64,000 bases of DNA. Source: Propionibacteriaceae bacterium. GTDB lineage: Bacteria; Actinomycetota; Actinomycetes; Propionibacteriales; Propionibacteriaceae. Below the pieces are notes generated by a model. The model saw only the letters and a list, made by a program, of their open reading frames with translations. It ran no database searches and was not told the origin of the DNA. The DNA is taken from NCBI GenBank assembly GCA_031261485.1, contig JAISJO010000082.1, positions 1 to 64,000 of the forward strand. Direction: 5' to 3'. Made by a program: the position numbers and the translations under genes. This document shows positions 1 to 64,000 of this stretch, in pieces (position 1 is the first letter of the stretch; the number at the start of each line of letters is the position of its first letter).

Positions 1-418
1 AGACACCGACGATGAGTCGGTATGTGATGCTCTGCGCACAGTCGATGCCGCAGAGTGGGTGGCCCGGATGCCCGATGGGTTGGACACCATGGTCGGCTCA
101 GGTCGTACGGCGCTCACGCCGGGCCAGGCCCAACAAATCGCCCTAGCCCGTCTGGTCATCGCCGACCCGCACACGCTGGTCCTCGATGAGGCGACGTCTC
201 TGATCGACCCGACGACCGCGCGCCACGTCGAGGGTTCCATGTCGGCCCTCTTGGGAGGACGTACCGTGGTCGCCATCGCCCACCGCCTCCACACCGCCCA
301 CGACGCCGAACGTATCGCAGTGGTCATTGACGGCAGAGTCGCCGAGTTGGGTTCGCATGAGGAATTGATGGCGCTCGATGGGGAGTACGCGAAGTTGTGG
401 GTCGCCTGGACGACGTAG
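1..418 (+). CDS. ABC transporter ATP-binding protein, C-terminal part (5' truncated by window)
   Basis: Open from window start; LTPGQAQQIALARLVIADPHTLVLDEATS (signature/Walker B), AHRLHT switch His. Confidence 0.85.
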   Translation, partial: DTDDESVCDALRTVDAAEWVARMPDGLDTMVGSGRTALTPGQAQQIALARLVIADPHTLVLDEATSLIDPTTARHVEGSMSALLGGRTVVAIAHRLHTAHDAERIAVVIDGRVAELGSHEELMALDGEYAKLWVAWTT

Positions 419-428
419 GGAGTTTCTC

Positions 429-1262
429 TTATCGCCTTCCTAGCGCCCAACAAGCAATGGCAGCAGCGGCACCTACGTTGAGGGAATCGGTGCCAGCGCT
501 CATGGGAATCATGACGTGGACATCGGCCTGACCTAGCCAGTCCTCAGATAGCCCCTCGCCCTCGGTTCCCAGCATGAGGGCAAGTTTGTCCAGTCCCGCG
601 CAGCCACCATCATGGTCCTTGCGCCACGTCTGTACAAATGCGTCCAGGCTTACTGCGTCGTCGCTCAAACACAGCGCGACAAGGGTAAACCCGGCTGCTT
701 TGAGTGTGCGCAATCCTTCGAGCGAGTCATCGAACCGTACCCACGGCATCGAGAAGACCGCACCCATCGAGGTCTTGATCGCCCTGCGATACAGAGGGTC
801 AGCGCACTGCGGAGACAGAGCAATCCCGTCCCATCCCAGTCCCGCCGCACTACGAATGATGGTGCCGAGGTTGGTGGGTTCCACGATGTCTTCGCACAGG
901 AGGAGTCGGGAAGAACCGAGCAGGTCGTCAAGAGTTGTCGAAGTGTGTCTGTCGAAACAGGCCAACGCCCCACGATGTACATGGAACCCGGTCAGCGACT
1001 CCATGAGAGAGTTCGAGGCGATGTACACAGGTGCGTCACTGCTTGCGACATCAGTTTCTAGGGCAGTGTATTGAGCAGGGGAGAGAAGGAAGGAGCGCGG
1101 ATGGTACCCGGCTTCAAGTGCTCGCTGAATCACCTTGGCGCCTTCGGCGATGAACACGCCTTCCTTCGCTTCGAGATGTCGCCGCAGGGACGAGTCGCGC
1201 AGTGAGACGTAATCCCGAAGTCGCGGGTCGGTTGGGTCGGTGACGTCGATGTACATGGGCAC
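429..1262 (-). CDS. TrmH/SpoU-family RNA methyltransferase
   Basis: 277 aa; EPTNLGTIIRSAAGLGWDGIALS and LMLGTEGEGLS...VMIPMSAGTDSLNVGAAAAIACW are SpoU motifs. Confidence 0.88.
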   Translation of the reverse strand: MPMYIDVTDPTDPRLRDYVSLRDSSLRRHLEAKEGVFIAEGAKVIQRALEAGYHPRSFLLSPAQYTALETDVASSDAPVYIASNSLMESLTGFHVHRGALACFDRHTSTTLDDLLGSSRLLLCEDIVEPTNLGTIIRSAAGLGWDGIALSPQCADPLYRRAIKTSMGAVFSMPWVRFDDSLEGLRTLKAAGFTLVALCLSDDAVSLDAFVQTWRKDHDGGCAGLDKLALMLGTEGEGLSEDWLGQADVHVMIPMSAGTDSLNVGAAAAIACWALGRR

Positions 1263-1299
1263 CCAGCCATCTTAATTGGTGTGGGAATGCCCCATCGAT

Positions 1300-1893
1300 C
1301 TAGCGATTGGGAAAGAGTAACTGACGGGCTTGGGCCACGGATCTGAAGACGACAGCGTTCATCCCCGCCGCTCTCGCCGCATCAGCATTCGCCTCACGGT
1401 CGTCGAAGAAGACCATCTGGTCCAGCGGAACCCCTGCCAGTTCGGATAGTGCCAGAAATGCCCCCGCATCGGGTTTCCGCACACCGATATCGCCTGACAC
1501 GACCCACGTCCTGATGAGGGAGTCGAGTCCAAACTGCTGTCTCAGAATCCGTGACCATTCCGACACATCGTTACTCAAGCACGCGACATGGGTTCCGAGG
1601 GCGGCCAGGTCCTCCAAGAGGGCTTTCATCCCGGGCATGAGCCTATGCCGCGAGCAGTACGTGGCATCGTCGCCATCAACACCACACGCCGCCCAGAACT
1701 CGTCCGAGGTAAGGTGTCCCAGGCTCGCCCGCCGATACAACCCTCGAACGTCCGCTTCAGGCAATTTGCAACCGAGTTCGCGCAGGTACGGAATCAGTAA
1801 TTCAGTCTCATCGTCGCCGACCTCGTACAAGACTCCCATCGCGTCGAACACCACCACCGACGCTCGATTTCCAGGCTCAACCATGCCTCCCAT
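1300..1893 (-). CDS. HAD-superfamily hydrolase
   Basis: VVFDAMGVLYEVGD, CLSNDVSEW, GVRKPDAGAF, VFFDDREANADAARAAGM HAD motifs. Confidence 0.85.
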   Translation of the reverse strand: MGGMVEPGNRASVVVFDAMGVLYEVGDDETELLIPYLRELGCKLPEADVRGLYRRASLGHLTSDEFWAACGVDGDDATYCSRHRLMPGMKALLEDLAALGTHVACLSNDVSEWSRILRQQFGLDSLIRTWVVSGDIGVRKPDAGAFLALSELAGVPLDQMVFFDDREANADAARAAGMNAVVFRSVAQARQLLFPNR

Positions 1894-2003
1894 TGTCCCA
1901 TGCCACAGCCATGCCTCCCTCGCGTCGATTCAGTCATCGAGCCCCGCTGCATGACATCGGCGGACCGAATGTAGTAGAGTAACTCAGGCCTCGAAAGAGG
2001 TTT

Positions 2004-2077
<74 letters not shown>

Positions 2078-2094
2078 CAAAAGAGTCGCCGAAC

Positions 2095-2642
2095 CTTGAC
2101 TGGGGGCCCGCCAACGGTCACAGGCTCAAATCCTGTCAACCCAACAAAACGTTGCCGAACCTGATGACCAATACTTCAAACAGTTCACCGTCAAGCACCC
2201 CTTGACTGGGGGCCCGCCAACGGTCACAGATTCAAATCCTGTCAACCCGACAAAACGTTGTCGAACCTGACGGCCAATACTTCATACAGTTCACCGTCAA
2301 GCATCCCTTGACTGGGGGCCCGCCGACGGTCGCAGGTTCAAATCCTGTCAACCCGACAAAAGAGTCGTCGAACCTGATGACCAATACTTCAGACAGTTCA
2401 CCGTCAAACACCCCTTGACTGGGGGCCCGCCAACGGTCGCAGGTTCAAATCCTGTCAACCCGACAAAATTGGCAGCGAGCCAGATGATTGAAACCTCGAA
2501 CAATTCGTCGTCACGCACCCCTTGACTGCGGGCCCGCCAACGGTCACAAGTCCAAATCCCGTCAACCCGACAAAAGAGTCGCCGAACCTTGACTGGGGGC
2601 CCGCCAACGGTCGCAGGTTCAAATCCTGTCAACCCGACAAAA
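2095..2642 (+). repeat. Tandem array of six ~55-bp partial copies of the tRNA-Pro 3' half
   Basis: CTTGACTGGGGGCCCGCCAACGGTCRCAGGTTCAAATCCTGTCAACCCGACAAAA at 2095, 2201, 2307, 2414, 2521, 2588; mostly 106-107 bp period with related spacers. Confidence 0.93.
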
Positions 2643-2841
2643 AACGTTGTCGGACCCTTCTTTCCGACAGACTCTCCAGCCGCATTCCTTGACCTCCCAG
2701 CCAGATCCTAGTTCTGGCGAGTAGATGTTCTCGAGAAGTACCGACAATCACTTTCGAAATAGCCTCTTTACGTGGACATGCGCCAGCGGCGCTTGCCAGC
2801 CGGGCGTTGGATTAGTTGGAATAGTCGGATACCATTGCCAT

Positions 2842-3114
2842 ATGAGCACACCCTTGGTTGAGACAGCGAGAGTTCTGCCGAAGGGGCAGATTACAATCCC
2901 GAAGGCGATTCGGGAGGCGCTAGGCGTGGGCACCGATGACCGAGTGGTCCTCGTGTGGGACGGGCAGAAGGCCACGATGATGAACCCTGCCTTGTACGCG
3001 ATGCAGTGGTTGGGCGACAAGGTTCGCGTGGATGTTGAGGCTTCGGGGTTCACCTCGGATGAGGACATCGCCGACTATGTCACACAGATGCGGCGTGAGG
3101 CGCGCGAGCGGTGA
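2842..3114 (+). CDS. AbrB/SpoVT-type antitoxin
   Basis: MSTPLVETARVLPKGQITIPKAIREALGVGTDDRVVLVWD; overlaps the downstream PIN gene by GTGA. Confidence 0.82.
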   Translation: MSTPLVETARVLPKGQITIPKAIREALGVGTDDRVVLVWDGQKATMMNPALYAMQWLGDKVRVDVEASGFTSDEDIADYVTQMRREARER

Positions 3115-3515
3115 GGGTGCTGGTAGACACGAATGTGTTGATCTCTGCGTTCGTCTTCCCGCAGGGTTTGACGGCCCAGGCTTTCGCCCGAGTGATCGAC
3201 AGCGACGATGAGGCCATGGTGTGCGGGTACTCTGTCGCTGAGTTGTACGATGTCGTCTCTCGCAAGTTTCCTCGCGTGTTGTCAAGTCTGCCCGAGTTCA
3301 TGGCTTACCTCACCCAGGGGGTTCGGTTCGTCTCCACGCCGACGGAACCGATTGTCGGCGAGATTGTCTTGCGAGACGAGGGCGACCAGCCAATCTTGCG
3401 GGCGGCTCTGGCGAGCGGGGCTGATGTGATTCTGACGGGAGACAGGGACATCTTGGATGCAGGGATGGACTATCCTCAGGCCTTGACTGCCACAGCCTAC
3501 CTCGCTCGGTCATGA
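3111..3515 (+). CDS. PIN-domain toxin (putative RNase)
   Basis: MRVLVDTNVLISAFVFPQG...SVAELYDVVSRKF...DVILTGDRDILD: PIN acidic residues; GTG start overlapping antitoxin. Confidence 0.82.
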   Translation: MRVLVDTNVLISAFVFPQGLTAQAFARVIDSDDEAMVCGYSVAELYDVVSRKFPRVLSSLPEFMAYLTQGVRFVSTPTEPIVGEIVLRDEGDQPILRAALASGADVILTGDRDILDAGMDYPQALTATAYLARS

Positions 3516-3694
3516 GCGTGCGCGCGGATGGAGTCCATTCGCTTAGGTCGCGATGGCGAAAGCAAAGGCATGTGAGGGCCACGGTCGTACGAACTGGCTG
3601 AAAGGACTGGCTCAAGAGTTGGGGTTCTTGTGCGGACAACCCTCGAAATAGCCGCAGTTCGCCGCATAATGCTTGCTTGACAAGGCGATTTCTG

Positions 3695-3742
3695 TGACTC
3701 CACCGACGGTCACCGGCTCAAGCCCTAGCGACCCGAAAGAAT
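3695..3742 (+). repeat. Degenerate copy of the tRNA-Pro 3'-half repeat
   Basis: GTGACTCCACCGACGGTCACCGGCTCAAGCCCTAGCGACCCGAAAGA aligns with GACTGGGGGCCCGCCAACGGTCACAGGCTCAAATCCTGTCAACCCGACAAAA. Confidence 0.6.
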
Positions 3743-3771
3743 CGGCACTACCCCTGGGGCGACGCCATCGT

Positions 3772-4254
3772 TCAGTCGACGTGAACGGTCTTGTCGCCTG
3801 TCATCTTCCAGTCGAAGGGTCCCGAACTGGTGAACACACTTGTCTTGCCGTCGTCGTAGTAGAAAGTCAGCTTCTTGCCACTGACCCCATACTCGGTTGA
3901 GAACAACTCGCTGCCGTCATGGTTCACTATCGTCAGGCGATTGTCCGCTGTGGAGTAATCAAAGCCGTAGAAATTTCTCGTCCCGACCCGCAGCCACGCC
4001 TGACCGTCAAAGAACACAATTGTGCAGCGAACCTCAAGGCCCATATCGTCCTTGTACGGCGGAAGGGCCCATACTTTCTCGTCTAGGACGACGCGCTGTA
4101 CGGCAATCTCGGTGGAGCCTGGTTCGAGGAGCCAGCCACCGGATACGTCGCCGCCCCGGCTGTCACCGCCGCACGAACTGAATACAAACAGGCAGGATAC
4201 CGCCACGACAAGCGTCAATAGCAGAGTCGGGGCCTTCGGGTGGATTCGTGACAT
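3772..4254 (-). CDS. Putative lipoprotein of unknown function
   Basis: 160 aa; signal peptide TLLLTLVVAVSCLFVFSSCGG with lipobox. Confidence 0.7.
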   Translation of the reverse strand: MSRIHPKAPTLLLTLVVAVSCLFVFSSCGGDSRGGDVSGGWLLEPGSTEIAVQRVVLDEKVWALPPYKDDMGLEVRCTIVFFDGQAWLRVGTRNFYGFDYSTADNRLTIVNHDGSELFSTEYGVSGKKLTFYYDDGKTSVFTSSGPFDWKMTGDKTVHVD

Positions 4255-4453
4255 TTCGTCCTCCTTGACAGAAATACCGGTCGCCTACAATCGCAGGAAT
4301 AAGCCTACCAAGCACGACAGACACAGACGAGACCTTGGTCGAACTGACAACACCTCACGACCACCTCGTCGACGACCTCAGCCACGGCGTCCCCACCGGG
4401 CTGCTTCAACTCTATGAAGAGGCTCATGACGACCAACTGCTCTATTCAGAGAT

Positions 4454-5575
4454 TCACCAGCAGGTCGCGTTGTAGAACTCGTACACGTCTTTGACTGTGG
4501 AGATTCCCCAATTTTGGGGGATACCCGTGTTTGCTGCGTCGGGCCCGAGACCGCCTGGTGTGAAGTATTCCTTGTCAGCGACACGCTCGTACCAGGTCAG
4601 GATGCGATCCATGTGGGGTGTGGGCACGTCGACGATCTGGGCAAAGCCTTTCAGATTGCACAGGCCATAGGGAAAGTCTTCCCCAAAATACCGGGAAGAC
4701 AAGTCAGGAACAAAACCTGCATCCACTGGGCGCATCGGCGAGAGGATTCCGTGCAGAGAAGGGATGCTGCGCAGTTTCGCTGTCAGCGCCTCAGCGGTTG
4801 ATGCATCGTAGTGGGTGGCGAGGGGAATCACGCCTGTCAGGTCCATCTCCGGCAATGCCCGACAAATAGCCTGCAACTCAGCGTCACACTCAAGAAGCAA
4901 TGTCGAAGCCTCGTCATTCCAGTCGGCATAGAAGGCGACGTTGGCAGGCCACGTCTCACCTGCAGTCCAATTATGGAACAGAGAATAGAGCCTGGACGTA
5001 TGCAGGATGGGATTGGACGGAGTCAGGGCGACACTGAGGTAGTTGGGCAGCGACTCGACGGTGAGGCCAAGAACCGAGGATAGAAGCGACGCAACGCGGG
5101 CTGTGTCCGATCCCCGAATGGCGGCGCACCGAACAGAAGGCTTCTTGGACGCAGTCACCATGCCCGGCGTGAGTCTCGCAATGGCAGGAACTCGGTCCAG
5201 TCCGGCGAAGATCACGCCGACTTGGCTGAGTCTCTGACCTGCAAGCTCCGTCCCCCCATATCCCGGCACAGAACACACAGTGGCTCCTGGACGAAGATGA
5301 GGCAGGGCCGCATCAAGAAACGCTATTCGAGAGAAGGAAGGAAGCGTCATCAGCACGAGATCGGACCCCACCAGCGCTTCACCAATATCGGATGTAACCT
5401 TGCCGATATTGAAGGTCCATGAATCGCCCGTGGCCGAATCCGTGTATCCGATAGGCACAGAGAAAGTGCCAGGATGAGTCGTCAACAGACGGGACTCAAC
5501 GCCTGAACTTGTGTCCAAGTATGCGCACAGGGCAAGACCGATGTTGCCTCCCCCGACGACTGTGACCTTTGTCAT
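4454..5575 (-). CDS. NAD/NADP octopine/nopaline (opine) dehydrogenase-family protein
   Basis: N-terminal MTKVTVVGGGNIGLALCAYL Rossmann motif; two-domain layout; 4-nt overlap with upstream gene. Confidence 0.72.
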   Translation of the reverse strand: MTKVTVVGGGNIGLALCAYLDTSSGVESRLLTTHPGTFSVPIGYTDSATGDSWTFNIGKVTSDIGEALVGSDLVLMTLPSFSRIAFLDAALPHLRPGATVCSVPGYGGTELAGQRLSQVGVIFAGLDRVPAIARLTPGMVTASKKPSVRCAAIRGSDTARVASLLSSVLGLTVESLPNYLSVALTPSNPILHTSRLYSLFHNWTAGETWPANVAFYADWNDEASTLLLECDAELQAICRALPEMDLTGVIPLATHYDASTAEALTAKLRSIPSLHGILSPMRPVDAGFVPDLSSRYFGEDFPYGLCNLKGFAQIVDVPTPHMDRILTWYERVADKEYFTPGGLGPDAANTGIPQNWGISTVKDVYEFYNATCW

Positions 5576-7407
5576 GCCAGTTCCTCTCTCAGAGCATCCA
5601 CAAGACGCTGGTTGTCCTCGGGCCTGCGAATAGCCACACGCATGAATTGTCGACCCTGCACGGAATCACCGAGTTTGCCCAGCTTCTCGGACAAGTCCTT
5701 GACGAGCAAATTGTGCCTTTCCAGCAGTCTGCCTGCCAGAGTTGCCACTGTCAGTGGGCAGTCCACTAGCTCGATCATGACGAAGTTCGCCTGTGAGGGG
5801 AAGACCACGATATGCGGGACATCTTCCAACACGGTCATGAAGAGGGCACGGGCCTCGCGGAACAGGTCCATCCCGGCCGCGTACTCCTTCGCGTACTTGC
5901 CCTCGATTTGGAGGTAAAACTCCGCGAAGGAATTGATATTCCAGATCGCCACGTCCTGGCGCAGAGCAGCGACATAGTCTGCGTCTCCCGAAACGGCCAC
6001 TCCCAGGCGAAGACCTGGCACCCCATATGACTTGGAAATCGACTTCACGACCACAACATGGGGATACTCGGCGAGAAAATCCCTTGTCAGAAGAGTCGCA
6101 TCAACCTCGTCCGCGAAGTCCACGAAAGACTCATCCATCACCAGACGCACGCCCCGAGTCTCGGCCCAGGCCGCCAACCTGACCACATCAGCGCGCGGAA
6201 TGTAGTTGCCTGTGGGATTGTCGGGATTGACCACCACAAGAGTGGAGATCGGCTTGTCATCAAAGAACCTCATGATGTCATCGGCCGTGTAGGAGAAACC
6301 AGGTGTGGTAGGGACGAACGTAATCTCGGCTTTCTCAGGCAGACTGTTGGGATACTCCTCGAACGTGGGCCGAACCACGCCCACTCTGCCGACAACCTTC
6401 TCCATCATGGGGCGAATCAGCTCAGCGGCCCCATTACCCACGACAACTGAGTCAACCGGAATATCGAAGTTCTTGGCCGCGAGCAGCGCGTTGACCCCCA
6501 TGCCTGACGGATACTGAGTGAGCAGGGTCGTGAAACTGGCCTGCAACTCGTCAATCAGAGTGCGTGGAGGGAAGAAAGGGTTAACCAGGTAACAGAAGTC
6601 AGTCAGCTTCGGATAACGCCAATACCCGCCATACCTCTTCCCAATCGCCTCAAGACGCTCACCTGCAGAAGGCTGGAACATAGACTCCGCGATATCCAAG
6701 TCCTGGATATCGTCAATCTCATACCACAACTGCCCCGCAAGCCTCTTCGCCTGGATCTGCGGCTGACTCACCATCGCGATAACCCGCAACACCTGTTCGT
6801 AATAGGCGTTCGCGCCCCACGCCTTGATATACGCCTCAAGGAAAGGAACATACACCGACGCCGAAAAACCTTTGCCGAACTTGTAGATGTTCACAGTCTT
6901 GTAATAGGAGGAAATACCCGCGAAAGAAAAGTGCTGTTTGTCGATGAAGTCGCTGATCGTGTCGTCCACCTTTAGAGTGACCACGGTCCCGTCCATCCAC
7001 GACTCGTACTTATCCACCAGAGCCAGAGATGCGCGCTCATCAGTGAGAAGCGACTCCAAGACGGAATCCTCGAAAATGAGATCCGACTCCAACAAGAGCG
7101 TGTCATCCTCGACCAGCCGAGAACGCGCCAACCATAGAGAATAGATATTGTTGGTCTGGTCATAGATAGGGTTTTCGACAAACTCAATCGGTGTGGCAAC
7201 ATCCAGAGTCGCGATGTACTTCACCAGCTTCTCGGCCGCGTACCCGACCACGAGGACGATCCGGCTCAAACCCACCCTGTCGAGTTGGCCCAACATCCGC
7301 GAAATCAAGGTCACGCCATTGACCGGCACCATGCACTTTGTGTTCTCAGCAGTCAACGCCCCCAGACGCGTGCCCATCCCGGCCGCCAGAATCACTGCCT
7401 GCATCAC
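5572..7407 (-). CDS. Bifunctional sugar-nucleotidyltransferase-like / class I-II PLP aminotransferase
   Basis: N-term MQAVILAAGMGTRLGALTAENTKCMVPVNG; C-term VVVNPDNPTGNYIP, VMDESFVDFAD, VVVKSISKSYGVPGLRLGVAV (PLP Lys). Confidence 0.87.
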   Translation of the reverse strand: MMQAVILAAGMGTRLGALTAENTKCMVPVNGVTLISRMLGQLDRVGLSRIVLVVGYAAEKLVKYIATLDVATPIEFVENPIYDQTNNIYSLWLARSRLVEDDTLLLESDLIFEDSVLESLLTDERASLALVDKYESWMDGTVVTLKVDDTISDFIDKQHFSFAGISSYYKTVNIYKFGKGFSASVYVPFLEAYIKAWGANAYYEQVLRVIAMVSQPQIQAKRLAGQLWYEIDDIQDLDIAESMFQPSAGERLEAIGKRYGGYWRYPKLTDFCYLVNPFFPPRTLIDELQASFTTLLTQYPSGMGVNALLAAKNFDIPVDSVVVGNGAAELIRPMMEKVVGRVGVVRPTFEEYPNSLPEKAEITFVPTTPGFSYTADDIMRFFDDKPISTLVVVNPDNPTGNYIPRADVVRLAAWAETRGVRLVMDESFVDFADEVDATLLTRDFLAEYPHVVVVKSISKSYGVPGLRLGVAVSGDADYVAALRQDVAIWNINSFAEFYLQIEGKYAKEYAAGMDLFREARALFMTVLEDVPHIVVFPSQANFVMIELVDCPLTVATLAGRLLERHNLLVKDLSEKLGKLGDSVQGRQFMRVAIRRPEDNQRLVDALREELA

Positions 7408-7448
7408 TATCCTTTGCTCGCGGAAGTCACCGTACTAGGAGATATTTC

Positions 7449-8492
7449 CTAGTCGCCATCCGTTTCCACGAGTTCCACATGCTTCCAGTGAGTCGTCATG
7501 TCGGTGGGAAGACTCCAATAGTCTCCGTAGGACTTGCGCAGATTCAGATCGGTGTCGGCAGGGACAGTGTACGCACTCCCTTCGAAGGGGGCCATCCCCA
7601 AGGGGAAGACTGCCTCGCACCTGTGGACAGAGTTGGTGAGCCTCTGGAGGCGCTGGTTGTCGATTCCGTACATGACGTACTCACTCGTCGCGTCAGGAAA
7701 GTCGGTGGCGATGGCTTCGCGGATGTGGCGGGTGAATATCGCCTCGATGATGTCCGCGCCCTCACTGGCTGAGTCAAGATACGGCTCAGCTTCCCACACC
7801 TGTCGAGTAGGCGACGGTAAGGCTCGCAACTCTTCCTCCAGACTCGTTCGACGTTGGACGTAAAAGTCCAGCGCGGCCCCCGTCGGCAACCGCAGAATGT
7901 CAACCGGGAAGATATCCACAAAAGAATGATCCGCAGGATCCGACCAACGGAACCGGATCTGCCGACACAGGACCCAGCGGTCGAACACACGGGTCAACCG
8001 ATGACCCGGATCCTCAGCAAGAATACTCTCCAGTTCCTCAAAGTCCTGCCTGGGCATCTGGACATCAAGGTCGTCATCCCACGGAATGAACCCCTGATGA
8101 CGCACCGCACCAAGCAGGGTCCCATAGGCCAGCCAATAACGCAACCCATTCTGCTCACACACATCAGCGAACTGCGCCAACAACCGCGCGTGAGAAACCT
8201 GCGCCTGACGCAAAGCCCCAGTGGCCTCAGGCAATCCAGCAAAGAAGCGGCGCTTAGCATCGAAGAGAGTCTCGCCCTCGCGCGTGTACAAGGACCAGAA
8301 CCGCATCTCGTCCTGGGCAACTTTGGCGACGAAAACATTGTTAGTGCGTTGGAGGTTTTCCGTGCCGGTATGCTCGACCCGGTCCATCGCCTCTTCCAAC
8401 CGAATCAGCCGTGCCTGAAGGTCGAGTAAGTAATTCTCCGTCGCTTTGCCGGTCAGCGGAAGCCAGCGACGCAACTGCGCTTTCAAGCCCAT
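7449..8492 (-). CDS. LicD-family phosphotransferase
   Basis: LRYWLAYGTLLGAVRHQGFIPWDDDLDVQMPRQDFE is the canonical LicD motif. Confidence 0.9.
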   Translation of the reverse strand: MGLKAQLRRWLPLTGKATENYLLDLQARLIRLEEAMDRVEHTGTENLQRTNNVFVAKVAQDEMRFWSLYTREGETLFDAKRRFFAGLPEATGALRQAQVSHARLLAQFADVCEQNGLRYWLAYGTLLGAVRHQGFIPWDDDLDVQMPRQDFEELESILAEDPGHRLTRVFDRWVLCRQIRFRWSDPADHSFVDIFPVDILRLPTGAALDFYVQRRTSLEEELRALPSPTRQVWEAEPYLDSASEGADIIEAIFTRHIREAIATDFPDATSEYVMYGIDNQRLQRLTNSVHRCEAVFPLGMAPFEGSAYTVPADTDLNLRKSYGDYWSLPTDMTTHWKHVELVETDGD

Positions 8493-9055
8493 CGTTCCTC
8501 CTTGAGCGATATCCCCAGTTGCGGAAGTCTAACACGGACCCGGAAGCGCATTGGTCGCCCGTCTGACCTGAGAACAACCACGCCACTCACCCCCAACCCT
8601 GAGCAAGTCCCGACCGTTTGGCTTTACTCCACACCACCGGACACGATGGGGACCTGCTTCGTGAAATGCGGCTCCAGAACCTCGCCGACCATGATTCGCA
8701 GTCAGGGAACTCATTGCGTTGGGAGCTTCGAATGGCAAGCCGCTGGCAGTAACTGGAAGCTATGGCAACCAGCCCAAATTCAGAGCAAAGCCCGCGACGG
8801 CCCCAGTTTCAGCTCCCCCTAACCCGACACAATGGATTCCGTAGAAGTAAGGAACTGTGTTGGAGCAAGACTCGCGGGTGAGATGTGCCCTGCCACAGGT
8901 CAGATTGCCCGCGAAACGGTTGCAACATTGACATCCAATCATTCTTGGCAGAATAATGGGTTATCGCTTCATTTCCGTCGTTGGGGCTGATTAGCTGTGG
9001 TGTTGTTCATTCGGCTATGTGGTTGGCGGTAGACAAGCACAACGGGGGGTAGACA

Positions 9056-9583
9056 ATGGCTCTTCCACCAGGGTCTCCTGGGCCGGGTTTTTCGCCAAGC
9101 ACGCCAGCGCACCCGAGTACGCCTGGAGCACCATTTTCGGTCCCACAGCCCTTTGCCAGCAGCACTAAGAGCGCCCCCCCCCCAGCGAATCCCCCAGGTG
9201 TCTCTGGCGGAGGGACCACCTCGTACAGAGTTGGCCAACCAGCCACTAGTCCAGTCAGTTCCGTTGACCCTCCGTGGGAATTGTACCTGGTGGCCGTTGC
9301 TGCCGTCGTGATTGGTGTTGTTGCGTCGCAGTTCGTCGGCGACAAGACACTGTGGGTGATTCTTCCGTGGGTATGGACTAGCACGACTGGTTTTGTGGCC
9401 ATGGCAAGGTACCAACGGGTCGAGAACAGCCGCCGAACGAACGCGAGGTGGAAATACAAGGACCTTCCCCACCCAAAGTGGTTGCGACTGGGGGTGTTCC
9501 TCATCATTATTGCCGGCATCGTGCGGACCGCTTATCTGGTGGGCAACTATTTCGGAATGTACTGGCCTGGAGGCTTATCATGA
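9056..9583 (+). CDS. Proline-rich small membrane protein, first gene of candidate conflict operon
   Basis: 175 aa; two or more hydrophobic segments (LYLVAVAAVVIGVVASQFV; LGVFLIIIAGIVRTAYLVGNYFG); ATGA overlap with next gene. Confidence 0.65.
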   Translation: MALPPGSPGPGFSPSTPAHPSTPGAPFSVPQPFASSTKSAPPPANPPGVSGGGTTSYRVGQPATSPVSSVDPPWELYLVAVAAVVIGVVASQFVGDKTLWVILPWVWTSTTGFVAMARYQRVENSRRTNARWKYKDLPHPKWLRLGVFLIIIAGIVRTAYLVGNYFGMYWPGGLS

Positions 9584-12489
9584 GGCGGCGTGTCTTCCTG
9601 GCTACCATTGCTGCTGCGGCCTTGGCCCTTGGCTTGCTCGCACCCAACAGCGTCAGCGCGGCCCCAACCGAGGCTCCCGCTGACCCTGTTGCGTCGACCG
9701 CAGTAGCCGCCTGGGCATCCTGCATCTCAGTCAAGAAGACGGGCAACGTGCTAATCCTCGTTGACCAGTCAAGGTCGCTCGCCGACACGGACAGGTCTCA
9801 GTCGCGCGTGAGCGCGGGCCTCTCGGTTCTTGACCGCCTCGTGTCTATATACAGCGAGGCACGAGACCTCAACTTCAACGCTCAGGTAGCCGGGTTTGCC
9901 TCCGACATCGCTCCAGGCATGTGGACTCCACTGAACGCGTCAACCGTCGGCACCCTCAACAGTCGGGTCATCGAGTTGGGTGCCGATGCCAGGTACGAGG
10001 AAACTGACTACTACCATGCTCTGTACGGCGCTCTGAGGCAGTTCGAAACGGCACCGAGCACTGATTGCCGAGCCATCTTCTGGCTGTCTGACGGAATGTT
10101 CGACCTCACAACCAATGCGAACGCATCCGGATTCCCGCCACCGCTGGGGCGCGCTGGGCAGCCCACCAAAGACTACGATCCGGAACAAGTCATTCTCGAC
10201 ACCAATCAGAAAGTCGACGCATTGGAAGCCGCAGCCCAGAAGTCGATGTGCGCTCCGGGCGGCCTGGTCGGAGATGTTCGACGGGCTGGCATTCGCGTCT
10301 TCGGCATCGGTTTCCACAATGATCCTGGCTACTCGTTCGATTTCATGCGCGCTCTGGTTGAAGGCGGACCGTATCTGGGATCGCCTTGCGGCCCGACAGT
10401 GGCGGGCATGACACCCCCCGGTACTTTCACCACAGGCAATGCCGACATCATCATAGACGCACTGGGCGGACTCATACCTGGCACGGATACGCACGTTGCC
10501 CTGTGCCCGGCAATAGATGACGGATCTCCTGCGGACCGGTGTGGGGTGACCTTCGGGCTGCATGAGTGGTTCGACCGGGTCAACCTCCAGGCCTCTGTCA
10601 ACTCGTCATCCGTCAGCGAATTCCAGGTTTTCGTGACCGCACCCAGCGGCGCACGCGTCGAATTGACCAACCCCGGCCAGGGCACACCGGCCGAATCGGC
10701 AATAGGTGGGGTGGGCCTCCGTTGGACCTGGTGGTCCTCTGGATCGGTCAATCTCGACCTGATCGACTCGGAGGCGACTGGATCGGCTGATGATTGGGCG
10801 GGGGCGTGGACTCTTCAGTTATATGGCCAAGTCAAGGACCCTGCGGTGGAGTGCCTGCCCGACGACTCGGCGTCGTGGCCCAACTGCGGCTATGTCAGTC
10901 TATATTTCAATGCGGATGTCGAACCGGTCCTGACCCTCACCGACATCGACAGCGGGCACGCCGTCGTGGTGGCCAACGAAGCACAGTCTGGCCAGGCTGT
11001 CCACGCCAACCGCAACATGGAAGCGGCCTATGCCGTGAGGTCCGAACAAGGGACGCTTGTCACCCGTCTTCCAGAAGGTGTGAAGGGCACGCTGTGCGTC
11101 ACGTACACCTACCCGTCCACCATCCAGGAATTCTGCCCCACCACGTTTGGGCGCCAGCAGTTCGTCGTGCCCGCATCGGATCAGGGCGTGCTCGAAATCG
11201 GGCTGAGATTGAACCTCAGCATCCTCTTGGAGCGAGCTGGCGAGTCGATTTCGACGGCGTTCCAGCCAGTCGAGACGGGTGTCACAATTCCGATTCGACC
11301 TGCCAGTGGGTACCCGGAAATTGATCTGACGCCGATTGACGTCGGCGAGCTGAACGACGACAACGAATTCTCCGTGACGACAACCATCCGCGCCACACTG
11401 GAACCCGGCGAGGCGGGCTGCGTCTGGCTCCCGGCGGGCCAGGAGTGGCCAGTCGAGGGGATTGAGGGCATATCGGCGACATCCGTGTACGACTCACGAA
11501 ACACCTGTCTGACCGTCCCTGGCGGTGGCACAGTCGACCTCCCCGTCACTTTGACAGCAGCCAAGGAGGGTACAGCACTGACTTTCAGCGGCACGCTGAC
11601 GGTCCAGGCAGCCCCCGGAGAGACCGACGATCCACCGCAGAGCGCGTCAGTGCCATTCGTGGGGTCGGCTCGCCATATGAATTCGGTAGTGCGTAATGTC
11701 ACTGCCTTTGGATTCGCCCTACTTGGCGTGCTGCTGCCGTGTGGTATTTGGTGGTTGTTCAAGCGTAGTCGGGCCGTCATCCCGTCAGACAATGGCCTCA
11801 CTGCGTCGAAGTGGCGGGTGCAAGTGGACCACAGCCAGGTCTTGTGCGACGGAAGGCCGTTGGAGGCCCGCAGCGAGGCTGGGAGCAACCACGTGCCATT
11901 GCTGGGCATCCCCCCCAGATGTCGTAGCCTGGAGGTCCTCGGCGTCTCACTCAGGGCCACTGCGGGTGGCCTCTGGGGTGCTGCGCGGGTCAAGGCGACG
12001 CTACCTGGCTCGTATGTGGCGGCCGGGTCCGGCGAGTGGAAGGGTGCCACTCTTGGCGGAGACCACCACGGTCAGCTACCACTTGCGGTCCACAATTCCT
12101 GGCTCGTCGTCGCTCAGCCTGGAACGCCTGTCAATGAAGCCACCATCATTGTGTTGGCCAATGCAGGCCGCAAGGGCGCCATTGACGACATTCTGCGAGA
12201 CATCAGAGAGCGCGCCCCTCGGATTATCGCCGATCTACAGGGAGCCATCCAACGATCAGGAACCAAGGCTCCTGCAACTCCACCCACTGGGCCCTTAGGG
12301 GAGCCAGGACCGACCGGTGGGGGACCTGGACCTGGCCCCATCCCATCTCCCCCGAGTCCATTCCCATCGCCGCCGAGTCCATTCCCATCTCCCCCGAGTC
12401 CATTCCCATCGCCGCCGAGTCCGTTCGCCAACGGACAGGCATCTGCCGTCGGCCCACAGCCACCTGCCCCACACCACCCGTACCGCTGA
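9580..12489 (+). CDS. Secreted/anchored vWA-domain protein with Pro-rich C-terminal tail
   Basis: Signal peptide MRRRVFLATIAAAALALGLLAPNSVSA; MIDAS-like LILVDQSRS; TM FGFALLGVLLPCGIWWLF; C-terminal (PSPPSPF)n. Confidence 0.78.
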   Translation: MRRRVFLATIAAAALALGLLAPNSVSAAPTEAPADPVASTAVAAWASCISVKKTGNVLILVDQSRSLADTDRSQSRVSAGLSVLDRLVSIYSEARDLNFNAQVAGFASDIAPGMWTPLNASTVGTLNSRVIELGADARYEETDYYHALYGALRQFETAPSTDCRAIFWLSDGMFDLTTNANASGFPPPLGRAGQPTKDYDPEQVILDTNQKVDALEAAAQKSMCAPGGLVGDVRRAGIRVFGIGFHNDPGYSFDFMRALVEGGPYLGSPCGPTVAGMTPPGTFTTGNADIIIDALGGLIPGTDTHVALCPAIDDGSPADRCGVTFGLHEWFDRVNLQASVNSSSVSEFQVFVTAPSGARVELTNPGQGTPAESAIGGVGLRWTWWSSGSVNLDLIDSEATGSADDWAGAWTLQLYGQVKDPAVECLPDDSASWPNCGYVSLYFNADVEPVLTLTDIDSGHAVVVANEAQSGQAVHANRNMEAAYAVRSEQGTLVTRLPEGVKGTLCVTYTYPSTIQEFCPTTFGRQQFVVPASDQGVLEIGLRLNLSILLERAGESISTAFQPVETGVTIPIRPASGYPEIDLTPIDVGELNDDNEFSVTTTIRATLEPGEAGCVWLPAGQEWPVEGIEGISATSVYDSRNTCLTVPGGGTVDLPVTLTAAKEGTALTFSGTLTVQAAPGETDDPPQSASVPFVGSARHMNSVVRNVTAFGFALLGVLLPCGIWWLFKRSRAVIPSDNGLTASKWRVQVDHSQVLCDGRPLEARSEAGSNHVPLLGIPPRCRSLEVLGVSLRATAGGLWGAARVKATLPGSYVAAGSGEWKGATLGGDHHGQLPLAVHNSWLVVAQPGTPVNEATIIVLANAGRKGAIDDILRDIRERAPRIIADLQGAIQRSGTKAPATPPTGPLGEPGPTGGGPGPGPIPSPPSPFPSPPSPFPSPPSPFPSPPSPFANGQASAVGPQPPAPHHPYR
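12341..12424 (+). repeat. Four 21-bp in-frame tandem repeats
   Basis: TCCCATCTCCCCCGAGTCCAT / TCCCATCGCCGCCGAGTCCAT alternating A-B-A-B. Confidence 0.9.
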
Positions 12490-12538
12490 TCCGTGACTTG
12501 GGCACAATGACCACACCGAATAACAAGGAGAAATTCAC

Positions 12539-15500
12539 ATGAGACGATTCCTGGCCGTGGGCTGTGGTGGTTCTGGTGCTGCCACCTTGGCCTATATGCG
12601 CGACCACCTGAGCGAGACTCTGGCACGCCGAGGCTGGCAGGGCAAGCTCCCTGCTGGATGGCAGTTCGTCGTCATCGACGTGCCCACTGGAGCGCTCAGT
12701 GACCAGCGCCCAAAGACCCGCCCACCCGCCATCGGCCAGTCGGAGGGTGCGTCTGGCGAAGGGCAATACGTTTCCACCGGCTATCCAAACGGCACGTACG
12801 CCATGCTGGACCAGGCTCTGACCACCCGCCTTTCCGCCGCCACCTCCGCCACCAACGAGGGCGGTGGGCTGAAGTTGTTCGGTTCGTGGGCTCCGCGTGA
12901 CCCGTGGGCAGTGAATATCGCCCTGGCGGAGGGTGCGGGTCAGCACCGCGCCATAGGCCGAGCACTCCTCCTCCAGCATGTCCAGACTGTGCAAACGGCT
13001 CTTGACGATGCCGTCGATTCTCTGGAAGGAGCTGGGTCGGATATGCTCCGCCTCAACCCCTTCTTCCCGGACGACCCCTATTCAGGCGATCCGCCCCTGA
13101 TCCTGGTGGTGTCGTCGATGGCGGGGGGATCGGGCGCGTCGATGGCTTTGGATGTCTGCCGCCTCCTGCGCGCCAACGCCCGCAACCAAGGTCGGCAGAT
13201 TGCTGTCTTCATGATCAGCGCCGATGTCTTTAGCGACAACCGGAAATACTCGGAAGACACTCGCCATGGCGCGATGCCGAACGCGCTGGCCATGTTGGGC
13301 GAGATCGTGGCGGCCCAGATGGGCGAATCAACTGCGCACGACCTCGCCCTGCTGAACGCCGCCGGGGCGGATCACCTGGACGGTGCCCTCTTAGGGGCGG
13401 AGACAGAACTTGCAGTGCCTTTCCAGCGCGTCTTTCCAGTCAGCAACCGGATCGGCGGTGGGGTCAAGCTTGGCGACGGCGGGGCCGAACACATCTTCCG
13501 CGCCTTGGGGCTGGGCTTGGGGTCACTCATGGTTTCGGGACAAACCGCTGTTAACGACTTCGTCTCCATCGACCTGACCAATCCTCCCACCCCACCCAAC
13601 ACCAAGTACTTCGGCTGGGGTGCACGTGACGCCACTCGCCTTGTCTGGGGTTCGTTTGGTTATGCCAGCCTCAGTCTGGGCAGAGACAGGTACGAGCATT
13701 ACGCGGCCCAGCGTCTGGCTGGTGCCAGTGTCCGCAACCTGTTGGACGGACACCTGATTGAGGGACTTAGCAGTCAGGAGTCGGTCAACGCTCTAGCGGG
13801 CAGAGACTGGAGGAAGTTCTGGGAACTGGTCGGCCTGCCGACTCTCGAAGGCGGCGTGGCACCGACTGACGAGGCGGGCCGCTGGTTCGAAGGCGTCTTA
13901 GGGGCAGCAGTGTGTCACCAGCAGGCCAGCCAAGTGATTGGCCGAGTGGTGGCACCGAGAGTGGTCCCACCCGCTGGCCAGGCTGCCGGCTCGCAGTGGC
14001 TCAGCGCAGTTGACGGATGGCTGGCAGACTGTCTGTCACCAGTCGTAGCAGATCTGCGCCAGGCCGCCGAACGCGGCGTCTACGACTGGCAGCAGTCCCT
14101 GCGGGGTCGGACCGAGGCCGCCGTCACCCAGGTCATTGGCGAGCGCGGCTTGGAGTATGCCGCCCAGCTCGCGACATCACTGTCCGATTGGCTGCCCTAC
14201 TTCGTGGGTGCCCTGCGCCAGATTGCTGCCGTGCCACCTCATCCTCTCGAGTTGGGGCCTGAACTCCGCGCCACACTGGGAGGCCTCGCCCGCATCGACG
14301 TGGGGAATGGCACCGACGCGAGGAACGAGGTGCTCGCTCAGGTGACTCGGGAGTCGGCTCGCTGGCTTCAACTGACAGCATGTGCCAAGACCGCCGATCT
14401 GCTAGAGAGCTTCGTGACTGATCTGCTCGCACCACTCATTGGCGCACTGAACGATGCCCAGAAGGGGCTTCGCGCGCTAGCTGAGGAGTCGCCCTCAGCC
14501 TTGGGCAGTGCCGATCTGCGCACATCGGATGTCCAGGCCTGGCCGTCAGATCGAGTGCCCTTGCCTCAGCGCTTCACTCAGGCGGTCAACGAGATTGTTC
14601 TGACGGAGGCGGCCGACTTTCCCGCCCAGTATGAGGCTGATGTCCGAGCCGCCTGGATTCATAACCAGAGCTACGATTCCCGTCAGAATCTGACGTTTGA
14701 AGACGCGCAGAACCTCGTCGTTGGCCAGATTGTGACAGGGCAATGGGAGGCTTCAGGCGGGCAGTCCGCGCCAGGTGGACTATTGACCGGTTTCGACACC
14801 TGGTGGGCGGGCCGGGTCTTCCCCAACGACCCCTTTTCAGGGGCCACGAAGCCGATAGGTGAGGCCACTGTGGGTGTCCATGTCCTGCCCGAGGAGGTCT
14901 TGCGTCGGGCCACGGCGCTCGTGCGGCGGCCCAATGATCAGGCGTTCTCAACCTATACCTCGGTCACCCTGAACCAGTGGCTGCAAGATCCTAGTCAACC
15001 CCACGAACAGAAGCGTCGGGAAGACCTTCTGGCTCGCAAGTTCGTCGAGACTCTGGAGAAGGCTCGTCCACTGGCCTTGGCCGAGCCTCGATTGACCGCG
15101 CTGGCCAACGCGGTGACTGAGCCTCGCTACCGATACCGTTTCTCAACCATCCCCTTCCCTCCGACAGTGGTCGCCCGACTGACTCAACTGCTAAAGGGGG
15201 ACGAGCAGTTGGACCCGACAGCGGTGAACCAGTTCACAGGTTCATGCTCCACCAGTTCAGACGCGCAGTCAGTGGCGGTATTCGGCTCCTACCAGCCTAT
15301 GGCCCCGATCGTCTTTAGCGGACTGCTGCAACCAATTGCTGACCAGTATGGTCGGACGGTCCTGCCGACGGCACGGGACTTGTTCTGGCGCTGGCGGCGG
15401 GCGCGCCCCTTGGGAGCCGCCATCCCGCTGTCGAGGGCGGAGCGCCACGCGCTGGCCGCTGGCTGGTTCATCGGCCAGATCACTGGCCACCTGCTGCTTC

Positions 15501-16135
15501 CTGACAAGGATCGCCCCAACGACTCCATCAAGATATGGGCCAGGATTGCAGATGGCAGCGGACGCTGGCTGGAGTTCCCAAGCCCCTTGCTGACTCCACC
15601 CGGCTTCCACGAAGGTCCCTACCATTTCCAGCCCTACGACTGGCTGCCGGCTGTCCTCGAATCGATTCTGTTGGCCTATGCACGTGTGCCCGTGTCGACG
15701 CTAGCTTCACTGGATCCCTACATCGCCCTCCGCAGTCTGTTTGACAGCGGCGACAAGCCATCTGGAGGCCTTGATCTGCCCAACTTGGCCGCCCGCACAA
15801 TCCTTAAGGCGTGGGCGACCGATGGCATAACTCCGGAGGGCGGTGCCAGTCGGGTGCCGCGTTTGGCAGCGTCCACAGGACCGACCCAGCGCATTGAGGC
15901 GGCCCTAGCCTGGCTTCAGGGTCCCAAAGGGCCCCTTGACACTATCCGCACCACCTTTGACCCAGGCCCACGCGGCGATGCTGGGCGCTTCGCCAAGGTG
16001 AGCACCCGCGAGGCGGCGGCCGCCATGCCCCTGTTCGCCGATGTGGCCATGGATGTCAAGAGGGCAGTGGAAGACATCGTCAAGCTGCTGAACGAAATCA
16101 ACGACGACGACATAGAACCACCGGATCGGTTCTAG
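12539..16135 (+). CDS. Tubulin/FtsZ-like protein (Tubulin_2-like)
   Basis: N-term MRRFLAVGCGGSGAATLAYMRDHL and ILVVSSMAGGSGASMALDVCRLLR (tubulin G-box-like GG[ST]GS); 1198 aa; SD aaggag. Confidence 0.7.
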   Translation: MRRFLAVGCGGSGAATLAYMRDHLSETLARRGWQGKLPAGWQFVVIDVPTGALSDQRPKTRPPAIGQSEGASGEGQYVSTGYPNGTYAMLDQALTTRLSAATSATNEGGGLKLFGSWAPRDPWAVNIALAEGAGQHRAIGRALLLQHVQTVQTALDDAVDSLEGAGSDMLRLNPFFPDDPYSGDPPLILVVSSMAGGSGASMALDVCRLLRANARNQGRQIAVFMISADVFSDNRKYSEDTRHGAMPNALAMLGEIVAAQMGESTAHDLALLNAAGADHLDGALLGAETELAVPFQRVFPVSNRIGGGVKLGDGGAEHIFRALGLGLGSLMVSGQTAVNDFVSIDLTNPPTPPNTKYFGWGARDATRLVWGSFGYASLSLGRDRYEHYAAQRLAGASVRNLLDGHLIEGLSSQESVNALAGRDWRKFWELVGLPTLEGGVAPTDEAGRWFEGVLGAAVCHQQASQVIGRVVAPRVVPPAGQAAGSQWLSAVDGWLADCLSPVVADLRQAAERGVYDWQQSLRGRTEAAVTQVIGERGLEYAAQLATSLSDWLPYFVGALRQIAAVPPHPLELGPELRATLGGLARIDVGNGTDARNEVLAQVTRESARWLQLTACAKTADLLESFVTDLLAPLIGALNDAQKGLRALAEESPSALGSADLRTSDVQAWPSDRVPLPQRFTQAVNEIVLTEAADFPAQYEADVRAAWIHNQSYDSRQNLTFEDAQNLVVGQIVTGQWEASGGQSAPGGLLTGFDTWWAGRVFPNDPFSGATKPIGEATVGVHVLPEEVLRRATALVRRPNDQAFSTYTSVTLNQWLQDPSQPHEQKRREDLLARKFVETLEKARPLALAEPRLTALANAVTEPRYRYRFSTIPFPPTVVARLTQLLKGDEQLDPTAVNQFTGSCSTSSDAQSVAVFGSYQPMAPIVFSGLLQPIADQYGRTVLPTARDLFWRWRRARPLGAAIPLSRAERHALAAGWFIGQITGHLLLPDKDRPNDSIKIWARIADGSGRWLEFPSPLLTPPGFHEGPYHFQPYDWLPAVLESILLAYARVPVSTLASLDPYIALRSLFDSGDKPSGGLDLPNLAARTILKAWATDGITPEGGASRVPRLAASTGPTQRIEAALAWLQGPKGPLDTIRTTFDPGPRGDAGRFAKVSTREAAAAMPLFADVAMDVKRAVEDIVKLLNEINDDDIEPPDRF

Positions 16136-16136
16136 G

Positions 16137-18992
16137 ATGACAGCGGACACTGCACATCTCGCCATCCTGATCGGCGCACCGGGGCCCGCGGACGGAATCG
16201 TTGACATCCTCCAGGACCTGTCGGCAGTTGGCCTGATCACGCCGTGGGTGTGGATCAGCGCCGATGAGTTGCCAGCCAGCGAGCAGAACACGGCCAGTCA
16301 GCAGAAGAGCCCTCCAGTTCCTGCCTGGCTGATCGCTGAAGGCTGCCGCAAGCGCCTGCCCAGTTTGACGGCCTATCTCAGCAGCCTCGGAGGAAGGGCA
16401 CCCGAGCGCTATCTTGTGGGCGCAGTGTGGGCAGTCTCATCGCGGGCCACAGACGTGGACAGGAAAGCGGTGGAGCACCTGATCCGGAGCCTGAGCGTCG
16501 CCAGCGGTAGCGCCAGGATCGACCGAGTCCGGTTGATTCTCGCAGATCAGCAATCAGCCGTTGCGGCTGATCGCCCGCAGGGTGCCGAGGATTCGCCTGC
16601 TTGGAACAGCTACCACAACCTTCTGGTCGAACCCGTCGACTTGTCGGGTCCGGCTGAGCATGCAGTGTCTGACCAATGGGCGCCTCCGCCAGACGCTTCC
16701 ACCCTCGGTCGGCGGGCGGCGCCGGTCGTGGCCAGTGTTTTCGGACTCTGGACAGGCGGTGACCCAGCCGTCTTGCCAGAACGGTCGGCCAATCACACCC
16801 TGCGCATTGTGCGCAGCTTCCACCGGCGGATCGACGCAACCACGTTGGAGGCAGACCTGCGCGCCAAAGTCTTTGAGACCACTGACACCTTGCCGACTCC
16901 TCAGTCCATGCGCGCAGGCGAGGAATGCGTCAACGACCCCCAAGCCGTGGCGAGCATGGCCGAACAGGTCATGGCGGCCCACCCCCGAGTCTTCGTTGGG
17001 GATGCTTTGCCAGACCTGTCTGAACCTGAGGGTGGTCTGATAAGCGCTTGGGAGCGGATCAAGTTCTTTGCAGGTTTCTGGTGGCGGTCGACTCTCAGCC
17101 TGCCTGGCACCTTCATGGAGAGTGTGCGGAGCTCGTGGTATGGTGCCGCCGCCTGGACGGTCAAGCAGGCCCTTGACACGCCCGAGTCGAGAGACACATA
17201 CTACGCCGGCTCCTACCTAGAGGATGGTTCTCCGCTGGCCTGGCAGGAGCGTGTCCGTGCTGTCGACCGAGCCATGACGCAAGTTGACTTGCCTGCTCTT
17301 GACGCGAACGGATCGGGGGCGCGTGCCACCGAAACATCGAGTCAACTGTGGCAAGACATTGAGGGCGCTGTCTTGACGCTGGCCGACGGCATGGACCGCG
17401 CATTCCCAGCATCAAGAGATGGCATCCGGCGGTCGTTTGTGGCCGGCACGGCAGACATCGCCCCAGGACCCGAGACTGGGTTCGCTGTTCCCAGCCCATG
17501 GAACCGGTCCGTTGAGCAAGGAGGCATCAGCGTAGAGCGAATCGGCCCCGCCAGTGCGCTGCTGGCCGAAGATGCCACCCGCCGCCTGCGCGCCATGGCC
17601 GACCAGAGAGGTGATGACGAAGCACGGCAGGTTGCCAATCGCATTGAGCAGTGGTGGGAGCATCAAAAGCAGTCTTTCCTTGGCCGACTCGCTGACCGTT
17701 TGAAAGAGCGCTTCCTGACGTTGGAGAGACTGTCCAACGACGTCGGCCCCGACCTTTCCTTGGAGCCGTTTGACTTCGAAGCCGCGGTTCGCCGCAGCCG
17801 TCGAGTCCTGCGCGGGATTCTGATTGCGACTGTGGTCATAGCTCTCGGCCTGAGCCAAGTAACCCTGGGGCCAGAGTTTCTTCAGTGGTTTCCCTGGCCG
17901 TGGTCGCCTATTCTCGACACCAAGACGGGGGCGGAGGCAATCCTCGGCGTCTTAGCGGCAGGGTTGGTGGCGTCTTTCGGGGCGTTCACCTACTGGCAGC
18001 GCAAGATTTTCCAGGCTCTGAAGCAAATCCGGCGGCGCGACTTCATCACGCCCAGGCTGGCGCAGCGACGCTTCCATGTGGCCAGCGAACTTCGCCTTGT
18101 GGCCGACGCTTCCGCTCGTCTGACCAGTTGGGCGATGGTCTGGGGCGAACTACTGGCGCGGCCATTCGGCCACGATTTGGGTGCAGTCCCAGGCTATTCG
18201 ACCGAATCGGCGGACAACTTGCCCGACGCCGTCAAGTTCGCCAAGGCTGTGGTTTCGCCGCGCGTGGTGGCCGCTGCGGTCACGCCAGTCCGGAACTACC
18301 TGTTCCGTGTTGGCTGGCTGAGCGGACCAGCGGAAGCCCTGCGACGCGAAGTTGGGTACTACATCATTGATCAGGGGCCGCGCATCCTTGAACGCGATCA
18401 ATTCCTGCGGACTGACAGGGCGGATGAACTCGTCATCATCGGCGGGCAACTCGGCCACGAAGACAGTGCCCTGATGCAGCGTGGAGAGGAGGCCTTCTAC
18501 GGCCTGTCGTTCGACGACTGGACCACGCAGTCCGCCTTGCCGCGCTGGGCCGGTTCGGTGGTCAAATGGGGCGTTCCGCCGAATGGGGCCGCCGAGCTGT
18601 GGAAGCGGTGTTTTGTCATTCCTGAACTTGGGCAGCAATCGTGGGCCGCTGGGGGCGGTCTAGCAGCGCAGCCGGGGCCTCTTTCGGTTGACCATCCCGT
18701 GCGTGACGAAGTCCTGTCAGATGTCGAAGATAGCGACGGCAAGCGGACGATGCGGGAATTCTTGGTCGGTCTTGAGCCCGGCAAGACTATTTCGACACGC
18801 GAGGTCGATCAATCTCTCTTGTGGGTAAGCAAGGTCGGACTGAATTATGAGCCTGCGGATGTCGTCCCGCAGTCGGTGGGCCTCTCAACGCATGTCACAT
18901 TGACGCAGTTCTCGACCCCACTGCAAGCCGACGAGACGCGGTTAGTCACTGCCCCCAGGCCTGACGGCACTCAGGTCAGTGTTCAGTTCTAA
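16137..18992 (+). CDS. Large protein with central transmembrane hairpin, operon partner
   Basis: 951 aa; VLRGILIATVVIALGLSQVTL and AEAILGVLAAGLVASFGAFTYW; starts 1 nt after preceding stop. Confidence 0.6.
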   Translation: MTADTAHLAILIGAPGPADGIVDILQDLSAVGLITPWVWISADELPASEQNTASQQKSPPVPAWLIAEGCRKRLPSLTAYLSSLGGRAPERYLVGAVWAVSSRATDVDRKAVEHLIRSLSVASGSARIDRVRLILADQQSAVAADRPQGAEDSPAWNSYHNLLVEPVDLSGPAEHAVSDQWAPPPDASTLGRRAAPVVASVFGLWTGGDPAVLPERSANHTLRIVRSFHRRIDATTLEADLRAKVFETTDTLPTPQSMRAGEECVNDPQAVASMAEQVMAAHPRVFVGDALPDLSEPEGGLISAWERIKFFAGFWWRSTLSLPGTFMESVRSSWYGAAAWTVKQALDTPESRDTYYAGSYLEDGSPLAWQERVRAVDRAMTQVDLPALDANGSGARATETSSQLWQDIEGAVLTLADGMDRAFPASRDGIRRSFVAGTADIAPGPETGFAVPSPWNRSVEQGGISVERIGPASALLAEDATRRLRAMADQRGDDEARQVANRIEQWWEHQKQSFLGRLADRLKERFLTLERLSNDVGPDLSLEPFDFEAAVRRSRRVLRGILIATVVIALGLSQVTLGPEFLQWFPWPWSPILDTKTGAEAILGVLAAGLVASFGAFTYWQRKIFQALKQIRRRDFITPRLAQRRFHVASELRLVADASARLTSWAMVWGELLARPFGHDLGAVPGYSTESADNLPDAVKFAKAVVSPRVVAAAVTPVRNYLFRVGWLSGPAEALRREVGYYIIDQGPRILERDQFLRTDRADELVIIGGQLGHEDSALMQRGEEAFYGLSFDDWTTQSALPRWAGSVVKWGVPPNGAAELWKRCFVIPELGQQSWAAGGGLAAQPGPLSVDHPVRDEVLSDVEDSDGKRTMREFLVGLEPGKTISTREVDQSLLWVSKVGLNYEPADVVPQSVGLSTHVTLTQFSTPLQADETRLVTAPRPDGTQVSVQF

Positions 18993-19002
18993 AGGAGCAA
19001 TC

Positions 19003-21168
19003 GTGAACCCGAACGAACTAGTGCAAGAGGCAATTGGCAATGGCTTGTCGCTCATGCAACTCCTGGAGACATGGCGACAAACTGGTGTCTTTGATGGCGG
19101 CCCTCTGGACGGTCAGGAGGTCACCTCGGTGATCTACACGAACGACCTCGAACTCATCGTGAACAATGGCATCACCGATGTCGAGGGGATCAAGGAAGTA
19201 CTGGCCAGTGAAGCCGCTCCATATGCGCAGAGAATCGCGGATGTCGTACAAGCGTATAGGGCGCATGCGGCTGGAGGTCGCGACGACGAGGCTTCCGAAC
19301 CCACCCGTCTGGAGAACCAGCCCGCGGCCGAGTCGAGAGGAATTCAGCACGACGACGCGCCTGCTCCGAGTACGGCGGCAGGTGGTCCAACACCAAGCGT
19401 CATCGACGGCCTCAAATTCACAGGTCCGCCCCGGATCAACCACGCTCGGGCTGATGGAACACTGGAGGCAACACGGGCAGACTGGGACCGGCCAGTCGTC
19501 TTGACTTGGCCTGAACCGGCCGCAGCCGTCAAGGTGATTAGGGTCATCGCCCACGACGACTACCCGCCCACCAGCCATCAAGCTGACCGCCTCGCTCCTG
19601 GCGCCGAACCTCCCCGCGGCTATGCGTTCGAGGTGGGGCGTCTCCTGCCTCCAACCACTTGGTTGGAGGATGCCCACCCATACCCCACTATTCGGCGCCA
19701 CTACGTCGTCGTGGGGTATGAAGGCGAGACGCTCGCAGAAGCAGCGGGCGCGGTGCCTCATGTCCTGGCCTATGGCTATGCCCCCGGTGTCCTGCGAAAT
19801 CCAATCATTCGCGTTGACGACGAGGGCCGAGTAGTCGGGAGTTGGGGCGCCCCGGAAGGGGTCACCTCGGTCTTGGTTCACAGGGCCCGGGTGGTCGAAC
19901 GGGACCGCATAGCCACAGAGGAGTTCCGCCTGCCATTAGCTCCAAGCCACGAGGGATATGCGCCCGGTGACTGCGTCATCGACGACATAGGCTTCCTGGA
20001 CGACTCTCTCGTTGCCGCCACGCAGTACGTCTACCTCATTCGCGCCCAGACCGACGCTGACGAGCTTCCGGAATGGGAGTGTCCTGAGCCATTCGAACGG
20101 GCTCCACGGCTGGACCCTGTGACCGACCTCCATAGAGTCCAAGTCGAAGGCGAGGACGACCAAGCAACATGCCTGGTGCAATGGACCAATCCGGTCGATC
20201 CTGAGCACGAAGTCTGGATATGCAGGACCACAGACAAGCCCACAGGGCAGACACGGATAGGAAAGACCGTCCGTCTGGGCGACCTTGAGCAGTTCGGTCT
20301 TCGACGGGACCAGAAGGAGCGCGGGGGGGACACGAAGACTGTCCCGAGTGGGGATGGTGGGCCAGGGCAGACCCAGGCCACAATTAAGTGGTCACAGTCG
20401 ACCTTTGGCACTGGCCCGACAGCCCCGAGCAGCCTCTACCTCACCCCAGTCGTAGTATCGAAGGGGTACATTTGTGTTGGCCGCACTCTCCAGCTACATC
20501 ATGTCCCAACTCCTCGCGAGGTCAGGTTGGTCGAGCGCGTGACTCGGCAGTTCGTCACTTTCGCCTGGCCTGGCGGGGCCAGCCATGTCCGCCTCGGCGT
20601 GGTCCAACTCGATGTCCCCAGGGCACACATCGAAGAGTCATCGGTGCAGTGGACCAACAAGGAGATCGACCGCAAGAACTACGATGACGGCGGTTCGCTC
20701 GATGCAACAGGCTCTGTGCGCCGAGGTCAAGCGGTGACCGTGCAAGGGTTCATTATCGCGGACAGGGCCCAGGTGTACGGGCGCATGTCGCCTGCCGTCC
20801 GCTACGACGGACTGGATCAGGTGTCCTACACTGTCGGCGTCTCAGGGGAGTCTCTCGTTGTCCGAATCACGCCAAAAGAGCCCATCTATGGCCGAGTCCT
20901 AGCCTTCGCTCTGGTTGGCAGCCCTAGCCTCCTGCCGCTCGCCTACCAAGACTCGGACGATCAGAAACACGCGAGGGGGACCACACGCGAGGACAGCAAC
21001 CTGCGAACCAGGCTGACCTTCAATGGACTGACTGGGTTTGTCGATTGCTGGTTCCAGAAAGCCGACCTCGCTGGCAGCCGCTACATCCGACTCGTCTTGA
21101 CCGACGTGACGGTGGCTGCCACGGTGGCCGTTCTCGACCCTCCTGTTGACCAACTCTTCTTGTCATAG
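19003..21168 (+). CDS. Beta-rich (FN3-like) protein, operon partner
   Basis: GTG start after AAAGGAG; several W/P-rich beta modules (VVLTWPEPAAAVKVIRV; ATCLVQWTNPVDPEHEVWICR; VTFAWPGGASHVRLGV). Confidence 0.55.
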   Translation: MNPNELVQEAIGNGLSLMQLLETWRQTGVFDGGPLDGQEVTSVIYTNDLELIVNNGITDVEGIKEVLASEAAPYAQRIADVVQAYRAHAAGGRDDEASEPTRLENQPAAESRGIQHDDAPAPSTAAGGPTPSVIDGLKFTGPPRINHARADGTLEATRADWDRPVVLTWPEPAAAVKVIRVIAHDDYPPTSHQADRLAPGAEPPRGYAFEVGRLLPPTTWLEDAHPYPTIRRHYVVVGYEGETLAEAAGAVPHVLAYGYAPGVLRNPIIRVDDEGRVVGSWGAPEGVTSVLVHRARVVERDRIATEEFRLPLAPSHEGYAPGDCVIDDIGFLDDSLVAATQYVYLIRAQTDADELPEWECPEPFERAPRLDPVTDLHRVQVEGEDDQATCLVQWTNPVDPEHEVWICRTTDKPTGQTRIGKTVRLGDLEQFGLRRDQKERGGDTKTVPSGDGGPGQTQATIKWSQSTFGTGPTAPSSLYLTPVVVSKGYICVGRTLQLHHVPTPREVRLVERVTRQFVTFAWPGGASHVRLGVVQLDVPRAHIEESSVQWTNKEIDRKNYDDGGSLDATGSVRRGQAVTVQGFIIADRAQVYGRMSPAVRYDGLDQVSYTVGVSGESLVVRITPKEPIYGRVLAFALVGSPSLLPLAYQDSDDQKHARGTTREDSNLRTRLTFNGLTGFVDCWFQKADLAGSRYIRLVLTDVTVAATVAVLDPPVDQLFLS

Positions 21169-21171
21169 GCG

Positions 21172-24100
21172 ATGTCGATGGAACCCGTCCAGTCAACGAA
21201 TCGGATGCCACCCCCCTCATCGGGGCAAGTGGCACAGATGACCTACGCCAACATCAGCCCTGCACCTGGGCGTAGCGGCGGTTGGCAAGTCCAAGAGGAG
21301 CGTGGTGATCTCACCCAAGTGGAACGGAGCCAACTCCTCGAGCGCGCGTCGTTCAGTTTCCATGACGCACCCACCGACCGTCTGCCAAACGCGGCATGCC
21401 GCCGCCTGCTGGCAGTGCAGACCGTCGCCGGGCTTGGGCTGTGGCACCAAGCCCCGGCGGGACTGGATGCGACGAACCGGGGAAACGTCTTCACCCATGC
21501 TGTCCTCTTCCGTGACCGTGTCTGCCCCCTCGAGACAGCGCGTCCGATCGACCTGTGGGACTCCGCCGATTGGCTGACCCCGTTCGGCAAGGACGCAGTC
21601 GAAAGCGCGCGTCTTGGCGCCCCTCCAAGGTGTCCTTCCGAAACCCACCCCAGGGCAGAATCCTTCACATATCTGAAAACCGCCGACTCATGGGCGAGCA
21701 GACGACTCTGGCCCGCCCTCATCGAAAGAGTGACAATTGCCGTCGAGGGTCGCGGAAGGCCACTGGTTCTGGCGGTTGTGGACGCTGACGAAGGGGCGAA
21801 GTGGATCGCCGCCGTGACTCATGCCTTGCCACGCTTCTGGGCTGGTCGCGTGGGCTTCTCCACTTATGAGACGGCCGAATCCATAGGTAGAACACTCGCG
21901 GGCGGGGGAGTTCACATCGCGGCCCTGCGGCGTAGGGACTTGGTCTCAGCGCAGCGGGCGGGCTTTCTCGAAAGAGCACTCGTGGTGGATGTGGCCAATG
22001 CGGCAACGATTCCCGCTGTGGTCGGTTCGTCCCCTTGGAGCGGCTTCGCGCTCTCACTGCTCGGCCGCCAAGCCACCGCAGTGGAACAGCTCTATGAGCG
22101 AGCCGACGAGGCAGAGGCGGCCTGGCATGATGTGGATAGCACTCCGCCGCAGCCATGGTGGCCACTAGCCGCCGCGCTGGCGCGCGACCCGAACCCTGTG
22201 CGCGATCCGACGCTGACAAAGGCAGAGGGCATTCTCGATGAGTCACCTCTGCAGGTGATGCGTGCCCTGGACAAGGTGATGCCGGTTGGCGGTGTGGCCG
22301 TTGGGACGCCTCAATGGGCCGCGAATCAATTACAGACCCTGACCCAACAATGCAATGGAGAGAATGACTGTCAGGCCCTCGTCAAGGGGATTGAAGTGGT
22401 CGACCAGGTCCTGACTAGTGACTCGACGAAGTCGGAGTCAGTGTGGCGGTCGGCATGGGACGGTTTGGCGACGGCCGGTCAGCTAGTGGCGAGACTGGGG
22501 GATGAGCATGACGCGCCGCAAATCGTGAGCCAACTTGGCCAGATTGGGGACGAGGCTCGAGAGTTCGTCCGAGCTTGGGTGACTACCCGCATGGGGGTAC
22601 GACCACTTGCTGCGAGCGCGGTGCGATGGTTGCTGCCAGAGCCGCCACCAGAAATCGACTTGTCCCGCTTGAACGATAGACCCGACCCGCTGGGTGATGC
22701 CCTTGAAAAGCAGCGAATCGACTGGCAGTGGCACGACTGGCATAGCGGAGTCGTCCTGGAGCTTCCCTTCAGAAGAACAGCGGCCACACTATTGGCCCAG
22801 AGTGCGGGGCCGGAGTACACGACGAAACTCTTTCGGGCGGCCGAGTTCACACCCGACGACTTGGCGAACCTGGTCCTGCAGTATGGACAGGACGTGCCAA
22901 GTGATTTCATCTGCGAGGCCCTCATTAGCAGACCGAGGAGCGAAATTGCATACCTGATGGACGCCATTCGCTCGGGGCCAGCGTGGCAATCAGAGCGCCT
23001 ACGCAACCTCGTCAACCTCCGAAAGTTCCAGCCGACGACTGACAATGACAGGGAGAACACCGTAGTCCAACTCACCTCTTGGCTGAGGACCTATGACCTC
23101 TCGATAGAACAGTGGGACCACCCCGCGCCCAATGACGAATTGGTGGGCTCCGCCCAGTTCAGTGTCATCTGGCTCGCCCTACAGGATCGTCAGAAGACCG
23201 CCGGTGGGTTGCTCATTCCACATAGCGCCCTCCAGCGCCACCTGAAAGGCGAGGCGGCCAGCGCTCTGATTGATCGGCTCGATAGAACCCGCAGTCTGTC
23301 CATGAAACAACGCGCGGCAGGGGCCTTGGCGGTTGAGGTCGTGGCCTCTGAGAGCCAGGGGAACAAAGCGCCAGAGAACCTTCACCTCACCCCCGCGAGT
23401 CCACTGGCACAGGCGGTCCAGTGTGAGGTCGAATGCGATGGGAAGCAACAAGCAATACTGACTCTAGTTCATGAGATGGCCAGTCAGAGAGACAATACGC
23501 GCTCGGTCGACGCCTTGCTGGAACAGTACGCCAGAACTGCGGGCAAGCCAGAGGAACTCCTCATCAATGATATGGAGACACGGAATTGGGCGGCGCGAGC
23601 CATGGGGTGGCCGACTGCCAATGAGCCGACAGTCGATCCAGTCGATGCAACCAAGAAGGTTGTCTCCAATCGCAGGCATATCTCCTGGATGTCTTCACTA
23701 AGGACGAAATGGACGAACCTTTGCAAGTGGTTCAAGTGGCCATGGCACCTGCGTCAGTGGCTCGTACTCATGGCACCCGTCGTGGTAGCGGCGATCATCC
23801 TGCTCTTGGTGGTGCTGATGATAGTGAATGCCATTGGGCCGACTCAGTCTGACCGAGTGGCGGGAGACCCAACTCTTCCTTCCAAGCCAATCGTCGCATG
23901 GGAGTCCTTGCCTGGAGCAGTCCGTTTCACCTGGACGTATGGTCACGAGGCGGAAGGTGATCGCTATCGCGTGACTCTGCAGTCTGGGGAGAGCCTAGAA
24001 TCGCCAGAGGCGTGGTACGAGGTGGAGACTACGGACACAATCTGCCTGAGGGTTCGAGTGTTGCGAGGAGATGATTCTGGGCCCAGGAGCGATGAAGCGT

Positions 24101-24486
24101 GCGCCACCCCTGGAGATGACATTCCCGAAACTCCGGAGCCGACAGTTGAGCCCACCGAGTCGGACAGTCTGCCCGCCCCGCCTTCTCCAGGTGAGATCGA
24201 GGTGAAACTGAGCGGAGATGCCCAAAATGGCTTCACCTGGACCTGGGACTACCCCGAACCACGCGACGACGACACCTACCGGGTGATTCTTTCCGGAGAT
24301 GTTGCGTACGACAATCTGACAAAACCCGAACACCGTCTGACTGCCACCGACTTCGTGAATTGGGACGTGAAAATCAATGGCGCTGTGTGCCTGGCGGTCA
24401 TTGTCCATCGATCCGACGGGCGATCAAGCTCCGATGAGCATTCAGGCGGCGACAAGTGGAGCGAGTCCGTATGTACAAAACCATAA
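21172..24486 (+). CDS. GAP1-like (GTPase-associated protein 1) with C-terminal TM and two FN3-like repeats
   Basis: MTYANISPAPGRSGGWQVQEERGDLTQVERSQLLERA...AGLDATNRGNVFTHAVLF resembles GAP1 N-terminal module; TM LVLMAPVVVAAIILLLVVLMIV; duplicated C-terminal FTWTxxxxxxxxDxYRV...CLxV modules. Confidence 0.62.
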   Translation: MSMEPVQSTNRMPPPSSGQVAQMTYANISPAPGRSGGWQVQEERGDLTQVERSQLLERASFSFHDAPTDRLPNAACRRLLAVQTVAGLGLWHQAPAGLDATNRGNVFTHAVLFRDRVCPLETARPIDLWDSADWLTPFGKDAVESARLGAPPRCPSETHPRAESFTYLKTADSWASRRLWPALIERVTIAVEGRGRPLVLAVVDADEGAKWIAAVTHALPRFWAGRVGFSTYETAESIGRTLAGGGVHIAALRRRDLVSAQRAGFLERALVVDVANAATIPAVVGSSPWSGFALSLLGRQATAVEQLYERADEAEAAWHDVDSTPPQPWWPLAAALARDPNPVRDPTLTKAEGILDESPLQVMRALDKVMPVGGVAVGTPQWAANQLQTLTQQCNGENDCQALVKGIEVVDQVLTSDSTKSESVWRSAWDGLATAGQLVARLGDEHDAPQIVSQLGQIGDEAREFVRAWVTTRMGVRPLAASAVRWLLPEPPPEIDLSRLNDRPDPLGDALEKQRIDWQWHDWHSGVVLELPFRRTAATLLAQSAGPEYTTKLFRAAEFTPDDLANLVLQYGQDVPSDFICEALISRPRSEIAYLMDAIRSGPAWQSERLRNLVNLRKFQPTTDNDRENTVVQLTSWLRTYDLSIEQWDHPAPNDELVGSAQFSVIWLALQDRQKTAGGLLIPHSALQRHLKGEAASALIDRLDRTRSLSMKQRAAGALAVEVVASESQGNKAPENLHLTPASPLAQAVQCEVECDGKQQAILTLVHEMASQRDNTRSVDALLEQYARTAGKPEELLINDMETRNWAARAMGWPTANEPTVDPVDATKKVVSNRRHISWMSSLRTKWTNLCKWFKWPWHLRQWLVLMAPVVVAAIILLLVVLMIVNAIGPTQSDRVAGDPTLPSKPIVAWESLPGAVRFTWTYGHEAEGDRYRVTLQSGESLESPEAWYEVETTDTICLRVRVLRGDDSGPRSDEACATPGDDIPETPEPTVEPTESDSLPAPPSPGEIEVKLSGDAQNGFTWTWDYPEPRDDDTYRVILSGDVAYDNLTKPEHRLTATDFVNWDVKINGAVCLAVIVHRSDGRSSSDEHSGGDKWSESVCTKP

Positions 24487-24520
24487 TTCCCACGATCCCC
24501 AATGAGGACAGGAGAACCCC

Positions 24521-25603
24521 ATGATTCACACATTGCCACCTGGGAAGGTCCAAGTCTTGGAAACCGACGGCCTACAGGTGGAGGTGACTATTCGAGGGCC
24601 GTGGAAGGTTGAGCTGGTCTATGATGCAGGCAGCCCGCTACCGTCGACTGAAGTCCAGCGCACCGGAGTCGGCGGCACCGCCCTGTTGGTGGAAAGCCTA
24701 ATCGATACCCCGACATTCGTGGTCCGTGTCAGCCCAACCAACGCGGACCGTTTTCCGGTCGGTTCCCGTGTCGGTGTGCGATTGATCGGCCTGGGCGGTC
24801 GAGGAGACGGCGACGAAATTCAGGTGCCCTCCATAGACACCGTCGGACTCTCATCGGTCGACCTCGCGACCGTCACCGCCTCGTCAGGCCTCGTTGAAGT
24901 GCGGGCCTGCGTCGTGGCGGTGCGGCAGACTTACCAGCCTGTCGGCGCGGCGGCCAAAGGTGCGCTGGGTGGCAGGGTGTACGACCTGACCCGGCACGCC
25001 CTGGTCGAGGCAGGTGCTGGACTCAGCCCCGCAGTTCTCGTGGCGGTCGATGGCTCCGCATCCGTGCGTCGACAACTTGCTTCTTCCACCGGCCTCGGTG
25101 TCGCGCTGACCATGGTCGACGCCCTAGTCGAGGCCATGACTGAGCAGCCGACGACTCGTATCGCCATCCTTGGCGCCAGCCCCACATGGGTGCAGGCGGC
25201 GGACCATGAAATGGCCTACCAGCGGGTGGCTGTCACGATTGCCGATGGCCCCGCAGTTGTGGGTGCCTGTTTCAGCAGACTCACCTCTCTGGCAGCTGAC
25301 TCCTTGGACCGAGCGACTGCGGCCACCGAATCCGAAGGCGAGGAAACGGCCTACGGCGTGCCGACGGTCATCCTGGTCAGCGATGCCGCACCGGGCGACA
25401 TCGGACGGCAGGCGGCGGACCTGCGAACAGCCGGATGGGATCTGCGTCTGGTCGTCCTTTGTCCAGACGCGCCGCCGCCTGTGAGCCGCGTGCCCCTGAC
25501 CTGGCTGCCCCACGACGCAGACCGACGCGATGCCGACCTCCAGTCCGCCATCAGTGCCGACCCGAGACTCGTTGGCCGTTTTGTCCACGATCTGGCCGCC
25601 TAG
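24521..25603 (+). CDS. vWA-domain protein (cytoplasmic)
   Basis: VLVAVDGSASVRRQL MIDAS-like DxSxS; no signal peptide. Confidence 0.65.
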   Translation: MIHTLPPGKVQVLETDGLQVEVTIRGPWKVELVYDAGSPLPSTEVQRTGVGGTALLVESLIDTPTFVVRVSPTNADRFPVGSRVGVRLIGLGGRGDGDEIQVPSIDTVGLSSVDLATVTASSGLVEVRACVVAVRQTYQPVGAAAKGALGGRVYDLTRHALVEAGAGLSPAVLVAVDGSASVRRQLASSTGLGVALTMVDALVEAMTEQPTTRIAILGASPTWVQAADHEMAYQRVAVTIADGPAVVGACFSRLTSLAADSLDRATAATESEGEETAYGVPTVILVSDAAPGDIGRQAADLRTAGWDLRLVVLCPDAPPPVSRVPLTWLPHDADRRDADLQSAISADPRLVGRFVHDLAA

Positions 25604-25637
25604 GCCTCATCAACCCAACTATCCTAGGAGACCCGCC

Positions 25638-26903
25638 ATGGCAACCAGTGCTTGCCCTCGCTGTTTCACCCGCTTCAGTGCCGACGCATTGCAGTATGCA
25701 TTTCTCTGCACCAATCCCGACTGCCAGCAGATGCCTGATCAGACCGACCCCGCAGGCGAGAAGGGCGTCGACAAGATTGCTTCGCAGTATTACGGTGCTA
25801 CGGTCCCAGAGCGGCCCTTCTACACCGACGACCCCAAGAAGCGCTCTGCAGGCTTCGTGTGCGCCAAGTGCCATACGGGCAGTCATCTCGTCGAGGCCTG
25901 TCCGGTCTGCCATTGTCGTTTCCCGCTGCCCGACTGGCGGAACTATGCCGTCACGACTGTTGCGATGGCTGGGGCGAAGACCTCGGGCAAGAGTGTCTAC
26001 CTGGCGGTGATGATCCATGAACTGATGCAGTATGTCAAGACAGAACTGAAGTCTGACATGGTCGACGCCGCCGATGCTGATCCCGGCCTGGGAAACTTGG
26101 GAACGAAGAAACGATACGAGAACTACTACCAAAAGAGTCTCTATGAGGCGCGCCAGATGATGGAGGGCACAAAGGAAGCGGACTCGGAACAACGCGAGTC
26201 TCTCGTGTACGACCTCGGATCGATCAATGGCAAGCGTCGTGCCCTTGTCCTGCGCGATGTCGCTGGTGAGGCGTTGGAGAGGGCCCAGACCGATCCGCCG
26301 CTGGACCGCTGGGCCTTCTTCAGCCGGGCTGACGGGGTGCTCTTTCTCTACGACACGGAGCGCGAAGAGCACATCCGCGTCTACCTGGAACAGGATTTCG
26401 AGTTGCTGCCCCTAGAGGAACTCGGAATGGCGCCGGACGAGATCTTGAACCAGGTTCTCAAACTGATTCGGTCGGGGGAGCCGAGCTTCGGCATAGTTCT
26501 GTCGAAATTCGACTATATCCATGCTGTTCGTGAAGTCCAGACGGAAACCGGTCTGCGCCGGGCTGTCGCCAACATTGGGGCGGCGTTCAACCGAGACCCA
26601 GGCATAGATGCCTATCCTCGTGTCGTGGATGGGCAGTATGTTTCCCCCACAGGTCAGGAATGGCTGCTTCTCTGGTGTGAGCTGTATTCGCTGCTGGCTC
26701 AGGTCGGTGCGGACGCTCTGTACGACCGAATAGAGACCCAGTACCCGGCCATCAAACCGTGGCTGTTCGCCGTGTCCTCCCTGGGCGAGCCGGTAGTGGA
26801 CAAGAAGGTCAGCGTGCGCGGCATCACACCATTCAGGGTCCTCGATCCCATCCTGTGGATCCTGACAAACGCTTGGGCCTCAGGAGGTGATGGCCATGAG
26901 TGA
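25638..26903 (+). CDS. Zinc-ribbon P-loop GTPase (DO-GTPase2-like)
   Basis: CPRC...CTNPDC and CAKC...CPVC zinc-binding pairs; Walker A VAMAGAKTSGKSVYLAVMIHEL; VLRDVAGEAL switch-like; VLSKFDYI NKxD-like. Confidence 0.7.
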   Translation: MATSACPRCFTRFSADALQYAFLCTNPDCQQMPDQTDPAGEKGVDKIASQYYGATVPERPFYTDDPKKRSAGFVCAKCHTGSHLVEACPVCHCRFPLPDWRNYAVTTVAMAGAKTSGKSVYLAVMIHELMQYVKTELKSDMVDAADADPGLGNLGTKKRYENYYQKSLYEARQMMEGTKEADSEQRESLVYDLGSINGKRRALVLRDVAGEALERAQTDPPLDRWAFFSRADGVLFLYDTEREEHIRVYLEQDFELLPLEELGMAPDEILNQVLKLIRSGEPSFGIVLSKFDYIHAVREVQTETGLRRAVANIGAAFNRDPGIDAYPRVVDGQYVSPTGQEWLLLWCELYSLLAQVGADALYDRIETQYPAIKPWLFAVSSLGEPVVDKKVSVRGITPFRVLDPILWILTNAWASGGDGHE

Positions 26904-29900
26904 CAACGAACAACTCGTGCCTAGGCAGACAAACGCGACGACTGACCCTGCGGAGAACAACGGCGGGCAAGGGGACGAGTCCCGCCCTGGGGCCATGGGC
27001 ATTGTCGACACGGAAGACACGCGACCCATGTCGTTAGCGGAGCAACTTGGTCTCACCGAAGTAGTCAAGAGCGCCTGGGAGGAGTTTGACGGATGGCGCC
27101 ATAATAACGAAAGGAATGACAGAGGCGTTGTCGCGTGGACCTGGAAGGACGAGTATCCGGATTTTGACACCTGGATAGCGAATGAGGTCAAGAAGGCCGT
27201 GATTCAGATGGCAGAGAGGAAACACAATGGAACAGAACTCGAGCCCGAAGTCCAATATGCGGATCGACTGAAGGTCATACGGTCGGTGGCCGAGTTGTGG
27301 GTCAAAGGCGAGGCCACTGGTCCTGGCCCGAATAGCGAACCTGAAGTCCAAGCAGCATGGACAGAGTTGACCGCTGCACCGGACGGCACACCAGCGCCTT
27401 GGGACCGAGCCAGCGTGCTACAAGAGCTGGCGAAGAACGCCCTCAAGTCCAACTCGCTGCGCCCTCGGCAGGACAAGACGTTCAATTTGGACAAACGCAC
27501 CTTGTCCATCAGTAGTGTTCTGCAGTCGGGATACTCGCAGGAATTCCTGCTGACATCAGCGCGCGACAATATTTCGACAGCGCCATTCAAGTCTTGGCGA
27601 GCGCCATGGAAAGGACGGGACAACGTCCCGAACGCGATCTTCATACTAGTAGGGCTAGTCGTCTGTCTTGTTCTGGCAGTTCTTGCGTGGGCTGTTGCCG
27701 ATATCGTGGACGAGACGCTCCTAGACTTGCCGCTTGGGGTCAGAATCGCAATCGTTATAGTGATCTCCGTGCTGTCGTGGTTCTTGTTCGTCGCGCTCTC
27801 CGAAAAGATGAACATTTGGTATTGCAAGACATTTCCCCGCATGGTGTGGATCAAGGAGAGTGACAAATTCCGCAAGGCGTACGGTATCTGGGAAAGCGAG
27901 ACCCTGTGGGCGGGGGACCTCGCGAAAAAGAACCAGTGGGAAGATGGGGTGATCCCATTGTCGGCACTCTCTTCCGAGGCGGCCGTCAGGCATGTATGGG
28001 AACTCGTACGCAAGTACGTACGACAGTTCCACTCCTTCGAGTTGCGAGTGATGCCACTTGATCGGATCCGCATGGTTGAGGAGGATCTGCTTGTCACTAC
28101 GCAGGTGGTGGCGCAGGTCAAGAATATGCTGAGAGGCGAGAGGCGAATCGCCATCGGACTGGCAGGTCCTCGAGGGTTCGGCAAGACTGCCTCCTTGCGG
28201 CAGATTACCTCAGGCATGACCCCGGGCTTCGGCAAATGTCCATGGCTCTGCTATCGTCCCAGGCTGTGGTGGCGACGAGTCTGGTATGGCTTCCTCTTCT
28301 TGGTACCACTGTTTCGAGGTCGTGCCAGAAAGAATGCGCACAACATGTGGAGCAGGCATGGGGAGCAAGACTCTTCATTGGTGGTGTCCGTTCGCGTCCC
28401 CGCGAATTATGATCACCGCCAGTTTGTCCAATTGGTTGCACGACAGGTGGTGCGAGCCATTAGCTCGTCCGCATGCCAGATCGGCCACCGCCATCTCTGG
28501 CGTCAGAGGTGGGGGGCGGTCGTGACTGCTCTGTTGAGTGCGATCCTGTTGGTCTGGATAGCCTGGTCGTGGGCGGTGGCAGGCTCCCGACGCTGCGCAG
28601 CACCGCGTTGCTGGCCGTGGGCATTCCCGTTCCTTCCTGGAAGAGGGCTGGCCAAATTGCCTTCAGTGGCGGACAGTTGGCTTTCGTTGCTTGTAGTCCT
28701 GGTTGTTGCCGCAGGATTTGTTGTCGTGGCGCAGCGGTTGTGGATGTGGGCATGGAGGAACAAGAGCTTTGATCGAGAGGACGAGAAGCGCCGGAAAACG
28801 ATTCGAGAGGCACGCCAGACAATGGACCCACTAGCTCCGCTGGCTGACCCAGAAAGCCGCAAGGAAGAAGGGGAACTCGAGGTGGATCTCAACTTAGCAA
28901 GGCGCCGCGCCAAGGCCATCATCAAGGTCGCCCTCGAGCAGCACAAGGGCTTTCGCCATCACTATCCTCGTGTTGTGAAGGCGATGAATCGAGTGCGTAC
29001 TCTGCTCGGTGATGCCTGGTGGCAGCGTATGCGTTTCAAGCTAAGTTGGGGCGTGCCAATGGATATCGAGGTGGACACTCGGGACGACGTGCATGCCCAG
29101 GACGTTCTGATCCTGCTCCAGACTCTAGAGACCCTGCTCGATGAATACAGCAGGTCTGGCCAAGCGCCGCTTACAGTCCTGGTCGATGAGGCAGACAAGC
29201 CGGAAAAGAAGGACCGGGTGATCGCCTTCAACGAACTGAAAGACCTGTTCAACCTGAATCATGTTCGTTGGGTGGTAACGGTTAGGCCACAGGACCGAGA
29301 GCGTTTCGTCACCCGACGCCTCATGCAGGACAAGACGTACCTCGACTCGATTTTCCATGAAATCGTTCGGTTGGACGCGCTGTCATACGAGACTCTGAAA
29401 GAGATCGTAGACAAACGGACAGACTATTTCCCCTGCTCGCATGTGTTGGTCGCATTATGTGCCGCTTGGTCGGGCGGTGTCCCGCGTGATTTCGTTCGTC
29501 TGTTGTGGAACTGCCAATGGTTCATGGAAACCAATACTGGTGTCAAGGGAGACGCCATGGCAGCAAAATTCCGCGAGTGGATACTTCGGTTGATGGACGA
29601 GGAATGTGTCCTCGCCCTTAAGGTTGATCCTCACCGGGCAATGACGCTGAAACAATGCCGCAACAGAATCGAGGAAGAACTGCTTGATGGGTATTTCCCT
29701 GGTCCCTCGAATAGCAAAACTCAACTGCGCAGGGCAGGCGAAGACCTGTCGAAAGAGCAAGAGGATGCAGTCAGGTCAATTCTGAATGAAGTGAAGGGCC
29801 TTTCGTCAGGGCTTGGATGGAACTGGGTGCCAGAGGCTATTGATCTGGATCGGGCGGGGATCACGCTAACTGTACCCAACCCAGACACCTCTGAGTCGAC

Positions 29901-30900
29901 CACCGAGACTTCGATCTCCCGATTCGCGTCCGACATCAAGCATGTGGCGTCCCTAGTTGACTACTGCACTGATCTGGCCCAAGTCTCTGATCCAACCAGT
30001 AGCGGAAAGTCGCTTCCCCGCAAGTCGATTGTCAAAGGTGTGTCCTGTTCAGAAGTCGAATTCGCGGTCGAAATGCCGAAGCGCGGAGCGATTGTCCTTG
30101 AGGCGTTGTGGCGGTCAAGAGTCATCGATTCATTGGTGTTTCCAACCGCTGATGATGAGACGCGTTGGACCATCTTTGAAGAGTTGCTTGAGGAGGCGAA
30201 AATCGGCTTGACGATGAAAGACGTTCGTGATCGTCTCACATCCAGAAGTCTTGGAGCGATAACCTACCTAGTAGCGAGCTGCTTCCATGTCGACATCCAT
30301 CCCGGACTCGACGGTCCAAAGAACCAGACACCTGCTGCGGTGAACAGGCTTGTTCTTAGCGTCGCCTTGGATGACTATCCTCCGTCGCAAGTGGTCGCGG
30401 ATGTCATGGACAGCGTGGCATTGGTCACAGACCTCGGCTGCCAGATCTACGCGGCGGCGGTCGGAACACCCCCAGAGCTGGCCGTTGTCGAGTCGGTTCG
30501 TCTGGGCAGCCCACTGGAGGTGGCTCAGGTTGTCGGCGAGGAAGTCAAGGGTGTGCTGAAAGCGTTGCTCAGTGGCAATTTCTTGTGGACGCTTAGAGAC
30601 ATATTCACCAGGGCTGGCCGAAAGAACCACGATGATCTGATAGAGACCGTCATCGCACAGATGACAGCAGAGGTGCAGAAGACTCAAATAGAAACGGAGA
30701 AGGCTCGGGCAGAGACCGAGAAGTTGTTGGCAGAGGCAGATGCTGAGCGGTGGAAAGGAATCGCTATCGTGATCGACGCTCTGGTGAAGAATAGACAACC
30801 GACCCCGACGTCCGAACAACTAGACAGAATTCTGACCGCGCACCACATCAGCGCACTTGAGACCCTCTCGAATTACTCGGAAGCCATCACTGTCCAGTGA
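26887..30900 (+). CDS. KAP-type P-loop NTPase with TM insert and C-terminal coiled coil
   Basis: Walker A GLAGPRGFGKTASLRQ; hydrophobic segments between Walker A and B; Walker B LTVLVDEADKPE; VRWVVTVRPQDRERF; C-term KTQIETEKARAETEKLLAEADAER. Confidence 0.72.
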   Translation: MMAMSDNEQLVPRQTNATTDPAENNGGQGDESRPGAMGIVDTEDTRPMSLAEQLGLTEVVKSAWEEFDGWRHNNERNDRGVVAWTWKDEYPDFDTWIANEVKKAVIQMAERKHNGTELEPEVQYADRLKVIRSVAELWVKGEATGPGPNSEPEVQAAWTELTAAPDGTPAPWDRASVLQELAKNALKSNSLRPRQDKTFNLDKRTLSISSVLQSGYSQEFLLTSARDNISTAPFKSWRAPWKGRDNVPNAIFILVGLVVCLVLAVLAWAVADIVDETLLDLPLGVRIAIVIVISVLSWFLFVALSEKMNIWYCKTFPRMVWIKESDKFRKAYGIWESETLWAGDLAKKNQWEDGVIPLSALSSEAAVRHVWELVRKYVRQFHSFELRVMPLDRIRMVEEDLLVTTQVVAQVKNMLRGERRIAIGLAGPRGFGKTASLRQITSGMTPGFGKCPWLCYRPRLWWRRVWYGFLFLVPLFRGRARKNAHNMWSRHGEQDSSLVVSVRVPANYDHRQFVQLVARQVVRAISSSACQIGHRHLWRQRWGAVVTALLSAILLVWIAWSWAVAGSRRCAAPRCWPWAFPFLPGRGLAKLPSVADSWLSLLVVLVVAAGFVVVAQRLWMWAWRNKSFDREDEKRRKTIREARQTMDPLAPLADPESRKEEGELEVDLNLARRRAKAIIKVALEQHKGFRHHYPRVVKAMNRVRTLLGDAWWQRMRFKLSWGVPMDIEVDTRDDVHAQDVLILLQTLETLLDEYSRSGQAPLTVLVDEADKPEKKDRVIAFNELKDLFNLNHVRWVVTVRPQDRERFVTRRLMQDKTYLDSIFHEIVRLDALSYETLKEIVDKRTDYFPCSHVLVALCAAWSGGVPRDFVRLLWNCQWFMETNTGVKGDAMAAKFREWILRLMDEECVLALKVDPHRAMTLKQCRNRIEEELLDGYFPGPSNSKTQLRRAGEDLSKEQEDAVRSILNEVKGLSSGLGWNWVPEAIDLDRAGITLTVPNPDTSESTTETSISRFASDIKHVASLVDYCTDLAQVSDPTSSGKSLPRKSIVKGVSCSEVEFAVEMPKRGAIVLEALWRSRVIDSLVFPTADDETRWTIFEELLEEAKIGLTMKDVRDRLTSRSLGAITYLVASCFHVDIHPGLDGPKNQTPAAVNRLVLSVALDDYPPSQVVADVMDSVALVTDLGCQIYAAAVGTPPELAVVESVRLGSPLEVAQVVGEEVKGVLKALLSGNFLWTLRDIFTRAGRKNHDDLIETVIAQMTAEVQKTQIETEKARAETEKLLAEADAERWKGIAIVIDALVKNRQPTPTSEQLDRILTAHHISALETLSNYSEAITVQ

Positions 30901-30967
30901 CAAGTCCGTTGCTTTCGGTCACAATCTCTTGAGTTTGGGACTCGAACAAACGGGAGCCCAAACGGTG

Positions 30968-31260
30968 ATGAGCGTATACACGACTCTCAGAGCGACCACC
31001 GACGCACGGATGGTGTCAACGAACTGGCGCAGGCGCAGGGAGTCTCAGCAGCCACAATGATTGGGAGACTCGTTGATTCCGCTTGGTGGCAGTCGGCTTT
31101 CCAGAGTGAACGCGAAGCCCAACGGCAAGATTCAGCCAGCGCCGATGTTGCGCAGGAAGACGCCGAGTGGGAAGAAACCTTAACTGATGGCATCGAATAG
31201 AGCGCGACGAGGCGAGATCTGGACCGCGAAGATGACAAGGCATCTTCCTGAGACTGCGCA
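30968..31260 (+). pseudogene. Decayed toxin-antitoxin remnant (RHH-like antitoxin + MazF-like N-terminus)
   Basis: MSVYTTLRATTDARM then frameshift to NELAQAQGVSAATMIGRLVDSAWWQSAF...DGIE*; overlapping ATG gives MASNRARRGEIWTAKMTRHL resembling MazF start, then homology is lost. Confidence 0.5.
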
Positions 31261-31435
31261 AAGTGATGGGGCCAGCGAACATGTCGTACCTTTGCGACTG
31301 TGGGTCCAGTCTCGGAGGAGGCACCGGACGGCTGGTCTCGGTTCCAGCTCGGCACCCAGAACCACAGGACCTACGAGTTGTTCCGCGGAGTGTCTACCTG
31401 CTCGCAAGTCGCAGCGGAGGTGATATGTTGTCTCC

Positions 31436-33436
31436 ATGGGGACGTGGTTCACGGGTCTTCACCCGATAGTTGCGTTCCTTGTGAATGCCTTTCTCTGGGC
31501 TTTGGGCATTGCCATACTATGCGGCGTTGGCTACGGGATTGGACAGGTGGCTGGTCGAGTCCATCACTGGTGGAAGATGGACATCCGAAAGGAGCAAGAG
31601 TCCCAGGTCTACCGAACCAAGCGACTGGCCCGGCGATGGTGGGCCTCGTGGAGCCGTGCGGTATCTTTCAGTCTCCTCGCGCTGGTGATTTGTCTTGTCC
31701 TGACGGAGCACCAGGACTGGGCTATTGAACATGGGCTTGGGGGAAGCTCCGTCCTCGCTTGGATAGCAGGGGTGCTGCTCGTTGTGTCGTGCATGCGGGT
31801 TGGTTGGACAAAGGAAGTGTTCAAGAGCCTCCCGCTGGTGGAGTGGGCGATCTTCGGTTTGACCGCGACTCTTGGTGCCATTTCTTCCGTGTCGCTCGGC
31901 CGCCTCACTGAGGGGCCTTCAGAAGACGACCTGGGCCCGTTGACAGTTGTCCTTATCGACTGCGCAATCGCGGGCGTTTGGACATATGTTCTTTGGCGCG
32001 TCCTCTGCAACCGCTTCCCATCTCCTGTAGCTGAAATGACATCGTCTCAAATGGCATCCGACGGGGAATTGGAGAGTCTTGGCCTGGATGCTCTGGGCCG
32101 CGCCTCGATTGCGAAGCGACTTGCCTCCTTGATTCTTCATCAGGATCCGCCCTTTACTCTGGGTATCGATGGTGAATGGGGGTCGGGCAAGTCCACCCTA
32201 ATGAACTTTGTTGACGACCAACTGTGGTACGAAACGACGGGAGTGAATCCTGAGAGTCGTGCCCCCGCAAGTCGTCGGCTGGGCTGGGCAGGTGGCAGGC
32301 CGGGCAGGCGCATGGTGCTAGTCAGACTAAATCTGTGGGAGCACCAACATGACGAGAATCCAGTCGTCGCTTTGCTGCAGGCTGCGAGGGACACCTTGCC
32401 TCCTGCCTATCGAGCAGGCGTAAGTGCCGAGATTGAGGGAATTCTAGCCGCCTGCGCATCTGCGGTGGCTTTGGGCGTCGGAGACATTCTTGTCGGAACA
32501 AGCCTCCCGACCGCCGTGGGAATCAGAGACAAACTGGGATCAGCCATCGCAGGCAGGGACGGTCCATTCAGCACTCAGGAGACACAGGCGACCTTGGTAT
32601 CAATGTTCCAAGATGCTGTTGAGACTGTCTTGGAAGTACACGCCGCCGACCGGATTGTCTTTGTCGTCGATGACCTTGATCGCTGCATGCCCGATGTTGC
32701 GTTGGACCTGCTGGAAAAGGTCCATCTGTTCTTTCGTCAGGTCAGGTGCATTTTCGTGCTAGGAGTGGACACGGATATCCTGAAACTCACTGTGACCAAG
32801 CGTTACACTGACGAAGGAGCAGGTGAAAGAGCATCAGACTACGCTGAGAAGTATGTGGAGAAAATCATCACCTTCCCCTACGCTTTGCCGCCGGTCACCG
32901 ACCTAGAACGACGGATCTACCTCTCAAGACTCTTGAACTCCCTGCGACAGACAGACGCGCAGGAAGGACTCTCAGGTCTCAAGATCGCCGAGATTCTTGA
33001 AACCTGGACTGCGGGGTTGGGCGAGAACGCCGAGAGCTTGCGGAGGACCAAACGCCTGGCCAATACCTTCATCCTTCATCAGCGCATACAGAATCCCGAG
33101 TCGGATGCGACCAAGTTGGCAGATGGCGACAGAGTAGCACCCCCACCACATGCGGGTGGAGTATTGGGTACCACTCCCGCCTCCTCAGAGGATCAGGCTG
33201 TCGCAGACGATACTCAGTCCCGCACTCACATGACACTTGTCTACCATGGCGGAGTGAATCACGAGGTGACGGCGCCGAGTTCGATACTGTATCCAGCGAC
33301 CAAAGATTTCGATCCGTGGATACTCGCAGCGGTCACTGCCATCCAGATTCTCGCCCCCCGTGATTTCAAGGAACTGGCTGGCCCGACCGGAGATACCGCC
33401 ATCGAAAGATGGTTCTTCCCAAAGGAGAAGTCATGA
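31436..33436 (+). CDS. KAP-family P-loop NTPase (membrane-associated)
   Basis: Walker A LGIDGEWGSGKSTLMNFV; Walker B RIVFVVDDLDRCMPDVALDLLEKVHLFF; several N-terminal TM segments. Confidence 0.87.
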   Translation: MGTWFTGLHPIVAFLVNAFLWALGIAILCGVGYGIGQVAGRVHHWWKMDIRKEQESQVYRTKRLARRWWASWSRAVSFSLLALVICLVLTEHQDWAIEHGLGGSSVLAWIAGVLLVVSCMRVGWTKEVFKSLPLVEWAIFGLTATLGAISSVSLGRLTEGPSEDDLGPLTVVLIDCAIAGVWTYVLWRVLCNRFPSPVAEMTSSQMASDGELESLGLDALGRASIAKRLASLILHQDPPFTLGIDGEWGSGKSTLMNFVDDQLWYETTGVNPESRAPASRRLGWAGGRPGRRMVLVRLNLWEHQHDENPVVALLQAARDTLPPAYRAGVSAEIEGILAACASAVALGVGDILVGTSLPTAVGIRDKLGSAIAGRDGPFSTQETQATLVSMFQDAVETVLEVHAADRIVFVVDDLDRCMPDVALDLLEKVHLFFRQVRCIFVLGVDTDILKLTVTKRYTDEGAGERASDYAEKYVEKIITFPYALPPVTDLERRIYLSRLLNSLRQTDAQEGLSGLKIAEILETWTAGLGENAESLRRTKRLANTFILHQRIQNPESDATKLADGDRVAPPPHAGGVLGTTPASSEDQAVADDTQSRTHMTLVYHGGVNHEVTAPSSILYPATKDFDPWILAAVTAIQILAPRDFKELAGPTGDTAIERWFFPKEKS

Positions 33437-34536
33437 CTGCCCCAAATGGACGCTTTGCGAGAACACCGCGAGCGCCTTATCGAATCAGCGGCCAGTCGTC
33501 AGTCATGTCTCGCCAAGACACCGAAGAATCCAGGGAACTCCCGCATGTGGAATTGCTGAAGGCGATCCAGAATCATGTGGCAACAGATTCGAAGTTGAGG
33601 CAGGCTTGGCTGAATGCCCAAGAGTTTCCAGACGCCAAAGAACGATTGATTCGCGAGATTCGCAACTACGTCCAGAGAATTACGTCAGGGCATCTGGCAG
33701 ACCCTGACGGTTTCGTGCACGTGCCATTCGCCCACAGAAGCTGGCGCATCCTTGCCAGACGAGAGTACGACGGTCGGCAGCAGGTACTGTTGCTGCTGGA
33801 CGGCCTGCTGAAACAAACCCTGCCCTACCACAATTACGATAGTGCGACGCAATGGCAGACACTGCCGACGGTGACGTGGAATAGCTGCACGCTGCGGCTG
33901 TGGCTGAATTCGGGGACCTCAAGCCCAGACAACGGAGCTAGCGTTTGGGTGGTGCCTGAACAATCGTATGTCTGGACTGACGAGACTACTCCGGGATCTG
34001 CTCTCCCGGACGCCGACTACGGCGTGACCCTACCAGGCGCGGAGGTCTGGGGAGACAAAGGCTTTCTTGCGGAATTCTCCGCGACCGAGGTGAATAGTAT
34101 CCACGTCGAATCAGTTCACACGGACGATGTTTCGTGGACAGCGAAGGCCTATGCAGACTACCTGGCCGAACTGGAGAACAGACACGAGATGTTACCGACC
34201 TACAACCGCGAGGACTGGGTCGCCCAGTGGCGAAAGTCCCACAATCTAAGCACAAATGACCAAGACACAAGAGTCACCTTCCCAGGCGGGACAGACATTG
34301 AGTGTCGTGTGTTCTTGCTCGATATGGAGCAGTGCTCCCATCTCCTAAAGGAAGAGGCAGCGAGAATTGCTCAATTGCCAGATGGCAGGCCCTGTGGGTG
34401 GTGGCTGCGTTCTCCTGGTTCGACGTCAATCGCTGTCGCAGGCGTGAACGACGGCGGTTGGCTGAACCCCGGCCGCTACATCGTGCGCGACAAAACTGGC
34501 GGCGTCCGCCCAGCCTTATGGCTTAATCTGGACTAA
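33433..34536 (+). CDS. DUF6273-like C-terminal domain protein, partner of KAP NTPase
   Basis: C-term GWWLRSPGSTSIAVAGVNDGGWLNPGRYIVRDKTGGVRPALWLNL; ATGA overlap with KAP gene; SD AAAGGAG. Confidence 0.62.
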   Translation: MTAPNGRFARTPRAPYRISGQSSVMSRQDTEESRELPHVELLKAIQNHVATDSKLRQAWLNAQEFPDAKERLIREIRNYVQRITSGHLADPDGFVHVPFAHRSWRILARREYDGRQQVLLLLDGLLKQTLPYHNYDSATQWQTLPTVTWNSCTLRLWLNSGTSSPDNGASVWVVPEQSYVWTDETTPGSALPDADYGVTLPGAEVWGDKGFLAEFSATEVNSIHVESVHTDDVSWTAKAYADYLAELENRHEMLPTYNREDWVAQWRKSHNLSTNDQDTRVTFPGGTDIECRVFLLDMEQCSHLLKEEAARIAQLPDGRPCGWWLRSPGSTSIAVAGVNDGGWLNPGRYIVRDKTGGVRPALWLNLD

Positions 34537-34708
34537 GGTCGATTATGTGAGCGCCGCTCGCGGCACGTTTGCCATTCTGCGCGAATGACGAGGGGCGTTA
34601 GTCAACGTTTCCCTGGCCTATGTACGCCGACTCCGGTCCGACCCAATACAGGGCGCTTGATTGGTAAACTGTGTGTTGCAACGAGCAGTGACAGTCACGT
34701 AAGTCCAG

Positions 34709-35980
34709 TTGGCGGGCACGGCTCGTTTTGTGCGCCCGGAGACTGATTGGAGACTGCCTATGAGATGGACGCCACGCCCGGTGACACGCCTGAACGGTAC
34801 TTTGTTGACCATCATCGCTCTGCTCGCGGCTTTGGCTCCGTTCGCAACGGATGTTTACCTTCCGACATTCCCTGCGATGGCTGAGCAACTGGGCACAAGC
34901 GCGACGGGAGTACAGGTCACACTGACGGCGTTCCTGATTGGCGCGGGTGCGGGACAGTTGTTCTTTGGACCTCTGTCTGACCGAATCGGTCGTCGTGTGC
35001 CGCTCATCGTGGGCACAGCGGTGTGTGTTGTCGCAGGTCTTGGGGCAGTGCTCGCCCAGAATCTCGTGGTGCTGGTGGTGGCGCGTCTTGTGCAAGGTTT
35101 GTCAGGGTCCGCCGGGATGGTCCTGGGGCGGGCGATCATTTCTGACGTCGCCAAGGGGCGAGAAGCCGCGCGTGCTTTCAACCTGACCTCCATCGTCTTG
35201 GGCATCGCCCCGGTTGCCGCGCCACTGGTCGGCGCAGTCTTTGCGAAGGCACTGGGCTGGCGCGGCTTGTTGGGAATCGTGGTCGGCCTCTCCCTCGTCA
35301 CACTGGTGGCGGTCATCATCTTCGTCCCGGAGACCCATCCTGCGACAGCGCGCGCCGCCCAACGACAGGCGCACACAAACAGCCAATCCAGCGGCCTGGG
35401 TTCACGGGCCTACCTGGGAAACATGCTGGTCTTGGTGTTCGGATTCGGTGCGATGATGGCGTACATCTCAGCGTCGCCTTTCGTGTACCAGGTCATGATC
35501 GGCATGAACGAACTGACGTACGGGATCGTCTTCGGGGCGACCGCTCTGATGATCACCTTCGTCAGCTACCTGTCCGCCCGACTCACCCGCCGGGTTCGCA
35601 CTCACGTCCTCCTTCGCACCGGCGTCTGCATCCTCGTCGGGTCCGGGGTCGTCTTGGCCACGTTCGCCATCTCACCTCTGCCCTCCTGGTGTCTCGTTAT
35701 TCCGCTGGTCACGGGCATCTCTTCGATGGGGTTGATCTTTGGCAATGCCACCGCACTCGCGCTGGGTGCGGTGCCCCACGCCATCGGAACCGCCTCCGCG
35801 CTCATGGGGGCCGCCCAATTTCTCCTCGGTGCCGGCGTTGCCCCGCTCGTGGGCCTTGCGGGAAACCACTCGGCCGTCCCGATGGCTACGGTATTCGGTA
35901 TTTCCGCCCTCCTCGCCTTGGCCGCGTTCCTGAGCGCCCGCAATGCCCGCGTCCAAAATCGGGGAGCGCCCGAAAGATGA
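34709..35980 (+). CDS. MFS transporter, Bcr/CflA family
   Basis: LAALAPFATDVYLPTFPAMAEQLGTSATGVQVTLTAFLIGAGAGQLFFGPLSDRIGRR motif. Confidence 0.9.
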   Translation: MAGTARFVRPETDWRLPMRWTPRPVTRLNGTLLTIIALLAALAPFATDVYLPTFPAMAEQLGTSATGVQVTLTAFLIGAGAGQLFFGPLSDRIGRRVPLIVGTAVCVVAGLGAVLAQNLVVLVVARLVQGLSGSAGMVLGRAIISDVAKGREAARAFNLTSIVLGIAPVAAPLVGAVFAKALGWRGLLGIVVGLSLVTLVAVIIFVPETHPATARAAQRQAHTNSQSSGLGSRAYLGNMLVLVFGFGAMMAYISASPFVYQVMIGMNELTYGIVFGATALMITFVSYLSARLTRRVRTHVLLRTGVCILVGSGVVLATFAISPLPSWCLVIPLVTGISSMGLIFGNATALALGAVPHAIGTASALMGAAQFLLGAGVAPLVGLAGNHSAVPMATVFGISALLALAAFLSARNARVQNRGAPER

Positions 35981-36066
35981 ACAGCCACCGTCGGTTTGCC
36001 TCCCGGGCTACGGTAACGTAGGTTATCTATGATGAATGAAATGCGAGCAGGGGGCCACGGCAGAAG

Positions 36067-39000
36067 ATGAATCGTACGCTGTCGCTTGGCCTTGATGTCG
36101 GCTCAACAACTGTCAAAGCTGTGGTGCTGGACACTGACGGTGCTGTCATTTTCTCCGACTACCGCAGGCATAACGCGGACGTTCGCGGCGAGTTGGTACA
36201 CCTCCTGGAGGACGTACAACAGGCACTTCCCGACGCGATGTTCCAGGTGGCCATGACCGGTTCCGGTGGCCTTGGTGTGGCAAAGATCATCGGCGTGCCC
36301 TTCATCCAAGAGGTCATCGCCGCCACCGCAGCAATTGAGCGCTTCAATCCAGAGGCCGACGTCGTCGTGGAGTTGGGCGGCGAAGACGCAAAGATCACCT
36401 ATCTGCACCCAGTTCCCGAGCAACGCATGAATGGAACGTGCGCTGGCGGGACGGGCGCTTTCATCGACCAAATGGCCGTCCTGTTGAAGACCGATGCTAT
36501 TGGGCTGAATGAATTGGCTAGTCAGTACATCAATCTGTATCCGATTGCCTCCCGCTGTGGGGTGTTCGCCAAGTCTGACATACAGCCGCTGCTGAACCAA
36601 GGCGCAGCGCATGCTGACATTGCCGCTTCTGTCTTTTCTGCCGTCGCCAACCAAACCATCGCCGGGTTGGCCTGCGGGCATCCGATTCGGGGCAAGGTCA
36701 TCTTCTTGGGCGGACCCTTGTTCTTCCTCTCCGAACTGCGCGCGGCCTATGTACGAGCCCTCCCGCAGGTAGATGACTTCATCCTGCCAGAGAACGCGCA
36801 ATTGTACGTTGCGATGGGTGCCGCCCTGCTCTGCCCGCCCCCGCCCTTGAGCTTGCCGCATATCCTCGGCGCGCTGGTTGATGCTCGCGGTGGCACCCTC
36901 GACATCAAGACTATGCGTCCCTTGTTCGCAACCAAGGAAGAGCGGGCCGCCTTCGACGCCAAACACGCTCGCCATCACGTCGATCAACTTCCTCTCGATG
37001 GTGCGACTGGCCCCTTGTTCTTGGGTATCGACGCTGGTTCCACAACGATAAAGTCGGTCCTCATGGACCCCGAGGGGCGCATTCGCTACTCGACGTACGG
37101 AAGCAACGAGGGCGACCCGATCACTGCGGCGGTCACCATCGCCCGCCAGATTCGGGAGGTCCTTCCGGTTAACGCCCACGTCGCCCGCTCCTGCGTCACC
37201 GGCTACGGGGAAACCATCGTCAAAGCGGCTCTCCACGCCGACGAGGGCGAGATTGAGACAATGGCGCATTACCGCGCCGCCAAAGCCGTCGCTCCGGGAG
37301 TTACCTCTGTCATCGACATCGGCGGACAGGACATGAAGTTCCTGAAATTGCGCAATGGCACTATCGACTCCATTGCGGTCAATGAGGCATGCTCGTCGGG
37401 GTGCGGGTCCTTCCTGCAGACATTCGCAACCACCATGAACACCGATATCGCCACCTTCGCAGCCGCCGGATGCGAGGCTGAAAACCCGGTTGACTTGGGT
37501 TCACGCTGTACGGTCTTCATGAATTCTTCAGTGAAGGCGGCCCAAAAAGAGGGCGCAGGACTGGCAGACATTTCCGCTGGCTTGTCGTACTCCGTGGTGA
37601 GAAACGCGCTTTACAAAGTCATCAAGCTGCGCGACGAGTCCGAACTAGGCGATTGCGTCGTTGTCCAAGGCGGGACCTTCCTCAATGACGCCGTGTTGCG
37701 CGCGTTCGAGTTGCTCACCGGCGTGGAAGTCGTCCGCCCCAACATTGCTGGGTTGATGGGCGCTTATGGAGCCGCACTCACCGCCCAGATGCATTACGAC
37801 CCGGATGAGGCCCTGACAAGCGCATTCATGGCCCGCGACCTCGACGCCTTCAGTTGCGCGTCCGAACAACGCACCTGCCAACTGTGCCAGAATCATTGCA
37901 AACTGACAATCACTACATTCGATGACGGCATACCGAACGTGTCCGGCAATCGCTGCGACAGAGGAGCGTCCCTGGACAAGCGACCCAAGAAGAGCGAAAT
38001 CCCGAATCTCTACGACTACAAGTATCAACGCCTATTCGCCTACCACCGCCTCAGTGAGAAGGACGCCACAAGGGGCGAAATCGGCATCCCCCGCGCGCTC
38101 GGCATGTACGAGGACTATCCGCTGTGGTTCACGATTCTGACCAAACTCGGGTTCCGTGTCGTGGTGTCGGCCCGTTCCAGCCACGAACTGTTCGAGTTGG
38201 GGATGGAGTCGATACCGGCGGAGAACGTCTGTTACCCGGCAAAGCTGGCACATGGACACGTGGAGTGGCTGCTGAACCGCGGTGTCAAGACCATTTTCTT
38301 CCCCTGCGTCAGCTATGAGCGAAAGACATTCACGGACGCCGATAACAACTACACATGCCCTATTGTCGCCTATTACCCCCAGGTCGTGGAGAAGAACGTC
38401 ACACGCCTGCACGAGGACGGCGTGCGTTACCTCGACCCCTTCGTCAACCTCGACAAACCCGAGCACTTGGCGAAGCGCCTGACCGAGATCTTCGCCGACT
38501 GGAACGTCACCTTGAAGGAAGCGAAAGAGGCGGTCGCCGCCGGGTATGCGGAACTCGACCTCGCCCAGGCGGACATCAAACGCGAGGGAGATCGGGCGCT
38601 GCAGTACGCCGCAGAGACCGGTCGGCGAGTGATTGTCCTTGCCGGACGGCCTTACCACGTCGATCCCGAGATCCATCACGGCATCCCTGAAGCCATCACG
38701 AAACTGGGCATGGTGGTAATCAGCGAAGACGCCCTCACGCACGGGATGCGCCACACCCACTTGGAGCGCCCGATTCGCGTCATGGACCAATGGACCTACC
38801 ACACGAGGTTGTACGAGGCGGCGGCACAGGTCCGCGCAATGCCCAATGCCAACTTGGTGCAACTGAACTCGTTTGGCTGTGGCTTGGACGCCGTCACCAC
38901 CGACGAGGTGCAGGAGATCATCGAGTCTGCGGGCGACACGTACACGCTGATGAAGATCGACGAGGTCTCCAACCTTGGCGCCGCCACAATACGGCTGCGT

Positions 39001-40515
39001 TCGCTCGCGGCTGCGGTGGGGGAGCGCATCGGGAACGGGGGGAGTGCCGCGAGGTGCGGCAGTACGGGCTGCGGGTGTGCCAGTGATTCCGCCAGTTGTG
39101 CTTGTGCTAGTGCCAACGTGGCCTGCGGATGCGGCGAAGCACAAGACACCAACCTCAAACGAATTGCGACAGACGACATTCCCATGGTGAAAGCTCCGCC
39201 CAGACCGCAGTTCCTCGCCGAGCACAAGGCGACGCACACCATCTTCGGCCCACAAATGAGCCCGATCCACTTCCGCATGCTCGGCCCGGTGTTCCGCCAA
39301 CTCGGCTACAACCTGCAAGTCCTTGAGTCCGCTTCGAAGGACGATATCGAGTGCGGGTTGAAGTTCGTCAACAATGACGCCTGCTTCCCGGCTGTTATGG
39401 TGATCGGGCAGTTGATCAACGTCTTTGCCACAGGTGGTGCTGACCCCGACAATTCGAGCGTCATCATCACCCAGACCGGCGGCATGTGCAGGGCCACGAA
39501 CTACGTCGGGATGCTGCGTAAAGGCTTGCAGCAGGCCGGTTATGGTCAGGTCCCGGTCATCGCACTGTCGGTCAGCGGCATCGAATCAAACCCTGGTTTC
39601 CGTATCAGTGCGGGCGCCATCCACCGAGGCCTGGAGGCCCTCGTCATGGGCGACGTCCTGCAAACGGTCCTGTTGCGTGTACGACCCTACGAGCGGGTCG
39701 AAGGCAGCGCCAATGCCTTGTATCAGCGGTGGAGTGACATTGCCTGCGAGTTCTTCGCGTCAGGTGGAAAGTCGTCAGCGATCTTCGGTGGTCGCCTGGG
39801 GTTCCGCAAGCTCGTTCGGTCCTGCGTACGTGAGTTTGATGAACTTCCCTTGCTGAACATCCCTCGCAAACCGCGCGTCGGCGTCGTCGGCGAGATTCTC
39901 GTCAAGTATCAGCCGGACGCGAACAACAACGTCGTCGGCGTCATCGAAGACGAGGGGTGCGAGGCTGTGCTTCCAGGGCTGACAAGTTTCTTCATTTACA
40001 GTTTGGCGGCCGCCGATTGGCGTTTGGCTAATTTGGGGGTTGGCACCAAGACGAGTGTGCGCAACTCCAAGCTCGGGGTATGGTTCGTCGATCGGTACGA
40101 GAAGGTGGTCAAAGAGGCCCTCGCCAGTTGCGGCGACAAGTTTGACACCGCACCCAGCATTTACACCATTCGTGACTACGCCGAAGAGGTGATTTCTCCG
40201 GGAACGAACGCGGGGGAGGGCTGGTTCCTCGTCGGCGAGATGATCGAGCTGATCCATTCCGGCGCGCCCAACATCATCTGCTGCCAACCGTTCGCCTGCC
40301 TGCCCAATCACGTTGTCGGACGCGGAATGTTCGCCGAATTGCGCCGCCAACACCCCGAGGTCAACCTGGTCTCCATCGACTACGACCCCGGCGCTTCCGA
40401 GGTGAACCAACTCAACCGCATCAAGCTCATGGTCGCAACAGCCCACAAACGCGGCGGGATGATTCCCTCAATGGAACCCTGGGACCTGGCCGATGCCGAA
40501 ATGACTTCGCGTTAG
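36067..40515 (+). CDS. 2-hydroxyacyl-CoA dehydratase activase (BadF/BcrA/HgdC-type, duplicated) fused to HgdB-like region
   Basis: Two activase modules (LGLDVGSTTVKAVVLD; LGIDAGSTTIKSVLMD), SRCGVFAKSD, SRCTVFMNSS, then C-rich DUF2229/HgdB-like part (IGIPRALGMYEDYPLW). Confidence 0.88.
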   Translation: MNRTLSLGLDVGSTTVKAVVLDTDGAVIFSDYRRHNADVRGELVHLLEDVQQALPDAMFQVAMTGSGGLGVAKIIGVPFIQEVIAATAAIERFNPEADVVVELGGEDAKITYLHPVPEQRMNGTCAGGTGAFIDQMAVLLKTDAIGLNELASQYINLYPIASRCGVFAKSDIQPLLNQGAAHADIAASVFSAVANQTIAGLACGHPIRGKVIFLGGPLFFLSELRAAYVRALPQVDDFILPENAQLYVAMGAALLCPPPPLSLPHILGALVDARGGTLDIKTMRPLFATKEERAAFDAKHARHHVDQLPLDGATGPLFLGIDAGSTTIKSVLMDPEGRIRYSTYGSNEGDPITAAVTIARQIREVLPVNAHVARSCVTGYGETIVKAALHADEGEIETMAHYRAAKAVAPGVTSVIDIGGQDMKFLKLRNGTIDSIAVNEACSSGCGSFLQTFATTMNTDIATFAAAGCEAENPVDLGSRCTVFMNSSVKAAQKEGAGLADISAGLSYSVVRNALYKVIKLRDESELGDCVVVQGGTFLNDAVLRAFELLTGVEVVRPNIAGLMGAYGAALTAQMHYDPDEALTSAFMARDLDAFSCASEQRTCQLCQNHCKLTITTFDDGIPNVSGNRCDRGASLDKRPKKSEIPNLYDYKYQRLFAYHRLSEKDATRGEIGIPRALGMYEDYPLWFTILTKLGFRVVVSARSSHELFELGMESIPAENVCYPAKLAHGHVEWLLNRGVKTIFFPCVSYERKTFTDADNNYTCPIVAYYPQVVEKNVTRLHEDGVRYLDPFVNLDKPEHLAKRLTEIFADWNVTLKEAKEAVAAGYAELDLAQADIKREGDRALQYAAETGRRVIVLAGRPYHVDPEIHHGIPEAITKLGMVVISEDALTHGMRHTHLERPIRVMDQWTYHTRLYEAAAQVRAMPNANLVQLNSFGCGLDAVTTDEVQEIIESAGDTYTLMKIDEVSNLGAATIRLRSLAAAVGERIGNGGSAARCGSTGCGCASDSASCACASANVACGCGEAQDTNLKRIATDDIPMVKAPPRPQFLAEHKATHTIFGPQMSPIHFRMLGPVFRQLGYNLQVLESASKDDIECGLKFVNNDACFPAVMVIGQLINVFATGGADPDNSSVIITQTGGMCRATNYVGMLRKGLQQAGYGQVPVIALSVSGIESNPGFRISAGAIHRGLEALVMGDVLQTVLLRVRPYERVEGSANALYQRWSDIACEFFASGGKSSAIFGGRLGFRKLVRSCVREFDELPLLNIPRKPRVGVVGEILVKYQPDANNNVVGVIEDEGCEAVLPGLTSFFIYSLAAADWRLANLGVGTKTSVRNSKLGVWFVDRYEKVVKEALASCGDKFDTAPSIYTIRDYAEEVISPGTNAGEGWFLVGEMIELIHSGAPNIICCQPFACLPNHVVGRGMFAELRRQHPEVNLVSIDYDPGASEVNQLNRIKLMVATAHKRGGMIPSMEPWDLADAEMTSR

Positions 40516-40529
40516 GCCCGTGTTCGGGG

Positions 40530-40662
40530 AGGTGGCGGGAATCAGTCAGCGGTTGTGCCCTCCAAACCGAACGGCCTCTGCCGCGCAATGGCGCTTGCGC
40601 TGGGATGCCATTCCTCCGCCAAGGTCCGACTGCCCACAACCACTGACTGATTCGCGCCACCG
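40530..40662. repeat. ~133-bp element with ~30-bp imperfect terminal inverted repeats
   Basis: Left AGGTGGCGGGAATCAGTCAGCGGTTGTGCCC; right GCCCACAACCACTGACTGATTCGCGCCACCG (reverse complement with few mismatches). Confidence 0.8.
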
Positions 40663-40788
40663 CGCAGTCGTCCCCCACGTCCCCATTATCCCGTTCCACC
40701 TTCGTGTCATCGACGCACTAAGACCAGTCACCAAGCTATGATGGCCCGTGGCAGCCACGACGGCTGACCGATGAGTTTGGGAGATGAC

Positions 40789-42237
40789 ATGCCAAAGGTC
40801 ACGTATTTCAGTGGAGAGACTTTTCCGCTGGAAATGCACAAGGTTCGTATCATTCAGAAACTGACCCTGCTTCCTGTGGAGGAACGACTGCGGGCAGTGG
40901 AGGAGTCGGGTTACAACACATTCTTGCTGCAGAACAAGGACGTGTTCCTCGACATGCTGACCGATTCCGGAGTGAACGCGATGAGCGACCGGCAGCAGGC
41001 AGCCATGTTGCTTGCCGATGACGCCTATGCTGGCTCGGCGACTTTCTACAGACTCCAGGACAAGCTCACAGAGCTCTTCGGCAAGAAGTACTTCCTTCCC
41101 GCTCACCAGGGTCGCGCTGCTGAGCACATTCTCTGCAAAGCCTATGTCAAGCCTGGCGACATTGTGCCATGTAATTACCACTTCACTACGTGGAAAGCCC
41201 ATGTTGTCGAACTGGGCGGCCGAGTGGTCGAGTTGCTCAAGCCTGAGGGTCTCGAAGTGACCTCCACCAACCCCTTCAAGGGTAACTTTGACACGGCGGC
41301 CTTGGAAGCTTTGGTCGCCAAAGAGGGCGCGGACAAGATTCCGTACGTCCGTATGGAAGCCGGAACAAACCTCATTGGCGGACAGCCATTCTCTCTGGCC
41401 AACCTGAAGGAAGTGTCCGCGACTTGTCACAAGCACGGCATCAAGTTGGTCCTCGACGCCTCCTTGCTGGCCGACAACCTGCACTTCATCAAGACCCGCG
41501 AAGCGGAGTACGCCGACGCCTCCATCGCGGACATCGCTCTCGAAATCGCAGCGACATCTGACATCATCTATTTCTCCGCCCGCAAGTTGGGTTTCGGGCG
41601 TGGCGGCGGCATCGTCACCGACGACGAAGAGCTGTACAAGCAGATGCGCGGGTTCGTGCCCATGTACGAGGGGTTCCTCACCTACGGCGGCATGTCGGTG
41701 CGCGAGATGGAGGCGATCACCGTCGGCCTGGATGAGACTCTCGACGAGGACATGATCACTCAGGGTCCGCAATTCATCGAGCACATGGTGAAGACCTTGG
41801 ACGCGGCAGGTGTGCCCGTCATCACCCCGCCAGGTGGCCTCGGCGCCCATGTGGACGCCATGCGTTTCCTCGACCATATCCCTCAGAGCCAGTACCCAGC
41901 AGCCGCCTTGAACTCGGCCATTTTCATCGCATCTGGTGTGCGCGGTATGGAGCGTGGCACGATGTCCGAGCAACGCGAGCCGGACGGCACAGAGATTGCT
42001 GCCGATATGGAGTTGGTCCGGCTCGCTGTTCCGCGACGGGTTTTCACCTTGTCACAGGTCAATTACGCCATCGACCGCGTGATGTGGCTGCATGCCAACC
42101 GCCGTATCGTGGGCGGCCTGACGTGGGTCGAGGAACCAGAAATCCTGCGCTTCTTCTACGGTCGCCTCGCCCCCATCGGGGACTGGCACCACGAATTGGT
42201 CGCCAAGTTCCGCGCCGACTTTGGGGACAGCCTCTGA
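40789..42237 (+). CDS. Tryptophanase/beta-eliminating lyase family protein
   Basis: NTFLLQNKDVFLDMLTDSGVNAMSDRQQAAMLLADDAYAGSATFY, GGQPFSLANLK, REAEYAD, EGFLTYGGM; PLP Lys in SARKLG. Confidence 0.85.
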   Translation: MPKVTYFSGETFPLEMHKVRIIQKLTLLPVEERLRAVEESGYNTFLLQNKDVFLDMLTDSGVNAMSDRQQAAMLLADDAYAGSATFYRLQDKLTELFGKKYFLPAHQGRAAEHILCKAYVKPGDIVPCNYHFTTWKAHVVELGGRVVELLKPEGLEVTSTNPFKGNFDTAALEALVAKEGADKIPYVRMEAGTNLIGGQPFSLANLKEVSATCHKHGIKLVLDASLLADNLHFIKTREAEYADASIADIALEIAATSDIIYFSARKLGFGRGGGIVTDDEELYKQMRGFVPMYEGFLTYGGMSVREMEAITVGLDETLDEDMITQGPQFIEHMVKTLDAAGVPVITPPGGLGAHVDAMRFLDHIPQSQYPAAALNSAIFIASGVRGMERGTMSEQREPDGTEIAADMELVRLAVPRRVFTLSQVNYAIDRVMWLHANRRIVGGLTWVEEPEILRFFYGRLAPIGDWHHELVAKFRADFGDSL

Positions 42238-42458
42238 GCCGACCCACGAAGACAACATGATGGGGGCATTCGAGATTTCCACGGTGTCCTGACTCCTGTC
42301 GTGTCCGATGCAGGTCACAACATGGCGTGGGAAAACCCCGCCGGACTAGCTGAAATAATCGCCGACTGCCTTGACTCCATCGACAGGCAAGCAGCGAAGT
42401 GAGCCGCCGCGCCTGGGAGTCCCTCGGGAAGCACTGACTATTGACCACTATGTCCGTC

Positions 42459-42480
42459 ATCCTGCGCGAAGTCGCAGGAT
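42459..42480. repeat. Palindrome related to dispersed TCATTCTGCGC family
   Basis: ATCCTGCG CGAAGT CGCAGGAT in intergenic DNA. Confidence 0.7.
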
Positions 42481-42568
42481 CTATGGTTGCCAGGTGGATT
42501 CTGCGGACTGATGAGGTGCCTTGATCGGTGTTTCCCTGAAGACCCCCAGGAGCAAGAAGTCGTCCAGA

Positions 42569-42590
42569 GTTCACCCACCGTTCACCTAGT
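42569..42590 (+). promoter_or_regulatory. Putative PHO box (two 11-nt direct repeats) upstream of pstS
   Basis: GTTCACCCACC GTTCACCTAGT; matches the actinobacterial PhoP/RegX3 direct-repeat form. Confidence 0.75.
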
Positions 42591-42634
42591 AGGCACTGCT
42601 CCGGTTACCTCGGGCTACTAGCGTGGCAATCACT

Positions 42635-43798
42635 ATGAAGAAAGATACAACGACAAACTCGACTACGAGTATTTTCATTCGTTTTGCGACGGCCAGTGCC
42701 GCCGCTCTCGCCATGGCAGCGTCGCTTGTCGGCTGCGCCACCAACGAAACCCAGGACACGCAACCTCCGTCCACGACCATCAGTTCGGCGTCGGGACAGA
42801 CCTCAGCAGCCGCCCTGTCCGGAACGTTGAATGCCGGTGGCGCCTCCTCTCAGACCGCCGCCCAGGAAGCCTGGCGCGCTGACTTCCAGAACGCCAATCC
42901 CCAGGTCACCGTCAACTATGACCCGACTGGCTCGGGCACTGGAGTGACGAACTTCATCAATGGCGGGTATGCCCTCGCGGGCACAGACACTGCCATTGCC
43001 TCTGATGCGGCCAAAGGTCCTTTCGCGGCCTGCGCGCCCACATCGGGACTCGTCGAAGTGCCCGCGTACATCTCACCCATCGCTATTGGGTTCAACCTGC
43101 CTGACATCGCCTCGCTGAAGCTCGACCCCGCGAGCCTGGCTGGCATCTTCACAGGAGCCATCACCACCTGGGACGATCCCGCGATCACCGCGCAGAACCC
43201 GGGTGTGACACTGCCGTCAACGAAGATCACTGCTGTGCATCGAGGCGACAAGTCTGGGACAACAGCCAACTTCACTGACTATCTCGCTCAGACCGGCCCA
43301 GCGGCGTGGACCTTCGGCTCGGTCGAGATGTGGCCTCAGTCGCTGCAAGGCGAATCCGCTGACAAGACCCAAGGTGTGCGCGAAGTCCTCGCGTCCACTG
43401 TGGGCGCGATTGGGTACCTCGACGCCTCCCAGGCCACAGCGATGGGCATCGCCTCCATCAAGGTGGGGTCCTCGTACGTCGCTCCCTCGGCTGCGGGTGC
43501 AGCAGCCACTGTCGGGGCATCTCAGCAGGAGTCAGGTCGGGGCAGTAGTGACATCGTCATCAAACTCGACCGCACATCGACGGACCCGTCAACCTACCCG
43601 CTCGTTCTCATCAGCTATCTCGTCGCCTGCGAACAATACTCCGACACCGCACAAGGCCAACTCGTCAAGGCCTACCTCGACTACGTGGTCTCGGCCCAAG
43701 GACAGCAAGCGGCAGCTAGTAATGCTGGTTCTGCTCCGACTACCGGCGATACGACACTTGACGCCAAGATCCGCGCGGCAATCGCATCGGTTCACTGA
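42635..43798 (+). CDS. pstS: Phosphate ABC transporter substrate-binding lipoprotein
   Basis: Lipobox SLVGCATN; GASSQTAAQEAW, PTGSGTGVTNFINGGYALAGTD, TAVHRGDKSGTTANFTDYL. Confidence 0.93.
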   Translation: MKKDTTTNSTTSIFIRFATASAAALAMAASLVGCATNETQDTQPPSTTISSASGQTSAAALSGTLNAGGASSQTAAQEAWRADFQNANPQVTVNYDPTGSGTGVTNFINGGYALAGTDTAIASDAAKGPFAACAPTSGLVEVPAYISPIAIGFNLPDIASLKLDPASLAGIFTGAITTWDDPAITAQNPGVTLPSTKITAVHRGDKSGTTANFTDYLAQTGPAAWTFGSVEMWPQSLQGESADKTQGVREVLASTVGAIGYLDASQATAMGIASIKVGSSYVAPSAAGAAATVGASQQESGRGSSDIVIKLDRTSTDPSTYPLVLISYLVACEQYSDTAQGQLVKAYLDYVVSAQGQQAAASNAGSAPTTGDTTLDAKIRAAIASVH

Positions 43799-43826
43799 AG
43801 CGGCAAGCAACGTGGTACAGATTGCC

Positions 43827-44783
43827 ATGACTGACCTTGTGTCCATCCGCCGTGTTCCGCTGATGAAAGCGGAACATCGGCGGGCGCGGGCCGAAGAAGC
43901 CACCGCCCGAGGCGTCGCCACAGTCGCAGGCTGGACGGTCGTCGTCCTGCTCGCAGCAGTGACAATTTTCCTGCTCATCCAAGGCTTGCCAGCATTGACC
44001 GCACAACCTGAAGAACTGCCACTCGGCGTGAGTCTTCTCCGCCTGGCGCCACCATTGTTGTTCGGCTCGCTGTGGTCAGGTCTGCTCTCCCTCGGGTTGG
44101 CAGCGCCAGTGGCCATCGGTGTGGCCCTCTTCACCACGCAGTACGCTCCCAAGCCTCTCGCGCGACTACTGGGCACCATCACTGATCTGCTTGCTGCCGT
44201 CCCCTCCGTGGTCTATGGACTGTGGGGCCTGACAGTTCTGGCCCCACTGACAGCCCCACTCGGCGCATGGTTGGCGACCCATCTGGGTTGGTTCCCGCTC
44301 TTCGCAGGGGAGGCGTCAGCCACCGGGCGGACGATGCTGGCGGCGTCTGTCGTGCTGGCCATCATGATCATGCCCATCATGACATCGGTCGTGCGCGAAG
44401 TGTTCACCCAAGCTCCAACAGAACCAGTCGAGGCCGCCCTCGGACTAGGGGCGACGAAATGGGAAAGCATTCGGATGGCCGTCCTCCCGGTCTCCCGGTC
44501 AGGAATCGTGGCCGGGGCAATGCTGGGGCTCGGACGGGCCCTTGGAGAGACAATGGCGGTGGCCATGGTTCTGTCGGCCAGTCCGCTGCATGTCACCGGC
44601 TCCCTGGTTACCTCTTCTGGACCTGGAACAATCGCAGCGTTCATTGCCCAAACCTTCCCCGAAGCCCACGGGCTCGAACTCAACGCCCTGATCGCGCTCG
44701 GACTCAGCTTGTTCGCGGTGACTTTCCTTGTCAACGCGGTGGCGCGACGAATCGTGAGCCGTCCATCGAAGGGGATCTCATGA
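43827..44783 (+). CDS. pstC: Phosphate ABC transporter permease
   Basis: AAVPSVVYGLWGL, EAALGLGATKWESIRMAVLPVSRSGIVAG, RALGETMAVAMV. Confidence 0.93.
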   Translation: MTDLVSIRRVPLMKAEHRRARAEEATARGVATVAGWTVVVLLAAVTIFLLIQGLPALTAQPEELPLGVSLLRLAPPLLFGSLWSGLLSLGLAAPVAIGVALFTTQYAPKPLARLLGTITDLLAAVPSVVYGLWGLTVLAPLTAPLGAWLATHLGWFPLFAGEASATGRTMLAASVVLAIMIMPIMTSVVREVFTQAPTEPVEAALGLGATKWESIRMAVLPVSRSGIVAGAMLGLGRALGETMAVAMVLSASPLHVTGSLVTSSGPGTIAAFIAQTFPEAHGLELNALIALGLSLFAVTFLVNAVARRIVSRPSKGIS

Positions 44784-45661
44784 GTACCATCACCCAAGTG
44801 TCTCTGCGACGACGGTTGACCTCGTCAACAGCGGTTGTCCTCATGGGAATTGCTGTGGCAGCAGCGCTCGTCCCCCTCATCTCACTGCTGTGGACGGTCA
44901 TCAGCCGGGGTGTGCGTCGTTTCGACCTCGCCTTCGTCACACAGTCGATGCGTGGGATCGTCGGTGCGGGCGGCGGGGCCAGTCATGCCATCGCTGGCAG
45001 CCTCCTCATCACTGGAGCAGCGACCCTGATGTGCGTCCCTCTGGGCGTGCTGGCTGCGGTGTACATGACGGAGTATGGCCGTGGTCTGCCCGTGCGGGTC
45101 ATCACCTTCCTCGTCGATGTCATGACGGGCATCCCATCCATTGTGGTGGGTTTGTTCGCGTATGCGGTGGCGAGTCTGTTCTTCGGCCCCGGGATTCGCT
45201 CCGGTTTGGTCGCGTCAGGCGCCCTGGTGCTTCTCATGTTGCCCGTTGTCATCCGGTCCAGCGAGGAGATGTTGCGTATGGTCCCACTCGACCTGCGCGA
45301 AGCCTCCTACGCCCTGGGCGCGCCGCGATGGCGCACTATTGCCTCCGTCGTCTTGCCGACGGCTCTGCCCGGCATCACCTCTGGAGCCTTGCTGGGCGTG
45401 GCTCGTATCGTCGGTGAGACGGCACCCTTGTTGCTTGTGGCCGGTTTCACCGATTCGATGAACGGAAATCTGCTCGACGGACGTATGGCCACCTTGCCCG
45501 TCTTCATCTACAGCCAATGGCAGAACCAAGGCGCCGATGCGTCGGCTTACAGCAACAGAGCCTGGACAGCGGCACTTGTTCTCGTCCTCTTTGTGCTGGC
45601 ACTCAATATCGCAGCGAAAGCTGCCATCCGTCTCACCCAACGACACAAGGGACAATCATGA
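44780..45661 (+). CDS. pstA: Phosphate ABC transporter permease
   Basis: [64 protein letters not shown] overlap with pstC. Confidence 0.93.
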
Positions 45662-46506
45662 CACAAACAATCCTTCCCACGATCCACAGGGAAACCACCA
45701 CACCAATCCCAGCGCCCATCTCATCCGATGGCCCCAAGATTGCCATCACGAACTTCTCTGCTTACTACGGATCGTTCCTGGCTATCAGCAACGTCAATGT
45801 GACGATTGAACCCAAGCAAGTCACGGCGTTCATCGGCCCATCAGGATGCGGCAAGACCACTTTGCTGCGTTCCATCAACCGTCTGCACGAAGTGACGCCT
45901 GGAGCGAGGACAGAAGGGTCGGTTCGTTTGGGCGCGACTGACTTGTACGACCCACGAGTCGATGTTGCCGCCGTACGAGCACGCATCGGCATGGTCTTCC
46001 AACGCCCGAATCCTTTCCCCACCATGTCAATACGCGACAATGTTCTCGCCGGACCGAGATTGCAAGGGCGCAGACTGAGTCGCAGTGAAGCAGATGACCT
46101 TGTCGAGTCTTCACTTCGAGCGGCAGGGCTGTGGGAGGACGCCAAGGACCGTTTGCGGGCGGCGGGCGCTGGGCTCTCTGGTGGACAACAGCAGCGACTC
46201 TGTATCGCACGCGCTGTGGCCAACTCGCCGGATGTCATCTTGATGGACGAACCATGCTCCTCGCTCGACCCGATATCGACGGCCACAATTGAGGCGATGA
46301 TTGTGGACCTGGCAAGGAATTACACGGTCATCATCGTCACCCACAATATGCAGCAGGCTCTGAGGGTGTCCCGAAGGACTGCCTTTTTCAGCACAGATGG
46401 AGCCTCCCGCCCAGGTCGTCTCGTCGAATACGGTGACACGATGCAGGTCTTCAACGCTCCACGCGAAGAAGCAACAGCACGTTACGTCGGAGGGCACTTC
46501 GGGTGA
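45658..46506 (+). CDS. pstB: Phosphate ABC transporter ATP-binding protein
   Basis: [77 protein letters not shown]. Confidence 0.94.
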
Positions 46507-47630
46507 AGCGTACCCGCCATGTCCTGGCACACGTGGCGAATCGGACTAGCAGCTCTAGCAGGTCTAGTAGGCTGGATTGTGTGACGAAGAGACACCGTAA
46601 GCCCGGTCCTGGTTTGCACCGCCGAACTCTCGTCGCCCTGCGAGCGGTCGGCGGGTATTGTTTCGTGGTCACAGCCCGAGGCCGAGCGCTCTACGTGTCA
46701 GAACCACTGGCCGGTGTCCTCCCTCTCGACAAAGGACGCCTGACCGAACCCAATCTGACCACTCTCGTTCACGAAGCCAGAACCAGTGGCGCCACAGTCA
46801 CGCGGGCGTTCCACACCGACTCGTGGGGAAGTATGCGCGACCTTGTGGCCCAAGCAGCAACGATTGAAGACAATTGCGTGCTCGTTGTCCTCATCGACCG
46901 CTCAGCGGAGGTGGAGGCAACCCAGGCCAGGCGAGATTTCGTGTCCAACGTCGGACATGAGCTGGTCACCCCTGTCACTTCGCTGCGCCTCATCGCCCAA
47001 GCTCTGACAGCGAGCGCCGAGGACCCAGCCATGGTGCGAGATTTCGCGGGGCGGTTGACTCGCGTGACCACCCAACTCGACCACATGACAGCCTCGATGC
47101 TCACCTTGGCGCGCGCCCAGGAGGCCCCGCTGCCCGACCAGATGAGGCCAATCGACATTGGCGACGTTATCGACAAAGCGGTAGCCACTCTGGCCAATGA
47201 AGCAGAGCATGCCGGTATCAAACTCCAACGCAAGAAGCGTGGGAAAGCGGTCGTCATGGGTGATGCAGACGCGCTCGAGACCGCTGTCGAGAATCTCGTG
47301 TCGAATGCGATTCACTACTCGCCATCGGGAGGTCGCGTGACAATCACCACCGGACGCGATGATTCGGCAGGGACCGCGACCATCAGTGTCGTCGATCAGG
47401 GGATTGGTGTGGACCCCGCCGAGCAGGACCGCATATTCGAGCGCTTCTATCGAACAGACTCGGCCCGGGCTCGGCGCACTGGGGGGACCGGATTAGGCCT
47501 GGCCATCGTCAAGCACACCGCACTTGCCCATGGAGGCTCCGTTCGTGTCGACTCCCGCCCAGGAATCGGCTCAACATTCGCCCTGATACTGCCTCAGGCA
47601 GGAGCGCCGGACACGGAGGAGGAGGCATGA
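46503..47630 (+). CDS. Sensor histidine kinase (PhoR/SenX3-like)
   Basis: H-box [17 protein letters not shown]-box [25 protein letters not shown]; adjacent to response regulator. Confidence 0.88.
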
Positions 47631-48313
47631 CAACTCTCTTGCTCGTCGAAGACGCCGATGATTTGCGTGAAACACTGGCGTTCCTGCTTGTCCGTGAAGG
47701 CTACGATGTTCGTGCTGTGGGAGACGGGGCGGCCGCCATCACCGAGTTCGAGGAACACGCGCCCGACGTCGTCATCCTCGACCTGATGATTCCTCAGGTG
47801 TCTGGCATCGAGGTCTGCCGACGAATACGCGCGTCGAGCGATGTGCCCATCATCATTGTGACAGCCAAGGTGGATGAGTCGGACATTGTTCTTGGTTTGG
47901 AGTTGGGCGCTGACGACTATGTGCGCAAGCCCTTCTCAACCCCTGAATTGTTGGCCCGGATACGTTCTGTGCTGAGGCGGCGCCGGGTCGAAGGCCAACA
48001 CGACACAGTGAAATTGGGGAGTAAAGGCGTGACCATGGACGTCGAACGCCACATCGTGTTCGTTGATGGCCGAGAGGTCGAACTGCCTCTGAAAGAGTTC
48101 GAGTTACTGGAATTGCTCATGCGCAATGCGGAACGGGTCGTCACGCGCGGACAGATCATCGACCGCGTATGGGGAGCCGATTACTTTGGAGACACGAAAA
48201 CCCTCGACGTCCATGTGCGCCGGTTGCGGGCGAAGATTGAGCCTGATCCCGCCCATCCCAGCAGACTCGTCACAGTTAGAGGGTTGGGGTATCGCTTCGA
48301 GGATGCGTCATGA
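47627..48313 (+). CDS. Response regulator, OmpR/PhoB family (RegX3-like)
   Basis: Receiver DVVILDLMIPQVSG, winged-helix DTKTLDVHVRRLRAKIEPDPAHPSRLVTVRGLGYRFE. Confidence 0.93.
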   Translation: MTTLLLVEDADDLRETLAFLLVREGYDVRAVGDGAAAITEFEEHAPDVVILDLMIPQVSGIEVCRRIRASSDVPIIIVTAKVDESDIVLGLELGADDYVRKPFSTPELLARIRSVLRRRRVEGQHDTVKLGSKGVTMDVERHIVFVDGREVELPLKEFELLELLMRNAERVVTRGQIIDRVWGADYFGDTKTLDVHVRRLRAKIEPDPAHPSRLVTVRGLGYRFEDAS

Positions 48314-48942
48314 CGGCCATGGAATCGTGGTTGACTCGTTTGCAGACTGCCTTGGACCCGACTGACGAACAGTGGGGAGCCTCGGCACGCGGCGGTCGAG
48401 ATTCGGCTGTCCTCGCCTTGCTGAGTCTGGCCCCTGACCCGGATGTCGTTGTGACCGTGCGGGCCAGTGGCTTGCGTCACCACGGAGGGCAACTGTCATT
48501 CCCTGGTGGGGGACGGGAGCCAGGAGACGCCTCACCCACACAGACGGCGTTGAGGGAGGCCTGCGAGGAGGTCGGACTGCCTCCTGGTGAGGTGAGTCCG
48601 CTGGGACAGATGCACACCCGTGACTTGCCCGTGTCGAGCAACCGTGTCATCCCCATCGTGGGCACATGGACAGGGCGGACCGGACTCACAGCGCATGACC
48701 CCGCAGAGGTCGATTCGGTCGTGCGGTGGCGAATGGGGGAACTGGCCGACCCAGCGCACCGCGTCATGGCTCGCCATCCTCGCGGAGGGCAGGGGCCAGC
48801 ATGGGACATGGGGGAGTTGTTTCTGTGGGGGTTCACCGCCAAATTGATGGATGTGCTCCTGGAACTCGGCGGATGGGAACGTGAGTGGGACACGAGCCGA
48901 GTCGTGGATGTGCCGAGGCGTTTTCTCAGCGACAGACGATAG
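48310..48942 (+). CDS. NUDIX hydrolase (CoA pyrophosphatase-like)
   Basis: LSFPGGGREPGDASPTQTALREACEEVGL Nudix box. Confidence 0.88.
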   Translation: MTAMESWLTRLQTALDPTDEQWGASARGGRDSAVLALLSLAPDPDVVVTVRASGLRHHGGQLSFPGGGREPGDASPTQTALREACEEVGLPPGEVSPLGQMHTRDLPVSSNRVIPIVGTWTGRTGLTAHDPAEVDSVVRWRMGELADPAHRVMARHPRGGQGPAWDMGELFLWGFTAKLMDVLLELGGWEREWDTSRVVDVPRRFLSDRR

Positions 48943-49016
48943 GGAAGTGCTGACCAACCACCATTGTCATTCTGCGCAGAATGACAGAGAGTGTGGCCAA
49001 TAGTCAGCACATCCCT
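48942..49016. repeat. ~75-bp intergenic inverted-repeat element with perfect 20-bp palindromic core
   Basis: GGGAAGTGCTGAC...GTCATTCTGCGCAGAATGAC...GTCAGCACATCCC. Confidence 0.8.
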
Positions 49017-49091
49017 AGGGAAGCACAAGCCACTGTCTCACAGCACGACCTTCCCAGAAACCACGTACGACCCATGAGGAATGATGGAACC

Positions 49092-49622
49092 ATGTGGTAC
49101 GACATCATGAACCCTGTCCCAGCTGCACAGCGCCCCGACTTGCTCGCCGACTCTACACTCGCAGCATTGTCCCATGTCCCACAGGCGCTCGTCTTCGAGA
49201 TAGACCCAGCCTTGTCCGACACCGACACCCTCTGCGCGAAATACGACCTGCCCCCAGATTCCATGGGCAACGCGGTCCTCATCAGCGGCAAGCGCGAAGG
49301 ACAGGTCCGACAGTGCTGTGCCATGGTCTTAGCGAACCGCAGGGCAGATGTGAATGGCCTAGTCAAGCGACGTTTGGATGTGCGTAAGGCGTCGTTCGCA
49401 CTCATGGAAGTGGCCGTGGAATCCTCAGGAATGGAGTACGGCGGCATCACCCCCGTCGGTCTCGGTCCGCAATGGCCGGTATGGCTGGATGAGACCATCA
49501 GCAGTGTCGAATGGCTGTGCATCGGTTCAGGCGTGCGCCGCTCCAAACTCATCCTCCCCGGCAAATCGCTGCTGAATCTTCCAGGTTCCCAACTCGTGGA
49601 AGGTCTGACCCTGCCCCAATGA
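49092..49622 (+). CDS. YbaK/aminoacyl-tRNA deacylase-like protein
   Basis: GNAVLISGKREGQVRQCCAMVLANRRADVNGLVKRRLDVRKASFA...GMEYGGITPVGL pattern. Confidence 0.72.
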   Translation: MWYDIMNPVPAAQRPDLLADSTLAALSHVPQALVFEIDPALSDTDTLCAKYDLPPDSMGNAVLISGKREGQVRQCCAMVLANRRADVNGLVKRRLDVRKASFALMEVAVESSGMEYGGITPVGLGPQWPVWLDETISSVEWLCIGSGVRRSKLILPGKSLLNLPGSQLVEGLTLPQ

Positions 49623-49645
49623 GGCAATAGCGATAGCCTGTACAC

Positions 49646-51040
49646 ATGACTGAATACAGGATTGAACATGACTCAATGGGCGACGTACAAGTCCCCGCAG
49701 ACGCCCTGTGGAGGGCACAGACCCAACGCGCGGTGGAGAACTTCCCCATTTCGGGACAGGGGATCGAGCCGCGTCTGATTCGGGCGCTCGGCCTCATCAA
49801 ACAAGCTGCGGCAAGTGCAAACGAGTCTCTGGGCGTGTTGCCGCACGACAAAGCGGAAGCTATCCAGGACGCCGCCGCACAGATCGCGGCAGGGCAGTGG
49901 CTCGACCAGTTCCCCATCGATGTCTTCCAGACCGGCTCAGGAACCAGTTCGAACATGAACGCCAATGAGGTCATCGCCTCTCTGGTGGCCCGCGCAGGTG
50001 GAGACGTACACCCGAACGACGACGTCAACGCCTCACAATCCTCCAATGACACCTTCCCGACCGCGATCCATGTTGCCGCAACGCTGGCCATCACTGAGGA
50101 CCTCATCCCGGCGCTCGACGTCTTGGCCGACTCCCTGGAAGCCAAGGCTGTCGAGTTCGCCGACGTGGTGAAGTCGGGACGCACACACCTCATGGACGCC
50201 ACGCCGGTCATGCTGGGTCAGGAGTTCTCAGGCTATGCCGCGACCGTGCGGTACGCCCAGGAACGCCTCGACTCGGTCCTGCCCAGAGTGAGAGAACTGC
50301 CCTTGGGCGGGACTGCTGTGGGCACGGGCATCAACACACCTCCCGGATTCGCAGCCACGGCAATCAAGGCGCTGTCTGACCTCACGGGACAACCCTTCAC
50401 CGAAGCCAGAAATCATTTCGAAGCACAAGCCACCCGCGATTCCCTCGTAGAAGCATCAGGAACCATCACGTCCATCGCCGTTGGCCTCATCAAGATCTGC
50501 AACGACCTGCGGTGGATGAGTAGTGGCCCAACAACCGGCCTCGGCGAAATACATCTTCCTGACCTCCAACCAGGAAGTTCCATCATGCCGGGAAAGGTCA
50601 ATCCGGTCCTGCCTGAAGCAATGTTGCAAGTGTGCGCCCAAGTCATCGGCAATAACACGGCGGTGACGTTCGGTGGTTCCCAGGGCAACTTCGAACTGAA
50701 CGTCATGATGCCCATGATCGCCCGAAACCTCCTAGAGTCGATTCGTCTGCTCTCGACCGCGGCCGTCCAACTGGCTCATCGCTGCGTGGACGGCATCACA
50801 GCCAACCCGGCCAAGATGAAGGCGTACGCAGAGTCCTCCCCGTCCATCGTGACCCCGCTCAATCGCTACATCGGATACGAGAGCGCGGCGAAAATCGCCA
50901 AGACTGCCATCAAGGAATCCATCACGATCAAGGAAGCAGCCCACGCCCTGGGGTACGTGTCCGACGATGGCGCGCCAGGCACCGTCACCCCCGCCCAACT
51001 GGACGACCTGCTCGATGTGGCCTCGATGACACACCCATAG
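49646..51040 (+). CDS. fumC: Fumarate hydratase class II
   Basis: [66 protein letters not shown]. Confidence 0.96.
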
Positions 51041-51147
51041 ATTTCCAGACAGCCCGCCATCGCCTCATCATGTGGTCATGCCCACGCAACCACCAAGGAA
51101 TGCTAGTATCCAGTATCCGTCATTTTCGTTTCGCAAGGATTCTTACC

Positions 51148-51750
51148 ATGACACAGTCACCATCTGACTCACCTGATTCGCCCACCCCCGATTCGGCCTC
51201 CGTGCCGACTCCTCAGCCACCTGCCGAAGGCGCAGGAGCCCTGCCTCCTCAGCCGCCGTTCGCCCCGGTTCCGGGCCAACCGGTCGGGTTCCCCTCAGCA
51301 CAGCCGCCCAAGAAGAAGGCCAAGGGTTGGCTCATAGCCCTCATCATCGTTGTTGTGCTGGCTCTCGCAGCCACAGCGGGCGTCCTCGTCGTCCGCAGCC
51401 TCGTCGGAAATCGCACCACGCCCTACTGCCAGACGTACATCCGTTTGGGGGACGAGATGCCGCCGATCAGCGCCCGACTCACGCAAGCCCAAGCCAATGG
51501 TGACTTCACTGAAATCAGCTCCGCTCTGGCTGAGATGATCGCAGGATTCACAGAACTGAGCGATGCGAATCCCCCTGCGGATGCCGTCGCTCCTCTGGAC
51601 ACAGTCGTGGATTATCTGCAGTCCCTCAAGGTGTACGCCGACAACAACGATGGCGATGGATACAACGCCTATGTTTCTGCCAATGGTTCAGGCGCCTTCC
51701 TGACCGCTTCCAACTCAGTGGATGAGGTCTCCGTCGCTTACTGTTCGTGA
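51148..51750 (+). CDS. Membrane-anchored protein with Pro-rich N-terminus
   Basis: Pro-rich N-terminus then TM GWLIALIIVVVLALAATAGVLVV. Confidence 0.7.
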   Translation: MTQSPSDSPDSPTPDSASVPTPQPPAEGAGALPPQPPFAPVPGQPVGFPSAQPPKKKAKGWLIALIIVVVLALAATAGVLVVRSLVGNRTTPYCQTYIRLGDEMPPISARLTQAQANGDFTEISSALAEMIAGFTELSDANPPADAVAPLDTVVDYLQSLKVYADNNDGDGYNAYVSANGSGAFLTASNSVDEVSVAYCS

Positions 51751-51812
51751 ATCGTGGCCGCTCTCTCCGCATGGCAAGTGTCCTGTAACCTTGTTCGCAC
51801 AATAGGCGGCGT

Positions 51813-53618
51813 GTGATGGCGCACTTGCTCTCGGCTGAGAAGGTCGGCCTCGACTATCCGACCCGCACTGTGTTCGACTCGCTGACCTGTGGCATCGACG
51901 AGGGCGACCGCGTGGGAATCGTGGGGCGCAACGGGGATGGTAAGTCGTCCCTGCTGGGCATCCTCGCAGGCATTGTCAGGCCAACATCGGGCAATGTCAC
52001 ACACCGTGGCGATATTCGTGTCGGCTACTTGCCACAAGACGACCAACTGAGTGAATCCGGGCAGACCGTGGGACACACGGTCGTGGGGGAGCGACCTGAG
52101 TACGAGTGGGCGTCCGACGCCAAGATACGCACCATTGTGCAAGAGTTGGTCGGCGACATCGACTTTGAACGGAATGTGGCCGACCTATCCGGTGGCGAAC
52201 GAAGGCGCATTGCGCTGGCCTCGCTCTTGGTGGAGGACTGGGACGTGCTCGCCCTCGACGAGCCCACCAACCACTTGGACTTGGAAGCGATCTCGTGGCT
52301 GGCTGGCCATCTCAAGACCCGATGGGCGCCGAACAAGGGCGGACTCTTGCTCGTGACCCACGACCGCTGGTTCCTTGATGAAGTCGTCACCACGACGTGG
52401 GAGGTTCACGACCGTATCCTTGAGCCCTTCAAGGGAGGGTATGCGGCGTACGTCTTGGCTGCGGTGGAGCGGGACCGCGCGGCAACTGTCATTGAGACAA
52501 AGAAGCGCAACATGCGGCGCAAGGAACTGGCATGGTTGCGGCGTGGGGCGCCCGCTCGTACCTCCAAGCCCATGTTCCACATCGAACAAGCCAACGCACT
52601 CATCGCCGATGTGCCCGAGTTCCGCGACCCCATCTCGCTGGCCAAGTTGGCCATGACCCGCTTGGGCAAGAAAGTGGTCGATCTGGAAAACGTCAGCTTC
52701 TCCTACGACTGGGAGGTCTTGTCCCATGTCACCTGGCGTATCGCGCCGGGCGAGCGCACGGGGATTCTCGGCGCGAACGGGGTGGGCAAGTCCACGCTCC
52801 TAGACCTCATCACGGGCAAACTCCATCCCACAAAAGGCACCCTGACTCGGGGAAAGACTGTCCGTTTCGGAGTTCTCGACCAAGAGTATTCCCACTTGGT
52901 TCCTGTCTATGACGACTTCGTCCGAATAGTTCTCGGCCGACTCAAGAACACATTCCTTGTTGAGGGTAAAGAGATGAGCCCCTCGCAATTGTTGGAGCGC
53001 CTTGGATTCTCGAAGGACCAACTCAGCACGCGCGTCGGCGAACTCTCGGGTGGACAGAAACGACGTCTCCAATTGCTCCTTGTGCTCTGCGATGAACCCA
53101 ATGTCCTCATCCTCGACGAGCCGACCAACGACGTGGACACCGACATGCTCACGGCTTTGGAAGATCTGCTCGACACATGGGCGGGCACTCTCATTGTGGT
53201 CAGCCATGACCGCTATTTCGTTGAGCGCGTCACTGACCAGCAGTACGCGATCATCGGCACGCACTTGCGCCATCTTCCAGGAGGAGTTGAGGAGTACCTG
53301 CGTGTGGCACAGGCGACAATAGCCGCACGCCAACTCACTGCGGCTCCTACTCAAGCAAAGTCTGCGAGCACGCCGACTGAGCAACTCACTGCGGCCGAAG
53401 AGCGCACCTTGCGCAAGAAACTAGCTTCCCTTGAGTCGCGGATCGCTAAAGTGGGCAAGCGTCGAGATGAACTCCATGAACTGCTCGCCCAAACCGACCC
53501 ATCCGACTGGGTGCGACTGCACGACCTTGGTTCGCAGATCGACGAAACGCAAGAGGAGCAAGCGACACTGGAAGACGAGTGGCTGGCCCTGGCGGAAGCA
53601 TTGGACTTGAGTCGCTGA
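51813..53618 (+). CDS. ABC-F family ATPase
   Basis: Two ABC domains without TM (GRNGDGKSSLLG, GANGVGKSTLLD; LSGGERRRIALASLL, LSGGQKRRLQLLLVL), C-terminal coiled coil (Uup-like). Confidence 0.92.
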   Translation: MMAHLLSAEKVGLDYPTRTVFDSLTCGIDEGDRVGIVGRNGDGKSSLLGILAGIVRPTSGNVTHRGDIRVGYLPQDDQLSESGQTVGHTVVGERPEYEWASDAKIRTIVQELVGDIDFERNVADLSGGERRRIALASLLVEDWDVLALDEPTNHLDLEAISWLAGHLKTRWAPNKGGLLLVTHDRWFLDEVVTTTWEVHDRILEPFKGGYAAYVLAAVERDRAATVIETKKRNMRRKELAWLRRGAPARTSKPMFHIEQANALIADVPEFRDPISLAKLAMTRLGKKVVDLENVSFSYDWEVLSHVTWRIAPGERTGILGANGVGKSTLLDLITGKLHPTKGTLTRGKTVRFGVLDQEYSHLVPVYDDFVRIVLGRLKNTFLVEGKEMSPSQLLERLGFSKDQLSTRVGELSGGQKRRLQLLLVLCDEPNVLILDEPTNDVDTDMLTALEDLLDTWAGTLIVVSHDRYFVERVTDQQYAIIGTHLRHLPGGVEEYLRVAQATIAARQLTAAPTQAKSASTPTEQLTAAEERTLRKKLASLESRIAKVGKRRDELHELLAQTDPSDWVRLHDLGSQIDETQEEQATLEDEWLALAEALDLSR

Positions 53619-53723
53619 CCTGTGTCCAAGGGGCCGCTGATTGGTCCTCCACTCTCCAGGGGAACGCCCAAAGGTGATAGGATTGTTCCTGTCACGTAGC
53701 GTGACTCTCGTTGAAGGAGAACC

Positions 53724-54047
53724 ATGGAATTCATTGACGACCTCAAGGCCAAAGCTGCCGATTTGCTGGACGACGCCAAGGAAGCGTTTGACAAAGTTCA
53801 GGACAAGGTTGGAGACCTTGTTGAGGATGCCAAGTCCGGCGAATTGCTGGACAATGCGAAAGAGTTCGCCTCAGGTTTGGCCGACAAGGCCAAGGACCTG
53901 GTCGATGGCGACAAAGCCAAGATCGAAGACGCGGCCCAGGCCGTGAAAGAAGAGGCGGCGTGCTGCTCGGACAAGGCCAAAGAAGCCGGCGCAACGTGTT
54001 GCGGCAAGGAGACTGAAGCCACAGTCGCCGAAGCGCCTGCAGCCTGA
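53724..54047 (+). CDS. Small helical protein with paired cysteines
   Basis: 107 aa, amphipathic Lys/Asp/Ala repeats; ACCSDKAKEAGATCCGKE; SD GAAGGAGA. Confidence 0.65.
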   Translation: MEFIDDLKAKAADLLDDAKEAFDKVQDKVGDLVEDAKSGELLDNAKEFASGLADKAKDLVDGDKAKIEDAAQAVKEEAACCSDKAKEAGATCCGKETEATVAEAPAA

Positions 54048-54061
54048 CCCACAATTGACGC

Positions 54062-54097
54062 AAGGGGGCCTGCGCATCACCAGCGCAGTGCCCTTTT
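54062..54097 (+). terminator. Putative rho-independent terminator
   Basis: AAGGGGGCCTGCGC-ATCACCA-GCGCAGTGCCCTTTT hairpin plus T-run. Confidence 0.65.
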
Positions 54098-54139
54098 GTC
54101 ATTCTCACCACCTAATTCATCACCACTAAGGAGACACAC

Positions 54140-54757
54140 ATGAGTGCTTACACATTGCCCGAACTCGACTACGACTATTCCGCGCTGGAACCCTTCATTT
54201 CCGGCGAAATCATGCAGTTGCATCACGACAAGCATCACGCCGCGTACGTGACAGGAGCGAACACTGCTCTCGACAAGCTGGAAGAGGCTCGTGCAACCGG
54301 CAATTTCGCCACCGTCGCCAAGCTGGAGAAGGACCTCGCTTTCAATCTGGGTGGACACATCAACCATTCCGTGTTTTGGAAGAACCTTGCCCCCGCCGTT
54401 GGTGCTGTCCCTGAAGGGGAATTGTCCGCCGCCATCGACGAGTATTTCGCCAGCTTCGACGCTTTCCAGAAGCACTTCACTGAGGTAGCCCTGGGCATCC
54501 AAGGCTCCGGTTGGTCCATCCTCGCCTGGGATGTGCTGGGACAACGCCCCGGGATCTACCAGTTGTACGACCAGCAGGGCAACCTTCCCGCTGGCCAGAT
54601 TCCGCTGCTGCAGCTCGACATGTGGGAACATGCGTTCTACCTGCAGTACAAGAATGTGAAGGCTGACTACGTCAAGGCGTGGTGGAATGTCATCAACTGG
54701 GCCGATGTCGCTGCTCGCTTCGAGCGCGCCAAGACCCAGACTGTCGGTCTCATCTGA
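54140..54757 (+). CDS. sodA: Superoxide dismutase (Fe/Mn family)
   Basis: YTLPELDYDYSALEPFISGEIMQLHHDKHHAAYVTGAN, DMWEHAFYLQYKNVKADYVKAWWNVINW. Confidence 0.94.
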   Translation: MSAYTLPELDYDYSALEPFISGEIMQLHHDKHHAAYVTGANTALDKLEEARATGNFATVAKLEKDLAFNLGGHINHSVFWKNLAPAVGAVPEGELSAAIDEYFASFDAFQKHFTEVALGIQGSGWSILAWDVLGQRPGIYQLYDQQGNLPAGQIPLLQLDMWEHAFYLQYKNVKADYVKAWWNVINWADVAARFERAKTQTVGLI

Positions 54758-54787
54758 GCCACTAGGGGTGCTGAACCTCTCCATGCG

Positions 54788-54815
54788 ACCCCTGCCCACT
54801 TCGGGCAGGGGTTTG
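54788..54815. terminator. Putative terminator downstream of sod
   Basis: ACCCCTGCCC-ACTTC-GGGCAGGGGT followed by TT. Confidence 0.7.
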
Positions 54816-54866
54816 CTATGTGCCCACAACCTTGGCGACGAGCACAAACGACTATTCTCCGCCGAC

Positions 54867-55637
54867 TCAGGCGACGAGTGAACCAATGACCTCGGGCAGG
54901 AAGCGGGCGAGGGCGTCGGGAGGATAGGGGCCGGGATGTCTGGTGGCCGTCATCGCTTGTATGGAGGCAGCCAGGAGGCCAGCGGTGTAACCATCGCAAC
55001 CGGAAGCAAGGACACTGGCAGCGATACCGGCTAGGACGTCCCCTGAGCCTGCTTGCGCTGTCCATGCCGGGCCCCCCACTGCCTGAGCGACTTCGCCATC
55101 GGGTCGCGCGACGTATTGGTTGTGCCCCTTGACAAGGACAGACACATTCCATCGCTGGGCTGCTTGGAGGGCATGGGCGCCAGGATCGGCGCTGACTTGA
55201 GCGACATCTGCGCCCAGGAGGCGGGCCAGTTCTCCGATGTGGGGAGTGAGCAGCGATCCTGTCGGCAAGGTCGAAGGCAAGCGCTGAAGGGCGCCTGCGT
55301 CCACGACCAACGGAACCCGCGCGGCCAGGGCAGCCTGCATCCTCTCAGTCCCGTCGTGAACGTCCCACCCCGAACCGACCAGCCATGCCTGGACTCGACC
55401 CCGCCCGAATGTCACCGAAGGCGCCTGGGAGACAATGGCTGCACGCACACTATCCGGTCCCGCATAGCGAATGAACCCCGCGCCCGAATACAAGGCGCCC
55501 AGGACCGACAGCACACCCGCTCCAGGATAGGTCACCGAACCCGTGTCGACACCCACGACCCCGCGCGAGTACTTGTCAGAATAAGGGTCCGGGCAAGGCC
55601 ACAAACGAGCGACGTCCGCTTCAGTGAACTGGATCAT
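54867..55637 (-). CDS. nnrD: ADP-dependent NAD(P)H-hydrate dehydratase
   Basis: DKYSRGVVGVDTGSVTYPGAGVLSVLGALYSGAGFIRYAGP; LVDAGALQRL; GSGDVLAGIAASVLA. Confidence 0.88.
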   Translation of the reverse strand: MIQFTEADVARLWPCPDPYSDKYSRGVVGVDTGSVTYPGAGVLSVLGALYSGAGFIRYAGPDSVRAAIVSQAPSVTFGRGRVQAWLVGSGWDVHDGTERMQAALAARVPLVVDAGALQRLPSTLPTGSLLTPHIGELARLLGADVAQVSADPGAHALQAAQRWNVSVLVKGHNQYVARPDGEVAQAVGGPAWTAQAGSGDVLAGIAASVLASGCDGYTAGLLAASIQAMTATRHPGPYPPDALARFLPEVIGSLVA

Positions 55638-55675
55638 GGGGCAAGGGTACTACCGAGACGCCCTCCACGAACATG

Positions 55676-56977
55676 TCACACTTCTATGTGGCGCTGATGA
55701 CGAGCCAAGACAACCGCCATAGCCAAGCCCGCAGCGAGAACGAGGACGCACAACCACACTTCTGGCAGCGGGAGCCTTGACCGGGTGAGTGCCGAGAAGA
55801 TGACATTGTCGACGCTGGTGGCAGAACTCAGGGCGAAGACGCCGATGGTCACCACAGCGGCCACCAGTGGGACGACCTTGAGGAACATGGCGACAAGAGA
55901 GGTGGAGTGCAGGGACAGGGCGAAAGCCCCACATGCCACCGCCACATTGAGACCGATGGATAGAGCTCCAAGAAGAAAAACGTAGTTGCCGAGGGTCAGG
56001 TTGTACATCCACAGGTTGTACATCGGCCCAGCGATACGGGCAGTCCAGTACAAATGGGCCTGCGTGGAAAAGATGTACACCATGAGGCCAGCACCGGTGA
56101 GAACAGCGGAGACAATCAGAGAAGTGGCAATGACGGCGAGCAATTGTGTGCCGACGATGGCCCGCCCCTCATGGGATGTGTACTGAATCTGACGCACCTT
56201 CCGAGCCCTGTCCGTCACCAGAAGAGGGGAGACCAACAAAGCGACCGCGACCAGACTGATACCGCAAAAGAGGCCGACGAAGGAAGAGATGTCACTTGCT
56301 ATCCATGGGTCGAACAGGTTGTCCATGTGCTCCAGAACAAACCCAGCCCGTTCGCGGACAAGAGGAGAATCGGACAGGTCTTGCTGCGATTCGACGAACC
56401 GCCACCAGAACGAGTGTTCCCGCTGGGCAGGGTCGTATCGGTCGGCAAGGGTGTCGAGCTGCCCCAGTCGCCACCAGGGCGTGCCCACGTCGAATGGATT
56501 CGTTTCGTAGAGAGTGCTGAGAAGGGACGCATAGTCCTCCTGCATTTCGGTGACATCGCGGGCCGGGGACCACACGACTGAGTTGATGGCGTCGTGCTCA
56601 AACGACTGCCACTGCTCATAGGAGGCGATGTCATATTTGGCGAACAGCGGATTCGCCTGGAACTGGGCTTGGAAGGCAGCTTCCGCTTCAGCCCTGACTC
56701 GGCCAGCGTCGAAGTCTTCCCACTCCTCGTCAGACAGCGTGTCGCCGTAAGCCTCATGGAGTTGGAGAAGGTAATCCCCAGTGGGTCCGGTGAAGTCAGA
56801 GGCGGAGTCGATGAGGCCCTTGACCAGGCCGAACCAGACGAGTCCGATCAAGGCGACGATGACGAGCAACATGCGCCAGTCCCAGATCTTCTTGAGTTCC
56901 GCCAGAAAAAGTCTCATGATATCTCCTTCATAGTTCCGCCTTGGCATAGCGGCATCCAGCAACAAGGGTAAGAACAA
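55676..56977 (-). CDS. ABC-2 type transporter permease
   Basis: 433 aa, multiple TM segments; in operon with ABC ATPase. Confidence 0.75.
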   Translation of the reverse strand: MFLPLLLDAAMPRRNYEGDIMRLFLAELKKIWDWRMLLVIVALIGLVWFGLVKGLIDSASDFTGPTGDYLLQLHEAYGDTLSDEEWEDFDAGRVRAEAEAAFQAQFQANPLFAKYDIASYEQWQSFEHDAINSVVWSPARDVTEMQEDYASLLSTLYETNPFDVGTPWWRLGQLDTLADRYDPAQREHSFWWRFVESQQDLSDSPLVRERAGFVLEHMDNLFDPWIASDISSFVGLFCGISLVAVALLVSPLLVTDRARKVRQIQYTSHEGRAIVGTQLLAVIATSLIVSAVLTGAGLMVYIFSTQAHLYWTARIAGPMYNLWMYNLTLGNYVFLLGALSIGLNVAVACGAFALSLHSTSLVAMFLKVVPLVAAVVTIGVFALSSATSVDNVIFSALTRSRLPLPEVWLCVLVLAAGLAMAVVLARHQRHIEV

Positions 56978-57941
56978 CGAGTATGAGCACGGAACCCAGC
57001 ACGCCCCAGGTCTCGAAGTGAGGCCAAATCGCGTTCACATCGCCGTCGGTCAGCCACTGCGGGGAACTGAGAAGCAGACCGAGGGGACTCGACTCTCCAA
57101 TGGCTCGCGCCACGCTGGCTTGCGGGAGCAGGCGGGGCCCCACGCCCAAGAGGATGATTGTGACGACCGTGGTCACGATGGCTGCCCAGGGGTTGCGCAC
57201 GAAAGTGGCCATCACGATTCCAAGGAGGATGAAACACCCGACGACTCCTAGCCCTACGGCGAGGTATTCCAGCAGGTACGTCGCCACAGTCAGTCTGTCC
57301 CAGGTGATGAAGAGCTTGCCGCCCACTCCATGGTTGAAACTGCTGGAGACGAATGAGTCCCATGCTTGCGAGAAGTCCCAGTGGACAAGGACGAAGCCCA
57401 CTGTCGTCCCCATGACTAGACAGCCCAAGGCGAGTCCAGAAGTGGCACTGGCAAGGGCTTTCACTCGCCACAGCGCACGTCCTGTGACGGTGGGGATCAG
57501 GACCTTCTCCGTGTCATGAGCGACCTCGTGCCCCATGCACATTAGGGACATCGTCAGCGCGAGAAGAGAGGCCTCGCCCACGGCGATGGGCATGATCAGC
57601 CCGAAAACCTGCCGATGGACCCATCCAGTGAGAAACCCGAGGTAAGGACTCAGTGCGTCGGCGTGCTTGGCCGACTCGTCCACGACAGGTTGGACACGTC
57701 CGTACAGTGTCCGTACATTCTCAGCGGCAGATTCAGACAGGTTGTTCTGGGCGATGTACATGTCGGCGATGAATTGTGCGTCAAACCTCTCGAAAACATT
57801 CTCCGTCTCAGGAGGGTCCCCAGGCCAGGTGGGGTCAGTGGGAATGAAGATGATCAAGGCGTTGAGCAGCAGAGACCCCAGCACCACCGTCCAGATGGCA
57901 GGGGTGGCAAGAACCTTCCGCAGTTCGAGCCGAATCATCAC
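56928..57941 (-). CDS. ABC-2 type transporter permease
   Basis: 337 aa, multiple TM; 4-nt overlap with ATPase gene. Confidence 0.75.
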   Translation of the reverse strand: MMIRLELRKVLATPAIWTVVLGSLLLNALIIFIPTDPTWPGDPPETENVFERFDAQFIADMYIAQNNLSESAAENVRTLYGRVQPVVDESAKHADALSPYLGFLTGWVHRQVFGLIMPIAVGEASLLALTMSLMCMGHEVAHDTEKVLIPTVTGRALWRVKALASATSGLALGCLVMGTTVGFVLVHWDFSQAWDSFVSSSFNHGVGGKLFITWDRLTVATYLLEYLAVGLGVVGCFILLGIVMATFVRNPWAAIVTTVVTIILLGVGPRLLPQASVARAIGESSPLGLLLSSPQWLTDGDVNAIWPHFETWGVLGSVLILVVLTLVAGCRYAKAEL

Positions 57942-58810
57942 GCCTCATCGCGGTAGGTGTGGAGGAAGACGTCTTCCAGGTTGGGCGCCACAGGCCAGAC
58001 CCTCCGACCTGGGGCAGACACCATCTGTGGTGCCGTCGAATCAGACACGAAGCGGGTGATGGTCGCCCCGTTCTCTTGACGCTCGGTGAGGACGAGTCCT
58101 GATTTTCCTGCGACTGCCATGTCATCGGTCTCCCAGACTCTTCCCTCCAACAGGCTCACGATCTGGGCGGGCGCGGCATTGGCGATGATATGGCGATCCT
58201 GGACCATGATGACATGGTTGGCCACAGTCTCGATGTCAGAGACAATGTGCGTGCTCAAGATGACGATGCGGTCCTTCGACAAGGTGGAGATGAGATTGCG
58301 GAAACGGACCCTCTCCTTCGGGTCCAGCCCTGCCGTCGGTTCATCGAGGATGAGCAATTGGGGTTCGTTGAGGAGGGCTTGGGCGATGCCGACCCGCTGG
58401 ACCATGCCGCCGGAGAAGGCGCGCATCTTCTTGTCCGCCACATCGGCCAGCCCCACAGTCTCCAGCAGTTCGCCCACGCGACGTTTCGCCGTCTCGCGTC
58501 CGACGGCTTTGATCGCGGCGAGGTACAGAAGGAACTGGCGTGGCGAATGGTTCTTGTAGTACCCGAAGTCCTGGGGAAGGTACCCCAGGATGTCGCGGTA
58601 GGCCGCCCCGAGCGCCACGATGTCATCGCCGTTCCACAGGATCTCCCCACGAGTCGGGAAAATGAGCGTGGCGAGCATCTTGATGAGCGTGGTCTTGCCC
58701 GCTCCATTGGGCGCGAGCAAGGCGTACACTCCCGGCGTGAAGTCCAGCGTCACATTACGCAGAGCCTCGAAAGTGCCGTAGTTCTTGGTGACATTATGCA
58801 GGGATAACAT
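57938..58810 (-). CDS. ABC transporter ATP-binding protein
   Basis: LLAPNGAGKTTLIKML, FSGGMVQRVGIAQALL, LLILDEPTAGLDP. Confidence 0.94.
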   Translation of the reverse strand: MLSLHNVTKNYGTFEALRNVTLDFTPGVYALLAPNGAGKTTLIKMLATLIFPTRGEILWNGDDIVALGAAYRDILGYLPQDFGYYKNHSPRQFLLYLAAIKAVGRETAKRRVGELLETVGLADVADKKMRAFSGGMVQRVGIAQALLNEPQLLILDEPTAGLDPKERVRFRNLISTLSKDRIVILSTHIVSDIETVANHVIMVQDRHIIANAAPAQIVSLLEGRVWETDDMAVAGKSGLVLTERQENGATITRFVSDSTAPQMVSAPGRRVWPVAPNLEDVFLHTYRDEA

Positions 58811-59528
58811 GGGTCCTCGATTCCTTGAGCAAAGCCGCGCACTGCCACACGAGGGCGACGGCGCAGATGATGGCGATACCGCTAGTCAAAGCGGTGTTCA
58901 GACTGGCAAGACAGGCCTCCCAGGCCTCGCCGAAACGCACCGGAGCGCCAATCCACACCGCCATCCACACAACAGTGAACACTGCCATTGCCCATGGGCT
59001 TCTGGTGAAACGCAGCGTGGAGACCTCCGCGAGAGCACAACCGAAGAGGGCGGCCAGCCCGAGGGGGACCAGGGTCAAGACTTCGGCGGCGCCGGTCGCT
59101 GACAAAGAGGCAAGCAGCGCTGTGACGACTGCGGCGACCAGTGAGTACGCCATGACCCGCAGAGCGGTCACCTGACGAATCGTGAAATGTGCCGTTTGCT
59201 TCAGGTCGTACATCGCCGTGGCGCGTTCGAGCATTTCCGTTCCCGCGAGGATGACCGTGAACAGCAGGGGAGCACAGGCGACCGTGGCAGTGTGCCGCCA
59301 TGCGGCGGGCACCCCCAAGGTGATCACTATCATTGCCACCACCATGACTCCCGAGAAGATGAGGGACCATGCCGTGTCGAAGAAGATGTTCTTGGTTCCC
59401 AGTTCGCGTTGTATCGTGCGTGCGCGTTCCCACGCTGAGACGGGGTGGACAAGTCCTTCGTCGAGAATGTGCGCAATGGCACGGTCTTTGACTTCCGGTT
59501 CGACGCCCAACTGCCAGTTCTCACTCAT
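58794..59528 (-). CDS. Membrane protein, possible anti-sigma-like partner
   Basis: 244 aa, six hydrophobic segments, located between sigma factor and ABC genes. Confidence 0.6.
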   Translation of the reverse strand: MSENWQLGVEPEVKDRAIAHILDEGLVHPVSAWERARTIQRELGTKNIFFDTAWSLIFSGVMVVAMIVITLGVPAAWRHTATVACAPLLFTVILAGTEMLERATAMYDLKQTAHFTIRQVTALRVMAYSLVAAVVTALLASLSATGAAEVLTLVPLGLAALFGCALAEVSTLRFTRSPWAMAVFTVVWMAVWIGAPVRFGEAWEACLASLNTALTSGIAIICAVALVWQCAALLKESRTHVIPA

Positions 59529-60063
59529 CGTCGATCTCCTTTCGCAACCGTCTCAGCGCCCTGTAATACGTCGTTTTCGCCGTGTTCTCACTCATGGACA
59601 TTCCTTTCGCAATCTCGGCGAACGTCTGCTCGCCGAAGACATGCAGCCTCACGATTTTCTGTGCCGCCCCAGGGAGCACTCCCAGGAGGCGTTGTACGGC
59701 TTCGCCGGAACTGACACCCTGGACCCAGTCGTCAGTCGGATCGGCGAGGACCGGGTCATGGCCTTCCAGGTCTGCCACGTCGAGCACCCGTGCAGCCCGC
59801 GACCGATACCAATCGATGACTTTGTTGGTGGCGATCGCGTACAGCCAGGTTCTGAATCCAGCCCTGCGTCTGTCGTACGACCCGATGGTGCGCAGCATGG
59901 AGATGAAAATCTCCTGTGTCAGGTCGAGCGCCACCCAGGTATCAGGAGTCTGCCGACGCACATAGCGGAGTATCTCGTCGTACCAGGCACGCACGAGCGC
60001 GTCAGCGGAAACACGGTCACCACTTGTCTGTATCGACCGTATCCAGCGACTTTGCTCGTCCAC
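59521..60063 (-). CDS. ECF-type RNA polymerase sigma factor
   Basis: WVALDLTQEIFISMLRTIGSYDRRRAGFRTWLYAIATNKVIDWYRS; region 4 FGEQTFAEIAKGMSMSENTAKTTYYRALRRLRKE. Confidence 0.92.
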   Translation of the reverse strand: MDEQSRWIRSIQTSGDRVSADALVRAWYDEILRYVRRQTPDTWVALDLTQEIFISMLRTIGSYDRRRAGFRTWLYAIATNKVIDWYRSRAARVLDVADLEGHDPVLADPTDDWVQGVSSGEAVQRLLGVLPGAAQKIVRLHVFGEQTFAEIAKGMSMSENTAKTTYYRALRRLRKEIDDE

Positions 60064-60161
60064 CGCACTCCTTGCATCCTCGCCAGTGTATTCGGATGCG
60101 ATGAGCGCATAGTTTCACTGCGACCCAGATTCGGAGGCCGCCAGACCAAGACAGCTCTGCG

Positions 60162-62006
60162 TCATTCCACCGTGACGGACTTGGCTAGATTTCTGGGCTG
60201 GTCCACGTCGTACCCCTTGAGTGTGGCGACCTCGCAGGCATACACCTGAAGCGGCAGTATCGCCAGCAGGGGTTGGAAGAGTGTGGGCACCACGGGGAGA
60301 GGGAGGAAGACATCGGCGAAAGCCATTGCTTCTTCGTCGCCTCTCTCCGCCAGCACAATGGTCCTAGCGCCACGTGCCCGTACTTCCTGGATATTGGAGA
60401 CGACCTTGTCATGGATTTGGTCACGGCCTTGGGGTGGGACGACGACGAAAATGGGCAGACCCTTGTCCACCAAAGCGATGGGGCCATGCTTGAGTTCCCC
60501 AGCAGCGAAACCCTCCGCGTGGAGATAGGAGATCTCTTTGAGTTTGAGGGCCCCCTCCAGGGCCACGGGATAGCCCACGTGACGTCCCAGGAAGAGAATA
60601 GATGGCTCTGACAAGGAGTTTCCCGCCAAGGTCAGAACCGTCTCAAGGTCGTCGAGAACTTGGTCCATCTTCTCGGGAATGGCTTCCAGTTCCTCGACTA
60701 AGCTACGAATCTCATCGCCGAACTTGTTGCCGCGCACCTGGGCGAGATACAGCCCGAGCAGGTAACAAGCAATTAGTTGAGTGGTGAAGCCCTTGGTCGA
60801 GGCAACGCCAATTTCAGGACCCGCATGAGTGTAGATGACGGCGTCGGACTCGCGCGGAATGGTCGCTCCATTGGTGTTACAAATGGAAATGACTTTGGCG
60901 TGTTGTTCGCGGGCGTGGCGTATTGCTTGCAGAGTGTCAGCGGTTTCTCCCGACTGGGAGATGGTCACGACGAGAGTCGAACGGTGGATGACGGGGTCGC
61001 GGTAGCGGAACTCGGAGGCGATGTCCACTTCGACAGGGATACGAGTCCAGTGCTCGATGGCGTACTTGGCGATCAGGCCCGCGTGATAGGCCGTCCCACA
61101 TGCGACAACGATAATCTTGTCAATCGTGCGCAGTTCCGACACCTCGATGTTCATCTCGTCCAGAACCAACTCGCCATCGGTGTTGATACGTCCCAAGAGA
61201 GTGTCTGCGACGGCTTTGGGCTGCTCGAATATCTCCTTGCGCATGAACCAGTCGTATCCGCCCTTTTCGGCGGCGCTCAGGTCCCAGTCGATATGGTAGG
61301 GCCGCGTGGTGGCGGGGCTACCGTCAAAGCCGGTGACCTCGATGGAGTCCGGCTTGATTTCGACAATCTGGTCCTGACCCAATTCGATGGCTTCTTGGGT
61401 GTACTCGATGAAACTCGCCACATCGGAAGCCAGGAAGTTCTCGCCCTGCCCCACGCCCACGACCAGAGGGGAGTTGCGACGAGCGGCAACTACCGTGTCA
61501 GGGGTCTGCGAATCGATTGCGACTAGGGTGAATGCCCCTTCGAGTCGGGCGACGACAGAACGCATTGCTTCGACCAGTCCCAGACCGGACTCAATGGCGC
61601 GACCCAACAAGTGTGCCGCGACCTCGGTATCGGTTTGGGAAGTGAACACCACGCCTTGGGCGCTCAACTCAGCCTTGAGAGTGGCGAAGTTTTCAATGAT
61701 GCCGTTGTGGACGAGCGCGACACGCCCGGCGGCACCCAGATGCGGATGGGCGTTATCGTCCGTGGGCCCGCCGTGGGTCGCCCATCGGGTGTGCCCGATA
61801 CCTTGGTGGGAAGCAGGAATCGGGTTGGACTCCAGTTCGGCAACGAGGTTGGCCAGTTTGCCCGACTTCTTGCGGATGTCGATATGACCGTCAGCGACCA
61901 AGGCGATGCCCGCCGAGTCGTACCCTCGATATTCCATTCGCTTGAGCCCAGCAAGAATGACGCTGCGAGCGTCACGGGGGCCGACATATCCAACGATTCC
62001 GCACAT
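60162..62006 (-). CDS. glmS: Glutamine-fructose-6-phosphate aminotransferase
   Basis: MCGIVGYVGPRDARSVILAGLKRMEYRGYDSAG; two SIS domains; C-term DQPRNLAKSVTVE. Confidence 0.97.
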   Translation of the reverse strand: MCGIVGYVGPRDARSVILAGLKRMEYRGYDSAGIALVADGHIDIRKKSGKLANLVAELESNPIPASHQGIGHTRWATHGGPTDDNAHPHLGAAGRVALVHNGIIENFATLKAELSAQGVVFTSQTDTEVAAHLLGRAIESGLGLVEAMRSVVARLEGAFTLVAIDSQTPDTVVAARRNSPLVVGVGQGENFLASDVASFIEYTQEAIELGQDQIVEIKPDSIEVTGFDGSPATTRPYHIDWDLSAAEKGGYDWFMRKEIFEQPKAVADTLLGRINTDGELVLDEMNIEVSELRTIDKIIVVACGTAYHAGLIAKYAIEHWTRIPVEVDIASEFRYRDPVIHRSTLVVTISQSGETADTLQAIRHAREQHAKVISICNTNGATIPRESDAVIYTHAGPEIGVASTKGFTTQLIACYLLGLYLAQVRGNKFGDEIRSLVEELEAIPEKMDQVLDDLETVLTLAGNSLSEPSILFLGRHVGYPVALEGALKLKEISYLHAEGFAAGELKHGPIALVDKGLPIFVVVPPQGRDQIHDKVVSNIQEVRARGARTIVLAERGDEEAMAFADVFLPLPVVPTLFQPLLAILPLQVYACEVATLKGYDVDQPRNLAKSVTVE

Positions 62007-62141
62007 GAAGGCAACCTTACCCGGTGACGACACTCCCGTGGGACCAAACCCCTGGTGACGGCGTGTTTCGATCATTCACGCACTCAGCGGCTTGCCAACG
62101 GTGGGAACATGGACCTCCCAGGGTATGGAAGAATTGACGCC

Positions 62142-63068
62142 ATGCCCAAGGAAGAGCCGTTCCTCACCCTCACTCGCGATCACTGGGCTCGCCTGGCCCA
62201 TGAACGCAATCTGTCGCTGAGTGCTGAAAAACTCGCGGCCTTGCGGGCACAAGGCGACCCCTCTGATGTGCAATCCGTCTCGCAGGTCTTTCTTCCCCTG
62301 ACCGAGTTGATCGACGTGTACGTGGCGAACGCCGCGACCTTGTCTGTGCAGTCCAACGCCTACTTGGAACTGGACGAGAAACCCACCCCCTTCATCATCG
62401 GCATCGCTGGTTCAGTCGCCGTGGGCAAATCCACGGTCGCGCGACTGCTGCGGGAGCTGCTGGGGCCAGGGCGCAAGGTGGACCTCATCACGACCGACGG
62501 GTTCTTGTACCCCAATGAAGTCCTGGAAAAGAAGGGCCTCATGGACAAGAAGGGGTTCCCTCAGTCGTACGACCAGGCGGGACTCCTGCGCTTCGTCATG
62601 GATGTGAAGTCGGGACTGGAAGCCTCGTCACCGATGTACTCCCATATCACCTACGACATCGTCCCTGGCGAGTACATTGTCGTCGCCCACCCGGACATCC
62701 TCATCATCGAAGGGCTCAACGTCCTCCAGCCCGCCCGTGCCTCGTCGTCGGGAAAGATGGGACCGACCGTGTCCGATTTCTTCGACTTCACCGTGTACGT
62801 GGACGCGCCCGACGACGCGGTGAAGAGATGGTTCCTTGAGCGCTTCACGGTTCTGCGCGACACTGCTTTTGTCCATCCCGACTCCTTCTTCCGCCAATTC
62901 GCGCACATTCCAGACGATGAGGCGATAGCGATGGCGGCCGAAGTGTGGGACACGACTAACGGTCCCAATCTGCGCAAGAACATCAAACCCACAAGGGACC
63001 GTGCCACGGTCGTCATCGGCAAGGGATACGACCACGATGTCGAGTGGATTCGGATCCGCAAGACCTGA
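62142..63068 (+). CDS. coaA: Pantothenate kinase type I
   Basis: IGIAGSVAVGKSTVARLLRELL, TTDGFLYPNEVLEKKGLMDKKGFPQSYD, IEGLNVLQ. Confidence 0.96.
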   Translation: MPKEEPFLTLTRDHWARLAHERNLSLSAEKLAALRAQGDPSDVQSVSQVFLPLTELIDVYVANAATLSVQSNAYLELDEKPTPFIIGIAGSVAVGKSTVARLLRELLGPGRKVDLITTDGFLYPNEVLEKKGLMDKKGFPQSYDQAGLLRFVMDVKSGLEASSPMYSHITYDIVPGEYIVVAHPDILIIEGLNVLQPARASSSGKMGPTVSDFFDFTVYVDAPDDAVKRWFLERFTVLRDTAFVHPDSFFRQFAHIPDDEAIAMAAEVWDTTNGPNLRKNIKPTRDRATVVIGKGYDHDVEWIRIRKT

Positions 63069-63153
63069 GAAACCACTGACCTATCATGCACTTCCCTAAA
63101 GAATCACCCAGGGTGAAGCGATGGAGGTTCTCTTGGTAAACTCGTGGGGTCAT

Positions 63154-63227
63154 GGGGCGGTAGCTCAGCTGGTCAGAGCAGGGGACTCATAATCCCTTGG
63201 TCCCGGGTTCGAGCCCCGGCCGCCCTA
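63154..63227 (+). tRNA. tRNA with CAT anticodon (Met, possibly Ile2)
   Basis: GGGGCGGTAGCTCAGCTGGTCAGAGCAGGGGACTCATAATCCCTTGGTCCCGGGTTCGAGCCCCGGCCGCCCTA folds as cloverleaf. Confidence 0.92.
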
Positions 63228-63376
63228 CTGAAATCCCTAGTCAGGGGCTTGATGGAGTTGACCAAGTCCCACCAAATCCCGCCGTATGGCCCACCTATTG
63301 GCTACCTCATTGGCTACCTCGGCGTGGGATCGGTGTTATCGAGCAGTAATCCCGCCACCTCCCAGACCCAGCTCGC

Positions 63377-64000
63377 TCACATCTTGGATGGTGGCGTGGG
63401 GGAGCCCACACCGGACTCAGTTCCGGTGGGAGAAGGAGAGCCCGAGCCGGATGGAGATTCTGAGCCGGGTGAAGGCGACGCCGACTCGGACGAGGGCGAT
63501 TCAGATTCAGGAGATGGTGACGCACTCTCGGGAGAGGCAGACTCCGACTCGGGAGAAGACGAGGAACTGCTGGACTGCGTGGAGTCAGTGGGGGAACCGG
63601 ACCCTCCGCCAGAATCCGACGCCGACGTGGGCAAGGGTGGCGGCGGCGGTGTGGGTGGAGCCTGGGAGAAAATGAGAATGGCGATGAGCAAGGCCAGCAG
63701 AGCCAGCAGAAGCATGAGCAGCCACGACGCGAGGATGGACAGCCGTCCTCCGCGCTCCCTGCGCCCTGGCCAGGGCAAGGGCCACACATGGGTCAGTCCC
63801 GGCGCGAAACGGTCAGACCAGTGCAGACGGTAGTCAGGCCCGGAAGGCGAACCCTGTTGGGGAAGCATCGCCAAGTCCACCTGATCCAAGACGCGCTTGG
63901 CTTCATTCACCCCAGCCTGTGTCTGATCGAAAGCCAGTGCGACCCACGGGGCTTGAGGGGCACCATCCACAGAATGTGGGTCGTCATCCTCGGACCGGAA
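63377..64000 (-). CDS. Single-TM protein with Ser/Pro-rich tail (5' end beyond window)
   Basis: Frame open to window edge; TM LASWLLMLLLALLALLIAILIF then PPPP and (SPESES)n low-complexity tail. Confidence 0.65.
   Translation of the reverse strand, partial: FRSEDDDPHSVDGAPQAPWVALAFDQTQAGVNEAKRVLDQVDLAMLPQQGSPSGPDYRLHWSDRFAPGLTHVWPLPWPGRRERGGRLSILASWLLMLLLALLALLIAILIFSQAPPTPPPPPLPTSASDSGGGSGSPTDSTQSSSSSSSPESESASPESASPSPESESPSSESASPSPGSESPSGSGSPSPTGTESGVGSPTPPSKM

Follow-up and report, generated by a model that had tools for sequence, protein, structure and literature searches.

Kaur et al. (2020, eLife, PMC7159879) predicted GAP1-N2/DO-GTPase systems that include an actinobacterial tubulin theme. 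In the sections of that paper that describe it, the theme combines GAP1-N2, a DO-GTPase with two zinc ribbons, one tubulin extended at its C terminus, an HRDC-bearing FNIII protein, and a membrane protein with vWA, beta-rich, and FNIII regions. A second related prediction is the FtsZl1-centred membrane remodelling system (Makarova and Koonin 2010, PMC2875224), in which a tubulin family has vWA and GTPase neighbours. Our literature search for experimental studies of these operons found predictions only.

Here, we analyse a nine-gene operon (A-I) of an uncultured propionibacterium, predicted to encode a membrane-anchored machine with a GTPase, a tubulin-like protein, and sensor domains of the adhesion type, and located in the window, i.e., the whole stretch of 64,000 nucleotides that was studied. 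Because its domain content matches the theme of PMC7159879, we consider it nearly certain that A-I is a GAP1-N2/DO-GTPase operon of the actinobacterial tubulin theme. Common to both, as far as the paper's account of the theme goes, are GAP1-N2/GAP1-M, the DO-GTPase with two zinc ribbons, a single tubulin with a C-terminal extension, an FNIII protein with an N-terminal helical domain, and a membrane vWA/beta-rich protein. A GTPase-centred system of the kind predicted by the Aravind group had been suspected for this locus at the outset, and rightly so within that account; the accompanying suggestion that the combination might be undescribed fell away, as the set had already been published. The same sections of the paper do not describe A, D, or the vWA protein G for the actinobacterial theme, and the window adds a membrane NTPase, I, in one genus. 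With the FtsZl1 system, A-I shares a divergent protein of the tubulin superfamily with vWA and GTPase neighbours, although PMC2875224 did not define GAP1 or FNIII parts and predicted membrane remodelling as the function. In the published account, GAP1-N2 systems are mutually exclusive with VMAP systems; a scan for VMAP-C gave no match in the window's genome, nor in any control genome. New here are the genus-restricted NTPase I, the linkage of such operons to TerD together with a GAP1-M-TerD fusion, and the recognition of a downstream KAP/DUF6273 pair (J/K) as a separate unit.

Operon layout

The nine genes lie on one strand (+) between 9056 and 30900:

A, 9056..9583, plus strand: 175 aa; Pro-rich N-terminal tail, then hydrophobic/TM segments; conserved first gene
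B, 9580..12489, plus strand: signal peptide, extracellular vWA (DQSRS MIDAS), beta-rich region, TM, Pro-rich C-terminal tail
C, 12539..16135, plus strand: Tubulin_2/FtsZl1-like GTPase domain with a long C-terminal extension
D, 16137..18992, plus strand: 951-aa core protein; alpha/beta N-terminal domain; two TM within a helical middle
E, 18979..21168, plus strand: N-terminal helical bundle (HRDC-like position) and FNIII repeats; cytosolic
F, 21172..24486, plus strand: GAP1-N2 and GAP1-M, C-terminal TM 864-882, extracellular region
G, 24521..25603, plus strand: N-terminal beta domain, then vWA with DxSxS
H, 25638..26903, plus strand: DO-GTPase; two N-terminal zinc ribbons, Walker A GAKTSGKS, DVAGE, SKFD
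I, 26887..30900, plus strand: 1337-aa membrane P-loop NTPase; genus-specific

From A to I, the successive junctions measure -4, 49, 1, -14, 3, 34, 34, and -17 nt, the last being the 17-nt overlap of H and I, which bears out the first description of nine co-directional genes with overlaps or short gaps. The reading frame of B extends further upstream, but the likely start is at 9580, where the protein begins in the manner of a signal peptide (MRRRVFLA), and the start of H was corrected to 25638, the same as in its homologues.

Proteins A-H

Profile searches and alignments confirmed the tubulin-like, GAP1-like, and Zn-ribbon GTPase calls made from the letters of the window. C matched Pfam Tubulin_2 over residues 5-398 of its 1198 aa (E = 1e-43); it is the product of the one Tubulin_2 gene in the genome, and its SSMAGGxGAS loop is invariant. 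F matched GAP1-N2 (5e-13) and GAP1-M (2e-8), both over the cut-off, while its extracellular region, for which Pfam gave no hit, reads by eye as two FNIII repeats. H matched DO-GTPase2 at 6e-6 and 26.5 bits, i.e., 0.5 bit below the 27-bit cut-off, and its alignment displayed eight invariant Cys in two CxxC-type sets, corresponding to two zinc ribbons, as well as invariant Walker A and D-x-x-GE columns, the latter with the conserved Glu in Walker B that marks a TRAFAC-type DO-GTPase. A PDB sequence search with H returned nothing significant. Two vWA proteins were also recognised: B reached 3e-5 against VWA_2 (25 bits against a cut-off of 27), with a signal peptide and a TM segment seen, and G, for which the VWA_2 match was weak, retained the DxSxS motif in a 26-sequence alignment, where S179, S181, and D288 are invariant and D177 nearly so.

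For E, Pfam recognised no domain. Its AlphaFold2 model (27 sequences, pLDDT 81) matched fibronectin type III repeats in Foldseek (1fnf, E = 4e-12), so that the FN3 call was right; residues 11-98 form a helical bundle in the model, with no Pfam hit and no HRDC match by name. The model of D (38-sequence alignment, pLDDT 80) places the two TM segments inside long helices, and a fold search against the PDB gave nothing at E < 0.1. The best fold match of D, the alpha-pore-forming AhlB, was rejected as not significant (E = 0.18). Homologues of A could be aligned in the genomes G004, G007, G019, and G027. Altogether, TM segments or a signal peptide are predicted in five components (A, B, D, F, and I), in line with the membrane-spanning system that had been envisaged.

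The C-terminal tail of B carries four SPPSPFP-type repeats. A [DNS]PF motif recurs in the Pro-rich tails of unrelated operon membrane proteins, with 36 occurrences seen compared to 2.6 in shuffled tails, a count for which the motif was chosen after seeing the data and several of the scanned tails may be wrong frames. These tails include 9056-9270 and 12170-12489 of the window and those of loci L010 and L014; the motif is also present in downstream TM proteins (L022, L024, L027, L036, L048, L051, and L089) and in Pro-rich tails elsewhere in the loci.

Conservation and distribution

We fetched 80 actinobacterial loci in a genome scan and counted the classes of gene order by reading. The order D-E-F-(G)-H is intact in ~52 of the 80, from Propionibacteriales, Mycobacteriales, Microbacteriaceae, and Bifidobacteriaceae; in 18 loci of Mycobacteriaceae, E-F-H is all that is kept, and the remaining loci are truncated. 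In G004, G007, G019, and G027, the order B-C-D-E-F is followed by H, with G recognisable in the nearest two. The original prediction had been staked on a gene order found in other genomes as well, and this order is indeed kept across Actinomycetota, so that the clustering of A-I is more than chance. Such operons are widespread, occurring in Rhodococcus, Gordonia, Mycobacterium, Corynebacterium, and propionibacteria. The 18 E-F-H loci (within L047-L082), which lack recognisable C, D, and G and are syntenic in rapidly growing mycobacteria, represent another GAP1-N2 theme.

The operon is patchily distributed: 31 of 198 genomes of the family have it, as do 3 of 19 genomes of the genus, which is the pattern to be expected if it were an accessory or defence system. 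The tree of the GTPase H mostly follows families, with Mycobacteriaceae, Corynebacteriaceae, and Gordoniaceae forming one clade each, and transfer between families therefore looks rare; the clade of the window stands apart from other Propionibacteriaceae on long branches. Identity to G004 amounts to 64% for C, 53% for H, 38% for E, and 34% for F, and the tubulin is thereby near the level of a housekeeping enzyme in the same genomes (~60%). Of 72,556 plasmid records, just 2 carried a tubulin relative, and of 50,697 phage records, none did.

TerD linkage in relatives

Of the 80 loci, 18 have a TerD gene at most 10 kb downstream of the gene for the GTPase. Among 28 operon-bearing genomes that we tested, 16 have any TerD gene and 12 have none, and in 13 of the 16 it lies ≤10 kb downstream of the operon, compared to 0.23 expected from TerD copy number and genome size; these 13 genomes are not independent, since they are related (many are Gordonia and Rhodococcus). 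Salinibacterium has three TerD genes in its genome, all in a row after H, and in Gordonia araii the sole TerD gene is adjacent to the operon. In three Rhodococcus loci (L037, L041, and L042), the gene directly after the DO-GTPase gene encodes a GAP1-M-like region fused to TerD. The linkage and the fusion point to a candidate input. TerD flanks the operon in many Mycobacteriales and in Salinibacterium, as a likeness to the Ter (TerD/TerC) systems, but the operon is also common without it, and because the window's own genome has no TerD and neither do 12 of the 28 operon-bearing genomes, Ter is not an obligate partner. The text of PMC7159879, as far as it covers GAP1-N2 systems, reports no TerD linkage for them and has a single mention of TerD elsewhere.

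Protein I and the 3′ slot

KAP proteins have TM segments between Walker A and Walker B. I has the same topology, with Walker A at 427, TM segments at 543-561 and 597-615, and a Walker B-like LTVLVDEAD near 767, the last assigned by eye. However, the Pfam KAP_NTPase model does not recognise I, for which only a weak AAA_22 match was found, and the comparison with a KAP profile (hhalign) gave 55% over the Walker A region, with controls at <1%. I is therefore termed a KAP-like membrane NTPase here and kept apart from the KAP family; the likeness that had led to its being called a second KAP consists of topology and a weak profile match. A PDB sequence search with I returned nothing significant.

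I is present in all three genus members that have the operon and in none of the 16 that lack it (Fisher p = 0.001). A search of 198 family genomes yielded these three operon-bearing genus members plus one weak ATPase hit, and among the remaining operons, none with a readable 3′ side had I. In G004, the C-terminal half of I is on another contig (41% identity), and in G007 the frame stops early, near the contig end. A role of I as a family-wide component was rejected, given its absence beside the GTPase gene of a Bifidobacteriaceae relative and the single weak ATPase hit among the other family genomes sampled. In that relative (L080:11067-12185), the gene after the GTPase gene is on the opposite strand and looks by eye like a NERD-type nuclease. 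Lineage-specific genes sit directly 3′ of H, and the fixed additional NTPase I illustrates that lineages differ in what they place in this 3′ slot.

Proposed mechanism and alternatives

We propose that A-I form an assembly that is attached to the membrane, switched by GTP, and able to sense envelope or chemical stress, and possibly invasion, a reading to which we give about an even chance. Its basis consists of observations, namely the gene content and order, the predicted membrane segments, the FNIII fold, the co-occurrence of I, and the TerD linkage in relatives; from these, we infer the complex itself, the direction of signalling, the stress input, and an output through action on the membrane. 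An envelope-facing platform would consist of B with its external vWA, the end of F that lies outside the cell, and three further membrane proteins, A, D, and I; there, an envelope change, be it chemical or envelope stress or an invader, would act as the trigger. The signal might then pass from F, the GAP1 protein, and E, the FNIII/helical adaptor, to H, and the GTP state of this DO-GTPase would control the assembly of the tubulin-like C with the vWA adaptor G at the inner face. This assembly would in turn act on the membrane, most likely via D and, in this genus, also via the NTPase I. The conserved D is a candidate executor without a known fold match.

In favour of this stress-sensing assembly, we count the domain match to the theme of PMC7159879, the intact order in ~52 loci, the five components with predicted TM segments or a signal peptide, the TerD linkage, the largely family-wise H tree, and the rarity of tubulin relatives on plasmids and their absence from phage records, as well as the absence from A-I of recognised effector domains such as nucleases, peptidases, or TIR (Pfam, and PADLOC on the eight proteins B-I, which gave no match). 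Against it, we count the patchy distribution, the relatedness of the TerD-bearing genomes, the missing TerD in the window's own genome and in 12 of the 28 operon-bearing ones, a literature search that yielded no experiment on the system, the separate position and long branches of the window's clade in the H tree, and the lack of a fold match for D.

The published prediction (PMC7159879) of an anti-invader conflict system, as set out in its account of these systems, describes a function of A-I that we consider possible but less likely: the FNIII and vWA parts would sense phage, the GTPase would set the threshold, and either the assembly or a 3′ variable component (here I) would kill or disable the cell. 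It fits the patchy occurrence in family and genus, the faster divergence of the sensor-like parts E and F relative to the tubulin, and the lineage-specific genes directly after H. The same reading has to contend with A-I showing no recognised effector domain, with the blank PADLOC result for B-I, with the absence of tubulin relatives from phage records, with an H that is inherited largely family-wise, and with a literature search that found no experimental test of it. Defence against phage is indicated by no test here.

A more tentative idea, which we regard as unlikely on the whole, is that the operon serves a stress response of Actinomycetota linked to TerD, as its arm for membrane assembly, and is not dedicated to phage killing; its membrane proteins would dock on a shared partner via repeated [DN]PF motifs, and one genus would use I, a dedicated KAP-like membrane NTPase, instead of Ter input/output.

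Quite unlikely, in our estimate, is a machine for membrane remodelling or vesicles that has a divergent FtsZ/tubulin filament as its basis (PMC2875224). The tubulin-superfamily core with vWA and GTPase partners is as in that study, the membrane proteins A, B, D, F, and I would suit such a role, and so would the long helices around the two TM segments in the model of D; yet the filament is hypothetical, filament elements are missing in the tubulin family according to PMC2875224, and a patchy presence even within one genus is unlike a basic cell function.

The KAP/DUF6273 pair

Downstream of the operon lies a further pair of genes:

J/K, 31436..34536, plus strand: KAP NTPase and DUF6273 protein, 28-nt overlap

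Pfam upheld the identities first given to both, with J matching KAP_NTPase at 2.7e-38 and K matching DUF6273 at 9e-11. J belongs to the KAP NTPase family along with PifA and QatA; its score against QatA is 119.7 bits, far under the QatA cut-off of 600. In the interval between I and J (30901-31435), fragments look MazEF/PemIK-like by eye, and Pfam gives nothing for the toxin-antitoxin remnant that had been suggested there, a candidate that we rejected.

J/K is a separate KAP-DUF6273 unit and not part of A-I. In G004, the one relative that could be read at this point, I is followed by a gene other than J or K; KAP-DUF6273 is one fused protein in L124 and L127, from two genus members that lack the tubulin gene (G008 and G002, respectively), and a second copy in the window's own genome (L125) is also fused; and the presence of J relatives does not follow that of the operon. 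The original prediction of a KAP effector coupled to the GTPase and tubulin-like switches is consequently left without support, and one extended system with the pair as its effector is very improbable, even with J/K on the same strand 535 nt after I. J/K looks like a split form of the genus' fused KAP-DUF6273 and is a candidate stand-alone system.

Flanking genes

In an island/empty-site comparison covering eight genomes of the genus, the regions on either side of the CoA-activase gene shared no synteny with the window, and an insertion site is therefore not definable. At 2725-3515, a two-gene pair comprises an AbrB-like gene, assigned by eye, and a PIN domain gene (Pfam 5e-17), and is probably a toxin-antitoxin pair. 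Adjoining the operon on the minus strand (4457-8492) are octopine-dehydrogenase-like, NTP-transferase/aminotransferase, and LicD genes, possibly a phosphocholine-type surface modification cluster.
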